From: Bimastos eiseni
Lineage: Eukaryota; Annelida; Clitellata; Crassiclitellata; Lumbricidae
Length of the DNA: 64,000 nt
Direction: 5' to 3'
Assembly (NCBI GenBank): GCA_959347315.1
Contig: OY365817.1
Location: forward strand, 2,204,295-2,268,294
Part shown: positions 1-64,000 of the stretch, piece by piece
Layout of the letters: every line of letters starts with the position of its first letter
How positions within the stretch are numbered: position 1 is the first letter of the stretch
Notes under the pieces: model-generated
The model's database searches: none
What the model was told of the DNA's origin: nothing
Seen by the model: only the letters and a program-made list of their open reading frames with translations
Program-made: the position numbers and the translations under genes

Positions 1-641
1 AACATTAATGCGCTGACCTTGAATAAACATTGATGGCCTTTCATCGTCCATGCCGTCTTGATCGCTCGTGCAAGGTTTTATAATAACGTATTCAAGCTTG
101 GCCCACTTCAGTAAGGTTTGAGACTGAGAACAGGTCAAATTCTGGAAGTATCAGAACAGTAATCGAGATTGATTTTGTGAACTTAGATCATTTAAAAAAT
201 TAACAAGTTAAAGTCAAAGCATTGGTTTACCAAGACCCTCTTTTATTTGTAGATACCAGAAACCCTGACGTCGACGGACACATACCTGAAAAAGAGTTGA
301 AAGATGCCCGACTGAGTTGCAAACTTTACGCAAGCCAAGTTAAGTGAAAGAGGGTAAAAATAGTCTCGCGCTTCTCATCACAATTTAAGTTCAGATGATG
401 AAGTAGAGATTTGGATAAGGTTTAAGTAAAAGACGGCTTCTTCTTTTCCCTGTTTCAACCTTGGACACATATTTTTTAATAGGATATAATTATAGTACTC
501 CCACTAACACAGCCTTACAAGAATCTGACAAATCCCGACTACAGTAAGAATCAGATAGAGCATTGTGCAAATACCATATATCAGCAGCCTGACCAGTAGT
601 TACTCATTATGGAGTTCTCGAATTACTAGAACGAGTATAAG
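1..641. other. No feature recognised
   Basis: Unique-looking AT-rich sequence; no open frame, repeat or RNA motif that I could support. Confidence 0.5.
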
Positions 642-938
642 CTAGTACCCTGCCTTGATTTGTATTCCGTGGATAAAACTACGGACCCAAACTGTAATAG
701 GTCGACACAGTTGCCGTGTATCAAACCCTTTCGCCAAAACCATTCGGAACCACCTCGGGAATCTCGGATTACAGTGACGCAATGCTTGCCCTGGAAGCCA
801 GCCCACCGCCTGTAAGTCTCCGCCGTAGCGAGCGATTAAGAGACCGTCAGCACCCGGACTTTGGTTGCTATGGAGAGTAGGGCCGCCCTTATCGTGGCCT
901 GCCTGTGAGTGGAGATCTGGATTGAGAAGGGAAAACAT
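642..938 (-). other. Unassigned 98-codon open frame in a less AT-rich patch
   Basis: A Met-initiated frame of 98 codons in a patch (about 640-1130) richer in G+C than its surroundings. I see no domain, signal peptide or repeat (motifs such as RFPRWFRMVLAKGFDTRQL are unfamiliar). It could be a transposon scrap, an exon of an upstream gene, or chance. Confidence 0.15.
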
Positions 939-1352
939 CCATAGGTAATGAACGAAGTAAGCGTTCTGTGGCGGTCTCGTTTTCTACCCCGCTTCTGGGG
1001 TCAATTTGTAAAGGATCCGATTCTACCCTGCTTCTCATGTATCAAACTGCCGCGCGTTCGGTTCACCACCCCTAAGCTTCCGGTACCCCAGGAGGTGGTT
1101 CAGCAGATTTTCCGAGTTCGATAGTCCGGTGAGTAAGTATGGCTTTTTGGCGCAATGTTGAGGACAATTATCAATGTTGACAACGCAGTTTAGTTTCAAT
1201 GAACAGACTGACAAGCGTTCTACGAACTTCGTATTTATTCATAAAGATTAAAAAACTGATTAACTGACTGCAACTCAAACAGTAATCGACTGTCGAAACG
1301 ACAGCACTCTAACCAAATGTCCGAAAACTTCCCTCTCTCTCTTCTCTCCTTG

Positions 1353-1418
<66 letters not shown>
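1353..1418. repeat. (CT)n microsatellite
   Basis: About 66 bp of near-pure CT with one interruption. Open frames across it on both strands are repeat artefacts. Confidence 0.95.
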
Positions 1419-1419
<1 letters not shown>

Positions 1420-1422
<3 letters not shown>

Positions 1423-2289
1423 ATGTTCGAATCTCGTTTTGGACTCGTCCCTTAATGTTCAACAGTCCGGCTAATTATACTTTTAATTGTCGATATAATG
1501 TATCTTAGTCCCAAGTCGGCAGCCCACAAATAAGCCTACACGGAATGCAGCCTACATCTCAAGTAGACTGCCAATTTGACCAACCAAAAGCCATCGGTAT
1601 GAATAACCCATATTATGTAACTGAAAATTTGAAACATAATTCACACTGCTCAAGTTTTATTAACTTAATTTCAGCAACTTTCTAGAATCTAGATAGTGAT
1701 CAGATTTCATTTTAATTGGTCACTTTTGCAACCCTTTGCCTACGGGCCTGCTGATTTAGTACTAGAACGCACATGTCTTGCTGAATAGGCCTACTCTCTC
1801 TTCAGTTCTATGGTCTCGTTGCTGCAAAACCTCTCCATGCATCCAATGGCATCCAGCATGCACTTCATCAGAATTTCTGACTTCTTTGGTCAATGTAAAC
1901 ATCAATGAGATGGTCATTCACAAATGAAGTAGATTTCTGCAGTAAAAGCTGCCACGTGACTTGGACGTTGCTATCTTGGCGCAGTGCTTCAAATTTTGCC
2001 CTACAGTTGACGTCAACTTTGCTGCCATTCCCAGATCAACAGAGATCTACAGAATACTGATGCCTTGCAGTTGAGGGAAAACAAAGTAGGCCTAATAATG
2101 AATCTGACATTCTTGAGACGTTGCGAGTAGTCATGGGCTCCAGAAACTGACACTGAGTATTCACCCGTATATGAAGAGAGGGCTGGAATCCCCTGGATAG
2201 CAGGCTACTACACAGAATCTTTGGATGGTCGCATTAACTGCAAGCTACTATTCTACAATTCCAGCCCAAGAATATCAATAATATCAAGT
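1420..2289. other. No feature recognised
   Basis: Unique-looking intergenic sequence with no coding or repeat signal found. Confidence 0.4.
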
Positions 2290-3215
2290 ACAAAGAGTGG
2301 GTACTCTTTGCCTACTAAAAAGTCGGATGTTGCAAATTTGATTAATGCGCTGTGAAGCGCAATCCCATCTAGGTATGGTGTGGGCAGCCTAAGCCCTCGA
2401 GCCCACTCATCGCCCACAAATTAGTTGGATATTGCAAATGTTGGTTAATGGGCCGCTACGCATAACCCCATCTGGGTGTGATGTGGGCAGCCCAAGCCCA
2501 CGAACCCACTCATCACCTACTAAAAGTTGACTAATGGGCTGCGAAGCGTAATCCCATCTGGGCGAGATGTGGGCACGCCGAGCCCTCGATCCCACTCATC
2601 GCCCACAAAAAAGTTGGGGTTTTCAAATGTCGTTTAATGGGATGCTAAGCATAATCCCATCTGGGTGTGATGTGGGCAGCCCAAGCCCACGAACCCTTTT
2701 TCCCTACTAAGAAGTCGGATGTTCAAAAGTTGGTTAATGGGCTGCGAAGCGTAATCCCATATGGGCGTGATGTGGGCAGCCCATGCCCTCGAGCCCACTC
2801 ATCGCTCACAAAAAAGTTGGATATTGCAAATGTTGGTTAATGGGATGCTAAGCATAATCCAATCTGGGTGTGATGTGGGCATCGCCTAGTAATATGTCGG
2901 ACATTGCAAATGTTGGTTAATGGGCTGCGAAGCGTAATCCCATATGAGCCTGATGTGGGCAGCCCTCGAGCCCATTCATCGCCCATCCAAAGTTGTATAT
3001 TGAAAAAATTGGTTAATGGGTTGCTAAGCGCAATCCCATTTGGGCGTGATGTTGACATCCCAAGCCATCGAGCCCACTCATCTCACATTCAAAGTCGGAT
3101 ATTGCAAATGTTGGTCAATGGGAAGCTAAGCATAATTCCATCTGAGTGTGGTGTGGGCAGCCCAAGCCCACGAACCCACTCATCGCCCACTTTTTTTTTC
3201 GGGTAATGGGCTCCT
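2290..3215 (+). repeat. Tandem array of ~100-bp units, two alternating unit types
   Basis: Nine full units and one partial, anchored on TTAATGGG at about 2342, 2445, 2531, 2632, 2733, 2836, 2916, 3012 and 3114, with spacings of 80-103 bp. Each has TAATCCCATCTGGG, GATGTGGGCAGCCCAAGCCC and CCACTCATCGCCCAC. One type has GCTGCGAAGCGTAATCC, the other GATGCTAAGCATAATCC, and they largely alternate, suggesting growth by ~200-bp dimers. The frames at 2407-3206 are artefacts of the array. Confidence 0.9.
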
Positions 3216-4365
3216 CATCTCATCTCGATATGGGCATGTTGGCAGAGGTGGGAGAGGGGGTCCCGAGAAACTGTACGTACGCAAATATAACTGTATAATT
3301 ATTTCGTCCGCAATACAGAATATGAAAATCAGAAATATAAACCCAATCACAGACTATATTCCTGCTTAATCAATTTTATGTAGCCTTAAAACGGTTTCAA
3401 ATGCAAGTGTTGTTAGTGTTTTATTTCTTTATAACAGTTAAAAAATTTAAGCTGTAAAACTATGGTGCTTAACAAAACAAAATAGCCTGTGATAAAATCA
3501 ATGTCTTATAGATGTATTAGCTGTTTAACCTTTGCATTAGGGGTAGAGCTTAAATGTACGTACGCATGGGGAGGGGTCCACGAAATGTATACACTACGTG
3601 AAACAGGGAGAGGGGAGTTCTGAAAATCCGATTTTTTAACGTACGTAACATGTGGATGGGCCCTAAACGGCAGATTCTGTGGCTTGTATATACGCATCAT
3701 ATATCTATTACACAAATAAATCATATAATTATTTATAATGTACTTTCTACCCTAATCCTCCTTCACTGCCAAGCTTTCTCGTAATGAACAAAACCCGCCT
3801 TCGCTGCTCTTTCTACTTCTCTCTGTGAAACGGATTCATATAAATGTGAACTAACCCCTTGACTCGAAGCAGCGAGCTTGAGTAATCTGGTCTCATTTCT
3901 GTGCTTTAGTTACTGTGCTTTAGTTTAGACTTTAGAGTTGGCTACGTAACGCTGTTTTAGAGTGTGCGATTGTTAATGTATTTAATGAACACTTTGGAAT
4001 ATGTCGATTTGGTGGAATTTATTTTAAGTTGTTTTGCTAGATATAATCATTGAATGGTATCTCAAAGTGATATTTTGAGTGAGGTTTTCAATTATAGGCC
4101 TATCTTCTAAATGACCGCTGGATAGCCTACCTATATGATAACGAAACATTATCATTTCCCAATAATTCGCTTATGATTTCTAACAGATGGTCGCCACAGA
4201 CTATTACGTCATCCAGTGTTGAATCTGTATTCAATGCTTAGTCTGTGCAACGGCCAAGCGGAGCAGAAGCGCTACGCTACAGCTATCGCTTAGAAACCAT
4301 CCTTGCGTAGAAATCGCTACTTACTTTTAGTCAAACAGAGGCGTGTAGGATTGTTCTAGGCAGGG
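3216..4365. other. 5' flank of the Ig gene, promoter not resolved
   Basis: AT-rich. GTACGTAC-type palindromes occur near 3273, 3555 and 3640. 3845-3905 resembles repeat family B. The last ~200 bp before the ATG probably include the 5' UTR, but I could not identify a TATA box or start site with confidence. Confidence 0.3.
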
Positions 4366-4465
4366 ATGGAGCGGCTGAATATTAGAAAACAATCGTCAAA
4401 TGGTTTTGTTTTAACCTGTTTATTTTTATTGCTGTCGGCGGTTCTCGCATTTGCCGCTGAAACGG
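4366..4465 (+). CDS. Ig-gene exon 1: start codon and signal peptide
   Basis: Residues 1-33 plus one base. The ATG at 4366 has G at -3 and +4, and a TAG lies in the same frame at 4357-4359, so it is the first Met of its frame. A short basic N-region is followed by the hydrophobic core [17 protein letters not shown], ending in small residues typical of signal-peptidase sites. The donor is G|GTGAGT (phase 1). The next exon lies 24.7 kb downstream. Confidence 0.8.
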
Positions 4466-6647
4466 GTGAGTGATTGTACACGACTTACTCTCATTTCTTG
4501 ATGTTAACAGTTCGTGTTTCAACAGGCGCTCTATGAATTACGTGCATTCATTCATAAATACACAAAGGGCCTACGTGCAACTCAAACATACATGCATGCA
4601 TACATCAGAAGTTAGATGAACTGAAATGTCTGATAATATTTTTATCATCTTCCCAGTTTTCATTCCTTTGTCCTCTTACCTTAACTAAGTTCCTTTGATT
4701 ACCTTACCTAACCGTACCTTACCATATACCCTATATTACTCTAAGTTCTTTTACATTACCCTAGCCAAGTGAGTTATAGTTGTTGGTGGTTCACTGGGTG
4801 TATGGGGAATTTCCTACAAGGGTTCAGAATCTCTTTCATTGAGGATACTCTACCCCCACATGTCACTGCAGATTATCTGCAGTTGAGATTATCTGCAGCT
4901 TTGGTGCAGTGCGGCCCAAGGGAGTCATTGTTTTTGGCCGTATTCTCCTATTCATAAGATTTGATCATAGGACTTTACCGCAAGACTTGACCGCATGACT
5001 TGTACGCAAGACTTCCAGATCATGCATCTGCTGTCTTGGGACTGAACTTCTGGATTCATTGAAGCAAGGTGTTTATACACCATCGGTCGGAAGCTTTTGA
5101 ATTACACACAGGCTCAATAGAAGTTGACGATTACAATTGCAATTAGCCATATGTATAGTGCATGAGTGGATCTTTTCCTATCACTAGTGGCTTCTACACA
5201 ATGGAAGCCTTGGAGCAATTGCTCCATCCAAGAAATATGAGATTTTCATTCTTGTCTCAAATAGTTTAGAAATTAGGGGAGTTTGTGGGAGATGGGGAAG
5301 TTGCTCTAATGATGTGAGGGGGGAATTGAAGCCCCTGCCTATCAATGGTTCAATTTGCTTCCACTTAAAATACAGGCTTACAATGTTTCTCAACAGCTTT
5401 TAATGATTTCTTCCTGCTGGTTTGGACTATCTCCAATTAAATATAAATTTTCAATGGATTCACCTATTTTCCCAAGTTTCCATATTCTTGAATAGATGCA
5501 CCACTTTAGCTGTTGTTTGTGCTATAGCTGTTGCTCTTCTTGGATTAACAATATCTATCATAATATCAATTACCCATAATGATACACCCACTGAAGAGTG
5601 TCTGGCTGGCATATAAAATGATTTGCACGCCCTTCTCTTTAATCTAGGTTTTCGTCTGGCACATCCGACAACCGGAACGCTGGAGTCAATTTTTACCAGA
5701 TATTTAGCAAGTGTACACCTATATGGTTTCTCTTCTTGGCGCGAGATTTGTGCGAATTCTCGCGCAGGCAGAGTGTGTGTACAACTTTGTACACTTTGTG
5801 TTTGTGGGGTGGGTGGTTGTAACCGCAGGGAGGCTGAGCCTAGACGGTCATTTGACACCTCAACAGGCCAGCAATGAGGAGGGTCACTTCAAGAGCCTCG
5901 GGTGCATGTCTTCCACCCTCCTTATAAATTAATGAACCCCATGCCCTAGTTAGGCGCGGTCAAACACGTGGGGCTGGGTGACAACTGAAAAGAGCTGAGC
6001 TCAAGGCAAGGGTTCCTTGCACTATGGCAGTGCCTGTCCTAAGTATGGATACAGATGGAGGTTTTTTGTGCTCCTGAGTAGTAACCTTAAAGGGGCGCTA
6101 CAGGAATCTTCGCAATTGATGAATGAATGAATTAAATTAATTAATGACCGCCATTATATATAGATCGTAGTAGCTTCAGTTTAACACCTCGTGTGTTATA
6201 ACAATGATAATTAACTCCTCTTCAGAGTGGAAACAGTGGCTGAGTTCAATAATTATGTATCCTGCTGAACAATTAGAAGTTGGCCGTACAGGACTTATGT
6301 ATAGATTGGCCAGCCTACTAAACCAGACATCCAATTGACCCCTTTGTCCGGTTCCAAGGTCCCTCCGTAGTTTTACCCATGGTTGGAAAAGCCCAGTCTC
6401 AACTGAAAACATCCGTCTTCTATCCACCATCCACTGTTGTTAGCGCTTCTATCTGCCCCATTCCTCAGGGTTTCCACTAGCTCTTCAAAAAATCTTGCCC
6501 AATCCATCCACTCCACTCCACCTCCTGATGGAACCGTTCAAACTAACTTAAACTTGGATGAACTATATTGAAAGTTCTATTGGGAACTCAAAGCTTCAAT
6601 GTATACTATTTCCTTCCTATCTCCCTGCACAATTCCCTGGGTATCCT

Positions 6648-6733
<86 letters not shown>

Positions 6734-9700
6734 AATAAATTTACTTCCTAATATGTGAATAGTTTTTAACTATTACAAGCTTTTGAGTACTATAAGCCGG
6801 CCACATAAACAGTCTGGAGACACAGAAAAGCATTCAAACTAACTTAAACTTCGCTGAACTATACTGAGAGTTCTATTGGGAACTCCAAGCTTCAATGTAA
6901 ACTATTTGAACCAGATAAACTCCTTGAGAAGCGGTTTGAAATGGAAAGGCTGGTGCCTAGAATATCTGTCCAGGTCTTTCTCAATATCTAGTTAATTATG
7001 CAATCAGTCAACTCTGAAACAAGACACCTTGTAACAAATAACCTTAGTGAGTGAGGCCATAAATTCCTCAGTAGTCAAATTATAGCAAAACAGTGCCCTA
7101 TGTCTATAGTTATTTCACATACCGTTCCAGCAGTGCCAGTGCTTTATGAGCTGATAAAATTAATTAACTGAGAGTAATTAAGAAAGTGAATCACAGCCCT
7201 TAGAGACAGACAAGCGTAATTGTCCTGTAACCTGATCATTTTATCTAGCCCTATGCTGTGTGAGGCACAAGCCAAATCACGAGCGCCACCGTCGCCTCAT
7301 CGTGGCAAAGAGGTTGTCCAAGAGATACCGAGTGAGGAGACAGGTACAGGTATGAAGTGCTAGAGACTTCATATTCCGACTTCTGCATACGAGAGTCTGT
7401 GTGGCCAGACAGACAGACAGGGGTTCTTCCTCGCCGTCTCATCCAACCAACAGCGTACGGTCAGTGTACTCCTTGTAGCAGAGTAGGAGAGGACTCACAT
7501 CTATGGGGTATAAATCTCTAACCAAGTTTCTACCCTGGCAAGGATCTAAACACCTACCCCATAAATGACAGTCAAGCACAATAACCATTATGTTATTTAG
7601 CATACCTTGGTTGTATAATAGAAGCTGAAGCTCCAATGAATCACACAGCAACTCTTAGAGAAAGATCATGCGTGCATATGGATGTTAATACATTTGAGCA
7701 TATAGCCTTTAGCATTACTTCAGCTTAACTACCGTCTAAAGGAAACATCAGTTTATGTTGATCAAAATTATAATATTCACTCACATAAGATTGAAATGAT
7801 TAGAACTGACAAAGACCCACAAATGTAACAAAGTCTTTTGGCCACATAGGTCGATTATAGCTATTAATCTATTATGCCCAATATGAATAAACAAACGTTA
7901 CAATCGCCCCTATGGCCTGTACTCTCGTAGTGCCAGTCTGACGCGTGGATTAAAGAGGAGGGCGACGCTAATCACTTTTGTTATAAAAAACCTTGATAAA
8001 CAGGAAACCACTGATGTGTTAGAAAGTCTAAGGTATACGCCGCATCCGTAACTCATTCGCAAAACACAAGCAACAGCTAAACCCATTCGGAGAACGAAAG
8101 GCTACAAAAAAGGGCAATACTGTTATTTGATAATAATAATTATAATAATAGTAGTAATAATAATAATCATCATTTAATTTCAAACTGACGAAATGCAATC
8201 TGATTTCAAGTACAGTATGAACGAATGATGACAAGTTACTGCAGGAGTCGAATTTAACTGCCGGCAGCCATGCAAGGCGTCCATTACGCTAAACATGTAA
8301 TTTAGCCAACACCAACCAAAAGAAGGACTAGTCAACCTTACGTGGCAAATGGATAACCTTTTACACATCGTGGTCCACCAATTATAATATTCCTGAAGCC
8401 GAGGGCCGCAATAGTAAACTTAAAGCACCGACTACATGTCATTGAAAATTATTAATTGAATTAAATATGTACTATGGAATAACTATACTGTAGATCCGCC
8501 ACTGAATGTGGTGGTAGAGAGTAACACTGACGTAATTCAGAATGGATATCGCACTGGAGTCAAGGTGCTGTGTGGTAAATGGTTCTTTTCGATGGTTATT
8601 TACTGGAGTGATGCATGTCTTTACACTTATATTCAATTTACGGGCTTATTATATGCATATCATATTTAGTTTTCATGAGGTGGGTATGTATGGATTGTAG
8701 ATCGCCCATGTTTGTTGAAGTGTATCTCTATCTGTCTTTCTGCCTGCGTGTATTTGTGTATCTCTGTATCCGTCTGCCGGAGTGTATCTTAATTCCCCTC
8801 TGAGGATGTGCTTGTCTGTATACCTGTATGTCTCTCTTCCTATAGACGTGTATCAGCCTCCCTGCCTCTCTGCCTCCCTGCCTCCCTGCCTCTCTGCCTC
8901 TCTGCCTCCCTGTGTGTCTATCGGTCTGTCCTTTCCTTCCAGTGCAGTGGATTTGTCAGTCTGAATAGTCTGTCTCTGTGTCTGTCTCTGTGTCTGTCTC
9001 TGTGTCTGTCTCTGTGTCTGTCTCTGTGTCTGTCTCTGTGTCTGTCTCTGTGTCTGTCTCTGTGTCTGTCCTTTCCTTCCCAGGTATTCTATGGTAAATG
9101 CGGTAATGCATACATCCGCCGTCTTCTGCTTTGTATCGGGTGGTGTGGTCATACGGATTCAATAAACACCCGTTGCATACCTACTTTCATCGCTAATTTA
9201 AAAGTGGACGCTTTGCCCCGGCAGCCACTCCGTGCGCCCTGCCCGTGCCCTGCCCGCCCGTTGAGGGCCGCGCCCACCTTGGCCTGCCCAGCACGGGTGA
9301 GGGGGGCGTGGAGGGTAGGGTCTGTTGACTAATATTTCCTGAGCGTATAATTGATGGCCAAATTTGTCTGACCGCATCGTCGGTTGAGGAAGCGAGGAGC
9401 CTAGAGGGGGGGAGGTAACCTAGGGGTGGGTCGACCTCCGTTGGGGCTGCACTTCGTTTAATACCTATATGTTGGAGCTGAAGGAATGGGGCTACTCACC
9501 TGTTGCCAATCCACTCTCGACCACCCCACGCATTCACACACACACACACGCACGCACGCACGCAGACATGCATTATTATACAGTAACATACCATGATATA
9601 TATATATCTATAAAGTAATGTATGTGTATATATGAATTAATGTGTATTTATATAAAGTAATGTACAATGTGTAAGGCAATACATATATATATATATTATA

Positions 9701-12700
9701 TATATATATATATATACATTGATCATAGCTTCACATGTTATAGGGAGTTATATAATGTAAATACACACTCAACCATAAGTGGACACACATGTTAGATATA
9801 ATGTGAATGTATGTATGTGCATGTTTTGTGTTTATTTGGCAATGTATATTTTTTATGCTGTCTATGAGTATGTATATAAAGATATTTATATATATAAAGA
9901 TATATATATATAAAGATATATATATATATAAAGAGAGATATACATATATAAAGATATATATATATATAAAGATATATATATAAAGATATATATATATATA
10001 TATATATACATTATATTGTATGTGTGCATTTATATCTACCATTATGCTTTGTTTTTATGAGTATGCTACTCAAGTATTAAATACTTTAAAATATCAATAG
10101 TATTACAATTTGACATCTGTTAATATATGTTAGAAATATTCCTTTATTTATCCTTGATCATACACACACAACTTGCACACACACTTACACAGAAGCATAC
10201 ATGCAAGTTCGCACGGGAAGAAACTAACGCACATACAAGCACACGTACACACAGTCTCAAATGCTTTAGTCTTTATGCAGTTCGTAAGAGCCACATGTGC
10301 AGTATTCTATGCCTATTATTTTAAGTTAGCATGTGCATTAGAAATGTATTATGTCATGGTTTATGCATTGAACTGCTGTGGAGCATTCTTCATAAATATG
10401 GGCAATGTACTGTGTTTTCGTTAACGTCCAATTGCCCGTTTTTACGTCCGAATGAATTGCCCAAAATGTCCAATAGTTTCCAACGGTCAGTTACGTGCTT
10501 ACATTTGATACAAGTATATGCGGCTAACACTGAGACTGATGAGATATCAGGACTCGGACCTCCATCGGACAACCTCAATGACTTGACACAGCGCTCGGGA
10601 ATAAGCTGGTGCCCTCATTGCCCTGCTCTTGGCTTTCGAGTGGCACTTTAGAAGTTTGAAGATTACGATTGGGAGAGGAAAGAGTCGATTTCATAACGAC
10701 TATCAACATGGGTCCTTCAAATTGACTAGTTCAATTTAATGACTGCCTGCGGATATTGGAAATCGATCAGAAAAGGAGAGTGTATTGTATGGGCCCATAA
10801 CCATAAATTGTCAGTGCTGTGATTTCATATTATAACATTTTCTGTTTGTTTATGCATTGATTCTATTGTTTAAATGTATTGTACTCCTGAGTCCGGATAT
10901 GCATTTGGTTACATAAAGATTATGCTTACTTTTAACATCATATACAAAGTTTCGTTGGATCTTGAAATTGTTGTCATAAATATTGATGACAGTTTTGTCA
11001 TATACTCCCAATGGGATCCCGCTTTCAAATGAGTTATGTCCGAAATTCTAAGTCCAGACAGAGATGCGTCCTCTGTTCAGACTCTGTTTGCTTCCAGATA
11101 TGAATGATTTAGAGATGATGTTGCCAATGTGTCTCTGCCTGTTTACCTTGTCTGCTTTTTCCATGCCAGTATTTGGTCTCCAGATGCGAGGAGCAGCACA
11201 TAAAAGCGATTGGAGATATGGCAGAGGAGAAGAAGTCTTGTTGGAAGTAATCAAATGTCTCTTTCTATATCTGTTGGTCTATGTGTCTGTCTGTGTCGGT
11301 ATATGTCTGCTATCTGTGTCTCTATCTCTCTCTGTCCGTCTGTCTGTCTGTCACTGTTCGTTATTGTCTTCTTCTGTCTATCCTTGTTTTTATCTAAATG
11401 TGTTTGTGTTCGTCTGTTTGTCTGCGTCTGTCTGTGCCTGTTTGTCCATCTATGTCGCTATCTGGATGTGTCTGTGTTTGTCTGTCTGCCAGTCCGTTCT
11501 TCTGTCTTTCTCTCTGATCGTGTGTCTATCTCTGATCCTTCATGTTTTTCTGGTAATTTGCCTCCAATTCTTTTTCCATCTGCTATTGGAGCGCCCCTGG
11601 TGTCAAGTGGGTCAAACAATTGGCTGCAATTATGATACATGATCAAAATCAGTTGGTAGAAAGCCATGATAAAGTGGGTTGGTGGAAATTAATATACGAC
11701 TAAAATTCGGTTTTCGTTTAGGAGTGGCATGGGTGGAGCGGTGCAACATGAAAGAACAACGCGTGGCTTAATGTGACAACACCAGACGACAACAGAACAC
11801 AACAGTTTGTCATAATATAAAGAAGTAATTGGACAAAAAAATGAAAAAAACACAGGGACTTGGCAGATTGTCACTTTTGTTTGAAATTTACACAAGCACT
11901 ATTGAGTTTGTACATACATACACTGCACACCTACATAGGTACATAAATACCAATATATGTAGATACTTGCCTATATAAATACATACATATATGCAGAAAA
12001 CATGTGTACTTACATACATACATATAATTATGCATACACACATTCATACAAATATAATAACATACATAGACACATGTATACATACACTGTGATGCATAAA
12101 CTCATACCTGCATTCAAAGCATGATCATTATTTAAGCATTAATACCATAACATGAGTTGTGGCTGAGAGATTATTTTATCCGTTTTATATCAACACAAAT
12201 CTCCAATTGTCTACGCAGAGGTCTATTTATTGTTACAAGTTTCTGTAGACTTTATGCTTTGCAAGTTCTACAACTTAGCCTAGTAATTACCTCTTTAATG
12301 CTGCTTGAAAATGACATATCGTGTCCTCTCATCTGACGATTGATGCTGGATTTCAATTTGCCAGCAGAAAGATAATTCTAGATAGTGACGTAGGATTTAA
12401 CCTGAGGTAATAAGAACTGCTTTATATGCATTGCGCAAAACTTATGCAGACGGTCTTTGAAGGTGGCGCATTCTTCAGATAGTCTCGGCAGAACTGCCCA
12501 AAGATTTATCGCAAGCTATGCCAAGACTTCCGTCGAATTAAAGTAGCGAGATCCGCTTGTGTCGTCGTACAGACTGTCTTCACCTGCCAATAACTGTTTC
12601 CAGTAGTTTCCGTTTAGCGGACGCTGTGTTATAACAGAGATCATTAACGTCGCCCTCCTCCTTTAACCAGACTTGGGACTTGCACTGCCAGAGTGCAAGC

Positions 12701-15700
12701 AGTGTTGGAGTTAACTGTTCGCATACCGATGCTGGCTTATTTGAATAGCTATGAGTCAGATGACCTAGTTGAATAGCTATGAGACTGAGAAAAGAACTGA
12801 TTTTAAATGCTGTGATTGTTACTTTCGACCGACACTTTGTTATTATTGAGATGATTAGTGTTGCCCTCCTCTTTTCTACAATCCTCGGGATTGGCATGGC
12901 CAGGTTTAAAGCAGGGACATGTTGTGCTTAGCTGCCGTTTAATGACACTACTATGACAAAAACTATTAGCATGTTAGTATAAAGTATTAACCATGATTGA
13001 GAAAAATAGATTCTTAGCTCAACAGGAAGTCGATACAATAGTGTCGGTGCAAGATCGTATCTTGAAGGGTTGGCTACAACTCAATTACCAAGCAGTAACT
13101 CTAACCATGCTGACAAAAACACTTGCCAGCTATGAGATACAGGTCTGAGTTGCAAGTACAAGAGGTTATAAACGTAATGATGGTTGACTCTGTGAACATC
13201 ATATCGTACCAGGTTAAAATCAAGGATACCAAGTGCAACTCAGAGATATCAATTAATTAAGAGTAGAGATACGAAATGCAGATCAGAGATATCAAGGAAG
13301 AGTAGAGATATCAAATGTATATCAGAGATAACAAAGGTATATCAGATATATATCAAGCGAAGAGCTGAGATATTAAGGGAGACCTTGTGATACCAAATTA
13401 AGTTTTCGAAAGTGCCAATAATTACCATAGGGCGGTGGCATCGTTTTCACAGGCACACGTTTTAGCCGTTTGTGCTTGGGTAGACTTTGCGATACCAATT
13501 GATTTATTGAGGGCAAGCATTCCGACAAGCACCATCAGGGCACCAATCATCCGCAATTTTCTCGGTTTTACGGCGTCAACGGACGGCCATTTTGTTTCTC
13601 TATTAGTCCATTTTTGTTGAACGACTTTTTCGAAGCGGTTACAGTCACCGGTGGTTAATCGAAAATGGCATAATTTTGTGATTGGTCGTAGCCTCAATTT
13701 TAAAATGTTGGCTGTATACACTACTAATTCCGACGTATATTTGGCGTCCGATTATGCTGCTCTTTATGGCAACATAATCAGTTTTATTGCTTCATATCAT
13801 GCACGTATTGCACCGACCTAGAAGCTCTCTCCCTTTTCGGACGATGTTTCGAGAGAGAAAGCAATGAAGGGAGGGCAAGGTAGTGCCAAAGGGTAGGCAA
13901 TATGTTGGCAAGGGGTGGGCAATTTCTAGATTATAATCTCAGATTACACAGGTCTGCAAGTAAAAAACTGCATAGGATTTTTATACATTTTCTTATATAT
14001 TTTAACTTGATATAAAAGAAAAAAATACCAAAAAAATTCCATCACGTTAATTTTTTTGCTACATTAAATTTTATTTTTTTTATTTAGTGTAAAATTACTA
14101 ATTAACTTAAAATTTAGTATTCTGTTTTTTATTTAAAAAATGGCCTTAAAACTAAGCTTTCTCACATGAATACTATCAAATACAGATGAACTTGGCAATA
14201 AATGAAAAAAAAATATTAATGGTTGAAGAGAATGGTGGTAGGGGGTGGTGGATAAAGTAGCTTTAGCGTTAACAGGAAGGTCGTATGATCGTGTCGAAAC
14301 GGGTTAAAATTTGATAGTGACTAATATTACTGATGAGGTTGAACATGCTTAGACTTGTTATCTGGGGTACTAGGAAGAAAATAAGCAATCTGCTGTTGGA
14401 TTAGATCATGTTTCAACAAGTTAAATAAGTTCAGTATTTTGCCGGCCATCTAATGCCACACTCAGTTTATATTCAGCATTCAAACGATACTGTGATTGTT
14501 ATTTTAGTTCTAGAATATGGCTTACAGAGATTGTGTAATTTCTCCTGACAACTTCTGTTGTGTGTGTGTGGTGAATACACAGTAAAAATACAACAAAGAA
14601 ACATAAGTGAGTTTGTGAAGAAAGTTTATTTTGTCTATTTCAAAATGAAACTTGGAGATCAAGACAAAACATGGGCTCCACATAAGGTGTGCAGAAGATG
14701 AAAGGAAGATCTTCGTTTGTGGTTTAAGGGTAAGAAAAACTCATTTCGTTTTGGCATTCCTATGATATGGCGCGAACAGAAAAATCACACAACTTACTTC
14801 TATTTCTGTTCGGTAGATGTGAAAGGATTTAATACAAAAAATAAAAAGAAAATATCTTACCCTAACCTTGACTCGGCTATTCGTCCAGTGTCCCATGGTT
14901 CTGAAATACCAGTTCCACGGCCACCTTCTAATTTAGATGGCATCCTGAGCGAGTCAGAGGACTTAGACGCATTAGCTTCCCAGAACGAATCTAGTTCAGA
15001 TTTTTCTGTTGACGAGGGACCTCAACTTTTTTCTCAGAGTGAGCTCAACGACCTAGTAAGAGATTTAGGTCTTTCCAAAGATGCAGCCGAATTACTAGGA
15101 TAAAGGCTTAAAAACAAAAACCTGCTATCATCTGGGACCTCATTTTCGTGGTACAGGCATCGAGAGAGAGAATTTACTCAGTTTTTCTCCAAAGAGGGAA
15201 ATGTGGTTTATTGTAATGATGTTAATGGGCTCATGAAGTGCTTTGAAATAGAATATGATTCATCAGAATGGCGCATATTCATTGATTCGTCTAAAACCAG
15301 CCTCAAAGCAGTCTTGCTGGATAATGGAAATGTATTTGCATCTCTTCCTATGGGAAATATTAGAAAAAAATATTATTAAATATTAGAACTTAATGGCATT
15401 AATTGTTAGAGAAATGTTTGATGTTATTTTAAACTGTAGATCGGGCAGGTATAGACATGTTTCACCGACCCATTTGTAAAGACAACCCTTTTGACTCAAC
15501 GCAGCGCTGTCGAATAAGCTAGTGCTCTGTGAATAATCTGGTGCCATGCACTTGGCTTTAGAGTTCCACTAAGAACTTTGAGTTTACAATTACATCTACA
15601 TTTACTGTTTCTGAAGCTCGTTATGTAATTATTCAGAATGACGTCTGTGCTATTTCTCCCCAGCAGCTGTGCTGAAGTTTTTGAGTTCCTCCGACTTCAT

Positions 15701-18700
15701 TGGCCAGGTGGCTGAAATGCCTCGATTTCACCAAAGCAAATACTGATGCTAATTGACAGCAGATGCTTTCTTGGGTTGCTCCCACTGTAGGACGTGCTGC
15801 GTAATAAACAAGATGGAAGGGATGGTGAACAGCAGGTTGCAGCTGAGCCACCGGGCATTATGGGAATTCTGGGGTCGATGTGGATGGTATTATATTGCGA
15901 GCGTCGAGTGAATGGATGTATGAAAAAGTGTATGCCTTCTTGTGAATGAGTTGGTGATGACAGCAGTGATGGGTAGATTGTGAGCAACGGATATCAGACG
16001 GATGGATAAATGGATGGGTGGAAGTGTTGGGTGGAATGATTGGATGGCAGGTGGGTGACACTGCTGGGAATTACGATTGAGTGAATGAAAGAATGAATGA
16101 ATGCCCATTTCATCCATACTTATTTAGGCTTGTATTATGGTTATTCAAAAGTCAAAAGATGTGCAAATAACGATCACAATTAAGGGAAGAAGATGTTGAA
16201 CAAGTGGAGCAATCCATCTGCACTGGAGAGTTAATAATAAGCGCAGATGGAAACAACGGAAATGATATACAAAGATAAATTGATTGCACCTCACAAGCAT
16301 TTGGAATGATGAACAGAGTATGGAGAAACAGAGAATTTACATAGAAACCCAAAGTAAATATAGACGAGATGATAATGATATGATCTATTTTTTCATACGG
16401 ATTGGGTCGTTGGCGAATGAGAAAACAAGAAGAGAGAAGAATTCTTGCTGTAGAAATGGATTGGCTATGGAAGGATGTCACAGCGATTTTTGGACTATCT
16501 TTAATTGGAAATGATGACATTATTAAATTCAAAGTATCCAAACAACTGTGTTATAGACAAAAGTCCTTCAATGGAGACTCCGATAGTTTGGACAGGTAGA
16601 GACAATGCCAGTTAAAACAATGAAACTTGAATCAATGAAACTTGAATCAATGAAACTTGAATCAATGAAACTTGAATCAATGAAACTTGATATAGCACCT
16701 CTTCTAAGTTGATCGAATCCCACACAATGCACTATATGGAAGTTTGGAAGGAAAGAAACAAAGCCAGGCCAAGACTATGCTGAATTGGACTAACACTCGG
16801 GATAACAATGGACTTGTGACCGAAGACATGAAGATCGTTCATTCGTACCCATCGCTGTCAGAAGGCTATGTCAGGAATTGATGAAAGTTGATTACGACGT
16901 GTGCTTGTATGATTGAATGTATGCACGGATGTATATATAAATGAATTTACATATGTTGGGATTGTAGGCCCTATGTACATATCCTAACATTTGCCCATCT
17001 CGTTAAGAGCCTCAACGGCTTTGAAGCATGTCTTTCTGACAGACTATAGAGAACGAGGCAACTGAAAGATAATATTATCTTCAACTGTTACTTCACTATT
17101 TCTGTCTGTCAAAGAGGAGCTCGAATTATAGACGGGAGATTCTTCTCGGCGTACATTCCATGGAATCTATACTGGACAGCATGTATAGGGGAGTCATCAC
17201 GCGATTAAAGTAAGTATGTACCTGCTACAAGCATCAGATATGAACAGTCAAGATTATCAACTACAAAACGGAATTGTGAGAGAGTGAAGAGAAAGTGAGC
17301 AATCGTAAACATTAGGATAGATCAGTAGATTCGTGTACATCAAAACGGAGAATGTGATGTTTGTTGATCCGTCGGTCTATGAATTAAGGAGAGGCGTTGT
17401 GTGTTTTGTGGAGCCACGATTGCAATTCCACCACCGTTAGTATTCGGATACTCTCATATGGATGATTAATGTTGGGATGTATAATCATGGACCGCTACCT
17501 CTTGACTCCCTTCTAATATTATAGGAGTTCATGGGTCTAAGAAAGATCTGGATGTGCATTTATATTATCTTAGATATGGGTAGATGTGGTAACATGTTGA
17601 TGGTCAAAGGTCGATAGATGGATGCCGATTGATAATGATATGGGTAGATGTGGGTACATTCGGTTGGATAGATATAGAGGATGTGAAATTTTTCTATCAA
17701 CCCATCTATTATTGTTATCACCTGCCTGTATGTTTGTCTGTCCATTCGTCAGTCCATCCATCCATTTTTTCATTCATTCATCCATCTATTCATCCATCCA
17801 TTTTACCATCCATCCGTTAATCCATCCTTCGATCTCCATCCATTTTCCTATTCATTCATCCATCCATCCATCTGTCTCTGGACATCGATTTTTCCATCCA
17901 TCCATTTATACGTCCAGAACTTCAGAAGTAAACACTTCTACTCTCAGAAGAAGAAGACTCCCATAAAAATGCAACGAATGCAACTTCGTTTGTTGTTAGT
18001 TTAGGTATACATTGTACAACACCGATCATAGGTCCACTGGTGCATTGTAAGCCATGGTTAGTCATAGACCATGGTTAGCCATTATGTTTTATTCCTTGGT
18101 TGCTCTTTAGCGTTTACTAATGGCTCTTGCCATTCCTTGGGTGTGGTCGCAGTTTATGAAGTGGAAGCAATGTTGTTGTGTGATGGATAAATGAGTTATT
18201 AAGTACTAGGCAGGTCTGCAGAGTTTTGGTCAGACAGACAGTTAGACAGACAGTCATGCAGACAAGCACATGGAAAGACACAATCTCACACACAGAGGAG
18301 GAATTTTGATTTTGAAATCCTGGATAACATAGGAATTGTTGGCACTCCCTTTAAATGGTTATGCAATTACTTACAAGGGAGGTCCCAACATGTTTTTATG
18401 TAATGGCTTCTAATTGGTCATGGTGTCCAGCAGAGATATACTGAAGGACCACTGTTGTTTTTAGTATTTATTGTTGATCTACCTAATGCATCACCCTTAC
18501 TCCATTGTTTCCTTTCGCGGACGACACTAATAATTATTTCTGCACCTCACAATTTGCCTTAAAATATAACTGTGTGTGCTTGAAACGCTACTCCTCTGGA
18601 TATTTCGTCATTGAAGTCTTTCAAATCAGTCAAAACCAAACACAAGAAGCATCTGCTTGGATGCAATACTCATTATAAGTGAGCTGCCTGTGTGTATAAT

Positions 18701-21700
18701 TAGTTTTGGAAGATATAAAGCTGCTTTCCTACCACATAGTCCCAATCATTGCTTGTATTAACGCGTGAATAAGGGTGACCCGGTTCGCGCGACCTCATAG
18801 GGTCATATGGGACTTCTTCTTAATTTCTTCCCATTGCACTAACCCTCTGTCCCAATTACTTTTTCTTCTTCTTTCATCTTTATTCTTTTATTAAGTATGC
18901 GCCTCTGAATAGATTTCTTGAAGAGGCGATATATCAAGTTTGATTGATTGATTTGGAGTTTTCAATAAACAGCCGTGCAAGGTAGAGTAAACTTGTTCGC
19001 TTAGTGCATATTAACTTACTGCTAATACCAATCTAAATAATTATATATAATTATGTGGATTCATGAAATGACACAGCAAAATATACAAACTGCAAGTTTT
19101 CACCAAAAATGCTTTATAAAAATAAGCATCTGAAGCTCTTACATTTAATTAAACATAGCACCCTATTTGTCGGTCGTTTTAAAGACTACAGATATTAGGC
19201 CATGGTTTAGACACCTTTAAATTGCTACCTTTTAGCGCTATATGCTTTGCGTTTTTTCTAAATTCTGTAAACATTACTACTTTTTATTTTATAGCTGGCT
19301 GTTACTAGCACTCAGGCAGTGCCAGTCCCTAACCTGGATAAAGGAAGAGGGTGACGCTGATGACTTTTGTTATCACACAATGTCGTTAAGGTGCAACGAC
19401 CACCTTCTTTTGGCTCTTACCGTTCTTAGTGAGATTATAAGTCACCATTCATAGACTGATCTTCCACACATAAGATTTATTAAAGCACCAGACGTTGCAG
19501 TAATTAGTAAACTTAAAAAAATTGATTTATTGAAGTGATCTTAAAGTTGAACTGACCTTGAGGTCGAACTAACTGTTTATGAACTATTTGAAATTGTGTC
19601 AACTTATTAACATTTTTATTGTAATATTATCTTTGTGTAATGGACATGAAGGCCTTTCAAGAACAACACCATGAAGTGGACAACATAATATGTCACTTAA
19701 AACAAGTGAAACAAAACCAAAATATATTTTATTGCTTCAATCTTAAGCAATTTTAATCATATTACATTGAAATTTATTGGTTACTTTCCTAGTTTCGATT
19801 TCTCTGTTGTGAATTGACATCAATATGCAATATATGCAATAGATACTTGATGTAGGAAGACAACACTCCCCTCAGCGCACTAGTACCTGAGTACATGTTG
19901 AATTAAATTTAGCAAATTTCAATCTGAATAAAGATTTCTTAATCTAGTGCAAAATGTTTTCCAGATATTTACAGACTTTAGCTATGCATAATGTTTACCA
20001 AGATCACCCCACTCAATTCCCTCACCTAACATACACAATCGTCAATAAAATCAATCCATAAGAAACAAAACAAGACCTTCGTAACTGTTGCACATTTTAA
20101 CAATTAACTTTCACACATCAAAAACCAAAAAACTAAATTTGTTTAGGACTACATTTACACAACTTTTCCCTTACTAATAAGGTTTACAAGAATGTAAACT
20201 TTACTTTGCATGCAACCATCAAAAAGTAAATTCTTTGTATTAAAATCCATTTGATATAAAACACATGCATCTTTTTAGGTGCTAGATGTTCTCTTTTCTA
20301 CAATCTATCAATAAATGGTTAATATTTTTTATGACATTACGTAAACAACAAAGTCCAGTTTCATGTTTCTTCATAAGAAGAAGTCTTTCATTTAGATTTA
20401 CTTTTCCTAATCTTAATCTTGATATTTGAACCTCTTTCCTTCTATTTGGGTCAGTGAATTTTAAGCACGTGTCCACCACAGGACAAATATATTTATAATG
20501 CTGACCGTTGGAATCACTGTCATATTCCCTCTGCCATTCATTAACTACATGAGATTTTATAGTGGAAAAGATTTCTTATAATTCTAAATAATTTGCTGAA
20601 TTTATAATAGACATATAATCAATTTTTTGGTTCAATTTGTTAGTATTATATGTAGAATCGGAAAGAAGTGATTGTAAGGTGTCTAGCAGTGATGAAAACT
20701 AATTCCTAAGTAACAAGTAATTTAGCTTATTAATTTGCTTAGTTACTATTCTAATTATTTATTTATAAAACTTTGCTAATTCTTATTCATATTGGAGCTC
20801 CTTAAAATTTCTTATCCGCAATTGACTATCTATATCCGTCTTATGGATCGATATTCTTCACATTGACCTCATGACAGATTGTTTCTTGCTCCATGGCCCA
20901 ATGCATTAGACAATGTTATGGTCAATGGATTTAACTGAAGGTACCAATTACGAAATACAAAATACCGTGTTTAGTATCCAACAGATAATGTACCCTTCAT
21001 AATTAATCAGACACAATTGTCTTATGGCAAGCGAAAGTGAACTACACAGATATTGACACTTGGCGGTTTTGCCTGAAGATTGTGCCAACCACTCTGTGTT
21101 CCTGATGAAGATATGTACTTGTCGCCCTCCTTCTTTATTCCGTATTCTGACTGGCACATTTGAATATGAATAATTATATGATACAGTGGTGAACCCACAG
21201 AGCCAGCCCTTCAAATGCATTCCTTCATGGAGTATGTGGAGTCGATTATTAGCGGTCCTATCTGCCTGCCTAGGTTAGCGTGTAAAGGTCAGATAGATGT
21301 AACAGGGAACCAGAATATTTGACCTTTGGCCACACAAATGACCCCAACGAGTGACTCGAGAGCCAGCGCTGACCTGGGCTTTGAACTAGTATCCTGTAAT
21401 TGGCTGCCACATACATCTGTATGCATTTATGTGCTAAATCCAACAGGTATAGTTTAGAGATAATATAGAGGTTGGAACAAACAAATTCTGGCACGCCCAC
21501 GTTGCCTCAGAGTGTAGGTATGTATATAATATACGTCAGTGTATATAGTATATATATATATACACTTATATGTATATATAATATACTTACATGTATATAG
21601 GTGCTTGTATACATGCGTGTAGACTTTCCTGTTCTCTGGCCCAGGCACAGACGCCCGTTGAGTGTACTGCTGATTTTTAGTGGCGCTATACAAATGTTCT

Positions 21701-24700
21701 AATGCATTACATTATGTATGCTTATGTGGATATTTTTACTTCACCTGGGCACATATATCTAAACACCCGGACACTTGGAAGAACGTAGGCATGCAGAATA
21801 ACACAGACAGGCTTTGAGTGGGTCATCTGCGGTGTATTTCATTTGCTTAGATATTCTAGTGGTTAGCATACTGGTCTGCCAATGGGGGGCCGGATTTAAG
21901 GAGGTGAATAGGGAGCCAGTGAAATGCCCAGAGTCGCCATTTATTATGGTAGAGCTCTTTAATGCAGTTAATATTTTGGGCTTTGACCCCTTTGTAGATG
22001 CGCAGTCTCCGCATGGGATAAGCCTGCTACCGACAGTTATGTAACATGTTAGCTGACTCATACAGGCAGAGGCAAAGTCTAAAACTGTTCGGCTTGAAAC
22101 CTTATGCGCATGCGCGAATATTAGACAGCGAATAGAGGCAATACTCTTTGAGTTCCGTCTATTCTTAATGCAACTAACCGGCTCAATTGGCATTCCCGAG
22201 TTTGCTCATAATATTTCAGACTTTATTAGGGACTCATTTCACTGGCTCCCTATTCAACAGCATATACAGTTCGATGCCCTTCATATTAGGCCCAACTGCG
22301 CAGCTGCTGCTTTGTTAGGTGGCCCCCATCTACCCGAGGGTTTTCTGCACTCTGGCGCCGATATGAGCGGCGCTATACAAATGTTCGATTAATTATATTA
22401 CATTATTAGACAAAGGAGAGGGGCGACGCTAATGGTCTTTGCTATCACACAGTGCCCTTAAACTTAAACTACTACTAGTCGAGAGGTCGCAGGTTCAAGT
22501 CCCCGTTTCTATATATTTCCACCTCTGCCAAACTTAGCCGGAGCAAGAGGAGGAGGAGGAGAAGGAAAAGGAAGTGGGAAGGGTTGGAGAGGACTGGTCA
22601 CCCGCCATCATATACCGATGCAGAGAAAATGAAGTCGATAACACCTCATACCAATGACTGCCCCATGACTTGCTTAAGTGAGTGCCCTAATTCTTCCTCT
22701 TCCTCCTCTGTGTCCTCCTCTGTGTTCTCCTCTCCTACTCCTTATCCTGCTCCTCCTAACCCTTATCCTAATCCTCCCCTAGTTTTCCTATTTGGGTCTA
22801 CTTCGTTTCTACTACCGATCACATAGTATGCGTTCGATGACTCGGTTGACAACTATGCGCAAAAGAAATGTTCGCTTTGAACTGATAATTAGCCAGGCGA
22901 CCATGGGATCATCAACTCATTTTTTACTCTGACTCGTAAAAATTTTCCGCCGTCTATCTATACCCTTACAGGAATGCCATAAAGACCTTTCTAGAGCTGC
23001 CGATGATGGGAAAATTCCTATCTTGGGCGAGTAGACGCCTGGGATATTGCGTAAGGTATCTGTGGGTAACCTCGTCATACACATTTAGCGACCTCGGCAT
23101 TGAAAGGTGTGTCCTATAGAGGATTCTGGAGTTTGATATATTTACTCCCATGGCACGAGTCTGTGCACTCTCAACTTTGACCTTAATAGCATGCTCTTCG
23201 TAATTACAGAATAATGTCTAATTGGACTCAATGTTGGACCCTGTGTGACTCAATGTATGACAAGTGTCTGGACGTGGAATGTTCTGAACTAGAAACCCAA
23301 TTTGTAGGTTTTAAGATTTATATAGCGCCTCTCACAGAATAACTATTCGGAGGTGCACTCTGCGCTAGCCAATTATGATGTTACATGGCAGTGTAAACGA
23401 ATAATGTCAACAATTAGCAAAATAGGGCACAGTAAGCTGTAAAGGGTCACCGGTGGTGGGCCCTCGCATAAGTGCGAAACCAATCAACGGATTCCCATCA
23501 ACAGCTGACTCAATGTTCAATGGCCCTCATTGAACTTAACCGATGCTTAGATAAATAAAACAGTGTGCTTGTAGTGAAATATTTGATCTGAAAAACTAAC
23601 TTGAAATTGTCACCATTGTCTATCAGCATTGTGTTCATTTTAAACTATCGGGACGTGCCAATTAAGGGTTTATTCGCTAGGCACATGTGAAATTGACGAG
23701 TTGGACCATTGTGTAAAGATGTTGTTGTCAACGCGAATGTTGGCAAATGTCCGGCTTTGAAAAGACCCTCAGGACGTACGAGGACAAACTGGCGCAATAA
23801 AAATGATACGGTTGGTTGGTTACTTGGTCGCTGCTTTACGACGGTTTACTATCAAAAGGGCGAAAATTAAAAGGGCGCAATCAAAAGGGCGCAATCAAAA
23901 GGGCGCAATCAAAAGGGCGCAATCAAAAGGGCGAAAATCATAAGAGCGAACGATTAAAAGAGCGCACGATCAAGAGGGTGACAAACAAAATGGCGAACGT
24001 TCAAAAGGGCGAAAATCAAATAAATGAACAGAACGAGTCAGTGAACATGTTGTAATCCATGACAGACAATGAGTAAAAAGCACGATTAAAACAATGATAA
24101 AAAAGCACGATATAGTGTCATATTATACAAATGCTCAATGTCACATATGGTTTAAAGCACTATGAATGTCAACGTCAGTTATTAAGCTTGCAACTCCAGG
24201 TTGTGAGCAATACCCCGTAAATAGTCCATGTTAGAACGCGAACCATATTCGGCCACGAATTTTTTCAACCGATCAGCGCAGTCTTTAAATTTCTTCCTTC
24301 CTGCCGGATGATTATGTCCAGCTAAAAAATTCTCCATTTTAAATTCATTCCAGGCCTGCTCCTTCTGTAGGGCGTCGATGAATTTCCAAATTGAAGGATG
24401 GTAGGCACCTAGAAGCTGGCTGAACCTGCAATGCCAACCCTCGACGGAATTATTCGTTTTGGGGAGATCGTCTTGAACTTGGCCGCGCACATTCCAGAGC
24501 CGAACCGGGAAAATAGGTGAATCCCTACCGCCCCGTCGAGTTGGTCTGCCGATTCAAGTATCTTCAAATTAGTTTGTCAAATCCCGTAATTCGTGAGAGT
24601 TCTCCGTGAAAAATGGTGACTCCATAAGTTCGTCGAAAACGGCTGCCAAGTCGGAGATTGGAACAAACACCAATGCAGCCAACTGCCGCACTCCCAAAGA

Positions 24701-27700
24701 AAATTCCGTATCCGCTGCATAATGTTGTTGGACTTCAGAGAGTTGCTGCATACGGCACCCAATGCACTGGCTCAGATGAGGCAGGCAGCCTTGTTGAACA
24801 GCGTTTGGGAACAGTCTTAAAGGCAAGGATAGCTGCTTGTTCAAAGTCTGTCATCACGGTCTCTAGTTTTAGGCCGGGATGAGAGTTGAGTGCCGTTAAA
24901 ACTTTCACGTAGCTGCTGGTACTTTTGTCGCTCATTAGCACATAGACAATGACAGCTTTGCTTGCTAGCACATGGATTGTAATGCTGGAATTGTATGCTG
25001 TTTGCTGGAACGGTGGAGGCGTAGTTTTAAAGGTGCCATCAGCGTACCAATGCGAAGATCGCATAAGTAAATCCAAATTTCGTGTTGTGGAAAAAATCAA
25101 GAATCGCGTCTGTCCAGGTCCGCTGTCGTGCATCAGAAAATTCTCGTCACCCAACGTTTTCGTGTATTGTTCAGGAATGTTGAGATCAGTCAAGGTTAGA
25201 GGATTTGGCAAAGGTGCATGATACTTGTGTCTCACACGTCTGATCCTTTGCTTCAGGTTACCTATAGTTGGCAGCATACCTGTGATTGCTGCTCCAGCAC
25301 CGGTCGCGACTGTTGCTACGAGAGCGTGTGTAGTTTCCGTAGAACTCGATGCCCGGTGTTTCACATCAGCGACTATTTTTCTTGCACTTAGCTCCGCAGA
25401 ACTTGGAACATGATTGTGCTGAAGCGGTAACTTCGTTAAAACATCACCTTCAGTATGGCACCTAGCCACGCATTTCGCTACGCGGTATTCCGTACACTTC
25501 CAATAAGTCTTGCTAGTTACACTTTTCTCTTTGCGAAATGTGTAACCGTCGAAAACTAACAAGGCGTGACCTTTATTGCTTTTGACGTATTCTAAACTCA
25601 TTTTCATCAGAAGTCTTCACAACGAGCACGCTTTCACTGACAAGTGTTCAACAACGGAAGAAGAGGGCCTTATATATAAGGGCTTTGTTTGCCGTCCCGG
25701 TTAAGTTTGCTGTTCCATCTCTGAATCGTTCCTCCTTTTATTTACATTTATTTGATTTTCTCCCTTTTGAACGTTCGCCCATTTGTTTGTCGCCCTTTTG
25801 AACGTGCGGCCTTTTCATTGTCGCCTTTCTAAACGTGCGCTCTTTCGATTGTCGCCCTTTTGATCGTGCGCTCTTTTGATCGTTCGCCCTTATGATTTTC
25901 GCCCTTTTGATTGCGCCCTTTTAATTTTCGTTCTTTTGATAGGATACCCTTTAGCGGAGGCGTAGTTTTAAAGGTGCCATCAGCGTACCAATGCGAAGAT
26001 CGCATAAATAAACCCTTTTGATCGTGCGCTCTTTTGATCGTTCGCCCTTATGATTTTCGACCTTTTGATTGCGCCCTTTTGATTGCACCCTTTTGATTGC
26101 GCCCTTTTAATTTTCGCCCCTTTGATAGGATACCCTTTACGACGCCCTAGATTGTATTTCACGTTTGTTTAATCAATCAATATTGGCAGATAGAAGGCGT
26201 TATCGAACAGCAGTGGCCCCAGAGCATCTCCCTGCTGCGGCTCCAATAGAGAGCTAACCACGAAGAGGCCACTCTGCAGCTGAGTCTCTGTCAAGCACGC
26301 CTGATGTGTGAAGGCATAATAGGCCTATTATGTATACGGTATGATGTCCCTTTGCAAGGTATTGAATTCGTTCTCGCCCCATGTACCGTTGCTATCCCTC
26401 CTTCTCCTTTGGAAGGCACCCCCAACTTGTAATGGGACGAAAAATGACTCTTGCCTTCCTTAGGAGTATCCATTGGCGCACTTCTCTGCCAGCCTCCTTC
26501 AGGGGTACCCAATAAATATTCTGCTCAGGCCCTCTTATTCCCTAGACAGGGCCATGCGGATGCCGATTGCCGAAGAACGCAAGCTCGCGCTGTTTCTATG
26601 GGCGTTCTCCATTTCTGATTAGACACCTTCAAATTACACGGATATAATTATACTTATATTGACGCTATATCTGCTGATAATGACTGAACGACTTGATCTT
26701 GGACCAATTTGTTTCAAGATTGCTGGATTTTCTGTTGCCAAATGTTAAATAATAACTATTATTGTCATGAAATTAATTTGTGGATGTGATTATTTGTCTG
26801 TCGTTGAATCAAATAAATGATTGATATATTTGATTGATTTATTTGATTGATTTATTCTAAGAGGGTAGGAATGCGGCATATTAAGGTTGTAAAGTCCATT
26901 CCAAGACGACGAGTGTTTGCTGCTGTTAGAGAGCTAGATCTAATTGTACTGGGCTTTTCATGGTTCAAGATCAACTTCCAGACCGTTCTCCCACGACGAC
27001 TGACCGTGAGTTAAACTCTCCCCTATTTTATACCACCAGAGTGGAGTGAAATAACTAACCACCCCATGCATATTATCACATTGCGTCTTGTATATACAGT
27101 CACTTCATGAATCATAAGCCTGATCTTGGAGCCAAAGCTGTAATCAAAGCTCACTCTGAAATCACTGGAGCTAAGCACTTATAAAAATATGCGTTCGCTT
27201 TAATGATAGGGAGTGGCTGTGGAACATCGTAAGGGCAGCGGAAGGCAGAAATCTATCGGCACCCGAACAAATATCGAGCATGTTGACGAACTTATTGCTC
27301 ACAGAATAACAACATCAGAAATCATCTCAGTACTCCGCGAATTTCAAAATGTAAATATGAATTAGCTTAAAATTTCATTTACTAATCTCTAATTTTGGCT
27401 GAAATATTAGCAAAAACCCTGAAGAGGTTACTTTTTAATGGCCCACCATGTACAGTAGACCTACAGTAAAAATGTGATATATGTACAGCACATAGCAATC
27501 ACCATAGCAATAGTTATAGTGACTATATTAGCAGTCCTTTACACAGACAATAAGAAAAACAGGCGATTTTTGCCACACCCTGTTTTAATTTTCTCTGTGT
27601 TGAACATTTGGCAGAATCTTCCACTTGTTTTGCCAATCTGTGTCGTCATATCCTGCAGTTGTTCTAGTCCGCATTTATTAAGAAGCCTTCAGCCCCTCGT

Positions 27701-30700
27701 TCTGTGATCATTGCAGATACAGACTGAGGCATTTTCAAGGAGGAAATATTCTTATGTTAAATATCGACTGGCTGTACGATTTGACGATTTAGTTTGTTTC
27801 ATCGCTTGTTATTTTCTCACTGCCTTCTAGCGAATCATTCACCAACGTTTCAAAGCAGTTTTCTCGCCTAACCTAGACAGACACCGCCGCTTATATATAA
27901 CATTTGAACTGAATAAAAAATTATTAAGGTCGTAACCTCCACACTAGGCCTATCCCCTAGAAAGCCAAGCAGCAAGCAGCAAGCGCATGAGTACAATGCT
28001 TATTAACGAGCGCTGCGTCGAATAAAATGAGTTATTCAACGGATAGTCCGAAGTAGTTCAGGTAGTCCGAGTGAATTAATGGATGGATAGACGACGTGTT
28101 TCATCGAGGGTATCAGTATCACTGTATTTGACATTTGTTATCCCACTGCGGAGAATTGTTAACTTGGAACTGTTGTAAATTTCCAGCCGCTCCAGATGGC
28201 CTGCATGTTATAGCAGACAGAAATATTGGTTTGTGAACTCTATAGAGGACATCCGTGTGTTATCATTGAGAGGCTAGACGACTGAGGAACGGGTGAGGGT
28301 GAATGCGAGGAAATACCCCTTCTGTTAATTAGTTTGAGACCACAAGCCAGGATGTGAGATTGTGGGTGAGAGCCCGTCTTTCCACAGACAATCCGTATCT
28401 ATAGCACCCTTGTGCATATAGTAATTAATAATGGATATAATAAATAGGCCAATTTAGTATTTATAATATTTACTAGAATTGAATGCCTGCCTGAATCTCT
28501 GGACTTTGACCCTCTACCTATCGACTCTGTTTTGAATTACCTATCGACTCTGTTTTGAATAAGCTGGTTCCCGCGACTTCGCTTTTGTGGGCACTGTAAA
28601 AAATGTTACGATTACGATTGAGAGGGGACGTTTTCGGTGCTGGAAGCCAAAAGAAATTCTTAAATGCGGAACTGTGATATTTGCGTCTTTAAAGACCTCT
28701 AAATTGACTTCCTCCGACAGTATTTCTTAGACGTTTCTATATTTAGCTAATTATTTGGTGTATTGATGTTTGCGAAGACAGCACAGGTGATGTCAATGCA
28801 CCTATCAGCCACTAGACGTTCATACTTTGATGTTGAACGTTAGTTATAGCATTAGTCGCTCCCAATAAGTGCATGTTAAACGCAGCAATATTCTTAGGGA
28901 CAGCTTACACTCACGCCCATTATACGCTGGCCCATCTGAAGCTGTTGATCTTGCCTCAAAATCATCCTAGTTTCACTACAGTGTCCATCCCTTTTCCTGC
29001 TATTCTCCCAAAGAAAGTTAAATGGTAGGGTAACGTAGCACAGAGGTATATTGTGAGTTTCTAATTCCCTTAGAAATTGCACCCAAATATCAAGCTGGAG
29101 AACTTGTTTTAATCGATATAATTATTGTGGCTCCCTGCTTTACGCTGTCTCTCTGTCTTCTGCAGAGGAGAACAGCGGAAGCGGGCGACCAGTATGGAAC
29201 ATCGACCAGAGGAGCACTGGGGAACGTTTCCACTGGAATGAGGACAGCGTAGAGGTCAAAGTCGGATCCAACCTGTCGCTCTCGTGTCTCGTCGACGCCC
29301 TTGACCTTCAGTATGATGTCTTCAGAATCAGTCTGATCCAAGGCGACGTGCTGTTTCACCTTGTGGAGAATGGACTCGTCCACTCGCCGTTCTCTAATAT
29401 TCCGAGATATTCGGCTACGATGAGCGAAGACAGAGGCAATGGGGGAGCCAGGATGACGATTCATGTCGAAGGTCTGTATATGAATGTATGCCAGCAGCCA
29501 CTGTTTGTCTGTCTTTATATATTTACCTACGTATTTACGTATATGTGTTGTGTAGGCCTACTTATGTTTCCTTGTTACCTTGTGCTGTCAGTTCGTTGAA
29601 CTCTAGCGATCGTCATGATCAACCTTCTCCAATGCTTTTTTTTCCGAAGTCGCGTCCCTTAATTCCTCCAGGTTCATTCCGGTTTTTTCCTGTACTTATG
29701 TACGTAACTTAATGTTACACGTGAGTCATCGTCCTGTGGAATACTGCATCAGTAGCTTAATGGAACGGTGCATTATTGGCTACTACAGACGGTTAGGCAT
29801 ACATGTAGGAGTATTAAAGGTGTGTCTCTATAGTTAAGGTGTATCAATTGAGGTTGATAATAATTCTAGGGTTTGACGATGTTGGCCGCTGAGAGAGGGC
29901 GTTTTGTGCTAATCAAGTCTCCTTGTGGAAATCTTGCTGTCGTTTTGTTCAAGGTTTATTACGGCTCCTATATTGTGCACAGTCGATGCAAATATGTTAC
30001 GATCGTTGTGTGCTGTGAAAAGACATTTGTTGTTTTCCGCTGGTATTAACCTTGATGGGGTGCTATATAAATCTTCGTAATGATTAATTGATTGGTTGGA
30101 TGGTTGGTTGGCTGGTCGGTTGGTTGGCCGGCCGGCCGACCGACCGACAGATTTACTGACAAAAATCTGATATCTGACTGTCTAGCTGGTTGATTGATTG
30201 ATTGACTTAACTTAACTGGCTGATTGATTGTTAGTAAGTAGTTGTGCAAATTCTTTATTTAATCAACTGCCTATTGCCCTATTCTTCGTTTGAATGATTG
30301 ATTAATTAATTGATTGATTGATTTATTGAACAGACGTCCAGCCAGAAGATTCCGGTACTTATATCTGTAACAAATACTTCGAAAGGGACAATTCAGCCGT
30401 TCTTAACATCACAGTACTCGGTAAGTCAGAAGCACAACTTCACAAAGCGTAGTCAGCAATATAATGCAATGAAGGTAGCCCGGTGAAGGTGACAGTGTAA
30501 TGGTAATAGGGTGATGGTAGAAGGATAAAGTTAAAGTAACATACTAATCTTTGTTTAATGTTGCATTCAAATTGACAATTCAGCACTATGACTACAAGCA
30601 TTATGTGAATGGATTGATTGAGCAGGAGTCATATATAACTGTGTGGCAGCCATGCTGGCGCCCATCCATAATAATTGTTGCACAGTGGCCGATCGTTTAG

Positions 30701-33700
30701 AGTGGTGAGCCCGTAACGTTCAGTGTGTGCTGAGGGTTCGACCCTCGTCCAGGAAGTCACTTGAGCAAGTCCTTCGCGCATCATTGCTCTGCAGTACAAC
30801 TGCAATTGCGTTGTCGAGGCATGTGTATGCACTTCTGGGCAAACAGATGTTGGGGGAGTAGGGCAGTATCAAATTTTGGTAATAAATAAATAAAATAGAT
30901 CTAATTTAACAAATCCTTCCTTGTTTAATGTTGGTATACTCGTTAGTCAAGAATAGTTAAAGCTTTGTTCCTCATTTTGCACTCAATCTACTCCTTCCTA
31001 TTGGCCTATGATATGCCCTGTATACTCTACTATGCCATACCTAATTTATCAGGTGGCTCTAATTTGCGGGACGTGTGTCTCCTGGGCAATTGATAATTGT
31101 TCTTGTTGCAAAATGTTTATATAAAGTGTTCTTTGGATTGCCAAATAAACTTAAAAGCTGAAAAATGACATCGAATGACAGTTTGAGTCAACTTCATGGA
31201 GGTTAGAGGGTATCGATCCAACTTCCCTCTTTACATGTTGTGCTCTTGACACCAGTGATGTTACTTAATATTCATCTGTGGCTCCCTTATAATAGGGTTA
31301 TAGTAATTGGATAAAGGTAAGGGGGTGAAGGTAATAGGGTAAAGGTAATGGGGTAAAAGAGTAGGCAACCGTAATACGTTAAAGTAACCACAACAGAAAT
31401 AGGCATCAGTATCAATTCAAGGCATGTATATAGGAAGACCTGCTACTAGTAAGACAACCTCATTATCAAGGCATAGAAGCAGGTTGGCTGGTTAGTTGCA
31501 GTATAAAAGTGATGTGTGATAACAAATTATAGTTAGCATCGCCCTCCTCCTTTATCCAGGCTTGAGACTGTCACTTCTGGACTGCAAGCAGAAGCAGCAT
31601 TGTTTTTCTGGCCTATGATGTTATGATGTTACGTATATGAGCGGTTAATAAAGCAGGCTGGGGTCCAAGTCCCACGGGGAACGTTTTGTGGCCTTCCCAA
31701 GATATGATCACAAGGGCAGTATTTGAGGCCGACTGATCACACACTAGATACAGTTAATTGATTGATAGATTACTTTTCGGTTGATTAATAATTGCTTGGC
31801 TTGTTGGTTGCTTGTCCTATCAGTTTCTGAAGTAAGGTCATAGTAGTATTAGCAGGATCTGTGGAATTGTAGTAGCATAAGTTTCAATTAAATCTCGTTT
31901 TCTTGCATCCTCCTGGACATGTGGCTCTTATAACGTTTGACTTTTCACAGTTTACAATATTATTGTTGTAGAAGTAGCCTACAATTAGCAGGGTCAGTGG
32001 AATTGTAGTTACAGTACACTGAAAAGGACTTTTGATACTCGTTGTGTTTTATATAATTGGTGATTTGTCATATCTTCCAGTGTTGCTAGTATTCGCATTA
32101 GTAATTACAAGTACATTTGCATTTTCCAAGTATGTTTCTGATATTAATCCATTATAATTTAGATAAGAAATGGAAATATAGATTAGACGGTTCAATTTGT
32201 TGGTATAATATGTAGAATCGGAAAGAAGTGATTGTAAGGTGTCTAGCAGTGATGAAAACTAATTAATAAGGAACAAGTAATTTAGCTAATTAATTTGCTT
32301 AGTTACTATTCGAATTAATTATTAATAAAACTTTGCTAATTCTTATTCATATTGGAGCTCCTTAAAATACCATTCATTCTTCTTGTCCAGTTTTGTTCAC
32401 TGTACGTCCATGTTCATTCTAAGCTGTACGCATGTGCACGCGCACAAGGGCTGTGGCCGTTGACGTCATTACAATATTTAGGAGAGGGTGTTAATTAGTT
32501 TATCACAAACTATCAGCATAGACTTTTAGATAATTATGATCTTAATTTGACTATCATTGCATTCAATTCGGAAATGCGCGCAAAAGTTGGAACCATTAAT
32601 AAGATGCTGCACACATAAGATTTCTTGCGCACAGTATGTCCGAAAAATTAGGGGAACATTGCTGTACGTGTGAACAGCATGTACAGTTGTACACCCGTCA
32701 CGTTCCAAACTTCCAACAACCCTATAGGAATTAGCAAAGATATCTCATCATCGTTGGAGCCCAATCAAGGATTTTAATATAGGATCGTTAATATTGGATA
32801 TGAATGACATGATTTAAAGGTGTCTAAGCAGAGCAACAAACATTTAACTCCAAAGAGAAACTAAATTAATTTTATATGTAATTTCAGAGCAGTAAATTAT
32901 GCTTGCCAACAATTGTTTGTTTCTATTTTCATGTTTTGTTGAACTATGGACTTTAAATTCCATGTAAACTCTTAACTCCCTTGTTTAGCCATTTTCAGCG
33001 GCGGTTCCAGACTTTTCCAACGGAGGGTTAGGGGCTAGGGAACCTGACAAAGGGACCAGTTGGATATCTGGATTTTCAAAACTGAAAATAAACGGATATT
33101 TGGAGGAGCCCAACTCGGAGGGTGGGGGTGAGGGCTGCACACCGACTGTGGCCCCCCTCCGTAGAGCTGCCACTGGCCATTGTTATTCCTGTGTTTATTT
33201 CTTTTATAAATGGCTTCACTGCACTTATCATTCTTATCATTGTAATGATCAAATGTTCATATAGCGCCACTTTGAGAGGCGCTCCAGACCCGGACCAGTA
33301 TCCTCGCTGAGGAGGAGAGCAGTTTTCATGTAGTTGCAGAACTGATAACAAGTTAAGGAAGAACAGTTGGTCCTAAGGGACTGAGGTAGCCAGTTCCAGC
33401 TGGAGGGACCCACAATGACGAAACTTTAGCACTAAGCAATAGAAGTACTTAACATTCCAATATGCATTTTTCTATTTTTTTCTATGACAACATAATTAAT
33501 AATTTATTTCAATTTATTTCAAACTGATCCACATATGTATGATTACAAGTATTGTACGAATGATGTAATGTAATGTGATCGAGCATTTGTATAGCACCAT
33601 TGAAGGAAGTTACTACAGGATTCGAATTACTGTACTGTCGGGCCGAAATGCAAGGCGACCATATGTCCAACGTATATCGTTTAATCAACACTCACGTCTT

Positions 33701-36700
33701 ATTTGACCGATGTACAATATTCCTAATCATTACAACTATCGTCACAATTTTATGAACCAGACTATACTTCGTTAATTTAATGTTTTATTTTATAAATTCG
33801 AAATTTAACGACATCGTATGGCGACATAAGATGTTGACGTCTTCAGAGTCATTGACATTTTAGTTTCGTTTGCGTCTTCATTCGTTGTCTTTATTTTACC
33901 TTTATTTATTCCGTTTCTGGCTGGTTGATGAGACGGCGATATTTGACGTATGGTTGTTGTATGTCTTTCATAACCTATACGTCATTATTTAATTTACATA
34001 TAACTGTATACCGTACACATGCTTAATTATTCATTTGGACATATGGCTTCATTTTCGACCTTATCGGTTTCTTCTGATTTAATTTTTAACCTATGTTTCG
34101 TTCAAATTTGACGATCAGTGCCTTACTGAGATTTTTTATGACGTGGTGTCCTTAAATGAAGTGTCTAAGTTTGTAGTCATTGACGTCGATGGGAAAAATA
34201 AATTTTAATAGATCTCGAAATGCGTATGGCATTTTGTAGGCGCCCAATTTTAATGTTTATCTGTGTATTTTGTTTAGGGTCTTGTGGGAATCTCTCGAAA
34301 ACGCTTCTAATTCTGTAATCTAAAACTATGTTGTCTACTGAATGTATCAACTAAAACCTAAAACGTCTTATTTCAAAGTCTATAGCATAATAATGATACC
34401 GGGTGTCGTCCTCCTCCGTCATCAGGTTTGGGACTAGCGCCATCGGCAATCAGCAGTGGGAGGTTTGAAATTGACTGTGCTTAGCTATTAGGCCTAGATG
34501 TTAAGCAGTTTAATGGCGTCTCCTCAACTGGCATTTCCCGGTCAATAGCCACAGATTTTTTAGTGTGGTTTAAAGCAGCTATTCCGTTTTGAATCCAATA
34601 TCTCAGAAGATTGTCGTATTTAGGCCCCTATATGTGTTTTCCATCTTCTTCCAGAGTTTAACCATATTTTAGGGCATGAAAGGCCGTTGGTTGATATCGC
34701 TTGGGAAATTGTAATTTTCATCTCCAAACTTCTAAAGCGCCACTCGAGAGCCAAGCGCAGGGCACCAGCTTATTCACCAGCGCTGCGTCGAATCAGAGGA
34801 GTTGTCCAAAGCAGAGGCGACAATCTCATTTGAGAGGTGGTGGGAGAGACGCAAAATGAGAGGGGTAAGAAATGTGGGGAGGGGACAAACGTATAACATG
34901 TCCCCTCTCCTGTATAAGGTGGGGGACTTTTTTCCCCTCGACCATCCCCCAGCGTCTCAGGTCGAAAGGTTAGTCCGACGAAGGTCAGAGTTCTGTTTCC
35001 AGAGGGTCAGAGGAGGCAAGCTTAGCATTGCTGTCACTTGACCATTACTGAATTATAATTATCCGTTAATCAGTAATGATTAACGATTGAATGAAAACGA
35101 AGAATGGAGTCCACTCTGAAAGGCGCTACATAAATGTATGGATGCAATACTATTGTTTGACGAAATCTTATGGAGACCCGAAGATAATAATTGACCAGTT
35201 GCTTCTATTTAACTACTCTGTGTCGGTGTGTCATTCATAGTGAAGATGATTAGTGTACCCTCCTCCTTTTAGTTGGATTTGGACTAACGCTGCCGGAGTG
35301 CAATTAGTTACGAAGTTGTCTAATGAATGGATTGAGAGTTTAGCGACAACTTATGACAACGCTCGTGAATAAGCTGGTGCCCTTCGGCATCTGGCTTTCG
35401 TTTGACGCTTTAGAGGTTTGGATTGCGATTATGAGCAAATCCGTTGAATGCGGCAGAAATAATTCTGAACAGTTTCGCCGAAAAATGTGGATATTCAAAT
35501 CACAGAGGTTTAACGGCGTCGTATGGCAACAATGGCCGTTGACGTCTTTACAATATTTAATTAATTAACATAGGCCAATCGGCTCTTCTGATTGTTTTTG
35601 TATATTTTTCTTCATCAATTTTTCTCTCCTTTTTCTCTTTGTTGTTTTCTTTATTTTTCCCCTTTATTATTTTCTCTTTTTACCCTCTTTCTTTTTGTAT
35701 ATTTTTGTGGTATTTCGTATTTTTTGGTCACTTGGACTCTATTTTGGCCTCTTTTAGCTCTTTTTCTTTCTCTCTTTTTCTTTTTCTTTTATATATTTCT
35801 TTGATATATTCGATCTTTTTTGGCCGCTTTGGCTCTTTTATGACTTCACAGGCTCTTTTTATCCATATATCTTTAAAACATTATTTACAATTATTTGCAA
35901 TTATTTGTCTAACCTACATAACCTCGACCGACAGGCCTGCCAATGCAGACTCTGTAACCTTGGAGGAACTACGCTCAAAACATCCTCAGAATCCGCCCGA
36001 CCGCCCAATTAGTACGGAAAAACTTAAAGTGACACCCTTCCAAGCCACAGAAAGGCAGGTCCTCGCACGGATCCGCTCCTTCCCGTTAGGTTCTTCAGAG
36101 GGACCAGATGGTCTTCGACCACAGCATCTGGTGGACCTGGTGAATTGCGCAGAAATTGGATCAGAACTGATCTCATCCGTCACCGGACTAGTCAACCTCC
36201 TTCTGACAGGCGAATGCCCTGAACAGATTAGACCGATACTCTTTGGAGGCACTCTAATGGCACTTCGCAAGGATTCCGGAGGCCTACACCCGATTGTAAT
36301 CGGCTATTACTGGCGCAGGCTCGCATCCAAACGTGCGTGCACCGTCGCAGTTCCAAAGGCAACGGCATACCTCGCACCGAGACAGGTTGGGGTTGGCATT
36401 CCGGGGGAGGAGAGGCAGCGGTCCAGGCGGCGAGGCGCTTCCTGGAAGCATTGCCGACAGGGTCAATCCTTGTGCAGCTAGACTTCAAGAGTGCCTTCAG
36501 CAGTCTCTACAGAGACAGAATGCTGTCTTCGATAGATGAGGTCCTGCCGGAACTGGCTCCATTCTGTCACCTAGCATACGCGGAACCCTCAGAGCTTCGG
36601 TTTGGCCAGCATACCATTTCGTCACAGGTTGGACCTCAACAGGGAGACCCGCTTGGCCCTTTGCTCTTTTGCCTTCCATTGCAGCCAATCTTACAGGAGA

Positions 36701-39700
36701 TGTCGTCACCATTGGTACTGGGCTACATGGATGATCTAACCCTAGGAGGTAATGAAGCAACGGTGGCGGAAGATGTGAGAATGCTGGAACTGCGAGGAGA
36801 GGAACTAGGGCTTCGACTCAACCAAGACAAATGCGAGATCATCCATCGCCAAGACAGACTAGTTTCCGACCATGTCTTCAAGCACTATATGTCAATTTCT
36901 CCGAAAGAGCCTGTTTGCTGGGCGTGCCATTGTCCACCAGCGAGGCCTTGACGACATGTCTGGAGGGCAGATGCAAGGAACTGGCCTTAGCAGTTACCAG
37001 ACTAGAGTCTGTAGCCAAACACGACGCTCTGGTGCTCCTCAGATATTCGCTCAGTTCCCAGAAACTGATATATACATTAAGATGCAGCTCATGCACGGGT
37101 CACTCTTTGCTACACAAATTCGACGACCTTCTTCGAAGCGGTTTAGAGGCAGTTCTCAACATCACCCTATCGAACGACCAATGGCTTCAAGCATCATTAC
37201 CAGTAAAGATGGGAGGATTAGGAATTCGTCGAGTCACCTCGCTGGCGCTTCCCGCCTTTTTGACTTCCGCTGCGAGCACCCGACCACTGCAGTCCTCCAT
37301 GTTAGGCAGCACCTGGTCCGACGTCGACGGACTGCTTGAGAAGATGGAACATCTGTGGTGCACCGAGAGCCAAATGATGCGTCCGGTGAATGATGCAGCA
37401 CACAAGCAATCAAACTGGGAAAAGTCGCTACTTCAGAAGGCAGCTGCCGAGCTGAGCACTGCCCAAACCGACCCATACCATCAGGCGCTATTCATGGCAG
37501 CCGCAGCACCGCATGCCGGAGACTGGCTCTTTGCCCTACCAATCACTTCATGTGGACTCCGGCTAGACGACGAAGCTGTCAGAATTGCGGTGGGTCTCCG
37601 TCTGGGGACACGCATCTTTACTGGGACACGCATTTGTGAGCCACACGTATGCCCATGCGGGTCACGAGTCAATGCGGAAGGAGCACAGGGGCTTTCTTGT
37701 GGTCTTGGACCAGGGCGGTTCGCCAGGCACGCAGCATTAAACGACATAATCAGCCGTAGCCTCACACGCGCTGGTTTCGCAAATATTAAGGAACCCCCGG
37801 GACTCTCCAGAACGGACGGAAAACTCCCTGATGGTCTGACGCTGATCCCTTGGCGAAGGGGACGGAACCTGATATGGGATGCGACAGTGATTGACACCGT
37901 GGCTCCATCATATCTCCAAGCGACGTCATCTTCGGCGGGGGCTGCAGCGGAGGTGGCTACCACCAGGAAGACCATCAAGCACAGCCAGCTCGCTCTCAGC
38001 TATCTCTTCATTCCATTGGCCTTTGAGACCATGGGCCCCCCAGTCAATAACGAAGGAGTAGACTTCATCAAAGACTTGGGTCGCCTTCTGACACATGTCA
38101 CCAGAGACCCTAGAGAGACAAGCTACTTGTTCCAACGATTGTCAGTTTGCATCCAGCGCTTCAACGCAGTTGCCTTCAGAGGCTCTTTTGTGCAGCTGTA
38201 GTTTAACCAAACAATATAAAAATTCATATAATATAATAATATAATAATATAATATAATAATAATAATAATAATGATAATAATAATAACCTACATGTTTAA
38301 TTGTTGCATATTAAATAGCATTTTGTATGTGGAGATTTTAATAAATAATAAATATATAGCGTATAGTTAAGCCTATTTTAAGGTGTCTAAATAGAGATTG
38401 TAAATTGTCAATGTTTGACATCTTACATACTTACAGCGACCATAGCTTCGCATAACACTGCATGACGTTGCATGACACTGCATGACGTTGCATGACGTAG
38501 CTAGAGCAACGATGGTCGCAAAACTCATCTATGGGTGTCCGGCTTGGTGGGGGAGGTACTTGCTTACCGCCGACAAGAACAGCATTGAACAGTTAATGCG
38601 ACGCGTCCTGCGAGGTGGTTTATACCTACCTGATGCTGTACTGATATCTGCGTTCTGTCAACCATTTTACTCAGTAAACGGATATACGATAACACGCGTC
38701 TATAAACGAGTTCGCACCGATATTAAGCTAAATGAAGAGGTTGGTAATGTGGTCTAGAATAGATGTCTATTATGCCATTGAATAATATAAAGAACAGATG
38801 CGCATGTGACGTAGCGCTGTTCATTTCTGAATCATTCGCTAGGTCACGACACAACGATCCTACTTCAGTACCACTCGCCTCGCAGCTGCGTGATCCGCTG
38901 ATAAGGGATTTGTGCTAGGGGATGGGTCGGGTGATAGGGCCGTGATGGATGGGACGGAGGAGATGGGAAGTAAGAGGGAGCGTAACAAAGTCGAAAGGGA
39001 TTGAGACAATGGGAATCTGAGAAGGTTGAGAGGGTTGGTGAAAGAGAGGGTGCGGGATGGAGTGGACGGGTTGGTGAAAGAGACGAAATGGGAGAGGGAG
39101 GCATTATACATTTTGAAAGTCATGTCAGCGGTCATAGCACGGATAATTTCGCCATGTATCCGGCTATATGCTGGATGTGCTCCTCTGACTCCCCCTCCAA
39201 CAGCGAATCTCGTACCTCTTTGGTATGCGGTCCTTGCTAGGTCTCGTCCCTGCCTATCTTCGCGATCTCTGTTACTCTATTTTGAGTTTACTGGGTCGCC
39301 GCTCTCTACGCTCTACTGAGCGAGGCATGCTCGCTGTCCCATTTGCCCGTACAACTACTAAACAGAATCGTGCCTTCTCAGTCGTTGGCCCCTCGCTCTG
39401 GAACACGCTACCGTTGGCATTGCGGTTGTCACCAAGGGTCCACTGAGACTCCTTTTATACTCACCTTAAAACTGTTCTTTTTAGCCGGGCCGAGGGTCGG
39501 GGCACTATATAGATCTTGGTAATGAATGGATAAACATCTATGTATGAGGTTCCTCAAGTAATTATCTTACGTTATGAACGTCACGACTATATATCTTCAC
39601 TATAGTCCATATAGAGGTGTCTAATTATGTGATGACAACGATAGCAATAATATAAAATAACAGTAGTTGTTGCGGTAGTAGCAGTATGGGTATTAATAGT

Positions 39701-42700
39701 AGTAGTAGTAATAATGACAATAATTATAATATATCACATTAATAGTTATTATTATTATTATTATGCATATATGTTTCACATTATGCTGTTATCGCCCATG
39801 ATGAGCTAATGGAGTGTTGGCAATGTCCCGAAGAGGCAGACTGCGTTCCCACGCTGAAGAACAACTGAGATACGTTGGAACAGAAATGACGTCTTAATAG
39901 TAATAATAATAATAAAACAGGTAGCGGACGAGGTGGGCGGAAAATTTTTAATGTCTGACTATTTAGCAAAAATACCGCGTAACGAGTAATCGTCAGAGTT
40001 GGATTTTAGCATCGTCTAATGGATTAACAACTCGTGACCCAATTGATTATATTCACCACATCTTATTCGCCAAGACCACAACACGATTGGTTCGTCAAAC
40101 TTTCGTTTCAACTTATATGTAGCCGTGCATTTAAATTGATGGCCGCTTGCCATGCTTTAAGGCCAGCGACGTCAACGTTGCCAATGGCAACAATTACTGT
40201 TTAAATGGCGGCGCATTTGAAAACAAACCAAATTGAAACTCAGATGAGTCAAAAACATTGTAAGGGCCAGGGGGATTGCGGGGTGTGTTGGTTGTCCTTC
40301 AAACCCCATGCCTCAGATGGCACTATGCATAGGCACGGCCCTCGAACCGCCTCTTGTCCAGGTTCTGACCAGCCACCGGCGAACGGCCTCTTTAAAGCAT
40401 AATACCACTAGACAGTCGTCTTCTACCACTAGCGTGCAGATCTCTTACTCACGGGATCTGTCAACGGACGTTGGGCCGATCACTTCTCAACTCTCACATC
40501 TTGCTTCACCCGGTCTTCTCATTGAGAGAATCCCAAAAGCAGCAAGGCCATCTTGTGCTGCTCTCCTGGCCGATATAATCCAAGCAATTGTAAGAGAACC
40601 AAATTGCGTTGCAAAATGGTTCGATTTGCTGGCCTTCGGTGGAACTGTACTAGCGAAGCCAAGAAGAGGTGGACGAAAGCACAACATGACCAAGATGATT
40701 TTGTCCCGCATTACTGAATGTGGACTGCAGGAGCCAGACCAGTCGACTAACGATGAATTGCCATCGACGTCATGGCGATGACTCGCTGCTCCTGTAGGTC
40801 GTAAGCTCAAGTCCGCTAAATGCGACCACGCCAGGTATTTAGCCTCAACAGTTGCAAGCAAGCTGGAGGAAGGCAATTTCAAAGCAGCCATCCGTCTCAT
40901 CTGCAGCGAGGATAAGCCGGCGCTGGACACACCGGAAACTCTGGCCGCGCTTAAGAAAAAGCACCCGCCTGCACGAGTGGACAGGAGAACACCGTGTGAT
41001 CCAGAGAGTTCGGATCGCTTCATCCCGCTTCAAGTTTCTAAAGAAGATGTCGCTAGGGCAATCTCCTCTGTCCCTGCGGGTTCGGCTGGTGGTCCAGATG
41101 GCATAACTCCACAACACTTGAAGGATCTGATGGCCTATGGAGTAGATGACAACATCGGGCAACATCTATCTGACCTTGTCAATCTGCTCCTAAAGGGAGG
41201 TCTATCCGAAGAGGTGAATGAGGTCATCTATGAGGAAAACCTTTTAGCCCTGAGCAAGAAGGACGGAGGCATAAAACCGATCGCCGTGGGCTACACATGG
41301 CGTCGTCTGGCGGCAAAGTGCGCTAATTCGCATGCGGTAACAAGGCTGTCTCAACTGCTCGCCCCCATTAGCTTGGGGTAGGCATTCCAGAAGGCGCTGA
41401 GGCAGCTGTCCATGCGACACGTCGTTGGATAACCACAATGCCTGAGGACAGCGTCCTAGTGAAGCTCGACTTCGCCAATGCCTTTAACACTCTGCGCAGA
41501 GATTGTCTTCTAGAGTTGCTAGAGAGATCCCAGAGCTCTACCACTTTGCTCACGCTGCCTATTCAAACCGTCCACTGTTGCGCTATGGCTCAAACACAAT
41601 TCGATCCGAAGAAGGAACGCAGCAAGGCGATCCTTTAGGACCTCTGGAATTCTGTCTTGTGCTGCAACCGATTCTGATGAAGCTTCGATCGGATCTGGGT
41701 ATCGGAGATCTGGATGACCTGACATTGGGAGGTAACAAGGAAACAGTGGCCGACGACGTTCAATTAATCGAGCAGGAATCAAAGAATCTGGGATTGCTAT
41801 TGAACCGCAGCAAATGCGAAATCGCGTGTCACATCACCCAGATGCCGAACAATGACCCTGCCTTTCAAGAGTTCACGAGCATAGCCCTTGAGGACATGAC
41901 CTTGTTGGGTGCACCTCTGATTCCAGGTCCAGCTGTGAACATGGTCGTTAATTCAAAGGCTAATGACCTCGAGAGGGCAATCGGAAGATTGATTGTCCTT
42001 GCTTTATACACATGACGCTCTGGTTCTGCTGAGAAACATTCTAAGCTCTTGTACAGTCTGCACACAGCCGTCTGCGCTGATTGCCCGGGCTTGGCTCCGT
42101 TTGATCAACTGCTGAGAGAAGGACTGTCAACCATTTTAAATGTGGACCTTGACAATGACCGTTGGCTCCAGGCTTCTTTGCCGGTGAGAGATGGTGGTCT
42201 GGGAGTTCGTTGTGCATCTACGCTGGCACTTTCTGCCTTTTTGGCTTCTGCTGCTAGTACAAGCGAACTCCAGGCATGCATCCTACCAACAGAGTCTGCT
42301 GAGGAACCATATGAACTTGCGAGTTCAGCACTCAACGCTTGGAAGACCCTGACAGATGCAGAACCACCAACAGGAGCAGCGAGTCATCGCCAGAAAGAAT
42401 GGGACCTCCGATTCACAGACAAGGCATGGAAAGGTCTGCTGGAGTCCAATAACAATCCATGTGACCGTGCTCGCCTGCTGGCCTCACGAGCGCCTCATTC
42501 TGGAGACTGGATGCTATCGCCCCCTGTGACTGCCCTAGGCCTGCGCCTCTCAAACGAGGATATACGACTGGCAGCCGGGTTGAGGCTAGGAACGACGCTC
42601 TGCGAGCCACATTTGTGTCACCAATGTCAAAAGGGAGTCGACGCAAAAGGGCTCCATGAACTAATTTGTAGAAGAGGCAGCGGAAAACATCAACGACATA

Positions 42701-44769
42701 GCATGTTGAACGATGTCATCTGGCTTCTTTGCCGGTGAGAGATGGTGGTCTGGGAGTTCGTTGTGCATCCATGCTTGCACTTTCTGGCTTCTGCTTCTAG
42801 TACAAAGCGAACTCCAGGCATGCATCCTACCAACAGAGTCTGCTGAGGAACCATAAGAACTTGAGAGTTCAGCACTCAACGCTTGGAAGACCATGACAGA
42901 TGGCCTCTTGGATGAGCTCTTGGCAGAGCAAAGATTCCAGCGCAAAAGGAACCTCTCGGCTTGCTAAGAGAAGATGGAAAGCGACCGGATGGCGTCACGC
43001 TCATTCCTTGGACTCGTGGTCGGACACATGTCTGGCATGGGATGTGACAGTGCCCGACACCTACGCCAAGTCACATCTTGTCGACACATCTATCAGAGCT
43101 GGCGAAGCAGCCGAACGCACAGCTAAGACGAAGAGGGCCAAGTATTCCACCATAACCAACACCCACGACTTCGTAGCCCTGTCCTTGGAATCCGGCGGCG
43201 CTTGGAGCAGTGAAGGACTGCAGTTCATCTCAGAGTTGGGTATTCGAACGAGTGCTGCAACCCACGATCCAATGGAGACATCATTTCTGTTCCAACGTAT
43301 CTCGGTGGTTCTTGAGCGTGGGAACGCCACCTGCCTCTTTGGGACATTGCCACAACTCACTTAGCTCACCCACATGGGCGATAACAGCATAATGTGAAAC
43401 ATATATGTATAATAATAATAATAATTATACTGATGACATTATTATTAAATGGATGTCTGTGCGCCCATGAACGGTCGAGTGATGTGCTTCCAATTCCCTC
43501 CCCTTCCTCATTTCCTTTGTCCCTTATTCACTTGATGTCCTCTTCTCTTCCCATTTTCATTACCTCCCCTACCCATCTTCTCTTACTCCTTTTCCCCTCT
43601 CTTCCTCATCTCCTTTCCTTTTCCCTCCTCATTTCCCACCTACTTCTCATACCCTTTTCTCGCCGCTCCCCTTCAACTTCCCTTCTGTCTCCACTTCCTA
43701 CTCCTCATCCCTTGTCGAGTTGAAATAATGGCATGTCTCTCTCATACGAAGAGCAGAACATCAAGACCGTTCAGGGATTGATTCCCACTACCCTACCTAA
43801 GATTGACCTGGCTTTCATTCCCGAGGTTGGCAAACTCAGCGTTAGGACGTGATGGGCGCCTTGCACGTCTGCCGTATAGTTGAAATCTACTCCTCTACTA
43901 ACTCATCCGTTTATACTATGACTTGTAATCGTATTGCCGTCTGTCAGTTTGAATTTAATGACGTTTATTACTCTTTCATTTCCTGTCTTAAGTTACGCGA
44001 TTAGAGAGCCACCAACATATCGAAATTTCTTTGCTATTATGTCATTAATGACATGGGTGATAATGACGATGATAATTTATTACCGAAATTTGATGCTGCC
44101 CTTCTTCTAACATTTTTTTGATCAGAAGTGCACACACACGATTCGACGGCGCAATTGCAGTTGTACTGCAGAGCAATTGTGCGAGAAGGACTTGTCTAGG
44201 TCTTTACACAGTGACTCCCTGGACGAGAGTCGAACTCACCCGCTCACCGCACACTGAAAGTTACAGGCTGACCGCTCTAACCGATCGGCCACTCTGCCAC
44301 ACGATAATTATATAAATATTTATGATAATAATGATGATAATGATAATAATTAATAATAATAATAATAATGATAATAATAATAATCAAAATGATGATAATA
44401 ATAATAATCAAAATGATGATAATGATTAATGATATTGAAATAATGATAATAATGACGATGATGATGATAATAATAATAATATTAATGATCATGCAATTGC
44501 CTTCCACTTTTGTTGCTCCAGATCTTTACAAAGGTGGTCACTGCAGAGGTAACATTGCTTAGCAATATCTGACTTCCGAAAGATCATAAATAAAGTGATA
44601 ACCATTACTAATGACTGGTTTTCCTCATCAGTCTCTCACTCATTAAAGGCTTTTCTATTCTCCCGGGTTTTCCGTACTGAGAGCACTTCTGAATACTGTT
44701 GTTCTGTGAGTGTCCCTACTTGAATTTATATACACCATAAATATATTATATATATACACCGTATATATA

Positions 44770-44825
<56 letters not shown>

Positions 44826-47800
44826 TATATACGAACAGATGCGATGAAGTTGGGATTAACTAGTTAAAAGTTTCTTTGGAACTGTGTTTTCATGCAGCGC
44901 CCATATCTGATCTGTACATAACATCGATGGACCCAGATGGAGAGGAGATGAGAATGGACGCAGAGAGTGAAGTCTTCCTTCAGGAGCATGACTTCTATGG
45001 AGTCGGATGTATCGCCATGCTCGAAGGAAGCCAGACTCCACCACAAGTGAGGGTGGAAATCGATGGAATAGACGAAACAGAGTCTTTCCAGGCCATTCAC
45101 CAGGTCAGGGCACGATACTTGACTGTTCATGGTTGATGCTCTATCCTCTCTCGCGGTTGAGGTATTGCACTCTTTTGTGGTTTGGGTACCATGCCATCTA
45201 GTGGTTAGCCAACTAAAAGTTGACTTAAGTGATTGAGGTATTATGTTATTTTGTGGCGGGGTACTATCCTCTCTAGTGGTTATAGTACTATCATCTCTAG
45301 TGGTTATAGTACTATGCTCTCTAGTGGTTATAGTACTATCCTCTCTAGTGGTTATAGTACTATGCTCTCTAGTGGTTATAGTACTATGCTCTCTAATGAT
45401 TGGGGTAGTACTATCCGCTTTAGTGGTTTGTTTACTATGCCATCTAGTGGTTGGGGGTATTATACTCTCTAGTGGTTTAGACCTATGATGCCCAGTTTTG
45501 GGGTACTATGCTCTCTAGTGCATGGGGTACTATGATCTGTAGTGGTTGGGGTATTATACTCTCTAGTGGTTTAGAACTATGGTACCCATTTTTGGGGTAC
45601 TATGCCCTCTAGTGGTTGGGGTACCATGCTCACAAATGTTTGTTGTTTTCAAATTGGAACGAATCAAGAGGTTTTGTGACTTCGTCCCCTATATTGAGTC
45701 CTGCACCATACAATTCATGGATGATTCGAAAGAAAAAGAATAGAGATTCAGACAAGAACTACGCTGAGTAGATAATATTATTAATAAGGGCTTGGATTAA
45801 CACTAATCGGAACACTGGATTTGAAAATGATCAAGGGCAATTCATGTTATATTTATTTGTATGCTAGGGCGCCAAATGACTGGCGTCAAGAACTGATGAT
45901 GATGATGATATTTGGATCCCTGTTGCCAAATTGTAAGTGTAATTTAACATTTATGTAGCGGCACTCAGACTGCAAAAACATATCTGCTAGCCTGTGTGGT
46001 GCCAAGTGTCATTGAGGACTTGAATATTGCAACAGCTAGCAGAACAATAAAAAAACTAGAAAGTGTCTCCAGTGGCGGGCCCACACACATACGTAAATGC
46101 GTTAAACAAATTTAAGTGGCAGATGGCATGGATGTGCAAAATGAGTACATTGACTATACAGTGTTCAAGGCAAGAGCAGTCTTCACATTTTCTATTCAAC
46201 CAGCGCCACCTACCAAAAACCTCTGATTTAAATGAGCCAACCTTCCTTATTGTATGCTGATGCAGAGAAAATGAAATCGCCAACATTTCATCGTTTATAC
46301 TCTTGAATGCCTCATTGACACAGACCTAACTTGCTGAAGTTTCGCTTTAGTTTTGCCTCAAGGTTTAGTTTCAATTGGTATATCTTTCAATTGTTATTAG
46401 GCTGAGTTATTTTGCCAAGTTTTTGCTTTAGTTCCAGTTGGGTGAAACTTAAACTTCTTCGTTTCAGTTACCTTCTCTTTTAGTTTCAGTGTCAGTTTTT
46501 CCTTCACTTACCCAACTCCATTGTATGTCAATTTACCGTAAATAAGTATGATTATATCAATGAATGCGTAAATGCATGGAATTCATGCATGTGAATGTGT
46601 GTAGGCCTATATGCGTATACGTGTTTGCATACATTCATACATACTTAACACAGTATTATACATACATTTGTTAATGTATTCATACCAACCGTTACATGCA
46701 TAGATGTATCTCTTTTCTCTCCTCCGTCATACAAGGTCGACGGCGAGCCATGTGCATATATATATCATATCATTCGTACATACATAGCATACATACATTC
46801 ATACTTTAATACAGTCATACATACACATGTGCATACACACATGCATACATAAATACATACAGACTGTATTCTTACGCACATACATGCATACATGCATGAA
46901 TCTTTATCGTCTTGCACCTCGTCTTCTTATTCTACTCGTTCTTCCTGTTATAGGTGGATGCTTCCATCCTCCAGTCTGGCCTGACCCTGTGGAGCAGTCA
47001 CCTCCGGTTGGCCCTGGTCTCTCCCACTCCCAACCCAGACTACAACGAAAAGCTGATGAGATGCGTTGCCTCACAGACTGGATTTCCAGACGTTGAGGCA
47101 ACGACAAGACTCCTTGTTCAGTGTAAGCAAATAATCCATGTTCAGGATTAAGAGTTTAGTAGTATTTTCAGTTTGACGCTATTGTGTGATTACAGAGATC
47201 ATTGCTATTGCCCTCCTCTATCATCCAGGTTTGGGACTGGCACTGCCAGAGTGCAGGGATTAGCGGAGACGATTTCGCTCATCCAAGTCTACATAATGGT
47301 CATTGTACCAGAAAGATCAAGCGAATGAGCACATTTCACGTTATGTACATTTGAATGAGATTGTTATAAAGGTGTTTATAGGACGCCTCTAATGGATGAT
47401 TTAATATAGGCCTATACTTGTGGTTCATAATTGTAACATACGATTTATTTTTTAGGTATTACATGTTAATTACTAATCACAAACAATGCAATTAACATCA
47501 TGGCATCTAAAGAAATTGAGCTCGTCTGATCTCTCCTACTTTTAACTTGCTTCCCTTGTATACACTCTACTGGTATCATACTAGTCGACGTATGGATGGA
47601 CTTAAAGTTTAACGATATCCTAATGGCCGTTGACGTCGACATAAATTATATATTTAAACAGTTCTCACCATTCTAATGGCATAGTCGTGGTTTCAATTCT
47701 TTACCACAAAATAAGTGTAACCTTTCCTTACTATGCCATTGTCAATCGTTTTCTCGAATTTTGAGTAGGCCAATAGTAGGTTCAGTTTAATGACACTGTG

Positions 47801-50800
47801 ATAACAAATATCATTAGTGGTGTCCTCCTTTCTCCACACAGTTTTGGGACTGACACTGCGAGAGAGCATACAGTGGTTGGGTCGATTATCCTATTCTGAA
47901 ATCTACATGAGCTGCGCCAATGGAAGTAAATTATGTCAAATGAGCAAATATCACTATAATGTAGAATTGAATGAGCGCGTTATAAAGGTGTTTTGTATAC
48001 GCCGTTTTTAATGGATTGTTTAACAAGGTCAATTATAGTGGCAGAATTTATTCCTATAGATTTGCAATGGTATTAATTTCGAGATCAATGGCGTTGCCCT
48101 CCTCCATTAGACAAGTCTTGTTACGAGTTTAGCGACATCTTCTGGCTGTTATAGTGCGATATGTAGAGTTGTACCGATATCGCTTTTTGCCGATTATGTG
48201 GATACCGATTATTGCCGATTCGTTTGCCGATACCAGATTATTTTGCCGATTATTTTACCGATTATTGTACTGATTATTTATTGTGTTTCCCAAGATGACC
48301 GGTTCTAAAAGATAGACCTGCTGCTACTGCCTTTTGTTGTGATAAAAGCAAAACACTTGCTCCGTAGGAGACGTATACATGTAGTTGGGGACAAATCCTA
48401 GGCAGCTAATACAGATTAGGCACACCGCCCGTTGTCGACCTTGCATGACGGAGGAGAGGAAAGATAATCTATGTAACTAGATGCCTTCTTCTAACATGCC
48501 AATGATGCCTTTCCCTCCCCCGACAGGCCACTTTTACGACTTGCCAATTTGGCCTAAAATGACATGATTGTGCCCAAGGTAATTAAGCAGAGACTATGAC
48601 TCACTCTGCACAACAGGCTACAGCTGTAGACACTTTCCCACGGTACTGGCAGTCTAGCACAATGGTTACTGGGTGGTCTGAAGTAGAATCCCGAGTTTCC
48701 CACGCTATGGGAAGCGAACGGAATGCTGTCCTTCACAGACCCAATGATGTTGCTGTCGTTATTTTGCTCTGAAAGACTGAAAAATAATATTATAAAATGA
48801 AATCGTTTAAATACCGGCGCCGATTATCTCTATAATTGACCTTAGTGATATGTCATTTATTTTCAAGCAAGTTGTATAATATGAACAATCGTCAGCTTCG
48901 TACTGCCGCATGTTCTCTAACTGCCAGTACTGCCAATAACTTCTGTCATGCCTTTATTACAGCACGGCTTGATTATTGTTTAACCCTCTGTTCTGGTCTG
49001 CCGGATATCCTGTAGTCTTGTCTTCATTGTATACTGCTAGCTGCAGCGTGCCGTATTGGCCAAATACCAAAATATGATCATATGTTGAAGATTCTGTATT
49101 GGCTTCCTGTCCGACAGCGTATCGAGTTGTCTCTCTGGTCGGGCGATGCCAACTTGGCCCTGCACCAGCCTACATGTGCATGATAGACCTTTGAGGGCCC
49201 TGTGTAGTCGTTCCCTTTGCTCTGCTGAGACAGGATGGTTCTTGTGGCCTGTACAGCAACTAAGCAAAGCTTTGAAAATTTAAAGTGCACTACATAAATT
49301 GTCGAATGAATGAATGTTTCTGACATTGAGAACATAATTCCACTGTACTCTACTTGCCTATAGGCTATAGTACTGTTTTAAATCCTGTATGAGTTGGGGT
49401 ATGCCCCAATTCAAGTCTGGTTATTTGAACTTCTCGTTTCCAAATGGAAGGTAGTTTTAAACATCTAGAAATCGCAAAACTTCGTCGTTCTATTCGTTTA
49501 TATACCGTGTGAAGAAAGGAATTAAAGGTGTCTAAAGATGCTACTAGCATATAGGAAGATTCGTTATTCTTGACCGGTATTGAACGGGTTTTTAAGTTTG
49601 CCGGTATTAATGATATCGATTTTAAAAAATTTTTTGTCTAGTAAAAGATTTAGCAAGATTTTTTTGTAGTATGGATGGATGTACAGAAGAAATAATTTGT
49701 TAATGTTAAAATATTTGTTCCCTCCACCTCAACGGCCTATCGTGACAAAAGCTATGGTTAAACTAATTGGATGCTTAAACACATTTAAAGCACTATGTTT
49801 AGACACCTTTAAAAGGAAGCTTTCAGATGTTTATAGACCCGTCATCTTTATTTTTCGGACAGTGTGTTCTATTTGTACATGTACAGTATAATATATTTCA
49901 CCAATGTTCGCTCTCTGACAGTGCCAGTCCCAAGAGTGAGTAAAGGAGGAGGGCGACGTTAATGCTACTTGTTGTCACAGTGTCATTAAACTGAATCTAC
50001 TACTACTACAATGTTAGCAAACTACTCATATGCTTGTATCTTGATCGTGCCAGTCCAAAGTGTCGGTAAAGAAGAAGGGCAACGCTAATGATCTTCGTTA
50101 TCACAGTATTGTTAAATCTGAAACTACTACATCTAAGCATTCTGACAATTCCGCCTTTCCATACACTTATTCATCCATCGATTCATCCATCTGTCTGTTC
50201 TTTCATTTATCCATCTGTCTATCCATTCTTCCATTCATTCAATTATCCATCCCTTCTTCACTACATTCATTTGTTCATTCATTCATCCATCCATCCATCC
50301 GCCTGTATATCTTTCCATACATCTATCAATTCATCTATCTATTCCTCCATTCATTCGTTCGGTTTTCCGTCCGTCCGTCCATCCATCCATCCAACCATCC
50401 ATCCATCATTAGGTACTTTCATATCCCTACCTACATGCATCTATCCATCCATCCATCCATCCATCCATCCATCTGTATCTCTTTAGTTTCCATACATCTA
50501 TCTATCCAACAATCCATTCGTCCGTCTCTCCCTCCATCCGTCGACCATCCATCCATCTATCTGTCCGTCCGTCCATTCAGTTACTCGTGGAATAATTTTC
50601 TCTTATAATTTTCAATTCTCATTCACTGCTATGAAATGACTTTCAATCTGGATCGACTTCTTTCTTTCAGTTGCTCCGCTGATCAACTGCGTTCCAGAAC
50701 GACTCGTTGCCAGACAGGGCACCAGCGCAACCCTGGACTGCAACATTCGAGCGAATCCAGGTAGTCGGATCACGTGGTCGTCGGCGAGAGGAGATCTCAG

Positions 50801-53800
50801 CAACTATCCCAACGTCTTCTTCGATGAGACGGTATTAACTCCACTGTTGAAAACATTCCACAGAGAAAAATGGGATCTGACCTAGCCTAACATAGCCTAG
50901 CCCAATCGAAGCTGATAGCTTTTATAATAATGTAAGTATGCGGGTTTGCATGAGTGTATATTGTATTGTCATCATCATCATGGTCCGTGGGTCGAAGACC
51001 CGTAGATGTCCATGCAACCTTAGGATTCCTGTTTCCATAGTTTTCCGCTGCTTCTGTCTTTGCATTGTATTGCTTTCGTCTATTTCTTTTTAATTGGAAC
51101 ATCTGCACCCACCCTTTTGACCCTCGCACTTCTCCCATGGGAAATTTTCAGGCTTGGGACTTGCTCAAATGCTGTCCAGTGTTAGAGGGGGCATTGTCTC
51201 CCACGTTATCCAGATTTTTTAGGGTTCCTGCTGAGCCTTTCGGCCAAAAGCCTTAACCATTTATGGCATAGCCTCATCAGTAACTACCCTATTCCATTGT
51301 TTCACACCCTCACCACTTGAGGCGTGGGTGTTACTTTGAAGAGGGTAACTCTTTGAGGACGGCATTACTTTGAAGACGGTATTACTTTGAAGAGGGTAAC
51401 ATTTTGAGGAGGGTATTACTTTGATGACGGTATTACTTTGAAGAGGGTATTACTTTGATGACGGTATTACTTTGATGACGGTATTACTTTGAGGAGGGTA
51501 TTGTACTACTATGTGGTTAAACTTTTACAAGGCACATCTATTACGTTCAGATGCACTCCTGGTGTACAGAGCCACGAGAGAAGAAGGTAACCAGCTGAAA
51601 TTTGAGAGGGAGTCGATGGAAGCACAAATATAGGGTGGACCATAGACAACAGATGGAGGCACCATTAGAGAATAGCCAATAGATGGATAGTGCGATGTCT
51701 ACGGGGCTATTGATATATATATATATCTATATATCTATATATATCGCTTTCAACTGACACTATTAGCCATTTTCGTGTCGATGCTTCTTTTGACACTGTG
51801 GACCATGAGATACATGTATGACCAGAATGTTTTCATAATTCCTTTTGTATCTATGTAGGCTGGTACCCTGCTCCTCTGGCTTAGATCCTTTCTTAATGAG
51901 CGCCCCTTTTGTGTAGCCCACAAGTGCTCTAGGTGCCGTTGGGCCCCTGGACCTCATGGTCTTCTCCAGGGCTCCGTGTTTGAAGAGCAAAGAGAAAGAT
52001 GTGAGTAGGCTGAAAGAGGCTGGAGTATTACATCCAGTACATATTTCGGAAGACCATAATGAGGATATTGAATTTAATGCATGCAGAGGGAGGGAGCCAG
52101 TGCAGTGGTTCAAACGTCAAGGTAGAAGTGTGAGGGTAACTACATGTATTTATCTAGCGGTCGTATAATTTAGGTGAAAAGCAAACTCTGGGAAAGCAAT
52201 ATATGCTTGCATGTGTGCTTGGATTGATGCAAGTACATGTATACATGTATGGTTAAAAACATGAAGGATGACCGGATGGAGGAGAGGTTTGTGGAAGCAG
52301 CTGCCAGAAGGAGCAGATGGATAAATAGATGGTGGGAGTTTTATGAAGTAGGAAGATGGGCGACCAACCAGCTTGTTGCGATATGTCTGTGTGTATGTAT
52401 GTGTATATGAAAGGTTGCATGCATGCGTGTATAGGTATTTACTGTTTTTGTATGTATGTATATATAAATGTACATGCTTGTCTATATGTATGTAAGCATA
52501 TAGACTATATATGTAAGTATGTTTGTATCTATATATTGTATATATATGTATGTGTGTATGTTTGTATGTATGTCATTATATGTAGGTGTCCTCTGGCTGT
52601 CGGATGGTGCATATGGGAAAGGTGCATTATTGGCTACTTGACAGATAGGCATCTCAGTGTTAAAGGTGTCTCTGTAGGTAAGGTCTACCACAGTTGAGGT
52701 TGACCATAATTCTACGAGATCGACGTTAATTCCAAGAGATTGTCGTTAATTCCAAGAGATTGACCAATTCTTCATTTGTGTAGCTCTTGCTACTCAGAAC
52801 TTACAATAGTTTCTCTGGTTTTGTTAAGAGGGTTTTGTCGCTCGTATTGTGCGCATTGGATGCCAATATCTTGGGTGCATTGCCAATGAGAGTAGCCGTT
52901 GTTTTCCACCTGACATCATGGTTTATGTTACATCTATTCACCGTGAGTGTGTCATTTGTAGATAATGTATAAATAATTGTACCCTTAATATTATAGTATT
53001 TCATTTGTCACCAGGGTCGTTACAATGTATGTAAGTGTATGTATTTATCTATGTATGCATGTATAAATATATGTTATAATGTTGATGATATTGAAGAAAT
53101 TCGAGTGTAGTTATTCGCTGGCATTCGATGACTCTATGTAATAATTCAGAGGCTCTAATTCAGCCAGGAATGGTCTATGAATAAAGTGTTGAGGTGTTTC
53201 TCTAGCATAACTAGGAGACAGTTTAGGTTGGAGGGCAGTTTTTCCCCTACATGTGGGGCTGATGAGGTGAAGGATCCTGACGCAGATTAGTGCGGCAGTG
53301 TGCAGGACTAGGGTTCGGTTCCCGGAGGATCTCATTCTCCCTTAGGGAATACGATATTTGAAGGAGGTTGGAGAGATATGATTGAAATATCAACTCGAAG
53401 CCTAGTCTGAATAATTTCCAAACCAAGTTTAAACAAATCTGAATAAAGTCTAAACCATGTCTAAACTAAGTCTGACAGAAATCTAAACTAAGTCTAGACT
53501 AAGTCCATGTTTCTCATTATTTTCAGGTGATTGGTTCCGATGAGACTCGCTTGAGACTGTCCATCCGTAACATCCGTCCGATCAACTTCCAGCGCTACAC
53601 GCTGACCGCGGCCAACATCATCGCTTCGAGTCAGTCGACTTTTGAACTCGTAGAGGATGAGACGGTTGTCGTGGAAACGCAGCCGGAAATGGAGAGCTTC
53701 CCGCCGGAGGTGGTGGAAGAGGTCTTTCCAGATGCAAGCAAAGACTTCCCTGCAATGGATGTGGATTGGGTCGTGGAGATGACTAGTATTGTGCCCGTGT

Positions 53801-56800
53801 CAAGTAGCATCTCTCTAGAAGCTAGTAGCACCTTGCCAGAGACAAGTAGCAGTTCTGTAAAAGAAGACAGAAGAACTCTAGCACCTACCATTAACGCTTC
53901 ATCAGATGTCAAAAGCACTTTGCAATTTGTCGACACCATATTTCCTGATGCCACTTTACCAGATGTCAAAACCACTTTACCAGCTGTCAAAACCACTTTA
54001 CCAGCTGTCAAAAGTACTTCGCAATATGTCAATGGCATGCGTACAGAGGGCATTTTACAAGATGTCAAAAGCACTTTATCAGATGTAAAAGGCACTTTGC
54101 AATTTGTTGATGGCATATTTCTTGATGCTGCTGGTCCAGATGTCAAAAGTACTTTATTAGATGTCAAAAGCACTTCGCCAGACGCCAAAAGCAATTACCA
54201 AAATGTTGACAGCACTCTACCCCTCGTCCAAAGCACTTTGCCAACAGTCAAAAAGACTAAAGCACCGGGCAAATCCCCTTCACCATACACAAAAACCACC
54301 AGCATCGAAGTTGACCTCAATTCTCCAGACCCAACAACCGTTTCACCATCACAGAGGAACCCTTCACCCTCTGGAAAGCTTCATTCTTCCCCAGGAGGTC
54401 GAGCAAGATCTGCCCACCACAAAGGCACCGGCATCCCGCAGAAAGCATCAAGAGATGCTCTGTCTACACCACCATCCGAAGCCGCAGCAAAGGCACCAAA
54501 GCCGAGTGTTGCCGCTTCACCTGAGGAGGTGCTAGAGCAGCCGCTGCCTGCTGCTGCAGCAGAGGTTCACTACTCACTATCCCGCTCATCATCTTCATCA
54601 TCGAAAAAAGATTCTGGTAATTTACGTAATGGTCGTGATTCATATAATAATCCAAGATGATCTTGTCTTAAATATAACCTTTTGTGATTCAGTCTAGTCC
54701 AATGAAATCTTAACTAACATATCCTCCTTACCTATTCTTATCCAATAAAATATAATCCAGTCTGACCCAAGATTATCAAATTTAATTGAGTGACTGAGTT
54801 GACATCTTGAGGGGCACTACGTAAATGTTAAAATAAATAAATGAATGACTGAATAAGATGCAATCATTATTATACCAGAGTTTAACGACATCCTATAGCA
54901 TCACAGACTGTTGACGTCTTTGTATTAGTTCAATGTCATACATGTTTTCATCCATTTTTTGTATTTCTTTCTTTTGTCTTTCTTTCTTTTGTCTTTCTTT
55001 CTAGGGCATGAGCGAGTAGACAATTTCCACCAAGTATTTAGATGAACTATTTGCCGGATCCGAGTACGAACAGAATAGTAGCGGCAAATCGGGCCAGCGA
55101 CTCAGCAAGTGCCATCCGTAGGCAAAGCATAGACAATGCAGAGCTACGGAGAACTATCTATAGTCAATACAGAGTCTATAGCAATATCCTTCATATAGCG
55201 TATCGTCGCACTGTATGCTATAACAATATATAACTTTATTTGTAAAAAAAATGTAAAACCTTGAAATATGAAGTTATCAACGACGTCTTTACTCTCTAAT
55301 GTTTACCCGATAGTGTGTGGAGCCAATTCAAGCGGCCAAATTACTGAATTGGCTGCACCTGGGGAATGCAACCAAAAGAAATTAAAATATATAAATTAAC
55401 GTCACTATTTTAAAGAAAATTCATTGGAATGTCAAGTTCTCGTTTAATCAGTCAGTAACTTATAAGTAAGTCCGTTAGTCCTACATTTATTTTATGAAAA
55501 AAGTGATTTTATCAAAAAAGTTATTTTTAGCTATTTGCGGGTGTAACATTTGCCGAGGCGAATACGTCCGAATAGTTCAATATTCGGCCGAGGCGATTTC
55601 TGGTTGTGCCTATTTCTTTCTCTTGTCTTTCTTTCGTTTTTCTGGTTACTTATTCCTTTTCTGACACTTGTTCGCAGATTGATTGGTCTTATATGTTTTT
55701 CATAACATTTATATACATGTATATATATATATATATACATGTACATATATATATATATACATGTACATATATATATATATACATGTACATATATATATAT
55801 ATATATATACATACATGTACATATATATACATGTACAAAAAAACAACTTACATGTTGTAATTAAATACTGGTGTCCAAAAATAGTCAATGATATAGCTTT
55901 TCCCATATCCATTACCCACTGCACTAACCATATTTAGTTCCTTCAGTTAAGTTAAGAATTTGGACCCTGTAGTCTCTGTATATATATCTACGCCAAACAC
56001 ACGCACACGCGCGCACATACGCGCGCTCACGCCTACGCTCACGCCTACGCACACGCCTTCGCATACGCACACGCCTACGCCCGCGCGCACCTACGCGCGC
56101 ACACGCCCACGCCTACGCACACGTCCACGCCCGGACCTACGCACGCCCACGCCCAACCCTACGCCTACGCACACGCCTACGCCCACGCCTACGCACACGC
56201 CCACGCAGGCGGCGCCCTCGCACACGCCCACGCGCGCAACTACGCGCGAACACGCCTACGCACACGCGCGCCCACGCCTACGCACACGCCCACGCAGGCG
56301 GCGCCCACGCACACGCCCACGCGCGCAACTACGCGCGAACACGCCTACGCACACGCCTACGCCTACGCGCGCACACGCCCACGCCTACGCACACGCCCAC
56401 GCAGGCGACGCACACGCCCACGCACACGTCCACGCCCGGACCTACGCACGCCCACGCCCAACCCTACGCCTACGCACACGCCTACGCACACGCCTACGCA
56501 CACCCGCCTACGCACACGCCTACGCACACGCCTACGCACACGCCTACGCACACGCCTACGCACACGCCTACGCACACGCGCGCCCACGCCTACGCACACG
56601 CCCACGCAGGCGGCGCCCTCGCACACGCCCACGCGCGCAACTACGCGCGAACACGCCTACGCCTACGCACACGCCTACGCCTACGCGCGCACACGCCCAC
56701 GCCCACGCAGGCGGCGCCCACGCACACGCCCACGCGCGCAACTACGCGCGAACACGCCTACGCCTACGCACACGCCTACGCACGCGCCTACGCACACGCC

Positions 56801-58583
56801 TACGCATACGCACACGCCTACGCCCGCGCGCACCTACGCGCGCACACGCCCACGCCTACGCACACGCACACGTCCACGCCCGGACCTACGCACGCCCACG
56901 CCCAACACTACGCCTACGCACACGCCTACGCACACGCCTACGCACACGCCTACGCACACGCCTACGCACACGCGCGCCCACGACTACGCACACGCCCACG
57001 CAGGCGGCGCCCACGCACACGCCCACGCGCGCAACTACGCGCGAACACGCCTACGCACACGCCTACGCCTACGCCTACGCCTACGCGCGCCCACGCCCAC
57101 GCCTACGCACACGCCCACGCCCACGCAGGCGGCGCCCACGCACACGCCCACGCGCGCAACTACGCGCGAACACGCCTACGCACACGCCTACGCACACGCC
57201 TACGCACACGCCTACGCATACGCACACGCCTACGCCCGCGCGCACCTACGCGCGCACACGCCCACGCCTACGCACACGCCTACGCACACGCACACGTCCA
57301 CGCCCGGACCTACGCACGCCCACGCCCAACACTACGCCTACGCACACGCCTACGCACACGCCTACGCACACGCGCGCCCACGACTACGCACACGCCCACG
57401 CAGGCGGCGCCCACGCACACGCTCACGCGCGCAACTACGCGCGAACACGCCTACGCACACGCCTACGCACACGCCTACGCACACGCCTACGCACACGCCT
57501 ACGCACACGCCTACGCACACGCCTACGCATACGCACACGCCTACGCCCGCGCGCACCTACGCGCGCACACGCACACGCCTACGCACACGCACACGCACAC
57601 GTCCACNNNNNNNNNNNNNNNNNNNNNNNNNNNNNNNNNNNNNNNNNNNNNNNNNNNNNNNNNNNNNNNNNNNNNNNNNNNNNNNNNNNNNNNNNNNNNN
57701 NNNNNNNNNNNNNNNNNNNNNNNNNNNNNNNNNNNNNNNNNNNNNNNNNNNNNNNNNNNNNNNNNNNNNNNNNNNNNNNNNNNNNNNNNNNNNNNNNNNN
57801 NNNNNNCCTACGCACACGCCTACGCACACGCCTACGCACACGCACACGCCTACGCCCGCACCTACGCGCGCACACGCCTACGCACACGCCTACGCACACG
57901 CACACGTCCACGCCCGGACCTACGCACGCCCACGCCCAACCCTACGCCTACGCACACGCCTACGCACACGCCTACGCACACGCCTACGCACACGCCTACG
58001 CACACGCCTACGCACACGCGCGCCCACGCCTACGCACACGCCCACGCAGGCGGCGCACACGCACACGCCCACGCGCGCAACTACGCGCGAACACGCCCAC
58101 GCCCACGCACACGCCCACGCCTACGCACACGCGCGCCTACGCACACGCCCACGCAGGCGGCGCCCACGCACACGCCCACGCGCGCAACTACGCGCGAACA
58201 CGCCCACGCACACGCACACGCCCACGCACACGCACACGCGCGCCCACGCCTACGCACACGCCCACGCAGGCGGCGCCCACGCACACGCCCACGCGCGCAA
58301 CTACGCGCGAACACGCCTACGCCTACGCACACGCCTACGCCTACGCGCGCACACGCCCACGCCTACGCACACGCCCACGCCCACGCAGGCGGCGCCCACG
58401 CACACGCCCACGCGCGCAACTACGCGCGAACACGCCCACGCCTACGCCTACGCACACGCCTACGCACACGCCTACGCACACGCCTACGCTCACGCACATA
58501 CGCCCTCGCCCACACGCCCACATATATATATACACACACACATATATATACACACACACACACTCATATATATACACACACAC

Positions 58584-58638
<55 letters not shown>

Positions 58639-59626
58639 CACATATACGCATATACGCATATATATATATATACACACACGAGTCCAGTCAGATCCTATAG
58701 GATTCTGTCCAACAGAGCACCTCAGAGTTGACTTCTTGAGGCATGCTATATAAATGCTAGAATGAATGAATGAACAAATGGATGAATGAATGAATATGAT
58801 ATAATTTAATCTTGTCTACTATCATCATAATTTTCATTTTCTTTGTGTTGCAAGCTGTTGACTGTGATGGGTATGAGTAAATGCGGTGCTGTTAACTTTG
58901 TAATTTTCCAGAACTTTTGTTTTCCGTGTGATTCATTATTTTTATGCGGACTGTCCATCTCGGTCTTTGTCGGTCTTTTGTTTCTGTTTTCTGTGAATCT
59001 TGCATGCATTGCATTATTTTGGGTTACGACTATCATTGGAGTAACATCTAATCTATCAAACCCATAGATACTTTAATAATATATAATATCTGTTGGGCCT
59101 TTGATAGTCGAATAATACCTAATCTATGGGATTCTTGGATAGCCTAATAACTGATCTATTTTTGATCTCTGGACAGTCTAATTAATGATATCGAATCTAA
59201 TGGACGCTAGGATAGTCTAATAGTATTTACCCCGATACTCAATTTGGTCTTCGGATAGTCTAATGATTTCTTATCTGTCAGACTCTAGGATGGTCTAATA
59301 ATATCTACTCTATCTGATCTTTGGATAGTCTAATGGTATGTAATCTACTGGATGCTTGGATAGTCTTAATTATAATTATCTTATTTATCGGACCCTTCAA
59401 TAATTTAATTTTTTGGGCAATACAATTAAAATGTGTAAAAGAAAACTATTGTATTACAGCTACATTGTTTCAGTCTTTAGTATTAGAGCTCCATTGTGTA
59501 AACCTGTTACGTTTTTCAGGTAAATCCGGTAAAGCAAGTAAATCTACCTCGGACGGTGCTCCTGCTCTGACTGTCATCCAATCTCTTCTAGCAACACTTC
59601 TGCTAAACCTCATTCGATGGTTCTGA
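4366..59626 (+). CDS. GPI-anchored, mucin-stalked three-Ig-domain cell-surface protein (8 coding exons)
   Basis: Spliced model: 4366-4465, 29166-29471, 30334-30420, 44898-45103, 46954-47122, 50671-50831, 53527-54616, 59520-59626. It totals 2226 nt, 741 residues plus stop, and every join keeps frame with GT/AG borders. Order: signal peptide (about 1-31), V-like Ig domain 1 (about 43-164, Cys74-Cys147), Ig domain 2 (about 166-289, Cys202-Cys270), Ig domain 3 (about 291-385, Cys313 and Trp325 but Leu369 where the second Cys is expected), Ser/Thr/Pro-rich stalk (about 386-715, with VKST-type repeats at 470-586), then a GPI-type tail (about 717-741). Likely an extracellular adhesion or recognition glycoprotein tethered to the outer membrane leaflet. 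Three Ig domains plus GPI recall IgLON/lachesin-like proteins, but the long mucin-like stalk does not, so orthology is not claimed. N-glycosylation sequons occur at Asn69 and Asn160. Domain calls are from motifs by eye; splice sites lack transcript proof. Confidence 0.82.
5930..6135 (+). mobile_element. Retroelement 3' end with (AATG)n tail
   Basis: Ends in AAAGGGGCGCTACAGGAATC and a tail of AATGAATG/AATTAATT. The same kind of terminus recurs near 30055, 39510, 49285, 54820 and 58738, so these look like 3' ends of related LINEs or SINEs. Confidence 0.45.
6533..6912. repeat. ~80-bp direct repeat flanking a (CT)n microsatellite
   Basis: 6533-6612 and 6831-6912 are near-identical (both include AGTTCTATTGGGAACTC and AAGCTTCAATGTA). 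They flank an 82-bp CT run at 6651-6732. Confidence 0.85.
7490..7625 (-). mobile_element. tRNA-like SINE head (minus strand)
   Basis: On the - strand, a box-A-like TAATGGTTATTGTGCTTGACTG is followed ~35 nt later by a box-B-like GTTTAGATCCTTGCC. No cloverleaf was drawn, so this is a tentative SINE head. Confidence 0.3.
7930..7992 (+). mobile_element. Repeat family A copy
   Basis: GTGCCAGTCTGA, then GAGGAGGGCGACGCTAAT and TTTTGTTAT. Forward orientation, 3' side degraded. Confidence 0.65.
8195..8390 (-). mobile_element. SINE-like repeat, copy 1
   Basis: Shares an ~80-bp core with 33570-33720 (AAGTTACTGCAGGAGTCGAA against AAGTTACTACAGGATTCGAA, then GCAAGGCG). Its - strand looks tRNA-like, with GTTTAGCGTAATGGACGCC and a TTCGACTCC box B. 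Confidence 0.5.
8690..8940. repeat. (TCTG/CCTG)-rich low-complexity tract
   Basis: Degenerate TCTG and CTGCCTCC repeats. Open frames here are Leu/Ser/Cys-rich artefacts. Confidence 0.8.
8969..9070. repeat. 12-bp minisatellite CTGTCTCTGTGT
   Basis: About eight and a half perfect 12-bp copies. The unit length is a multiple of three, so it is open in several frames. Confidence 0.95.
9205..9310. other. GC-rich patch
   Basis: CCCGCCC/CCTGCC-rich 100 bp in AT-rich DNA; function unknown. Confidence 0.4.
9530..9717. repeat. (CA)n, (CGCA)n and (TA)n simple repeats
   Basis: CACACACA then CGCACGCA near 9535-9562, and TA runs around 9595 and 9680-9717. Confidence 0.85.
9871..10012. repeat. (ATATATATAAAG)n minisatellite
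   Basis: Repeated TATATAAAGATA units of 10-22 bp. On the - strand it gives a spurious Tyr/Ile-rich frame. Confidence 0.9.
10565..10690 (+). mobile_element. Interspersed repeat family B copy
   Basis: Contains the family hallmarks GGAATAAGCTGGTGCCC, TTGGCTTTCGAGTGGCAC and AGAAGTTTGAAGATTACGAT. Other copies lie at 15483-15600, 28515-28630, 34705-34800 (reverse) and 35360-35440. Confidence 0.65.
11260..11530. repeat. (TCTG)n-like low-complexity tract
   Basis: Degenerate TCTGTCTG/TGTCTATC repeats; the Leu/Val/Cys-rich frames across it are artefacts. Confidence 0.8.
11895..12100. repeat. (TACA)n degenerate tract
   Basis: TACATACA with interruptions. Confidence 0.8.
12608..12912 (-). mobile_element. 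Two copies of repeat family A (reverse orientation)
   Basis: 12608-12712 contains GTCGCCCTCCTCCTTTA and GCACTGCCAGAGTGC; 12830-12912 is a second, more diverged copy. Family A is an ~85-bp element with at least 13 copies in the window (see findings). Confidence 0.75.
13010..13085 (+). mobile_element. tRNA-like SINE head
   Basis: TTAGCTCAACAGG fits a box A; the following GTCGATACAATAGTGTCGG recurs in diverged form at 14255-14320. Box B is weak. Confidence 0.3.
13420..13725. other. Unassigned region open on both strands
   Basis: A 99-codon frame on - and a 61-codon frame on +. The - strand product has a short hydrophobic segment ([14 protein letters not shown]). I do not recognise a family and it may be chance. 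Confidence 0.15.
14639..15375 (+). pseudogene. Degenerate fragment of a dispersed transposon-type protein gene
   Basis: One frame can be read for about 240 codons. It runs from [17 protein letters not shown] through [20 protein letters not shown], the acidic [32 protein letters not shown] and [18 protein letters not shown] to [18 protein letters not shown]. In-frame stops interrupt it at 14698 (TGA, where the family appears to have Cys) and 15101 (TAA). Coding similarity ends near 15360, well short of what I recall as a much longer protein. I recall this family as highly multicopy and uncharacterised in invertebrate genomes, which suggests a mobile-element protein, but I cannot name its class. 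Confidence 0.55.
15483..15600 (+). mobile_element. Interspersed repeat family B copy
   Basis: ACGCAGCGCTGTCGAATAAG, then AATAATCTGGTGCC and CTTGGCTTTAGAGT: diverged family B. Confidence 0.55.
16618..16690. repeat. 15-bp minisatellite CAATGAAACTTGAAT
   Basis: Nearly five perfect copies, so recently expanded. Confidence 0.95.
17738..17905. repeat. (ATCC)n-rich tract
   Basis: Degenerate ATCC/ATTC repeats. His/Pro/Ser-rich frames across it are artefacts. Confidence 0.85.
18300..18960 (+). pseudogene. LINE reverse-transcriptase relic with 3' end
   Basis: Fragments in shifting frames match the RT palm of Jockey/CR1-type LINEs: [20 protein letters not shown], then [13 protein letters not shown]. 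Downstream comes a C-terminal [20 protein letters not shown], then a 3' end GCGCCTCTGAATAGATTTC with a TTGATTGATT tail. The same 3' end recurs at 63108-63165. Multiple frame breaks; non-functional. Confidence 0.65.
19313..19400 (+). mobile_element. Repeat family A copy
   Basis: GCAGTGCCAGTCCCTAACCT, GGATAAAGGAAGAGGGTGAC and TTTTGTTATCACACAATGTC. Confidence 0.75.
20270..20808 (-). pseudogene. LINE C-terminal relic (RNase H-side region)
   Basis: On the - strand, [18 protein letters not shown] is followed by [20 protein letters not shown] and [17 protein letters not shown]. The R-x-E-V-x-L-x-R-L-R-x-G then C-x2-C and INHLL-x-x-C pattern is typical of the end of RNase H-bearing or similar LINEs. 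The upstream part (20625-20808) is repeated almost exactly at 32190-32368. Confidence 0.6.
21840..21905 (+). mobile_element. tRNA-like SINE head, tentative
   Basis: ATTCTAGTGGTTAGCATACT resembles a tRNA D-arm/box A, followed by CTGCCAATG and GGCCGGATTTAAG (poor box B). Confidence 0.25.
22150..22395 (+). pseudogene. LINE C-terminal relic
   Basis: [18 protein letters not shown] matches the L-H-W-L-P-I/V-x-x-R-I motif after the LINE RT. It ends with GGCGCTATACAAATGTTCG, a retroelement 3' terminus. Confidence 0.5.
22411..22510 (+). mobile_element. Repeat family A copy and tRNA box-B-like motif
   Basis: GGAGAGGGGCGACGCTAATG and CACACAGTGCCCTTAAAC, then GGTCGCAGGTTCAAGTCCCC, which fits a Pol III B box. 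Confidence 0.6.
23290..23500 (-). mobile_element. Retroelement 3' end, reverse orientation
   Basis: TTTATATAGCGCCTCTCACAG and CACCGGTGGTGGGCCC. A related arrangement occurs at 45945-46085 (TTTATGTAGCGGCACTCAGA, CCAGTGGCGGGCCC). Confidence 0.4.
24182..25607 (-). pseudogene. MULE transposase with N-terminal FLYWCH zinc finger, disrupted
   Basis: Starts at ATG 25605-25607. Residues ~15-68 have a FLYWCH pattern: [33 protein letters not shown]. Then come the MULE catalytic segments [12 protein letters not shown] (Asp), [14 protein letters not shown] (Asp) and [12 protein letters not shown] (Glu). There is one frameshift near 24810, and in-frame stops at 24569-24571 (TAA, Tyr expected) and 24554-24556 (TGA, Trp expected); beyond them the frame continues to the terminal TAA at 24182. 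It would catalyse cut-and-paste transposition if intact; as it stands it is dead. Confidence 0.85.
25951..26134. repeat. Duplicated MULE terminus with captured internal fragment
   Basis: 25956-26012 repeats 25018-25074 of the transposase (GGCGTAGTTTTAAAGGTGCC, CAGCGTACCAATGCGAAGAT). It is followed by another copy of the right inverted repeat, in the same orientation as the first. Confidence 0.85.
26315..26332. repeat. Perfect 18-bp palindrome
   Basis: CATAATAGGCCTATTATG. It may be chance or a binding site. Confidence 0.5.
28515..28630 (+). mobile_element. Repeat family B copy with 23-bp tandem duplication
   Basis: A 23-bp unit containing CTATCGACTCTGTTTTGAAT occurs twice in tandem from 28515, leading into AATAAGCTGGTTCCC and ACGATTACGATTGAGAGG. 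Confidence 0.6.
29166..29471 (+). CDS. Ig-gene exon 2: first half of Ig domain 1
   Basis: The acceptor is a pyrimidine tract ending TCTTCTGCAG; the donor is G|GTCTGT; phase 1 on both sides. It encodes residues 34-136, including the B-strand [11 protein letters not shown] (Cys74, sequon at Asn69) and the D/E strands [11 protein letters not shown] and ARMTIHVE. The usual C-strand Trp is replaced (YDVFRISL), so the V-like fold has a modified core. Its frame stays open into the intron to a stop at 29597-29599, which is intron sequence rather than coding. Confidence 0.85.
29755..30100 (+). mobile_element. Interspersed repeat family F, copy 1, with simple-repeat tail
   Basis: Shares GGTGCATTATTGGCTAC, TTAAAGGTGTGTCTCT and GTTGAGGTTGA-type blocks with 52610-52910. 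Ends GGGGTGCTATATAAATCTTC and (TTGATTGG)n. Lies in intron 2. Confidence 0.55.
30334..30420 (+). CDS. Ig-gene exon 3: second half of Ig domain 1
   Basis: 87 bp, phase 1 to phase 1, acceptor AACAG, consensus donor GTAAGT. It carries the strand-F hallmark [13 protein letters not shown] (Cys147) and the G strand SAVLNITVL with a sequon at Asn160. This D-x-G-x-Y-x-C motif is the clearest evidence for an Ig domain in the window. The exon is too short to stand out as an open reading frame. Confidence 0.9.
30655..30895 (+). mobile_element. tRNA-derived SINE, forward copy
   Basis: Box A TGGCCGATCGTTTAGAG (30686-30702) and box B GGTTCGACCCT (30735-30745) form a tRNA-like head. It is followed by a body (CACTTGAGCAAGTCCTTCGC, TGCAGTACAACTGCAATTG) and an (AATAAATAAA) tail. 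The reverse copy at 44075-44300 matches along its whole length. Confidence 0.85.
31525..31605 (-). mobile_element. Repeat family A copy
   Basis: CATCGCCCTCCTCCTTTATC and GGCTTGAGACTGTCACTTC; reverse orientation. Confidence 0.7.
32190..32368 (-). mobile_element. Second copy of the 20625-20808 LINE segment
   Basis: ~180 bp with very few differences from 20625-20808, including AGAATCGGAAAGAAGTGATT and CATATTGGAGCTCCTTAAAA. Both lie in introns of the Ig gene. Confidence 0.85.
33570..33720 (-). mobile_element. SINE-like repeat, copy 2
   Basis: Partner of 8195-8390 (AAGTTACTACAGGATTCGAA, AAATGCAAGGCGACC). Confidence 0.5.
33800..33860 (+). repeat. Repeat family C copy
   Basis: TTTAACGACATCGTATGGC and GTTGACGTCTTC. 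Similar copies at 35508-35570, 47605-47660, 54878-54935, partly 32455-32490, and 40145-40200 (reverse). Confidence 0.55.
34398..34475 (-). mobile_element. Repeat family A copy
   Basis: GTCGTCCTCCTCCGTCATC and GGTTTGGGACTAGCGCCAT. Confidence 0.65.
34705..34800 (-). mobile_element. Repeat family B copy, reverse
   Basis: CCAAACTTCTAAAGCGCCAC, GCACCAGCTTATTC and CAGCGCTGCGTCGAAT. Confidence 0.7.
35237..35575 (+). mobile_element. Cluster of families A, B and C
   Basis: Family A (reverse) at 35237-35312 with GTACCCTCCTCCTTTTAG; family B at 35360-35440 with GAATAAGCTGGTGCCC; family C at 35508-35570 with TTTAACGGCGTCGTATGGC. Confidence 0.6.
35590..35925. other. T-rich low-complexity tract
   Basis: TTTTTCTCT-rich DNA just upstream of the RT relic. 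The Phe-rich open frame through it is an artefact that happens to run into real RT sequence. Confidence 0.6.
35930..38290 (+). pseudogene. Non-LTR retrotransposon copy 1 (RT, CCHC knuckle, endonuclease-like C-terminus), 5'-truncated
   Basis: Recognisable protein starts near 35938 ([13 protein letters not shown]). RT motifs in order: [59 protein letters not shown], and the catalytic [10 protein letters not shown] with YMDD at 36724-36735. Further on are [15 protein letters not shown], a cysteine knuckle ([11 protein letters not shown] to LSC) and a PD-(D/E)xK-like stretch ([14 protein letters not shown], then WDATVIDT), ending at a TAG at 38199-38201. Two frameshifts, near 36405 and 36885, break it. 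RT followed by CCHC and a restriction-like nuclease is the layout of R2/NeSL/HERO-type elements; clade not assigned. The 3' tail is (ATA)n to about 38290. Confidence 0.8.
38455..38500. repeat. 10-bp tandem repeat CATGACGTTG
   Basis: Five degenerate copies, alternating CATGACGTTG and CATGACACTG. Confidence 0.8.
38482..38757 (+). pseudogene. LINE post-RT fragment (different lineage)
   Basis: [20 protein letters not shown] and [15 protein letters not shown] match the R/K-L-x-Y-x-x-P-A-W-W-G segment that follows RT in Jockey/RTE-like LINEs. No RT core adjoins it. Confidence 0.6.
39150..39535 (+). pseudogene. LINE C-terminus and 3' end
   Basis: [28 protein letters not shown] and [16 protein letters not shown] are a typical LINE C-terminus in one frame from 39225. 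The 3' end is GGGGCACTATATAGATCTTG with AATGAATGG. Probably inserted separately from 38482-38757. Confidence 0.75.
39730..39900 (-). mobile_element. 5'-truncated inverted copy of the copy-2 retrotransposon 3' end
   Basis: The - strand matches the end of the 40200-43440 element from about 43280 onward: CGTATCTC, GGACATTGCC, GGGCGATAACAGCATAATG, then a (TAA)n tail. Severe 5' truncation is typical of target-primed reverse transcription. Confidence 0.85.
40200..43440 (+). pseudogene. Non-LTR retrotransposon copy 2, near full length but broken
   Basis: N-terminal Cys/His finger-like [10 protein letters not shown] with HRHG; a conserved N-terminal block [17 protein letters not shown] and [11 protein letters not shown] motifs [62 protein letters not shown] and [10 protein letters not shown]. 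The Tyr of YxDD is replaced here. A knuckle ([12 protein letters not shown] to LIC) and the nuclease-like [14 protein letters not shown] then WDVTVPDT follow. Defects: in-frame TGA at 40779; frameshifts near 41380, 41520, 42005, 42050 and 43030; and a 181-bp duplication at 42722-42902. Stop TAG at 43362-43364, then a (TAA)n tail. It is a different subfamily from copy 1. Confidence 0.8.
42722..42902 (+). repeat. Duplicated internal segment of retrotransposon copy 2
   Basis: Near-copy of 42171-42359 inserted ~360 bp downstream inside the same element, in the same orientation, flanked by TGGC on both sides. Confidence 0.9.
43490..43720. repeat. Polypyrimidine tract
   Basis: C/T-rich over ~230 bp, low complexity. 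Confidence 0.7.
44075..44300 (-). mobile_element. tRNA-derived SINE, reverse copy
   Basis: On the - strand: box A TGGCCGATCGGTTAGAG, box B GAGTTCGACTCTCG, the body, and a GGTAATAAAT tail. Same family as 30655-30895. Confidence 0.85.
44305..44490. repeat. (AAT)n / (GAT)n microsatellite
   Basis: AATAATAAT with GATGAT interruptions; the Ile-rich frames are artefacts. Confidence 0.9.
44773..44833. repeat. (TA)n microsatellite before exon 4
   Basis: ~60 bp of near-pure TA ending 65 bp before the exon 4 acceptor. Confidence 0.9.
44898..45103 (+). CDS. Ig-gene exon 4: first half of Ig domain 2
   Basis: Acceptor TTTTCATGCAG, donor CAG|GTCAGG, phase 1 in and phase 0 out; residues 165-233. It begins API as an inter-domain linker and contains the B-strand Cys202 ([10 protein letters not shown]). 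The C strand reads QVRVEID with no Trp, so this is an atypical C2/I-like domain. It follows a long TA microsatellite in the intron. Confidence 0.8.
45186..45640. repeat. 24-bp minisatellite in intron 4
   Basis: CTCTCTAGTGGTTATAGTAC-based 24-bp units, nearly identical at 45255-45410 and more diverged on the flanks. It starts ~80 bp after exon 4. Frames reading SGYSTMLS repeats are artefacts of a unit divisible by three. Confidence 0.92.
45945..46085 (-). mobile_element. Retroelement 3' end-like repeat
   Basis: Parallels 23290-23500 (TTTATGTAGCGGCACTCAGA, then CCAGTGGCGGGCCC). Confidence 0.4.
46615..46890. repeat. (CATA)n degenerate tract
   Basis: CATACATACATTCATAC repeats up to just before exon 5. 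Confidence 0.85.
46954..47122 (+). CDS. Ig-gene exon 5: second half of Ig domain 2
   Basis: Acceptor TTCCTGTTATAG, donor T|GTAAGC, phase 0 in and phase 1 out; residues 234-290. It contains strand E (SSHLRLALV), strand F with Cys270 ([12 protein letters not shown]) and strand G (EATTRLLVQ), completing Ig domain 2. The joint with exon 4 restores one continuous domain of normal length. Confidence 0.8.
47160..47260 (-). mobile_element. Repeat family A copy
   Basis: ATTGCCCTCCTCTATCATCC and GGGACTGGCACTGCCAGAG, 40 bp after exon 5. Confidence 0.75.
47786..47862 (-). mobile_element. Repeat family A copy
   Basis: TTTAATGACACTGTGATAAC, GTGTCCTCCTTTCTCC and GGGACTGACACTGCGAGAG. Another fragment lies at 48077-48125. 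Confidence 0.7.
48170..48290. repeat. GCCGATTAT-rich degenerate repeat
   Basis: TGCCGATTAT/TACCGATTAT repeated about eight times. A shorter CCGGCGCCGATTATC occurs at ~48815, possibly the ends of a non-autonomous DNA transposon. Confidence 0.4.
48880..49320 (+). pseudogene. LINE C-terminal relic
   Basis: [20 protein letters not shown] and [19 protein letters not shown] match the H-A-F-I-x-S-R-x-D-Y-C and H-W-L-P-V-R-Q-R-I motifs of LINE proteins. A stop interrupts it. 3' end GTGCACTACATAAATTG with GAATGAATG. Confidence 0.75.
49380..49480 (-). pseudogene. Small LINE C-terminal fragment
   Basis: - strand [20 protein letters not shown] resembles the R-R-E-V-x-L-T-R-L-R-I-G-H-T motif, as in 20270-20808. 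Confidence 0.4.
49918..50130 (+). mobile_element. Two tandem-oriented copies of repeat family A
   Basis: 49918-50005 and 50046-50130, both with GTGCCAGTCC, AGGGC-AACGCTAATG-type cores and a CTACTAC end. Only ~40 bp separates them. Confidence 0.75.
50155..50580. repeat. (ATCC)n-rich tract before exon 6
   Basis: Long degenerate ATCC/ATTC array; the Ser/His/Pro-rich frames across it are artefacts. Confidence 0.9.
50671..50831 (+). CDS. Ig-gene exon 6: first half of Ig domain 3
   Basis: Acceptor is a strong pyrimidine tract ending TTTCTTTCAG, donor ACG|GTATTA, phase 1 in and phase 0 out; residues 290-343. It encodes [16 protein letters not shown], then the B strand [11 protein letters not shown] (Cys313) and a C strand with a canonical Trp (RITWSS, Trp325). 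An additional Cys296 precedes the domain. Confidence 0.85.
51330..51500. repeat. 17-bp minisatellite GGTATTACTTTGATGAC
   Basis: About nine copies with GAAGAG/GATGAC/GAGGAG variants. Confidence 0.9.
51770..51975 (+). pseudogene. LINE RT relic
   Basis: [11 protein letters not shown] resembles the D-x-S-K-A-F-D-T-V-D-H motif; [14 protein letters not shown] and GLLQGSV follow in other frames. Frames are broken. Confidence 0.6.
52380..52580. repeat. (GTAT)n degenerate tract
   Basis: GTATGTATGTAT with interruptions. Confidence 0.8.
52610..52910 (+). mobile_element. Interspersed repeat family F, copy 2
   Basis: Partner of 29755-30030. Contains a short internal tandem GTTAATTCCAAGAGATTG. Confidence 0.5.
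53265..53345 (+). mobile_element. tRNA-like fragment
   Basis: GGGTTCGGTTCCCGG fits a B box, with a poor box A upstream. Tentative SINE remnant. Confidence 0.25.
53527..54616 (+). CDS. Ig-gene exon 7: end of Ig domain 3 and mucin-like stalk
   Basis: Acceptor TTATTTTCAG, phase 0 in; donor G|GTAATT, phase 1 out; residues 344-707. The first ~42 residues are strands E-G of Ig domain 3 ([19 protein letters not shown]), where Leu369 occupies the place of the second Ig cysteine. The rest is a Ser/Thr/Pro/Lys-rich stalk. Residues ~470-586 repeat an eight-residue unit like LPDVKSTL, with the longer block TLQFVD-x-IF-x-DA occurring twice. Such stalks are usually extended and O-glycosylated. If the donor is not used, the frame runs on to a TGA at 54658-54660. 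Confidence 0.82.
54617..54660 (+). CDS. Alternative end of exon 7 (read-through to stop, possible secreted form)
   Basis: If the GTAATT donor at 54617 is skipped, the frame continues for 13 more codons ([13 protein letters not shown]) to TGA. AATAAA follows at 54744-54749. This would give a 720-residue product with no membrane anchor. It is an inference from the sequence; it could simply be intron. Confidence 0.35.
54744..54749 (+). terminator. Candidate intronic poly(A) signal AATAAA
   Basis: AATAAA 84 bp after the alternative stop of exon 7. Hexamers like this are frequent in AT-rich DNA, so the position is the only support. Confidence 0.3.
55715..55842. repeat. (TA)n with periodic CATGTACA
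   Basis: ~24-bp units of TATATATATATACATGTACA. Confidence 0.9.
55990..58510. repeat. CpG-dense hexamer satellite (CCTACG/CACACG) with higher-order units
   Basis: About 2.5 kb of hexamers of the form NNNNCG. Inserted blocks recur: CAGGCGGCGCCC about 12 times; CGCCCGGACCTACGCACGCC at about 56130, 56434, 56878, 57301 and 57913; CGCGCGCACCTACGCGCG at about 56080, 56822, 57234 and 57548. The spacing of the last two suggests ~420-bp higher-order units. Because the unit is divisible by three it is open in several frames; the resulting ~920-codon frame is not a gene. Confidence 0.95.
57607..57806. other. Assembly gap (200 N)
   Basis: Exactly 200 N inside the satellite; the round number suggests a placeholder, so the true array length is unknown. 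Confidence 0.99.
58510..58678. repeat. (CA)n/(TA)n tract
   Basis: Alternating CACACA and TATATA immediately after the satellite. Confidence 0.95.
58716..58800 (+). mobile_element. Retroelement 3' end
   Basis: CTTGAGGCATGCTATATAAA, then AATGAATGAATGAAC. Related to 54790-54860. Confidence 0.5.
59100..59380. repeat. Degenerate ~45-bp tandem repeat just before exon 8
   Basis: TTGGATAGTCTAATAATATC-like units, about seven copies. Confidence 0.8.
59520..59626 (+). CDS. Ig-gene exon 8: GPI-attachment signal and stop
   Basis: Acceptor TTACGTTTTTCAG. The 107-bp exon joins exon 7 in phase 1 (split Gly codon) and encodes residues 707-741. It has a basic, small-residue region ([13 protein letters not shown]), then a hydrophobic tail ([17 protein letters not shown]) ending RWF and TGA at 59624-59626. 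Small residues S717-A720 followed by 15-20 hydrophobic residues at the extreme C-terminus are the signature of GPI-anchor signals. A type I membrane helix is less likely because there is no cytoplasmic tail. Phase and tail together make this exon convincing despite the 4.9-kb intron. Confidence 0.72.
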
Positions 59627-59639
59627 GAAGGTCAGAGGT

Positions 59640-59850
59640 CAGGACATGACGTAGTGGTAACTGCTCCAAGTTCTTGCGTAACCGCCGGGTAATAGCAACG
59701 TTAGTCATCCAGAGAACATAGTTTCAGTTGAACTCTTAGTTGACCTTTGAGGAGCTGAGCTTTTGACATTTGAACCAGTCTCTTGTTGGATGTGGCGTTG
59801 GTTCGTTCCCATGCGCGGGTCCTTAGGGGCTCTCAGCCAACCACCATATA
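59640..59850 (+). mobile_element. tRNA-like sequence in presumed 3' UTR, tentative
   Basis: GACGTAGTGGTAACTGCTCC (box A-like) and GTTGGTTCGTTCCCATGCGC (box B-like), but spaced further apart than in a normal tRNA. Confidence 0.2.
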
Positions 59851-60014
59851 CATCCAGGGGCTTGCCCATGCTCCAAACTGATTTAAATAAGTGGTCAAAG
59901 TGAAATGGTGGTCATTTCAGTGAGACAAAGAATGGCACAAATATCATTTAAAGTATAAGAGCTTCATAAAAATCTTGAGGCAAATTTGGAGAATACTTTC
60001 TATTACTTTCTAGC

Positions 60015-60020
60015 AATAAA
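60015..60020 (+). terminator. Candidate poly(A) signal of the Ig gene
   Basis: AATAAA about 390 bp downstream of the TGA at 59624, in an A-rich stretch. It is the first one I noticed after the stop. Confidence 0.4.
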
Positions 60021-60109
60021 ACACACAAAAAACGGAAAACATGAAGATGTCTGGAGTTAATGGATGATGTTGTGATAAGATAGATGGTTACATCACCCTC
60101 CTGCTTTAT

Positions 60110-62985
60110 GTAGTCTCCTATTTTAGTAGTTTTATAATTAAGTAGTGTTACTTTTTAATAGTAGTTATACATCTTCTACTTGTTACAAGTGATGATGATC
60201 CATTATATTAGTTTATTATTTGAGTACTTCATTACTTTCACATTCGAGTAGTTTACCTGTTAGTAGTAATGATGTATTTTATTAGTTTTCTGTTTGAGTA
60301 GTTTTTCTATTACTATTAGTGTTTTATTCTTATACTTATCATTTTTTTAGGTTGGTAAGTTCCTACCCACTTCTCTTAATGAGTGGTGGCAATCCGATTT
60401 TAGCAGTTTCCTATTAAAAGTAATCTTACTTTAGTAGTTTCCTATTATGAGCAGTGGCAATCCTATTTTAGTAGTTTCCTATTACAAGAAGTGGCAAGCC
60501 TATTTTAATAGCTTCCTACTTCTGTGGTTTTGAGTGTCCTATAAATAGGTAGTAGCATTCCTATTTTAGTTGTTTCGATTATATGTAGTGGCAATCCCAC
60601 TTTAGTACCTTCCTATTATAAGTTGTGGGAATTCCATTTCTGTAGTTCAATATTAAATATTAGAAGTTTGCAATTGTGGCAAATCTATTTTTAGTCATTT
60701 CCTATTATGAGTAGTGTCAATCCTATTTTAATTGTTTTCAATTAAAAGAAGTGGCTATCCTATTAGAAGTAACGTTATTCCTATTTTAATAAAATAGTTG
60801 CTACCATATTTATTGTGGTTATCATAGCAGAAGTAGTGATGATGCTGATTAAATGTTATCCTATTTTTAAGTTACCCTATTAAAAGGCATATTGATGATT
60901 TTGGTTATCCTATCGAAACTAGTGACTATACTATTTATAGCGGTTGTCCTATTAGAAGTAGTGACAATCCTATTTGAGTGGTTATCCTATTAAAAAGTAT
61001 AGACGATCCAATTTTAGTATTAACCCAATTAAAAAGCAGAGGCTATAATTTTTTGGCAGTTGTTCCAGTGATGATCCTATTTTACCATTTATCCCATTAA
61101 AAGTAGTAAATATCCTATTTTCAGCTGTTGTCCCATTGATGATCCTTTAGAAACAGTTATCCTATTAAAACTAGTAGTTATCCTAAATATAGCAGTTACC
61201 TGTTTTAAGTAGTGATCATACGATTCTAGTATTATTTGTCCTGTTGAATGTTGCAATAATAGCGCTAATTACTATAATGCACTGACGATTTTCTTTATTA
61301 CGAGTTATCCTATTAAAACCGGTGGATATAATATTTATATAGGTTTCCTATATAAAGATAGTTAAAGGATGAATCCAATTTAGTAGTTAATCCTAGCAAG
61401 AAGTCAATGTAGATCCTATTTTTAGCGGTTGACCCAATGTAAGCAGTAATCATCGTATTTAGAGTGGTTACATCAGCGGAACTGGTGGCTATCCTATTTA
61501 TAGCGGTTATCCTATTAGAAGTAATAGTAGTCCTATATTTAGCTTTTTGTAGTAGTGATTATCCTATTTATAGGGGTTACCGTGTAAATATAGCAGTTGT
61601 TCTGGTAAAGGCAGCGACTATCCTGTTTTTAGATTTATCCTATTATAAGTGGTGATAGGATGATCACTACTTTTAATATGATAACCGCTACAAATAGGAT
61701 AAGCACCGCCTTCTGAAGAAATAATATTACCACTAAAACAGAACTATTCCTACTTTTAATAATGCAACTGCTATAAATGTGAGAGGCAATACTTTTACGA
61801 CAATACAAAACTGCATCATCGTTATATCTAACACGACAACCGGTATAAGAATTGGATTAGGAGCAATCACTACTTCTAACAGCACAACAAAGCCACTACT
61901 TTTGGTCTAATGAATACTAAAATAGGATAGCCGCTATTTCTAATAGCATAACCACCATAATTAGGATAGTCAAAGCTTTTAACATGTGCTTTTAAGAGTA
62001 TAACCGCTATCAATAGGGTAAAAAAGCATTAATAGGACAACTGTTTACCCCGGATTATCACTAATTGTAGCAGGATAACTGCTATATATAGGATGGCCAC
62101 TACTTAACTTCTCTTAACAGGAAACTACTAGAATGGGATTGCAACTGCCCACAATTGGAAATTACTAAATATGATTGCCACTACTTATAATAGGAAACGG
62201 CTAAATTAGGATTGCCACCACCCTTTTAAGGAAACTACTTAAATGGGATCACCACTACAAAGTGCAGGACACTAGTAGAAGAGAATTGCCACTACACAGT
62301 TAACTAATTATGCCACCACTCATTTAGGAAACTTCTATAATAGGCTTGCCAATACTCATAATAAGGACAAACTACTAAAATGTACTAATGCCAGTACTAA
62401 CAATAAAAAACTACTAAAATGGGAATGTCACTACTAATTACAGCTAACTACTACTAATTGCCACCACTCATACTAGCAAACGACTAAAATAGAATTTCTA
62501 CGACTCATAAGTCGTAAGTATTCATATAGGATTGTCACTACTTTTAATAGGACAATGCTAAAATAAGATTACCACACTCATACTATGCAACTGCTTAAAT
62601 AGGATTGTCACTAACCATAGTAGTAGACTACTAATTAGGATGTCCACACTTTTAATAGGAAACTGCTAAAAATTGGGCTGCCAGTACTGACAATAATAAA
62701 CTACTAAAATAGGATTTACACTACTCATTAGACTACTGAAGTGGCATTTTCAATATTTTAATGGGAAACCACTGTAACAGGATTGCCGATACTTTTCATG
62801 TGAAACTACTAAGTTAGATTTCCGGCACTTATAATAGGAAATTACAAAAATAAGATTTAAGATGAAAGTGCTAAAATGTGATTACCAGTGTTTTTTAATA
62901 GGAAGCTATTAGACTACTAGCATCATCACAACTTATAATAGGACACCACAAAATAGGATTACCACGAATTTTAATAGGAGAATTG
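60110..62985. repeat. Inverted minisatellite: two opposed arrays of a ~37-bp unit
   Basis: From ~60110 to ~61640 the unit reads AGTGGCAATCCTATTTTAGT with TTTCCTATTA. From ~61660 to ~62985 it reads as the reverse complement, ACTAAAATAGGATTGCCACT with TAATAGGAAA. The turn is near 61640-61690. The unit is AT-rich and degenerate. The 63-codon frame at 61464-61655 is a repeat artefact. Confidence 0.85.
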
Positions 62986-62989
62986 TAGA

Positions 62990-63165
62990 CTCGGGCTTCC
63001 TCGGCCGTGGGACCTACCATCTGGAATGGACTTCCATTAGTCTCCTACGTAAGAACTCCATTTTCATTTTACGCCTCTCTTAAAACTGTCCTTTGCAGCC
63101 GAGGGTTAGGCCGGCAGCGCCTCTGAGTAGATATCTTGAAGGGGTGCTATATCAAGCATTTGTAG
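62990..63165 (+). pseudogene. LINE C-terminus and 3' end
   Basis: AVGPTIWNGLPLVSYVRTPF and SFYASLKTVLCSRGLGRQRL end in a stop. The 3' terminus GCGCCTCTGAGTAGATATC matches that at 18899-18945. Confidence 0.7.
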
Positions 63166-63330
63166 AAAATTTGCGACCAATCGATCCAGTGTATCTAAAG
63201 TTTCTTCTGGAACATACAAATATAACTTTTATTCTATATATGTAGACCTAAAGATTGTGTTAGGCAGCCAAGAGGACATGTCTGCAAAGAAAGCTTCGCC
63301 TGCTAATGTGGAGGTTACGGTGTTGAGACG

Positions 63331-63336
63331 TTTATT
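63331..63336 (-). terminator. Possible poly(A) signal for the dynein gene
   Basis: TTTATT on + (AATAAA on -), ~350 bp past the dynein stop. A second one lies near 63226. Weak, position-only support. Confidence 0.2.
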
Positions 63337-63372
63337 GACATCGACTGGTGGCGATGTTTTGTCATTAGTTAG

Positions 63373-63416
63373 CATCTAATGTCATTAGATAGCCTGCTAT
63401 CTAATGACATTAGATG
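63373..63416. repeat. Perfect 44-nt palindrome (21-bp arms, CT spacer)
   Basis: 63373-63393 and 63396-63416 are exact reverse complements. It lies ~270 bp beyond the dynein stop, so possibly in its 3' UTR. Confidence 0.9.
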
Positions 63417-63686
63417 TTCATCATCATCAGGCCAGGGTCATATGGTCAGGGTCATGTTCGACGACGACGAAATACAAGCGAATCAGTCACAACGTCAGAA
63501 TATTTGGAAACATTCTTGACTTACTACGTATCACAAGTGAAAAATACTGGTGAGTCAGACACTTAATAAAAGTCAGAAAACAGAGTTGTGTGAAGGTCAT
63601 GACGTCACATTCATAACATATTCATTTAAATGATCTCACAGTGTACTCACTCTGGGCTCTCATTCTTCCTATCGGACTATTCCGCC

Positions 63687-63970
63687 TCACTTTGTGTCTG
63701 AAAGCAGGGCCACTCCTCGCATGATCCAGTGATCCGGATCAGCCTGGGTCTTCAGAAGTAGTGGGAAGATGTAAGTGAGGTCGGTTCGTCGTGGCTTCTT
63801 ATAGACGGGGCATTCGTAGAGACCGGAGCTCTTGCGACGTTCACCGTTAATGGCGAAGATGTGTACGACGGGAAGAGCGGTGTAGAGAACCTTTGGTGGT
63901 GGCTCCACCAGACGATGACTTCTCCGATCCCAACCAGCTCCATCCAAGAACAAACCGTGCACATAAACGC
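63687..63970 (-). CDS. Axonemal dynein heavy chain, last coding exon (partial gene)
   Basis: On the - strand an acceptor TTTGTAG lies just above 63970. The exon reads GVYVHGLFLDGAGWDRR, EPPPKVLYTALPVVHI, LYECPVYKKPRRTDLTYIF and DHWIMRGVALLSDTK, then TGA at 63687-63689. This is the C-terminal end of the dynein heavy chain C-terminal domain, the part after the AAA+ ring of the motor that drives cilia and flagella. The PVYKKP-x-RTDL and RGVALL motifs resemble outer-arm (DNAH5/DNAH8-like) chains, though the exact paralogue is not certain. The rest lies beyond the window. It is convergent with the Ig gene, and the coding sequence looks intact. Confidence 0.92.
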
Positions 63971-64000
63971 CTACAAATCAAGTTCAAACAAATCAAGTTC

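Follow-up and report, generated by a model that had tools for sequence, protein, structure and literature searches.

The eight exons found between positions 4366 and 59626 on the plus strand of the window (the whole 64,000-nucleotide stretch of DNA that was analyzed) are parts of one real animal gene. Joined, they form a single open frame of 741 codons, which encodes a signal-peptide-like start, three immunoglobulin (Ig) domains, a long stalk and a hydrophobic C-terminus lacking a cytoplasmic tail. The original prediction had described this layout in a single gene, and the architecture is shared by a relative encoded on one contiguous sequence. The product looks like an unnamed variant of the multi-Ig, probably GPI-anchored adhesion and recognition proteins and not like a new type of molecule. 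Taken as a whole, the explanation that it is a GPI-anchored adhesion or recognition protein with a membrane-distal V-set Ig1 on a long flexible spacer is one that we regard as rather likely.

Gene structure and exon coordinates

The exons were rebuilt with no inner coordinates supplied, and every number in the original prediction was reproduced, namely eight exons joining in frame, 741 residues and intron phases of, in order, 1,1,1,0,1,0,1. The predicted splice sites held as well, with GT..AG borders in all seven introns. Introns 1 to 7 were 24700, 862, 14477, 1850, 3548, 2695 and 4903 bases long, respectively. Phase 1 was found at every domain border (5' of Ig1, Ig1/Ig2, Ig2/Ig3 and 3' of the stalk) and also in the intron within Ig1, while the introns within Ig2 and Ig3 were of phase 0.

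All exons lie on the plus strand. Exon 1 (4366-4465) contains the start codon, immediately preceded by an in-frame stop, and the signal-peptide-like sequence (residues 1-33), and ends at the phase-1 donor GGgtgagt. Exon 2 (29166-29471) encodes a linker and the V-set Ig1 as far as strand E (residues 34-135), and exon 3 (30334-30420), located by a phase-1 motif scan, completes Ig1 with the F-strand motif DSGTYIC. The divergent Ig2 is divided between exon 4 (44898-45103; first half, with Cys 202) and exon 5 (46954-47122; second half, with Cys 270). Exon 6 (50671-50831) encodes the first half of the I-set Ig3, whose A strand contributes Cys 296 and whose B strand contributes Cys 313. Exon 7 (53527-54616) encodes the rest of Ig3, in which YTLTAAN replaces the F-strand cysteine, and almost the whole stalk. 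Exon 8 (59520-59626) contributes the small-residue sequence STSDGA, a hydrophobic end of 20 residues (a GPI-type signal) and the stop codon.

Remains of mobile elements and several repeats were also identified in the window. Intron 1 contains transposase remains on the minus strand (24182-25616; FLYWCH at 1.9e-16 and a sub-threshold match to a MULE transposase). Two broken reverse-transcriptase elements lie on the gene strand (+) in intron 3, at 36232-38201 and 40248-43364, with RVT_1 matches of 9.2e-14 at 36232-36951 and 3.3e-7 at 41488-42015. A GC-rich tandem array of about 2.5 kb in intron 7 (56024-58495; units of 6, 12, 18 and 113 bases) surrounds an assembly gap of 200 N (57607-57806) and produces long accidental open frames. 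More minisatellites were found at 2320-3190 (units of about 189 bases), 45258-45631 (about 24) and 51327-51502 (about 17/51). The minus strand at 63687-63977 encodes part of the C-terminus of an axonemal dynein heavy chain (Dynein_C in Pfam, 9.3e-32), belonging to a neighbour gene that leaves the right end of the window. The best named PDB match of this piece was DNAH5 (103.9 bits), and its top match (123.7 bits) was a 4730-residue chain labelled CFAP57. No tRNA and no Rfam family at gathering threshold was detected in the window.

Relatives and support for the exons

Protein searches were carried out over a set of 5.8 billion proteins. Among 4204 scored candidates P0001 was the sole relative at E<=1e-3 (E 1.5e-132). 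It is a 503-residue protein from a 2214-base contig, identical at 64% of positions across 93% of residues 35-390, and its frame runs uninterrupted across the positions of introns 2 to 7, that is, six of the seven junctions. The alignment was gap-free in Ig2 and Ig3, strong to either side of junctions 2/3, 3/4, 4/5, 5/6 and 6/7, and present with weak similarity at junction 7/8; since P0001 starts at MDAV, it is uninformative on exon 1. The search label 'lgn' is presumably that of SRA assemblies.

When P0001 was compared with the window by tblastn, exons 2-7 were matched at E values from 4.9e-26 to 4.7e-8 (1.8e-19 for exon 2, 4.7e-8 for exon 3, 7e-20 for exon 4 and 2.4e-18 for exon 5), and no further match was obtained at E<=0.1. 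The best-conserved piece was exon 6, with 45 of 53 residues identical. No match at E<=10 was found for P0001 in 100 dinucleotide-shuffled windows. P0002, a second and more distant relative, gave four matches of 33.1-37.4 bits in the real window and matches in three of the 100 shuffled windows, the best at 29.3 bits. As judged from these sequence comparisons, chance origin is ruled out for exons 2-7. Neither P0001 nor P0002 matched any paralogous or alternative Ig exon in the window at E<=0.1 by tblastn, but only the exons described above.

A profile search recovered four sequences at E<=1 among 6217 candidates, and a wider one recovered at least seven at E<=10 among 7995. The additional P0005-P0007 were fish Ig proteins, two named perlecan-like or Ig-like in their source and one a hypothetical protein. 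P0002 (491 residues, 29% identity) shows the complete layout: it starts with a signal-peptide-like sequence, three Ig domains and a linker of about 43 residues follow, and about 14 residues at the end are hydrophobic. P0003 corresponds to the translated exon 2 of a close relative, with 83 of 102 residues identical within the exon and 28 of 83 in the flanks. P0004 corresponds to exon 7 of a close relative; 42 of 45 residues were identical in Ig3, and the stalk showed 99 of 212 identical (52 gaps) in its first part and 80 of 107 in its second. P0003 and P0004 are probably genomic, because they show intron-like read-through. The first residue of P0004 is its called start codon, so it gives no evidence on the exon 7 acceptor. 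The apparent end of the P0003 match at the donor was dropped from the argument, as tblastn continued beyond it at lower identity. A weak P0003 match at 52410-52562 (E 0.078), lying in repetitive sequence, was rejected as an exon.

The original prediction had considered the protein possibly lineage-specific. As far as tested, the searches agreed with this, because only four family sequences (P0001-P0004), none of them named, were recovered from the 5.8-billion-protein set. In viral contigs, 149 pattern matches included no relatives, and a literature search of open-licence PMC papers, which is no proof of absence, found no paper describing the family.

Immunoglobulin domains

Pfam matches above the curated cut-offs were obtained for V-set (residues 59-155), I-set (residues 296-384), Ig_3 and ig, and a structure model of P0001 contained three Ig domains, in line with the three that had been predicted. 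The alignment used for this model included three fish Ig proteins, and the five P0001 models varied from 67.4 to 51.6. An earlier model (A5, built from another alignment) had a mean pLDDT of 43.8 and was too poor to serve as evidence; its Foldseek list, which started with DIP-alpha, SYG-2 and DIP-theta, was likewise not counted.

Searched separately against the PDB, the Ig1 profile had antibody V domains on top among the best 60 of 846 matches. Ig2 matched no Pfam family, and its profile gave a single PDB match (E 0.58), which was not a DIP, so that no convincing solved chain was found for this domain. That IgLON, DIP or lachesin chains do not appear in these two lists is no argument against kinship of Ig1 and Ig2 with them.

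In Ig3 the F-strand cysteine is replaced, the aligned residues being YTL in the window protein, YTL in P0001 and YAL in P0002; it is also absent in P0004. All three of the former have a second cysteine ahead of the B-strand cysteine, at residues 296 and 313 in the window protein, 238 and 255 in P0001 and 323 and 344 in P0002. In the P0001 model, Cys 238 ends strand 235-238 and Cys 255 lies inside strand 251-258, positions at which a disulfide between the A and B strands is possible. Retention of both cysteines at 29% identity suggests that the pair has a function.

The stalk and conservation of the outer domain

Between Ig3 and the hydrophobic end the window protein has a stalk of about 326 residues, with 26% Ser+Thr, 10% Pro, 34 Lys/Arg and 38 Asp/Glu. 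The original prediction had called this region a mucin-like repeat stalk. The long repeat-containing spacer was found as described, while 'mucin-like' was generous. Mucin domains are dense in Ser, Thr and Pro, with roughly 40% Ser+Thr over 100 residues; in the stalk the richest 100-residue stretch reached 33% and the richest 60-residue stretch 37%. By its composition it is a disordered, low-complexity spacer rich in Ser, Thr, Lys and Asp, with 7-residue repeats, and its low Ser+Thr density speaks for a spacer rather than a dense mucin domain.

Three 21-base tandem copies were detected by TRF in exon 7 (53951-54013, plus strand). They encode the 7-residue TTLPAVK, a repeat with six matches in the window protein and four in P0004. 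Since the stalk shares an exon with the second half of Ig3, it was probably expanded in place by such tandem copies and not imported as a separate exon. With borders set by the analyst, stalk length was about 326 residues in the window protein, 143 in P0001 and 43 in P0002.

This strongly variable length, together with relatives that are few and unnamed, would suit an immune or self/non-self receptor whose Ig head and repeat stalk diverge under conflict, instead of a protein of wiring or adhesion. Identity to P0001 was also lower in Ig1 (61 of 107) than in Ig3 (74 of 98), with 75 of 125 in Ig2, which would fit a fast-evolving outer domain. That pattern is not firm, because the order of conservation differs against P0002, where Ig1 (37 of 107) was not less similar than Ig3 (30 of 98) and Ig2 had 39 of 125 identical. 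Against such a receptor are also the strong constraint on the Ig domains in P0001 and P0004 and the lack of any matched tandem paralog in the window, and we consider it decidedly unlikely.

The two ends of the protein

Within the first 30 residues the start is basic and the core is hydrophobic, with a hydropathy over 15 residues of up to 2.76, and the last 22 residues form a hydrophobic stretch (hydropathy up to 1.91) following STSDGA. Exons 1 and 8 are the least certain parts of the model. A different first or last exon on a correct Ig part, which could make the protein secreted or transmembrane, was weighed for each end.

At the N-terminus, a 24.7-kb intron separates exon 1 from exon 2, no homolog directly supports junction 1/2, and exon 1 ranked only 20th when 175 candidates were aligned to the N-terminal end of P0002. 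Nevertheless, it was the only one of these 175 phase-1 ATG..GT candidates 5' of exon 2 with a core like that of a signal peptide, a start of net basic charge and a good donor together.

At the C-terminus, exon 8 lies 3' of the 200-N assembly gap, and intron 7 contains both this gap and the long tandem array. When 114 candidates were aligned to the tail of P0001, exon 8 scored 23, a value shared by at least three other acceptors, and two unrelated frames scored higher (30 and 25). Omission of the KKDS prefix left four top-scoring candidates, all of them acceptors of the exon 8 tail. Exon 8 is thus not uniquely supported by alignment. On the other side, it had the best pyrimidine tract among the nine of 112 terminal candidates whose tail is hydrophobic and whose tract is fair, and its tail is of the same type as those of P0001 and P0002. 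Without splicing at 54616 the frame continues for 14 codons (54617-54660, stop at 54658-54660) and would yield a soluble form with no hydrophobic end. P0004 and the window frame share the end KKDSG before this donor and diverge after it, so the read-through is not common to both. Considering both ends together, a wrong first or last exon appears quite unlikely.

With exon 8 as modelled, the C-terminus was hydrophobic and a cytoplasmic part absent in all three sequences compared (the window protein, P0001 and P0002). Judged from this end, the window protein is probably GPI-anchored. PMC10863630 describes GPI prediction from such features as unreliable and membrane anchoring as not deducible from homology.

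Proposed function

The sequences themselves show the arrangement of the exons, three Ig domains, a hydrophobic stretch at each end and conservation in relatives; the adhesion role and the 'receptor' (recognition) label are what we infer. A shared fold does not demonstrate function. By analogy, the best reading is that the protein acts like the DIP/IgLON or the nectin/CADM proteins, with membership assigned in neither. The signal peptide would be cleaved as the protein enters the secreted pathway, and a GPI anchor would fix it to the outer membrane leaflet. The divergent Ig2 and the I-set Ig3 would form a rod, and the flexible stalk would act as a spacer that sets the reach above the surface. 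The V-set Ig1, as the putative membrane-distal contact domain and binding face, would then meet a partner across the cell-cell gap, homophilically or heterophilically. Any signalling would go through a transmembrane co-receptor, because the protein has no cytoplasmic part.

A bolder proposal, which we regard as improbable, is that with this protein a lineage-restricted family of GPI-anchored V-C-I receptors is described for the first time. In it, the Ig3 disulfide would have been exchanged for the A/B-strand pair, and a repeat stalk coded together with the end of Ig3 and ranging from about 43 to 326 residues would act as a spacer of adjustable length below a head that recognizes self/non-self or cell type.

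If the interpretation as a whole is true, an unnamed family would join the few three-Ig recognition proteins with a GPI anchor that are known from animals other than insects, nematodes and vertebrates, and it would offer a natural test of how stalk length and loss of the canonical Ig disulfide affect adhesion. It would also mean that a 55-kb gene with a 24.7-kb first intron and internal transposons could be read correctly from sequence alone.

Comparison with known systems

In structural comparison, DIP-eta and Necl-4 were closest to the P0001 model and tied (Z within 1), and the structural libraries gave no decision between DIP and Necl at this margin; residues 1-341 of the model aligned to DIP-eta. 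A PDB search with the full profile placed MDGA1 on top (59.3 bits), followed by DIP-alpha (56.8), DIP-eta (55.6) and DIP-theta (51.0), while CADM4 reached 33.5 bits. The DIPs were top structural matches and, together with MDGA1, the top PDB sequence matches.

The DIPs (DIP-eta, DIP-theta and DIP-alpha) and the IgLONs (NEGR1, OPCML and neurotrimin) share with the window protein three tandem Ig domains and, in its case putatively, a C-terminal GPI-type end. PMC10863630 describes the DIPs as GPI-anchored and reports that cell aggregation was lost when the anchor was cut. The window protein might belong to the IgLON/DIP/lachesin group (Wirins) as a true but strongly diverged member with an enlarged juxtamembrane region; its domain layout, its leading PDB matches and the alignment of residues 268-384 (Ig2 end and Ig3) in register with DIP-eta Ig3 speak for this. 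It differs from this group in its V-set Ig1, which alone had antibody V domains on top among the best 60 of 846 matches, in its divergent Ig2 and in its Ig3, which has an A-strand cysteine and lacks the F-strand cysteine found at the aligned place in DIP-eta and DIP-alpha (YTL versus YRC in DIP-eta). In Wirins the segment from Ig3 to the anchor is short, whereas it has about 326 residues here, 143 in P0001 and 43 in P0002. We consider true membership unlikely.

Necl-4/CADM4 and nectin-1 share with the window protein a three-Ig ectodomain with a V-set domain first. Members of the CADM and nectin families span the membrane and carry a cytoplasmic tail; given that exon 8 is correct, the frame stops at the hydrophobic stretch in all three sequences. 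Descent from a V-C-I protein of nectin/CADM type, with the transmembrane and cytoplasmic end traded for a GPI signal, is very improbable in our view; by sequence CADM4 was much weaker than the DIPs and MDGA1 (33.5 versus 55-59 bits), and a transmembrane or cytoplasmic part is absent in all three sequences. Resemblance in action to either group, with no assigned membership, remains the preferred reading.

MDGA1 is a GPI-anchored Ig protein and was the best PDB chain by both the full profile and the Ig3 profile, with no single stretch above threshold alone. Its chain is longer, with 910 residues in the entry of the PDB, and has additional Ig domains as well as a MAM domain. Hydractinia Alr proteins are a thinkable functional analogue. 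They are described in PMC11067881 as polymorphic invertebrate Ig-superfamily surface proteins with low identity among members, of which Alr1 and Alr2 each cross the membrane once; the window protein instead has a hydrophobic end with no cytoplasmic part.
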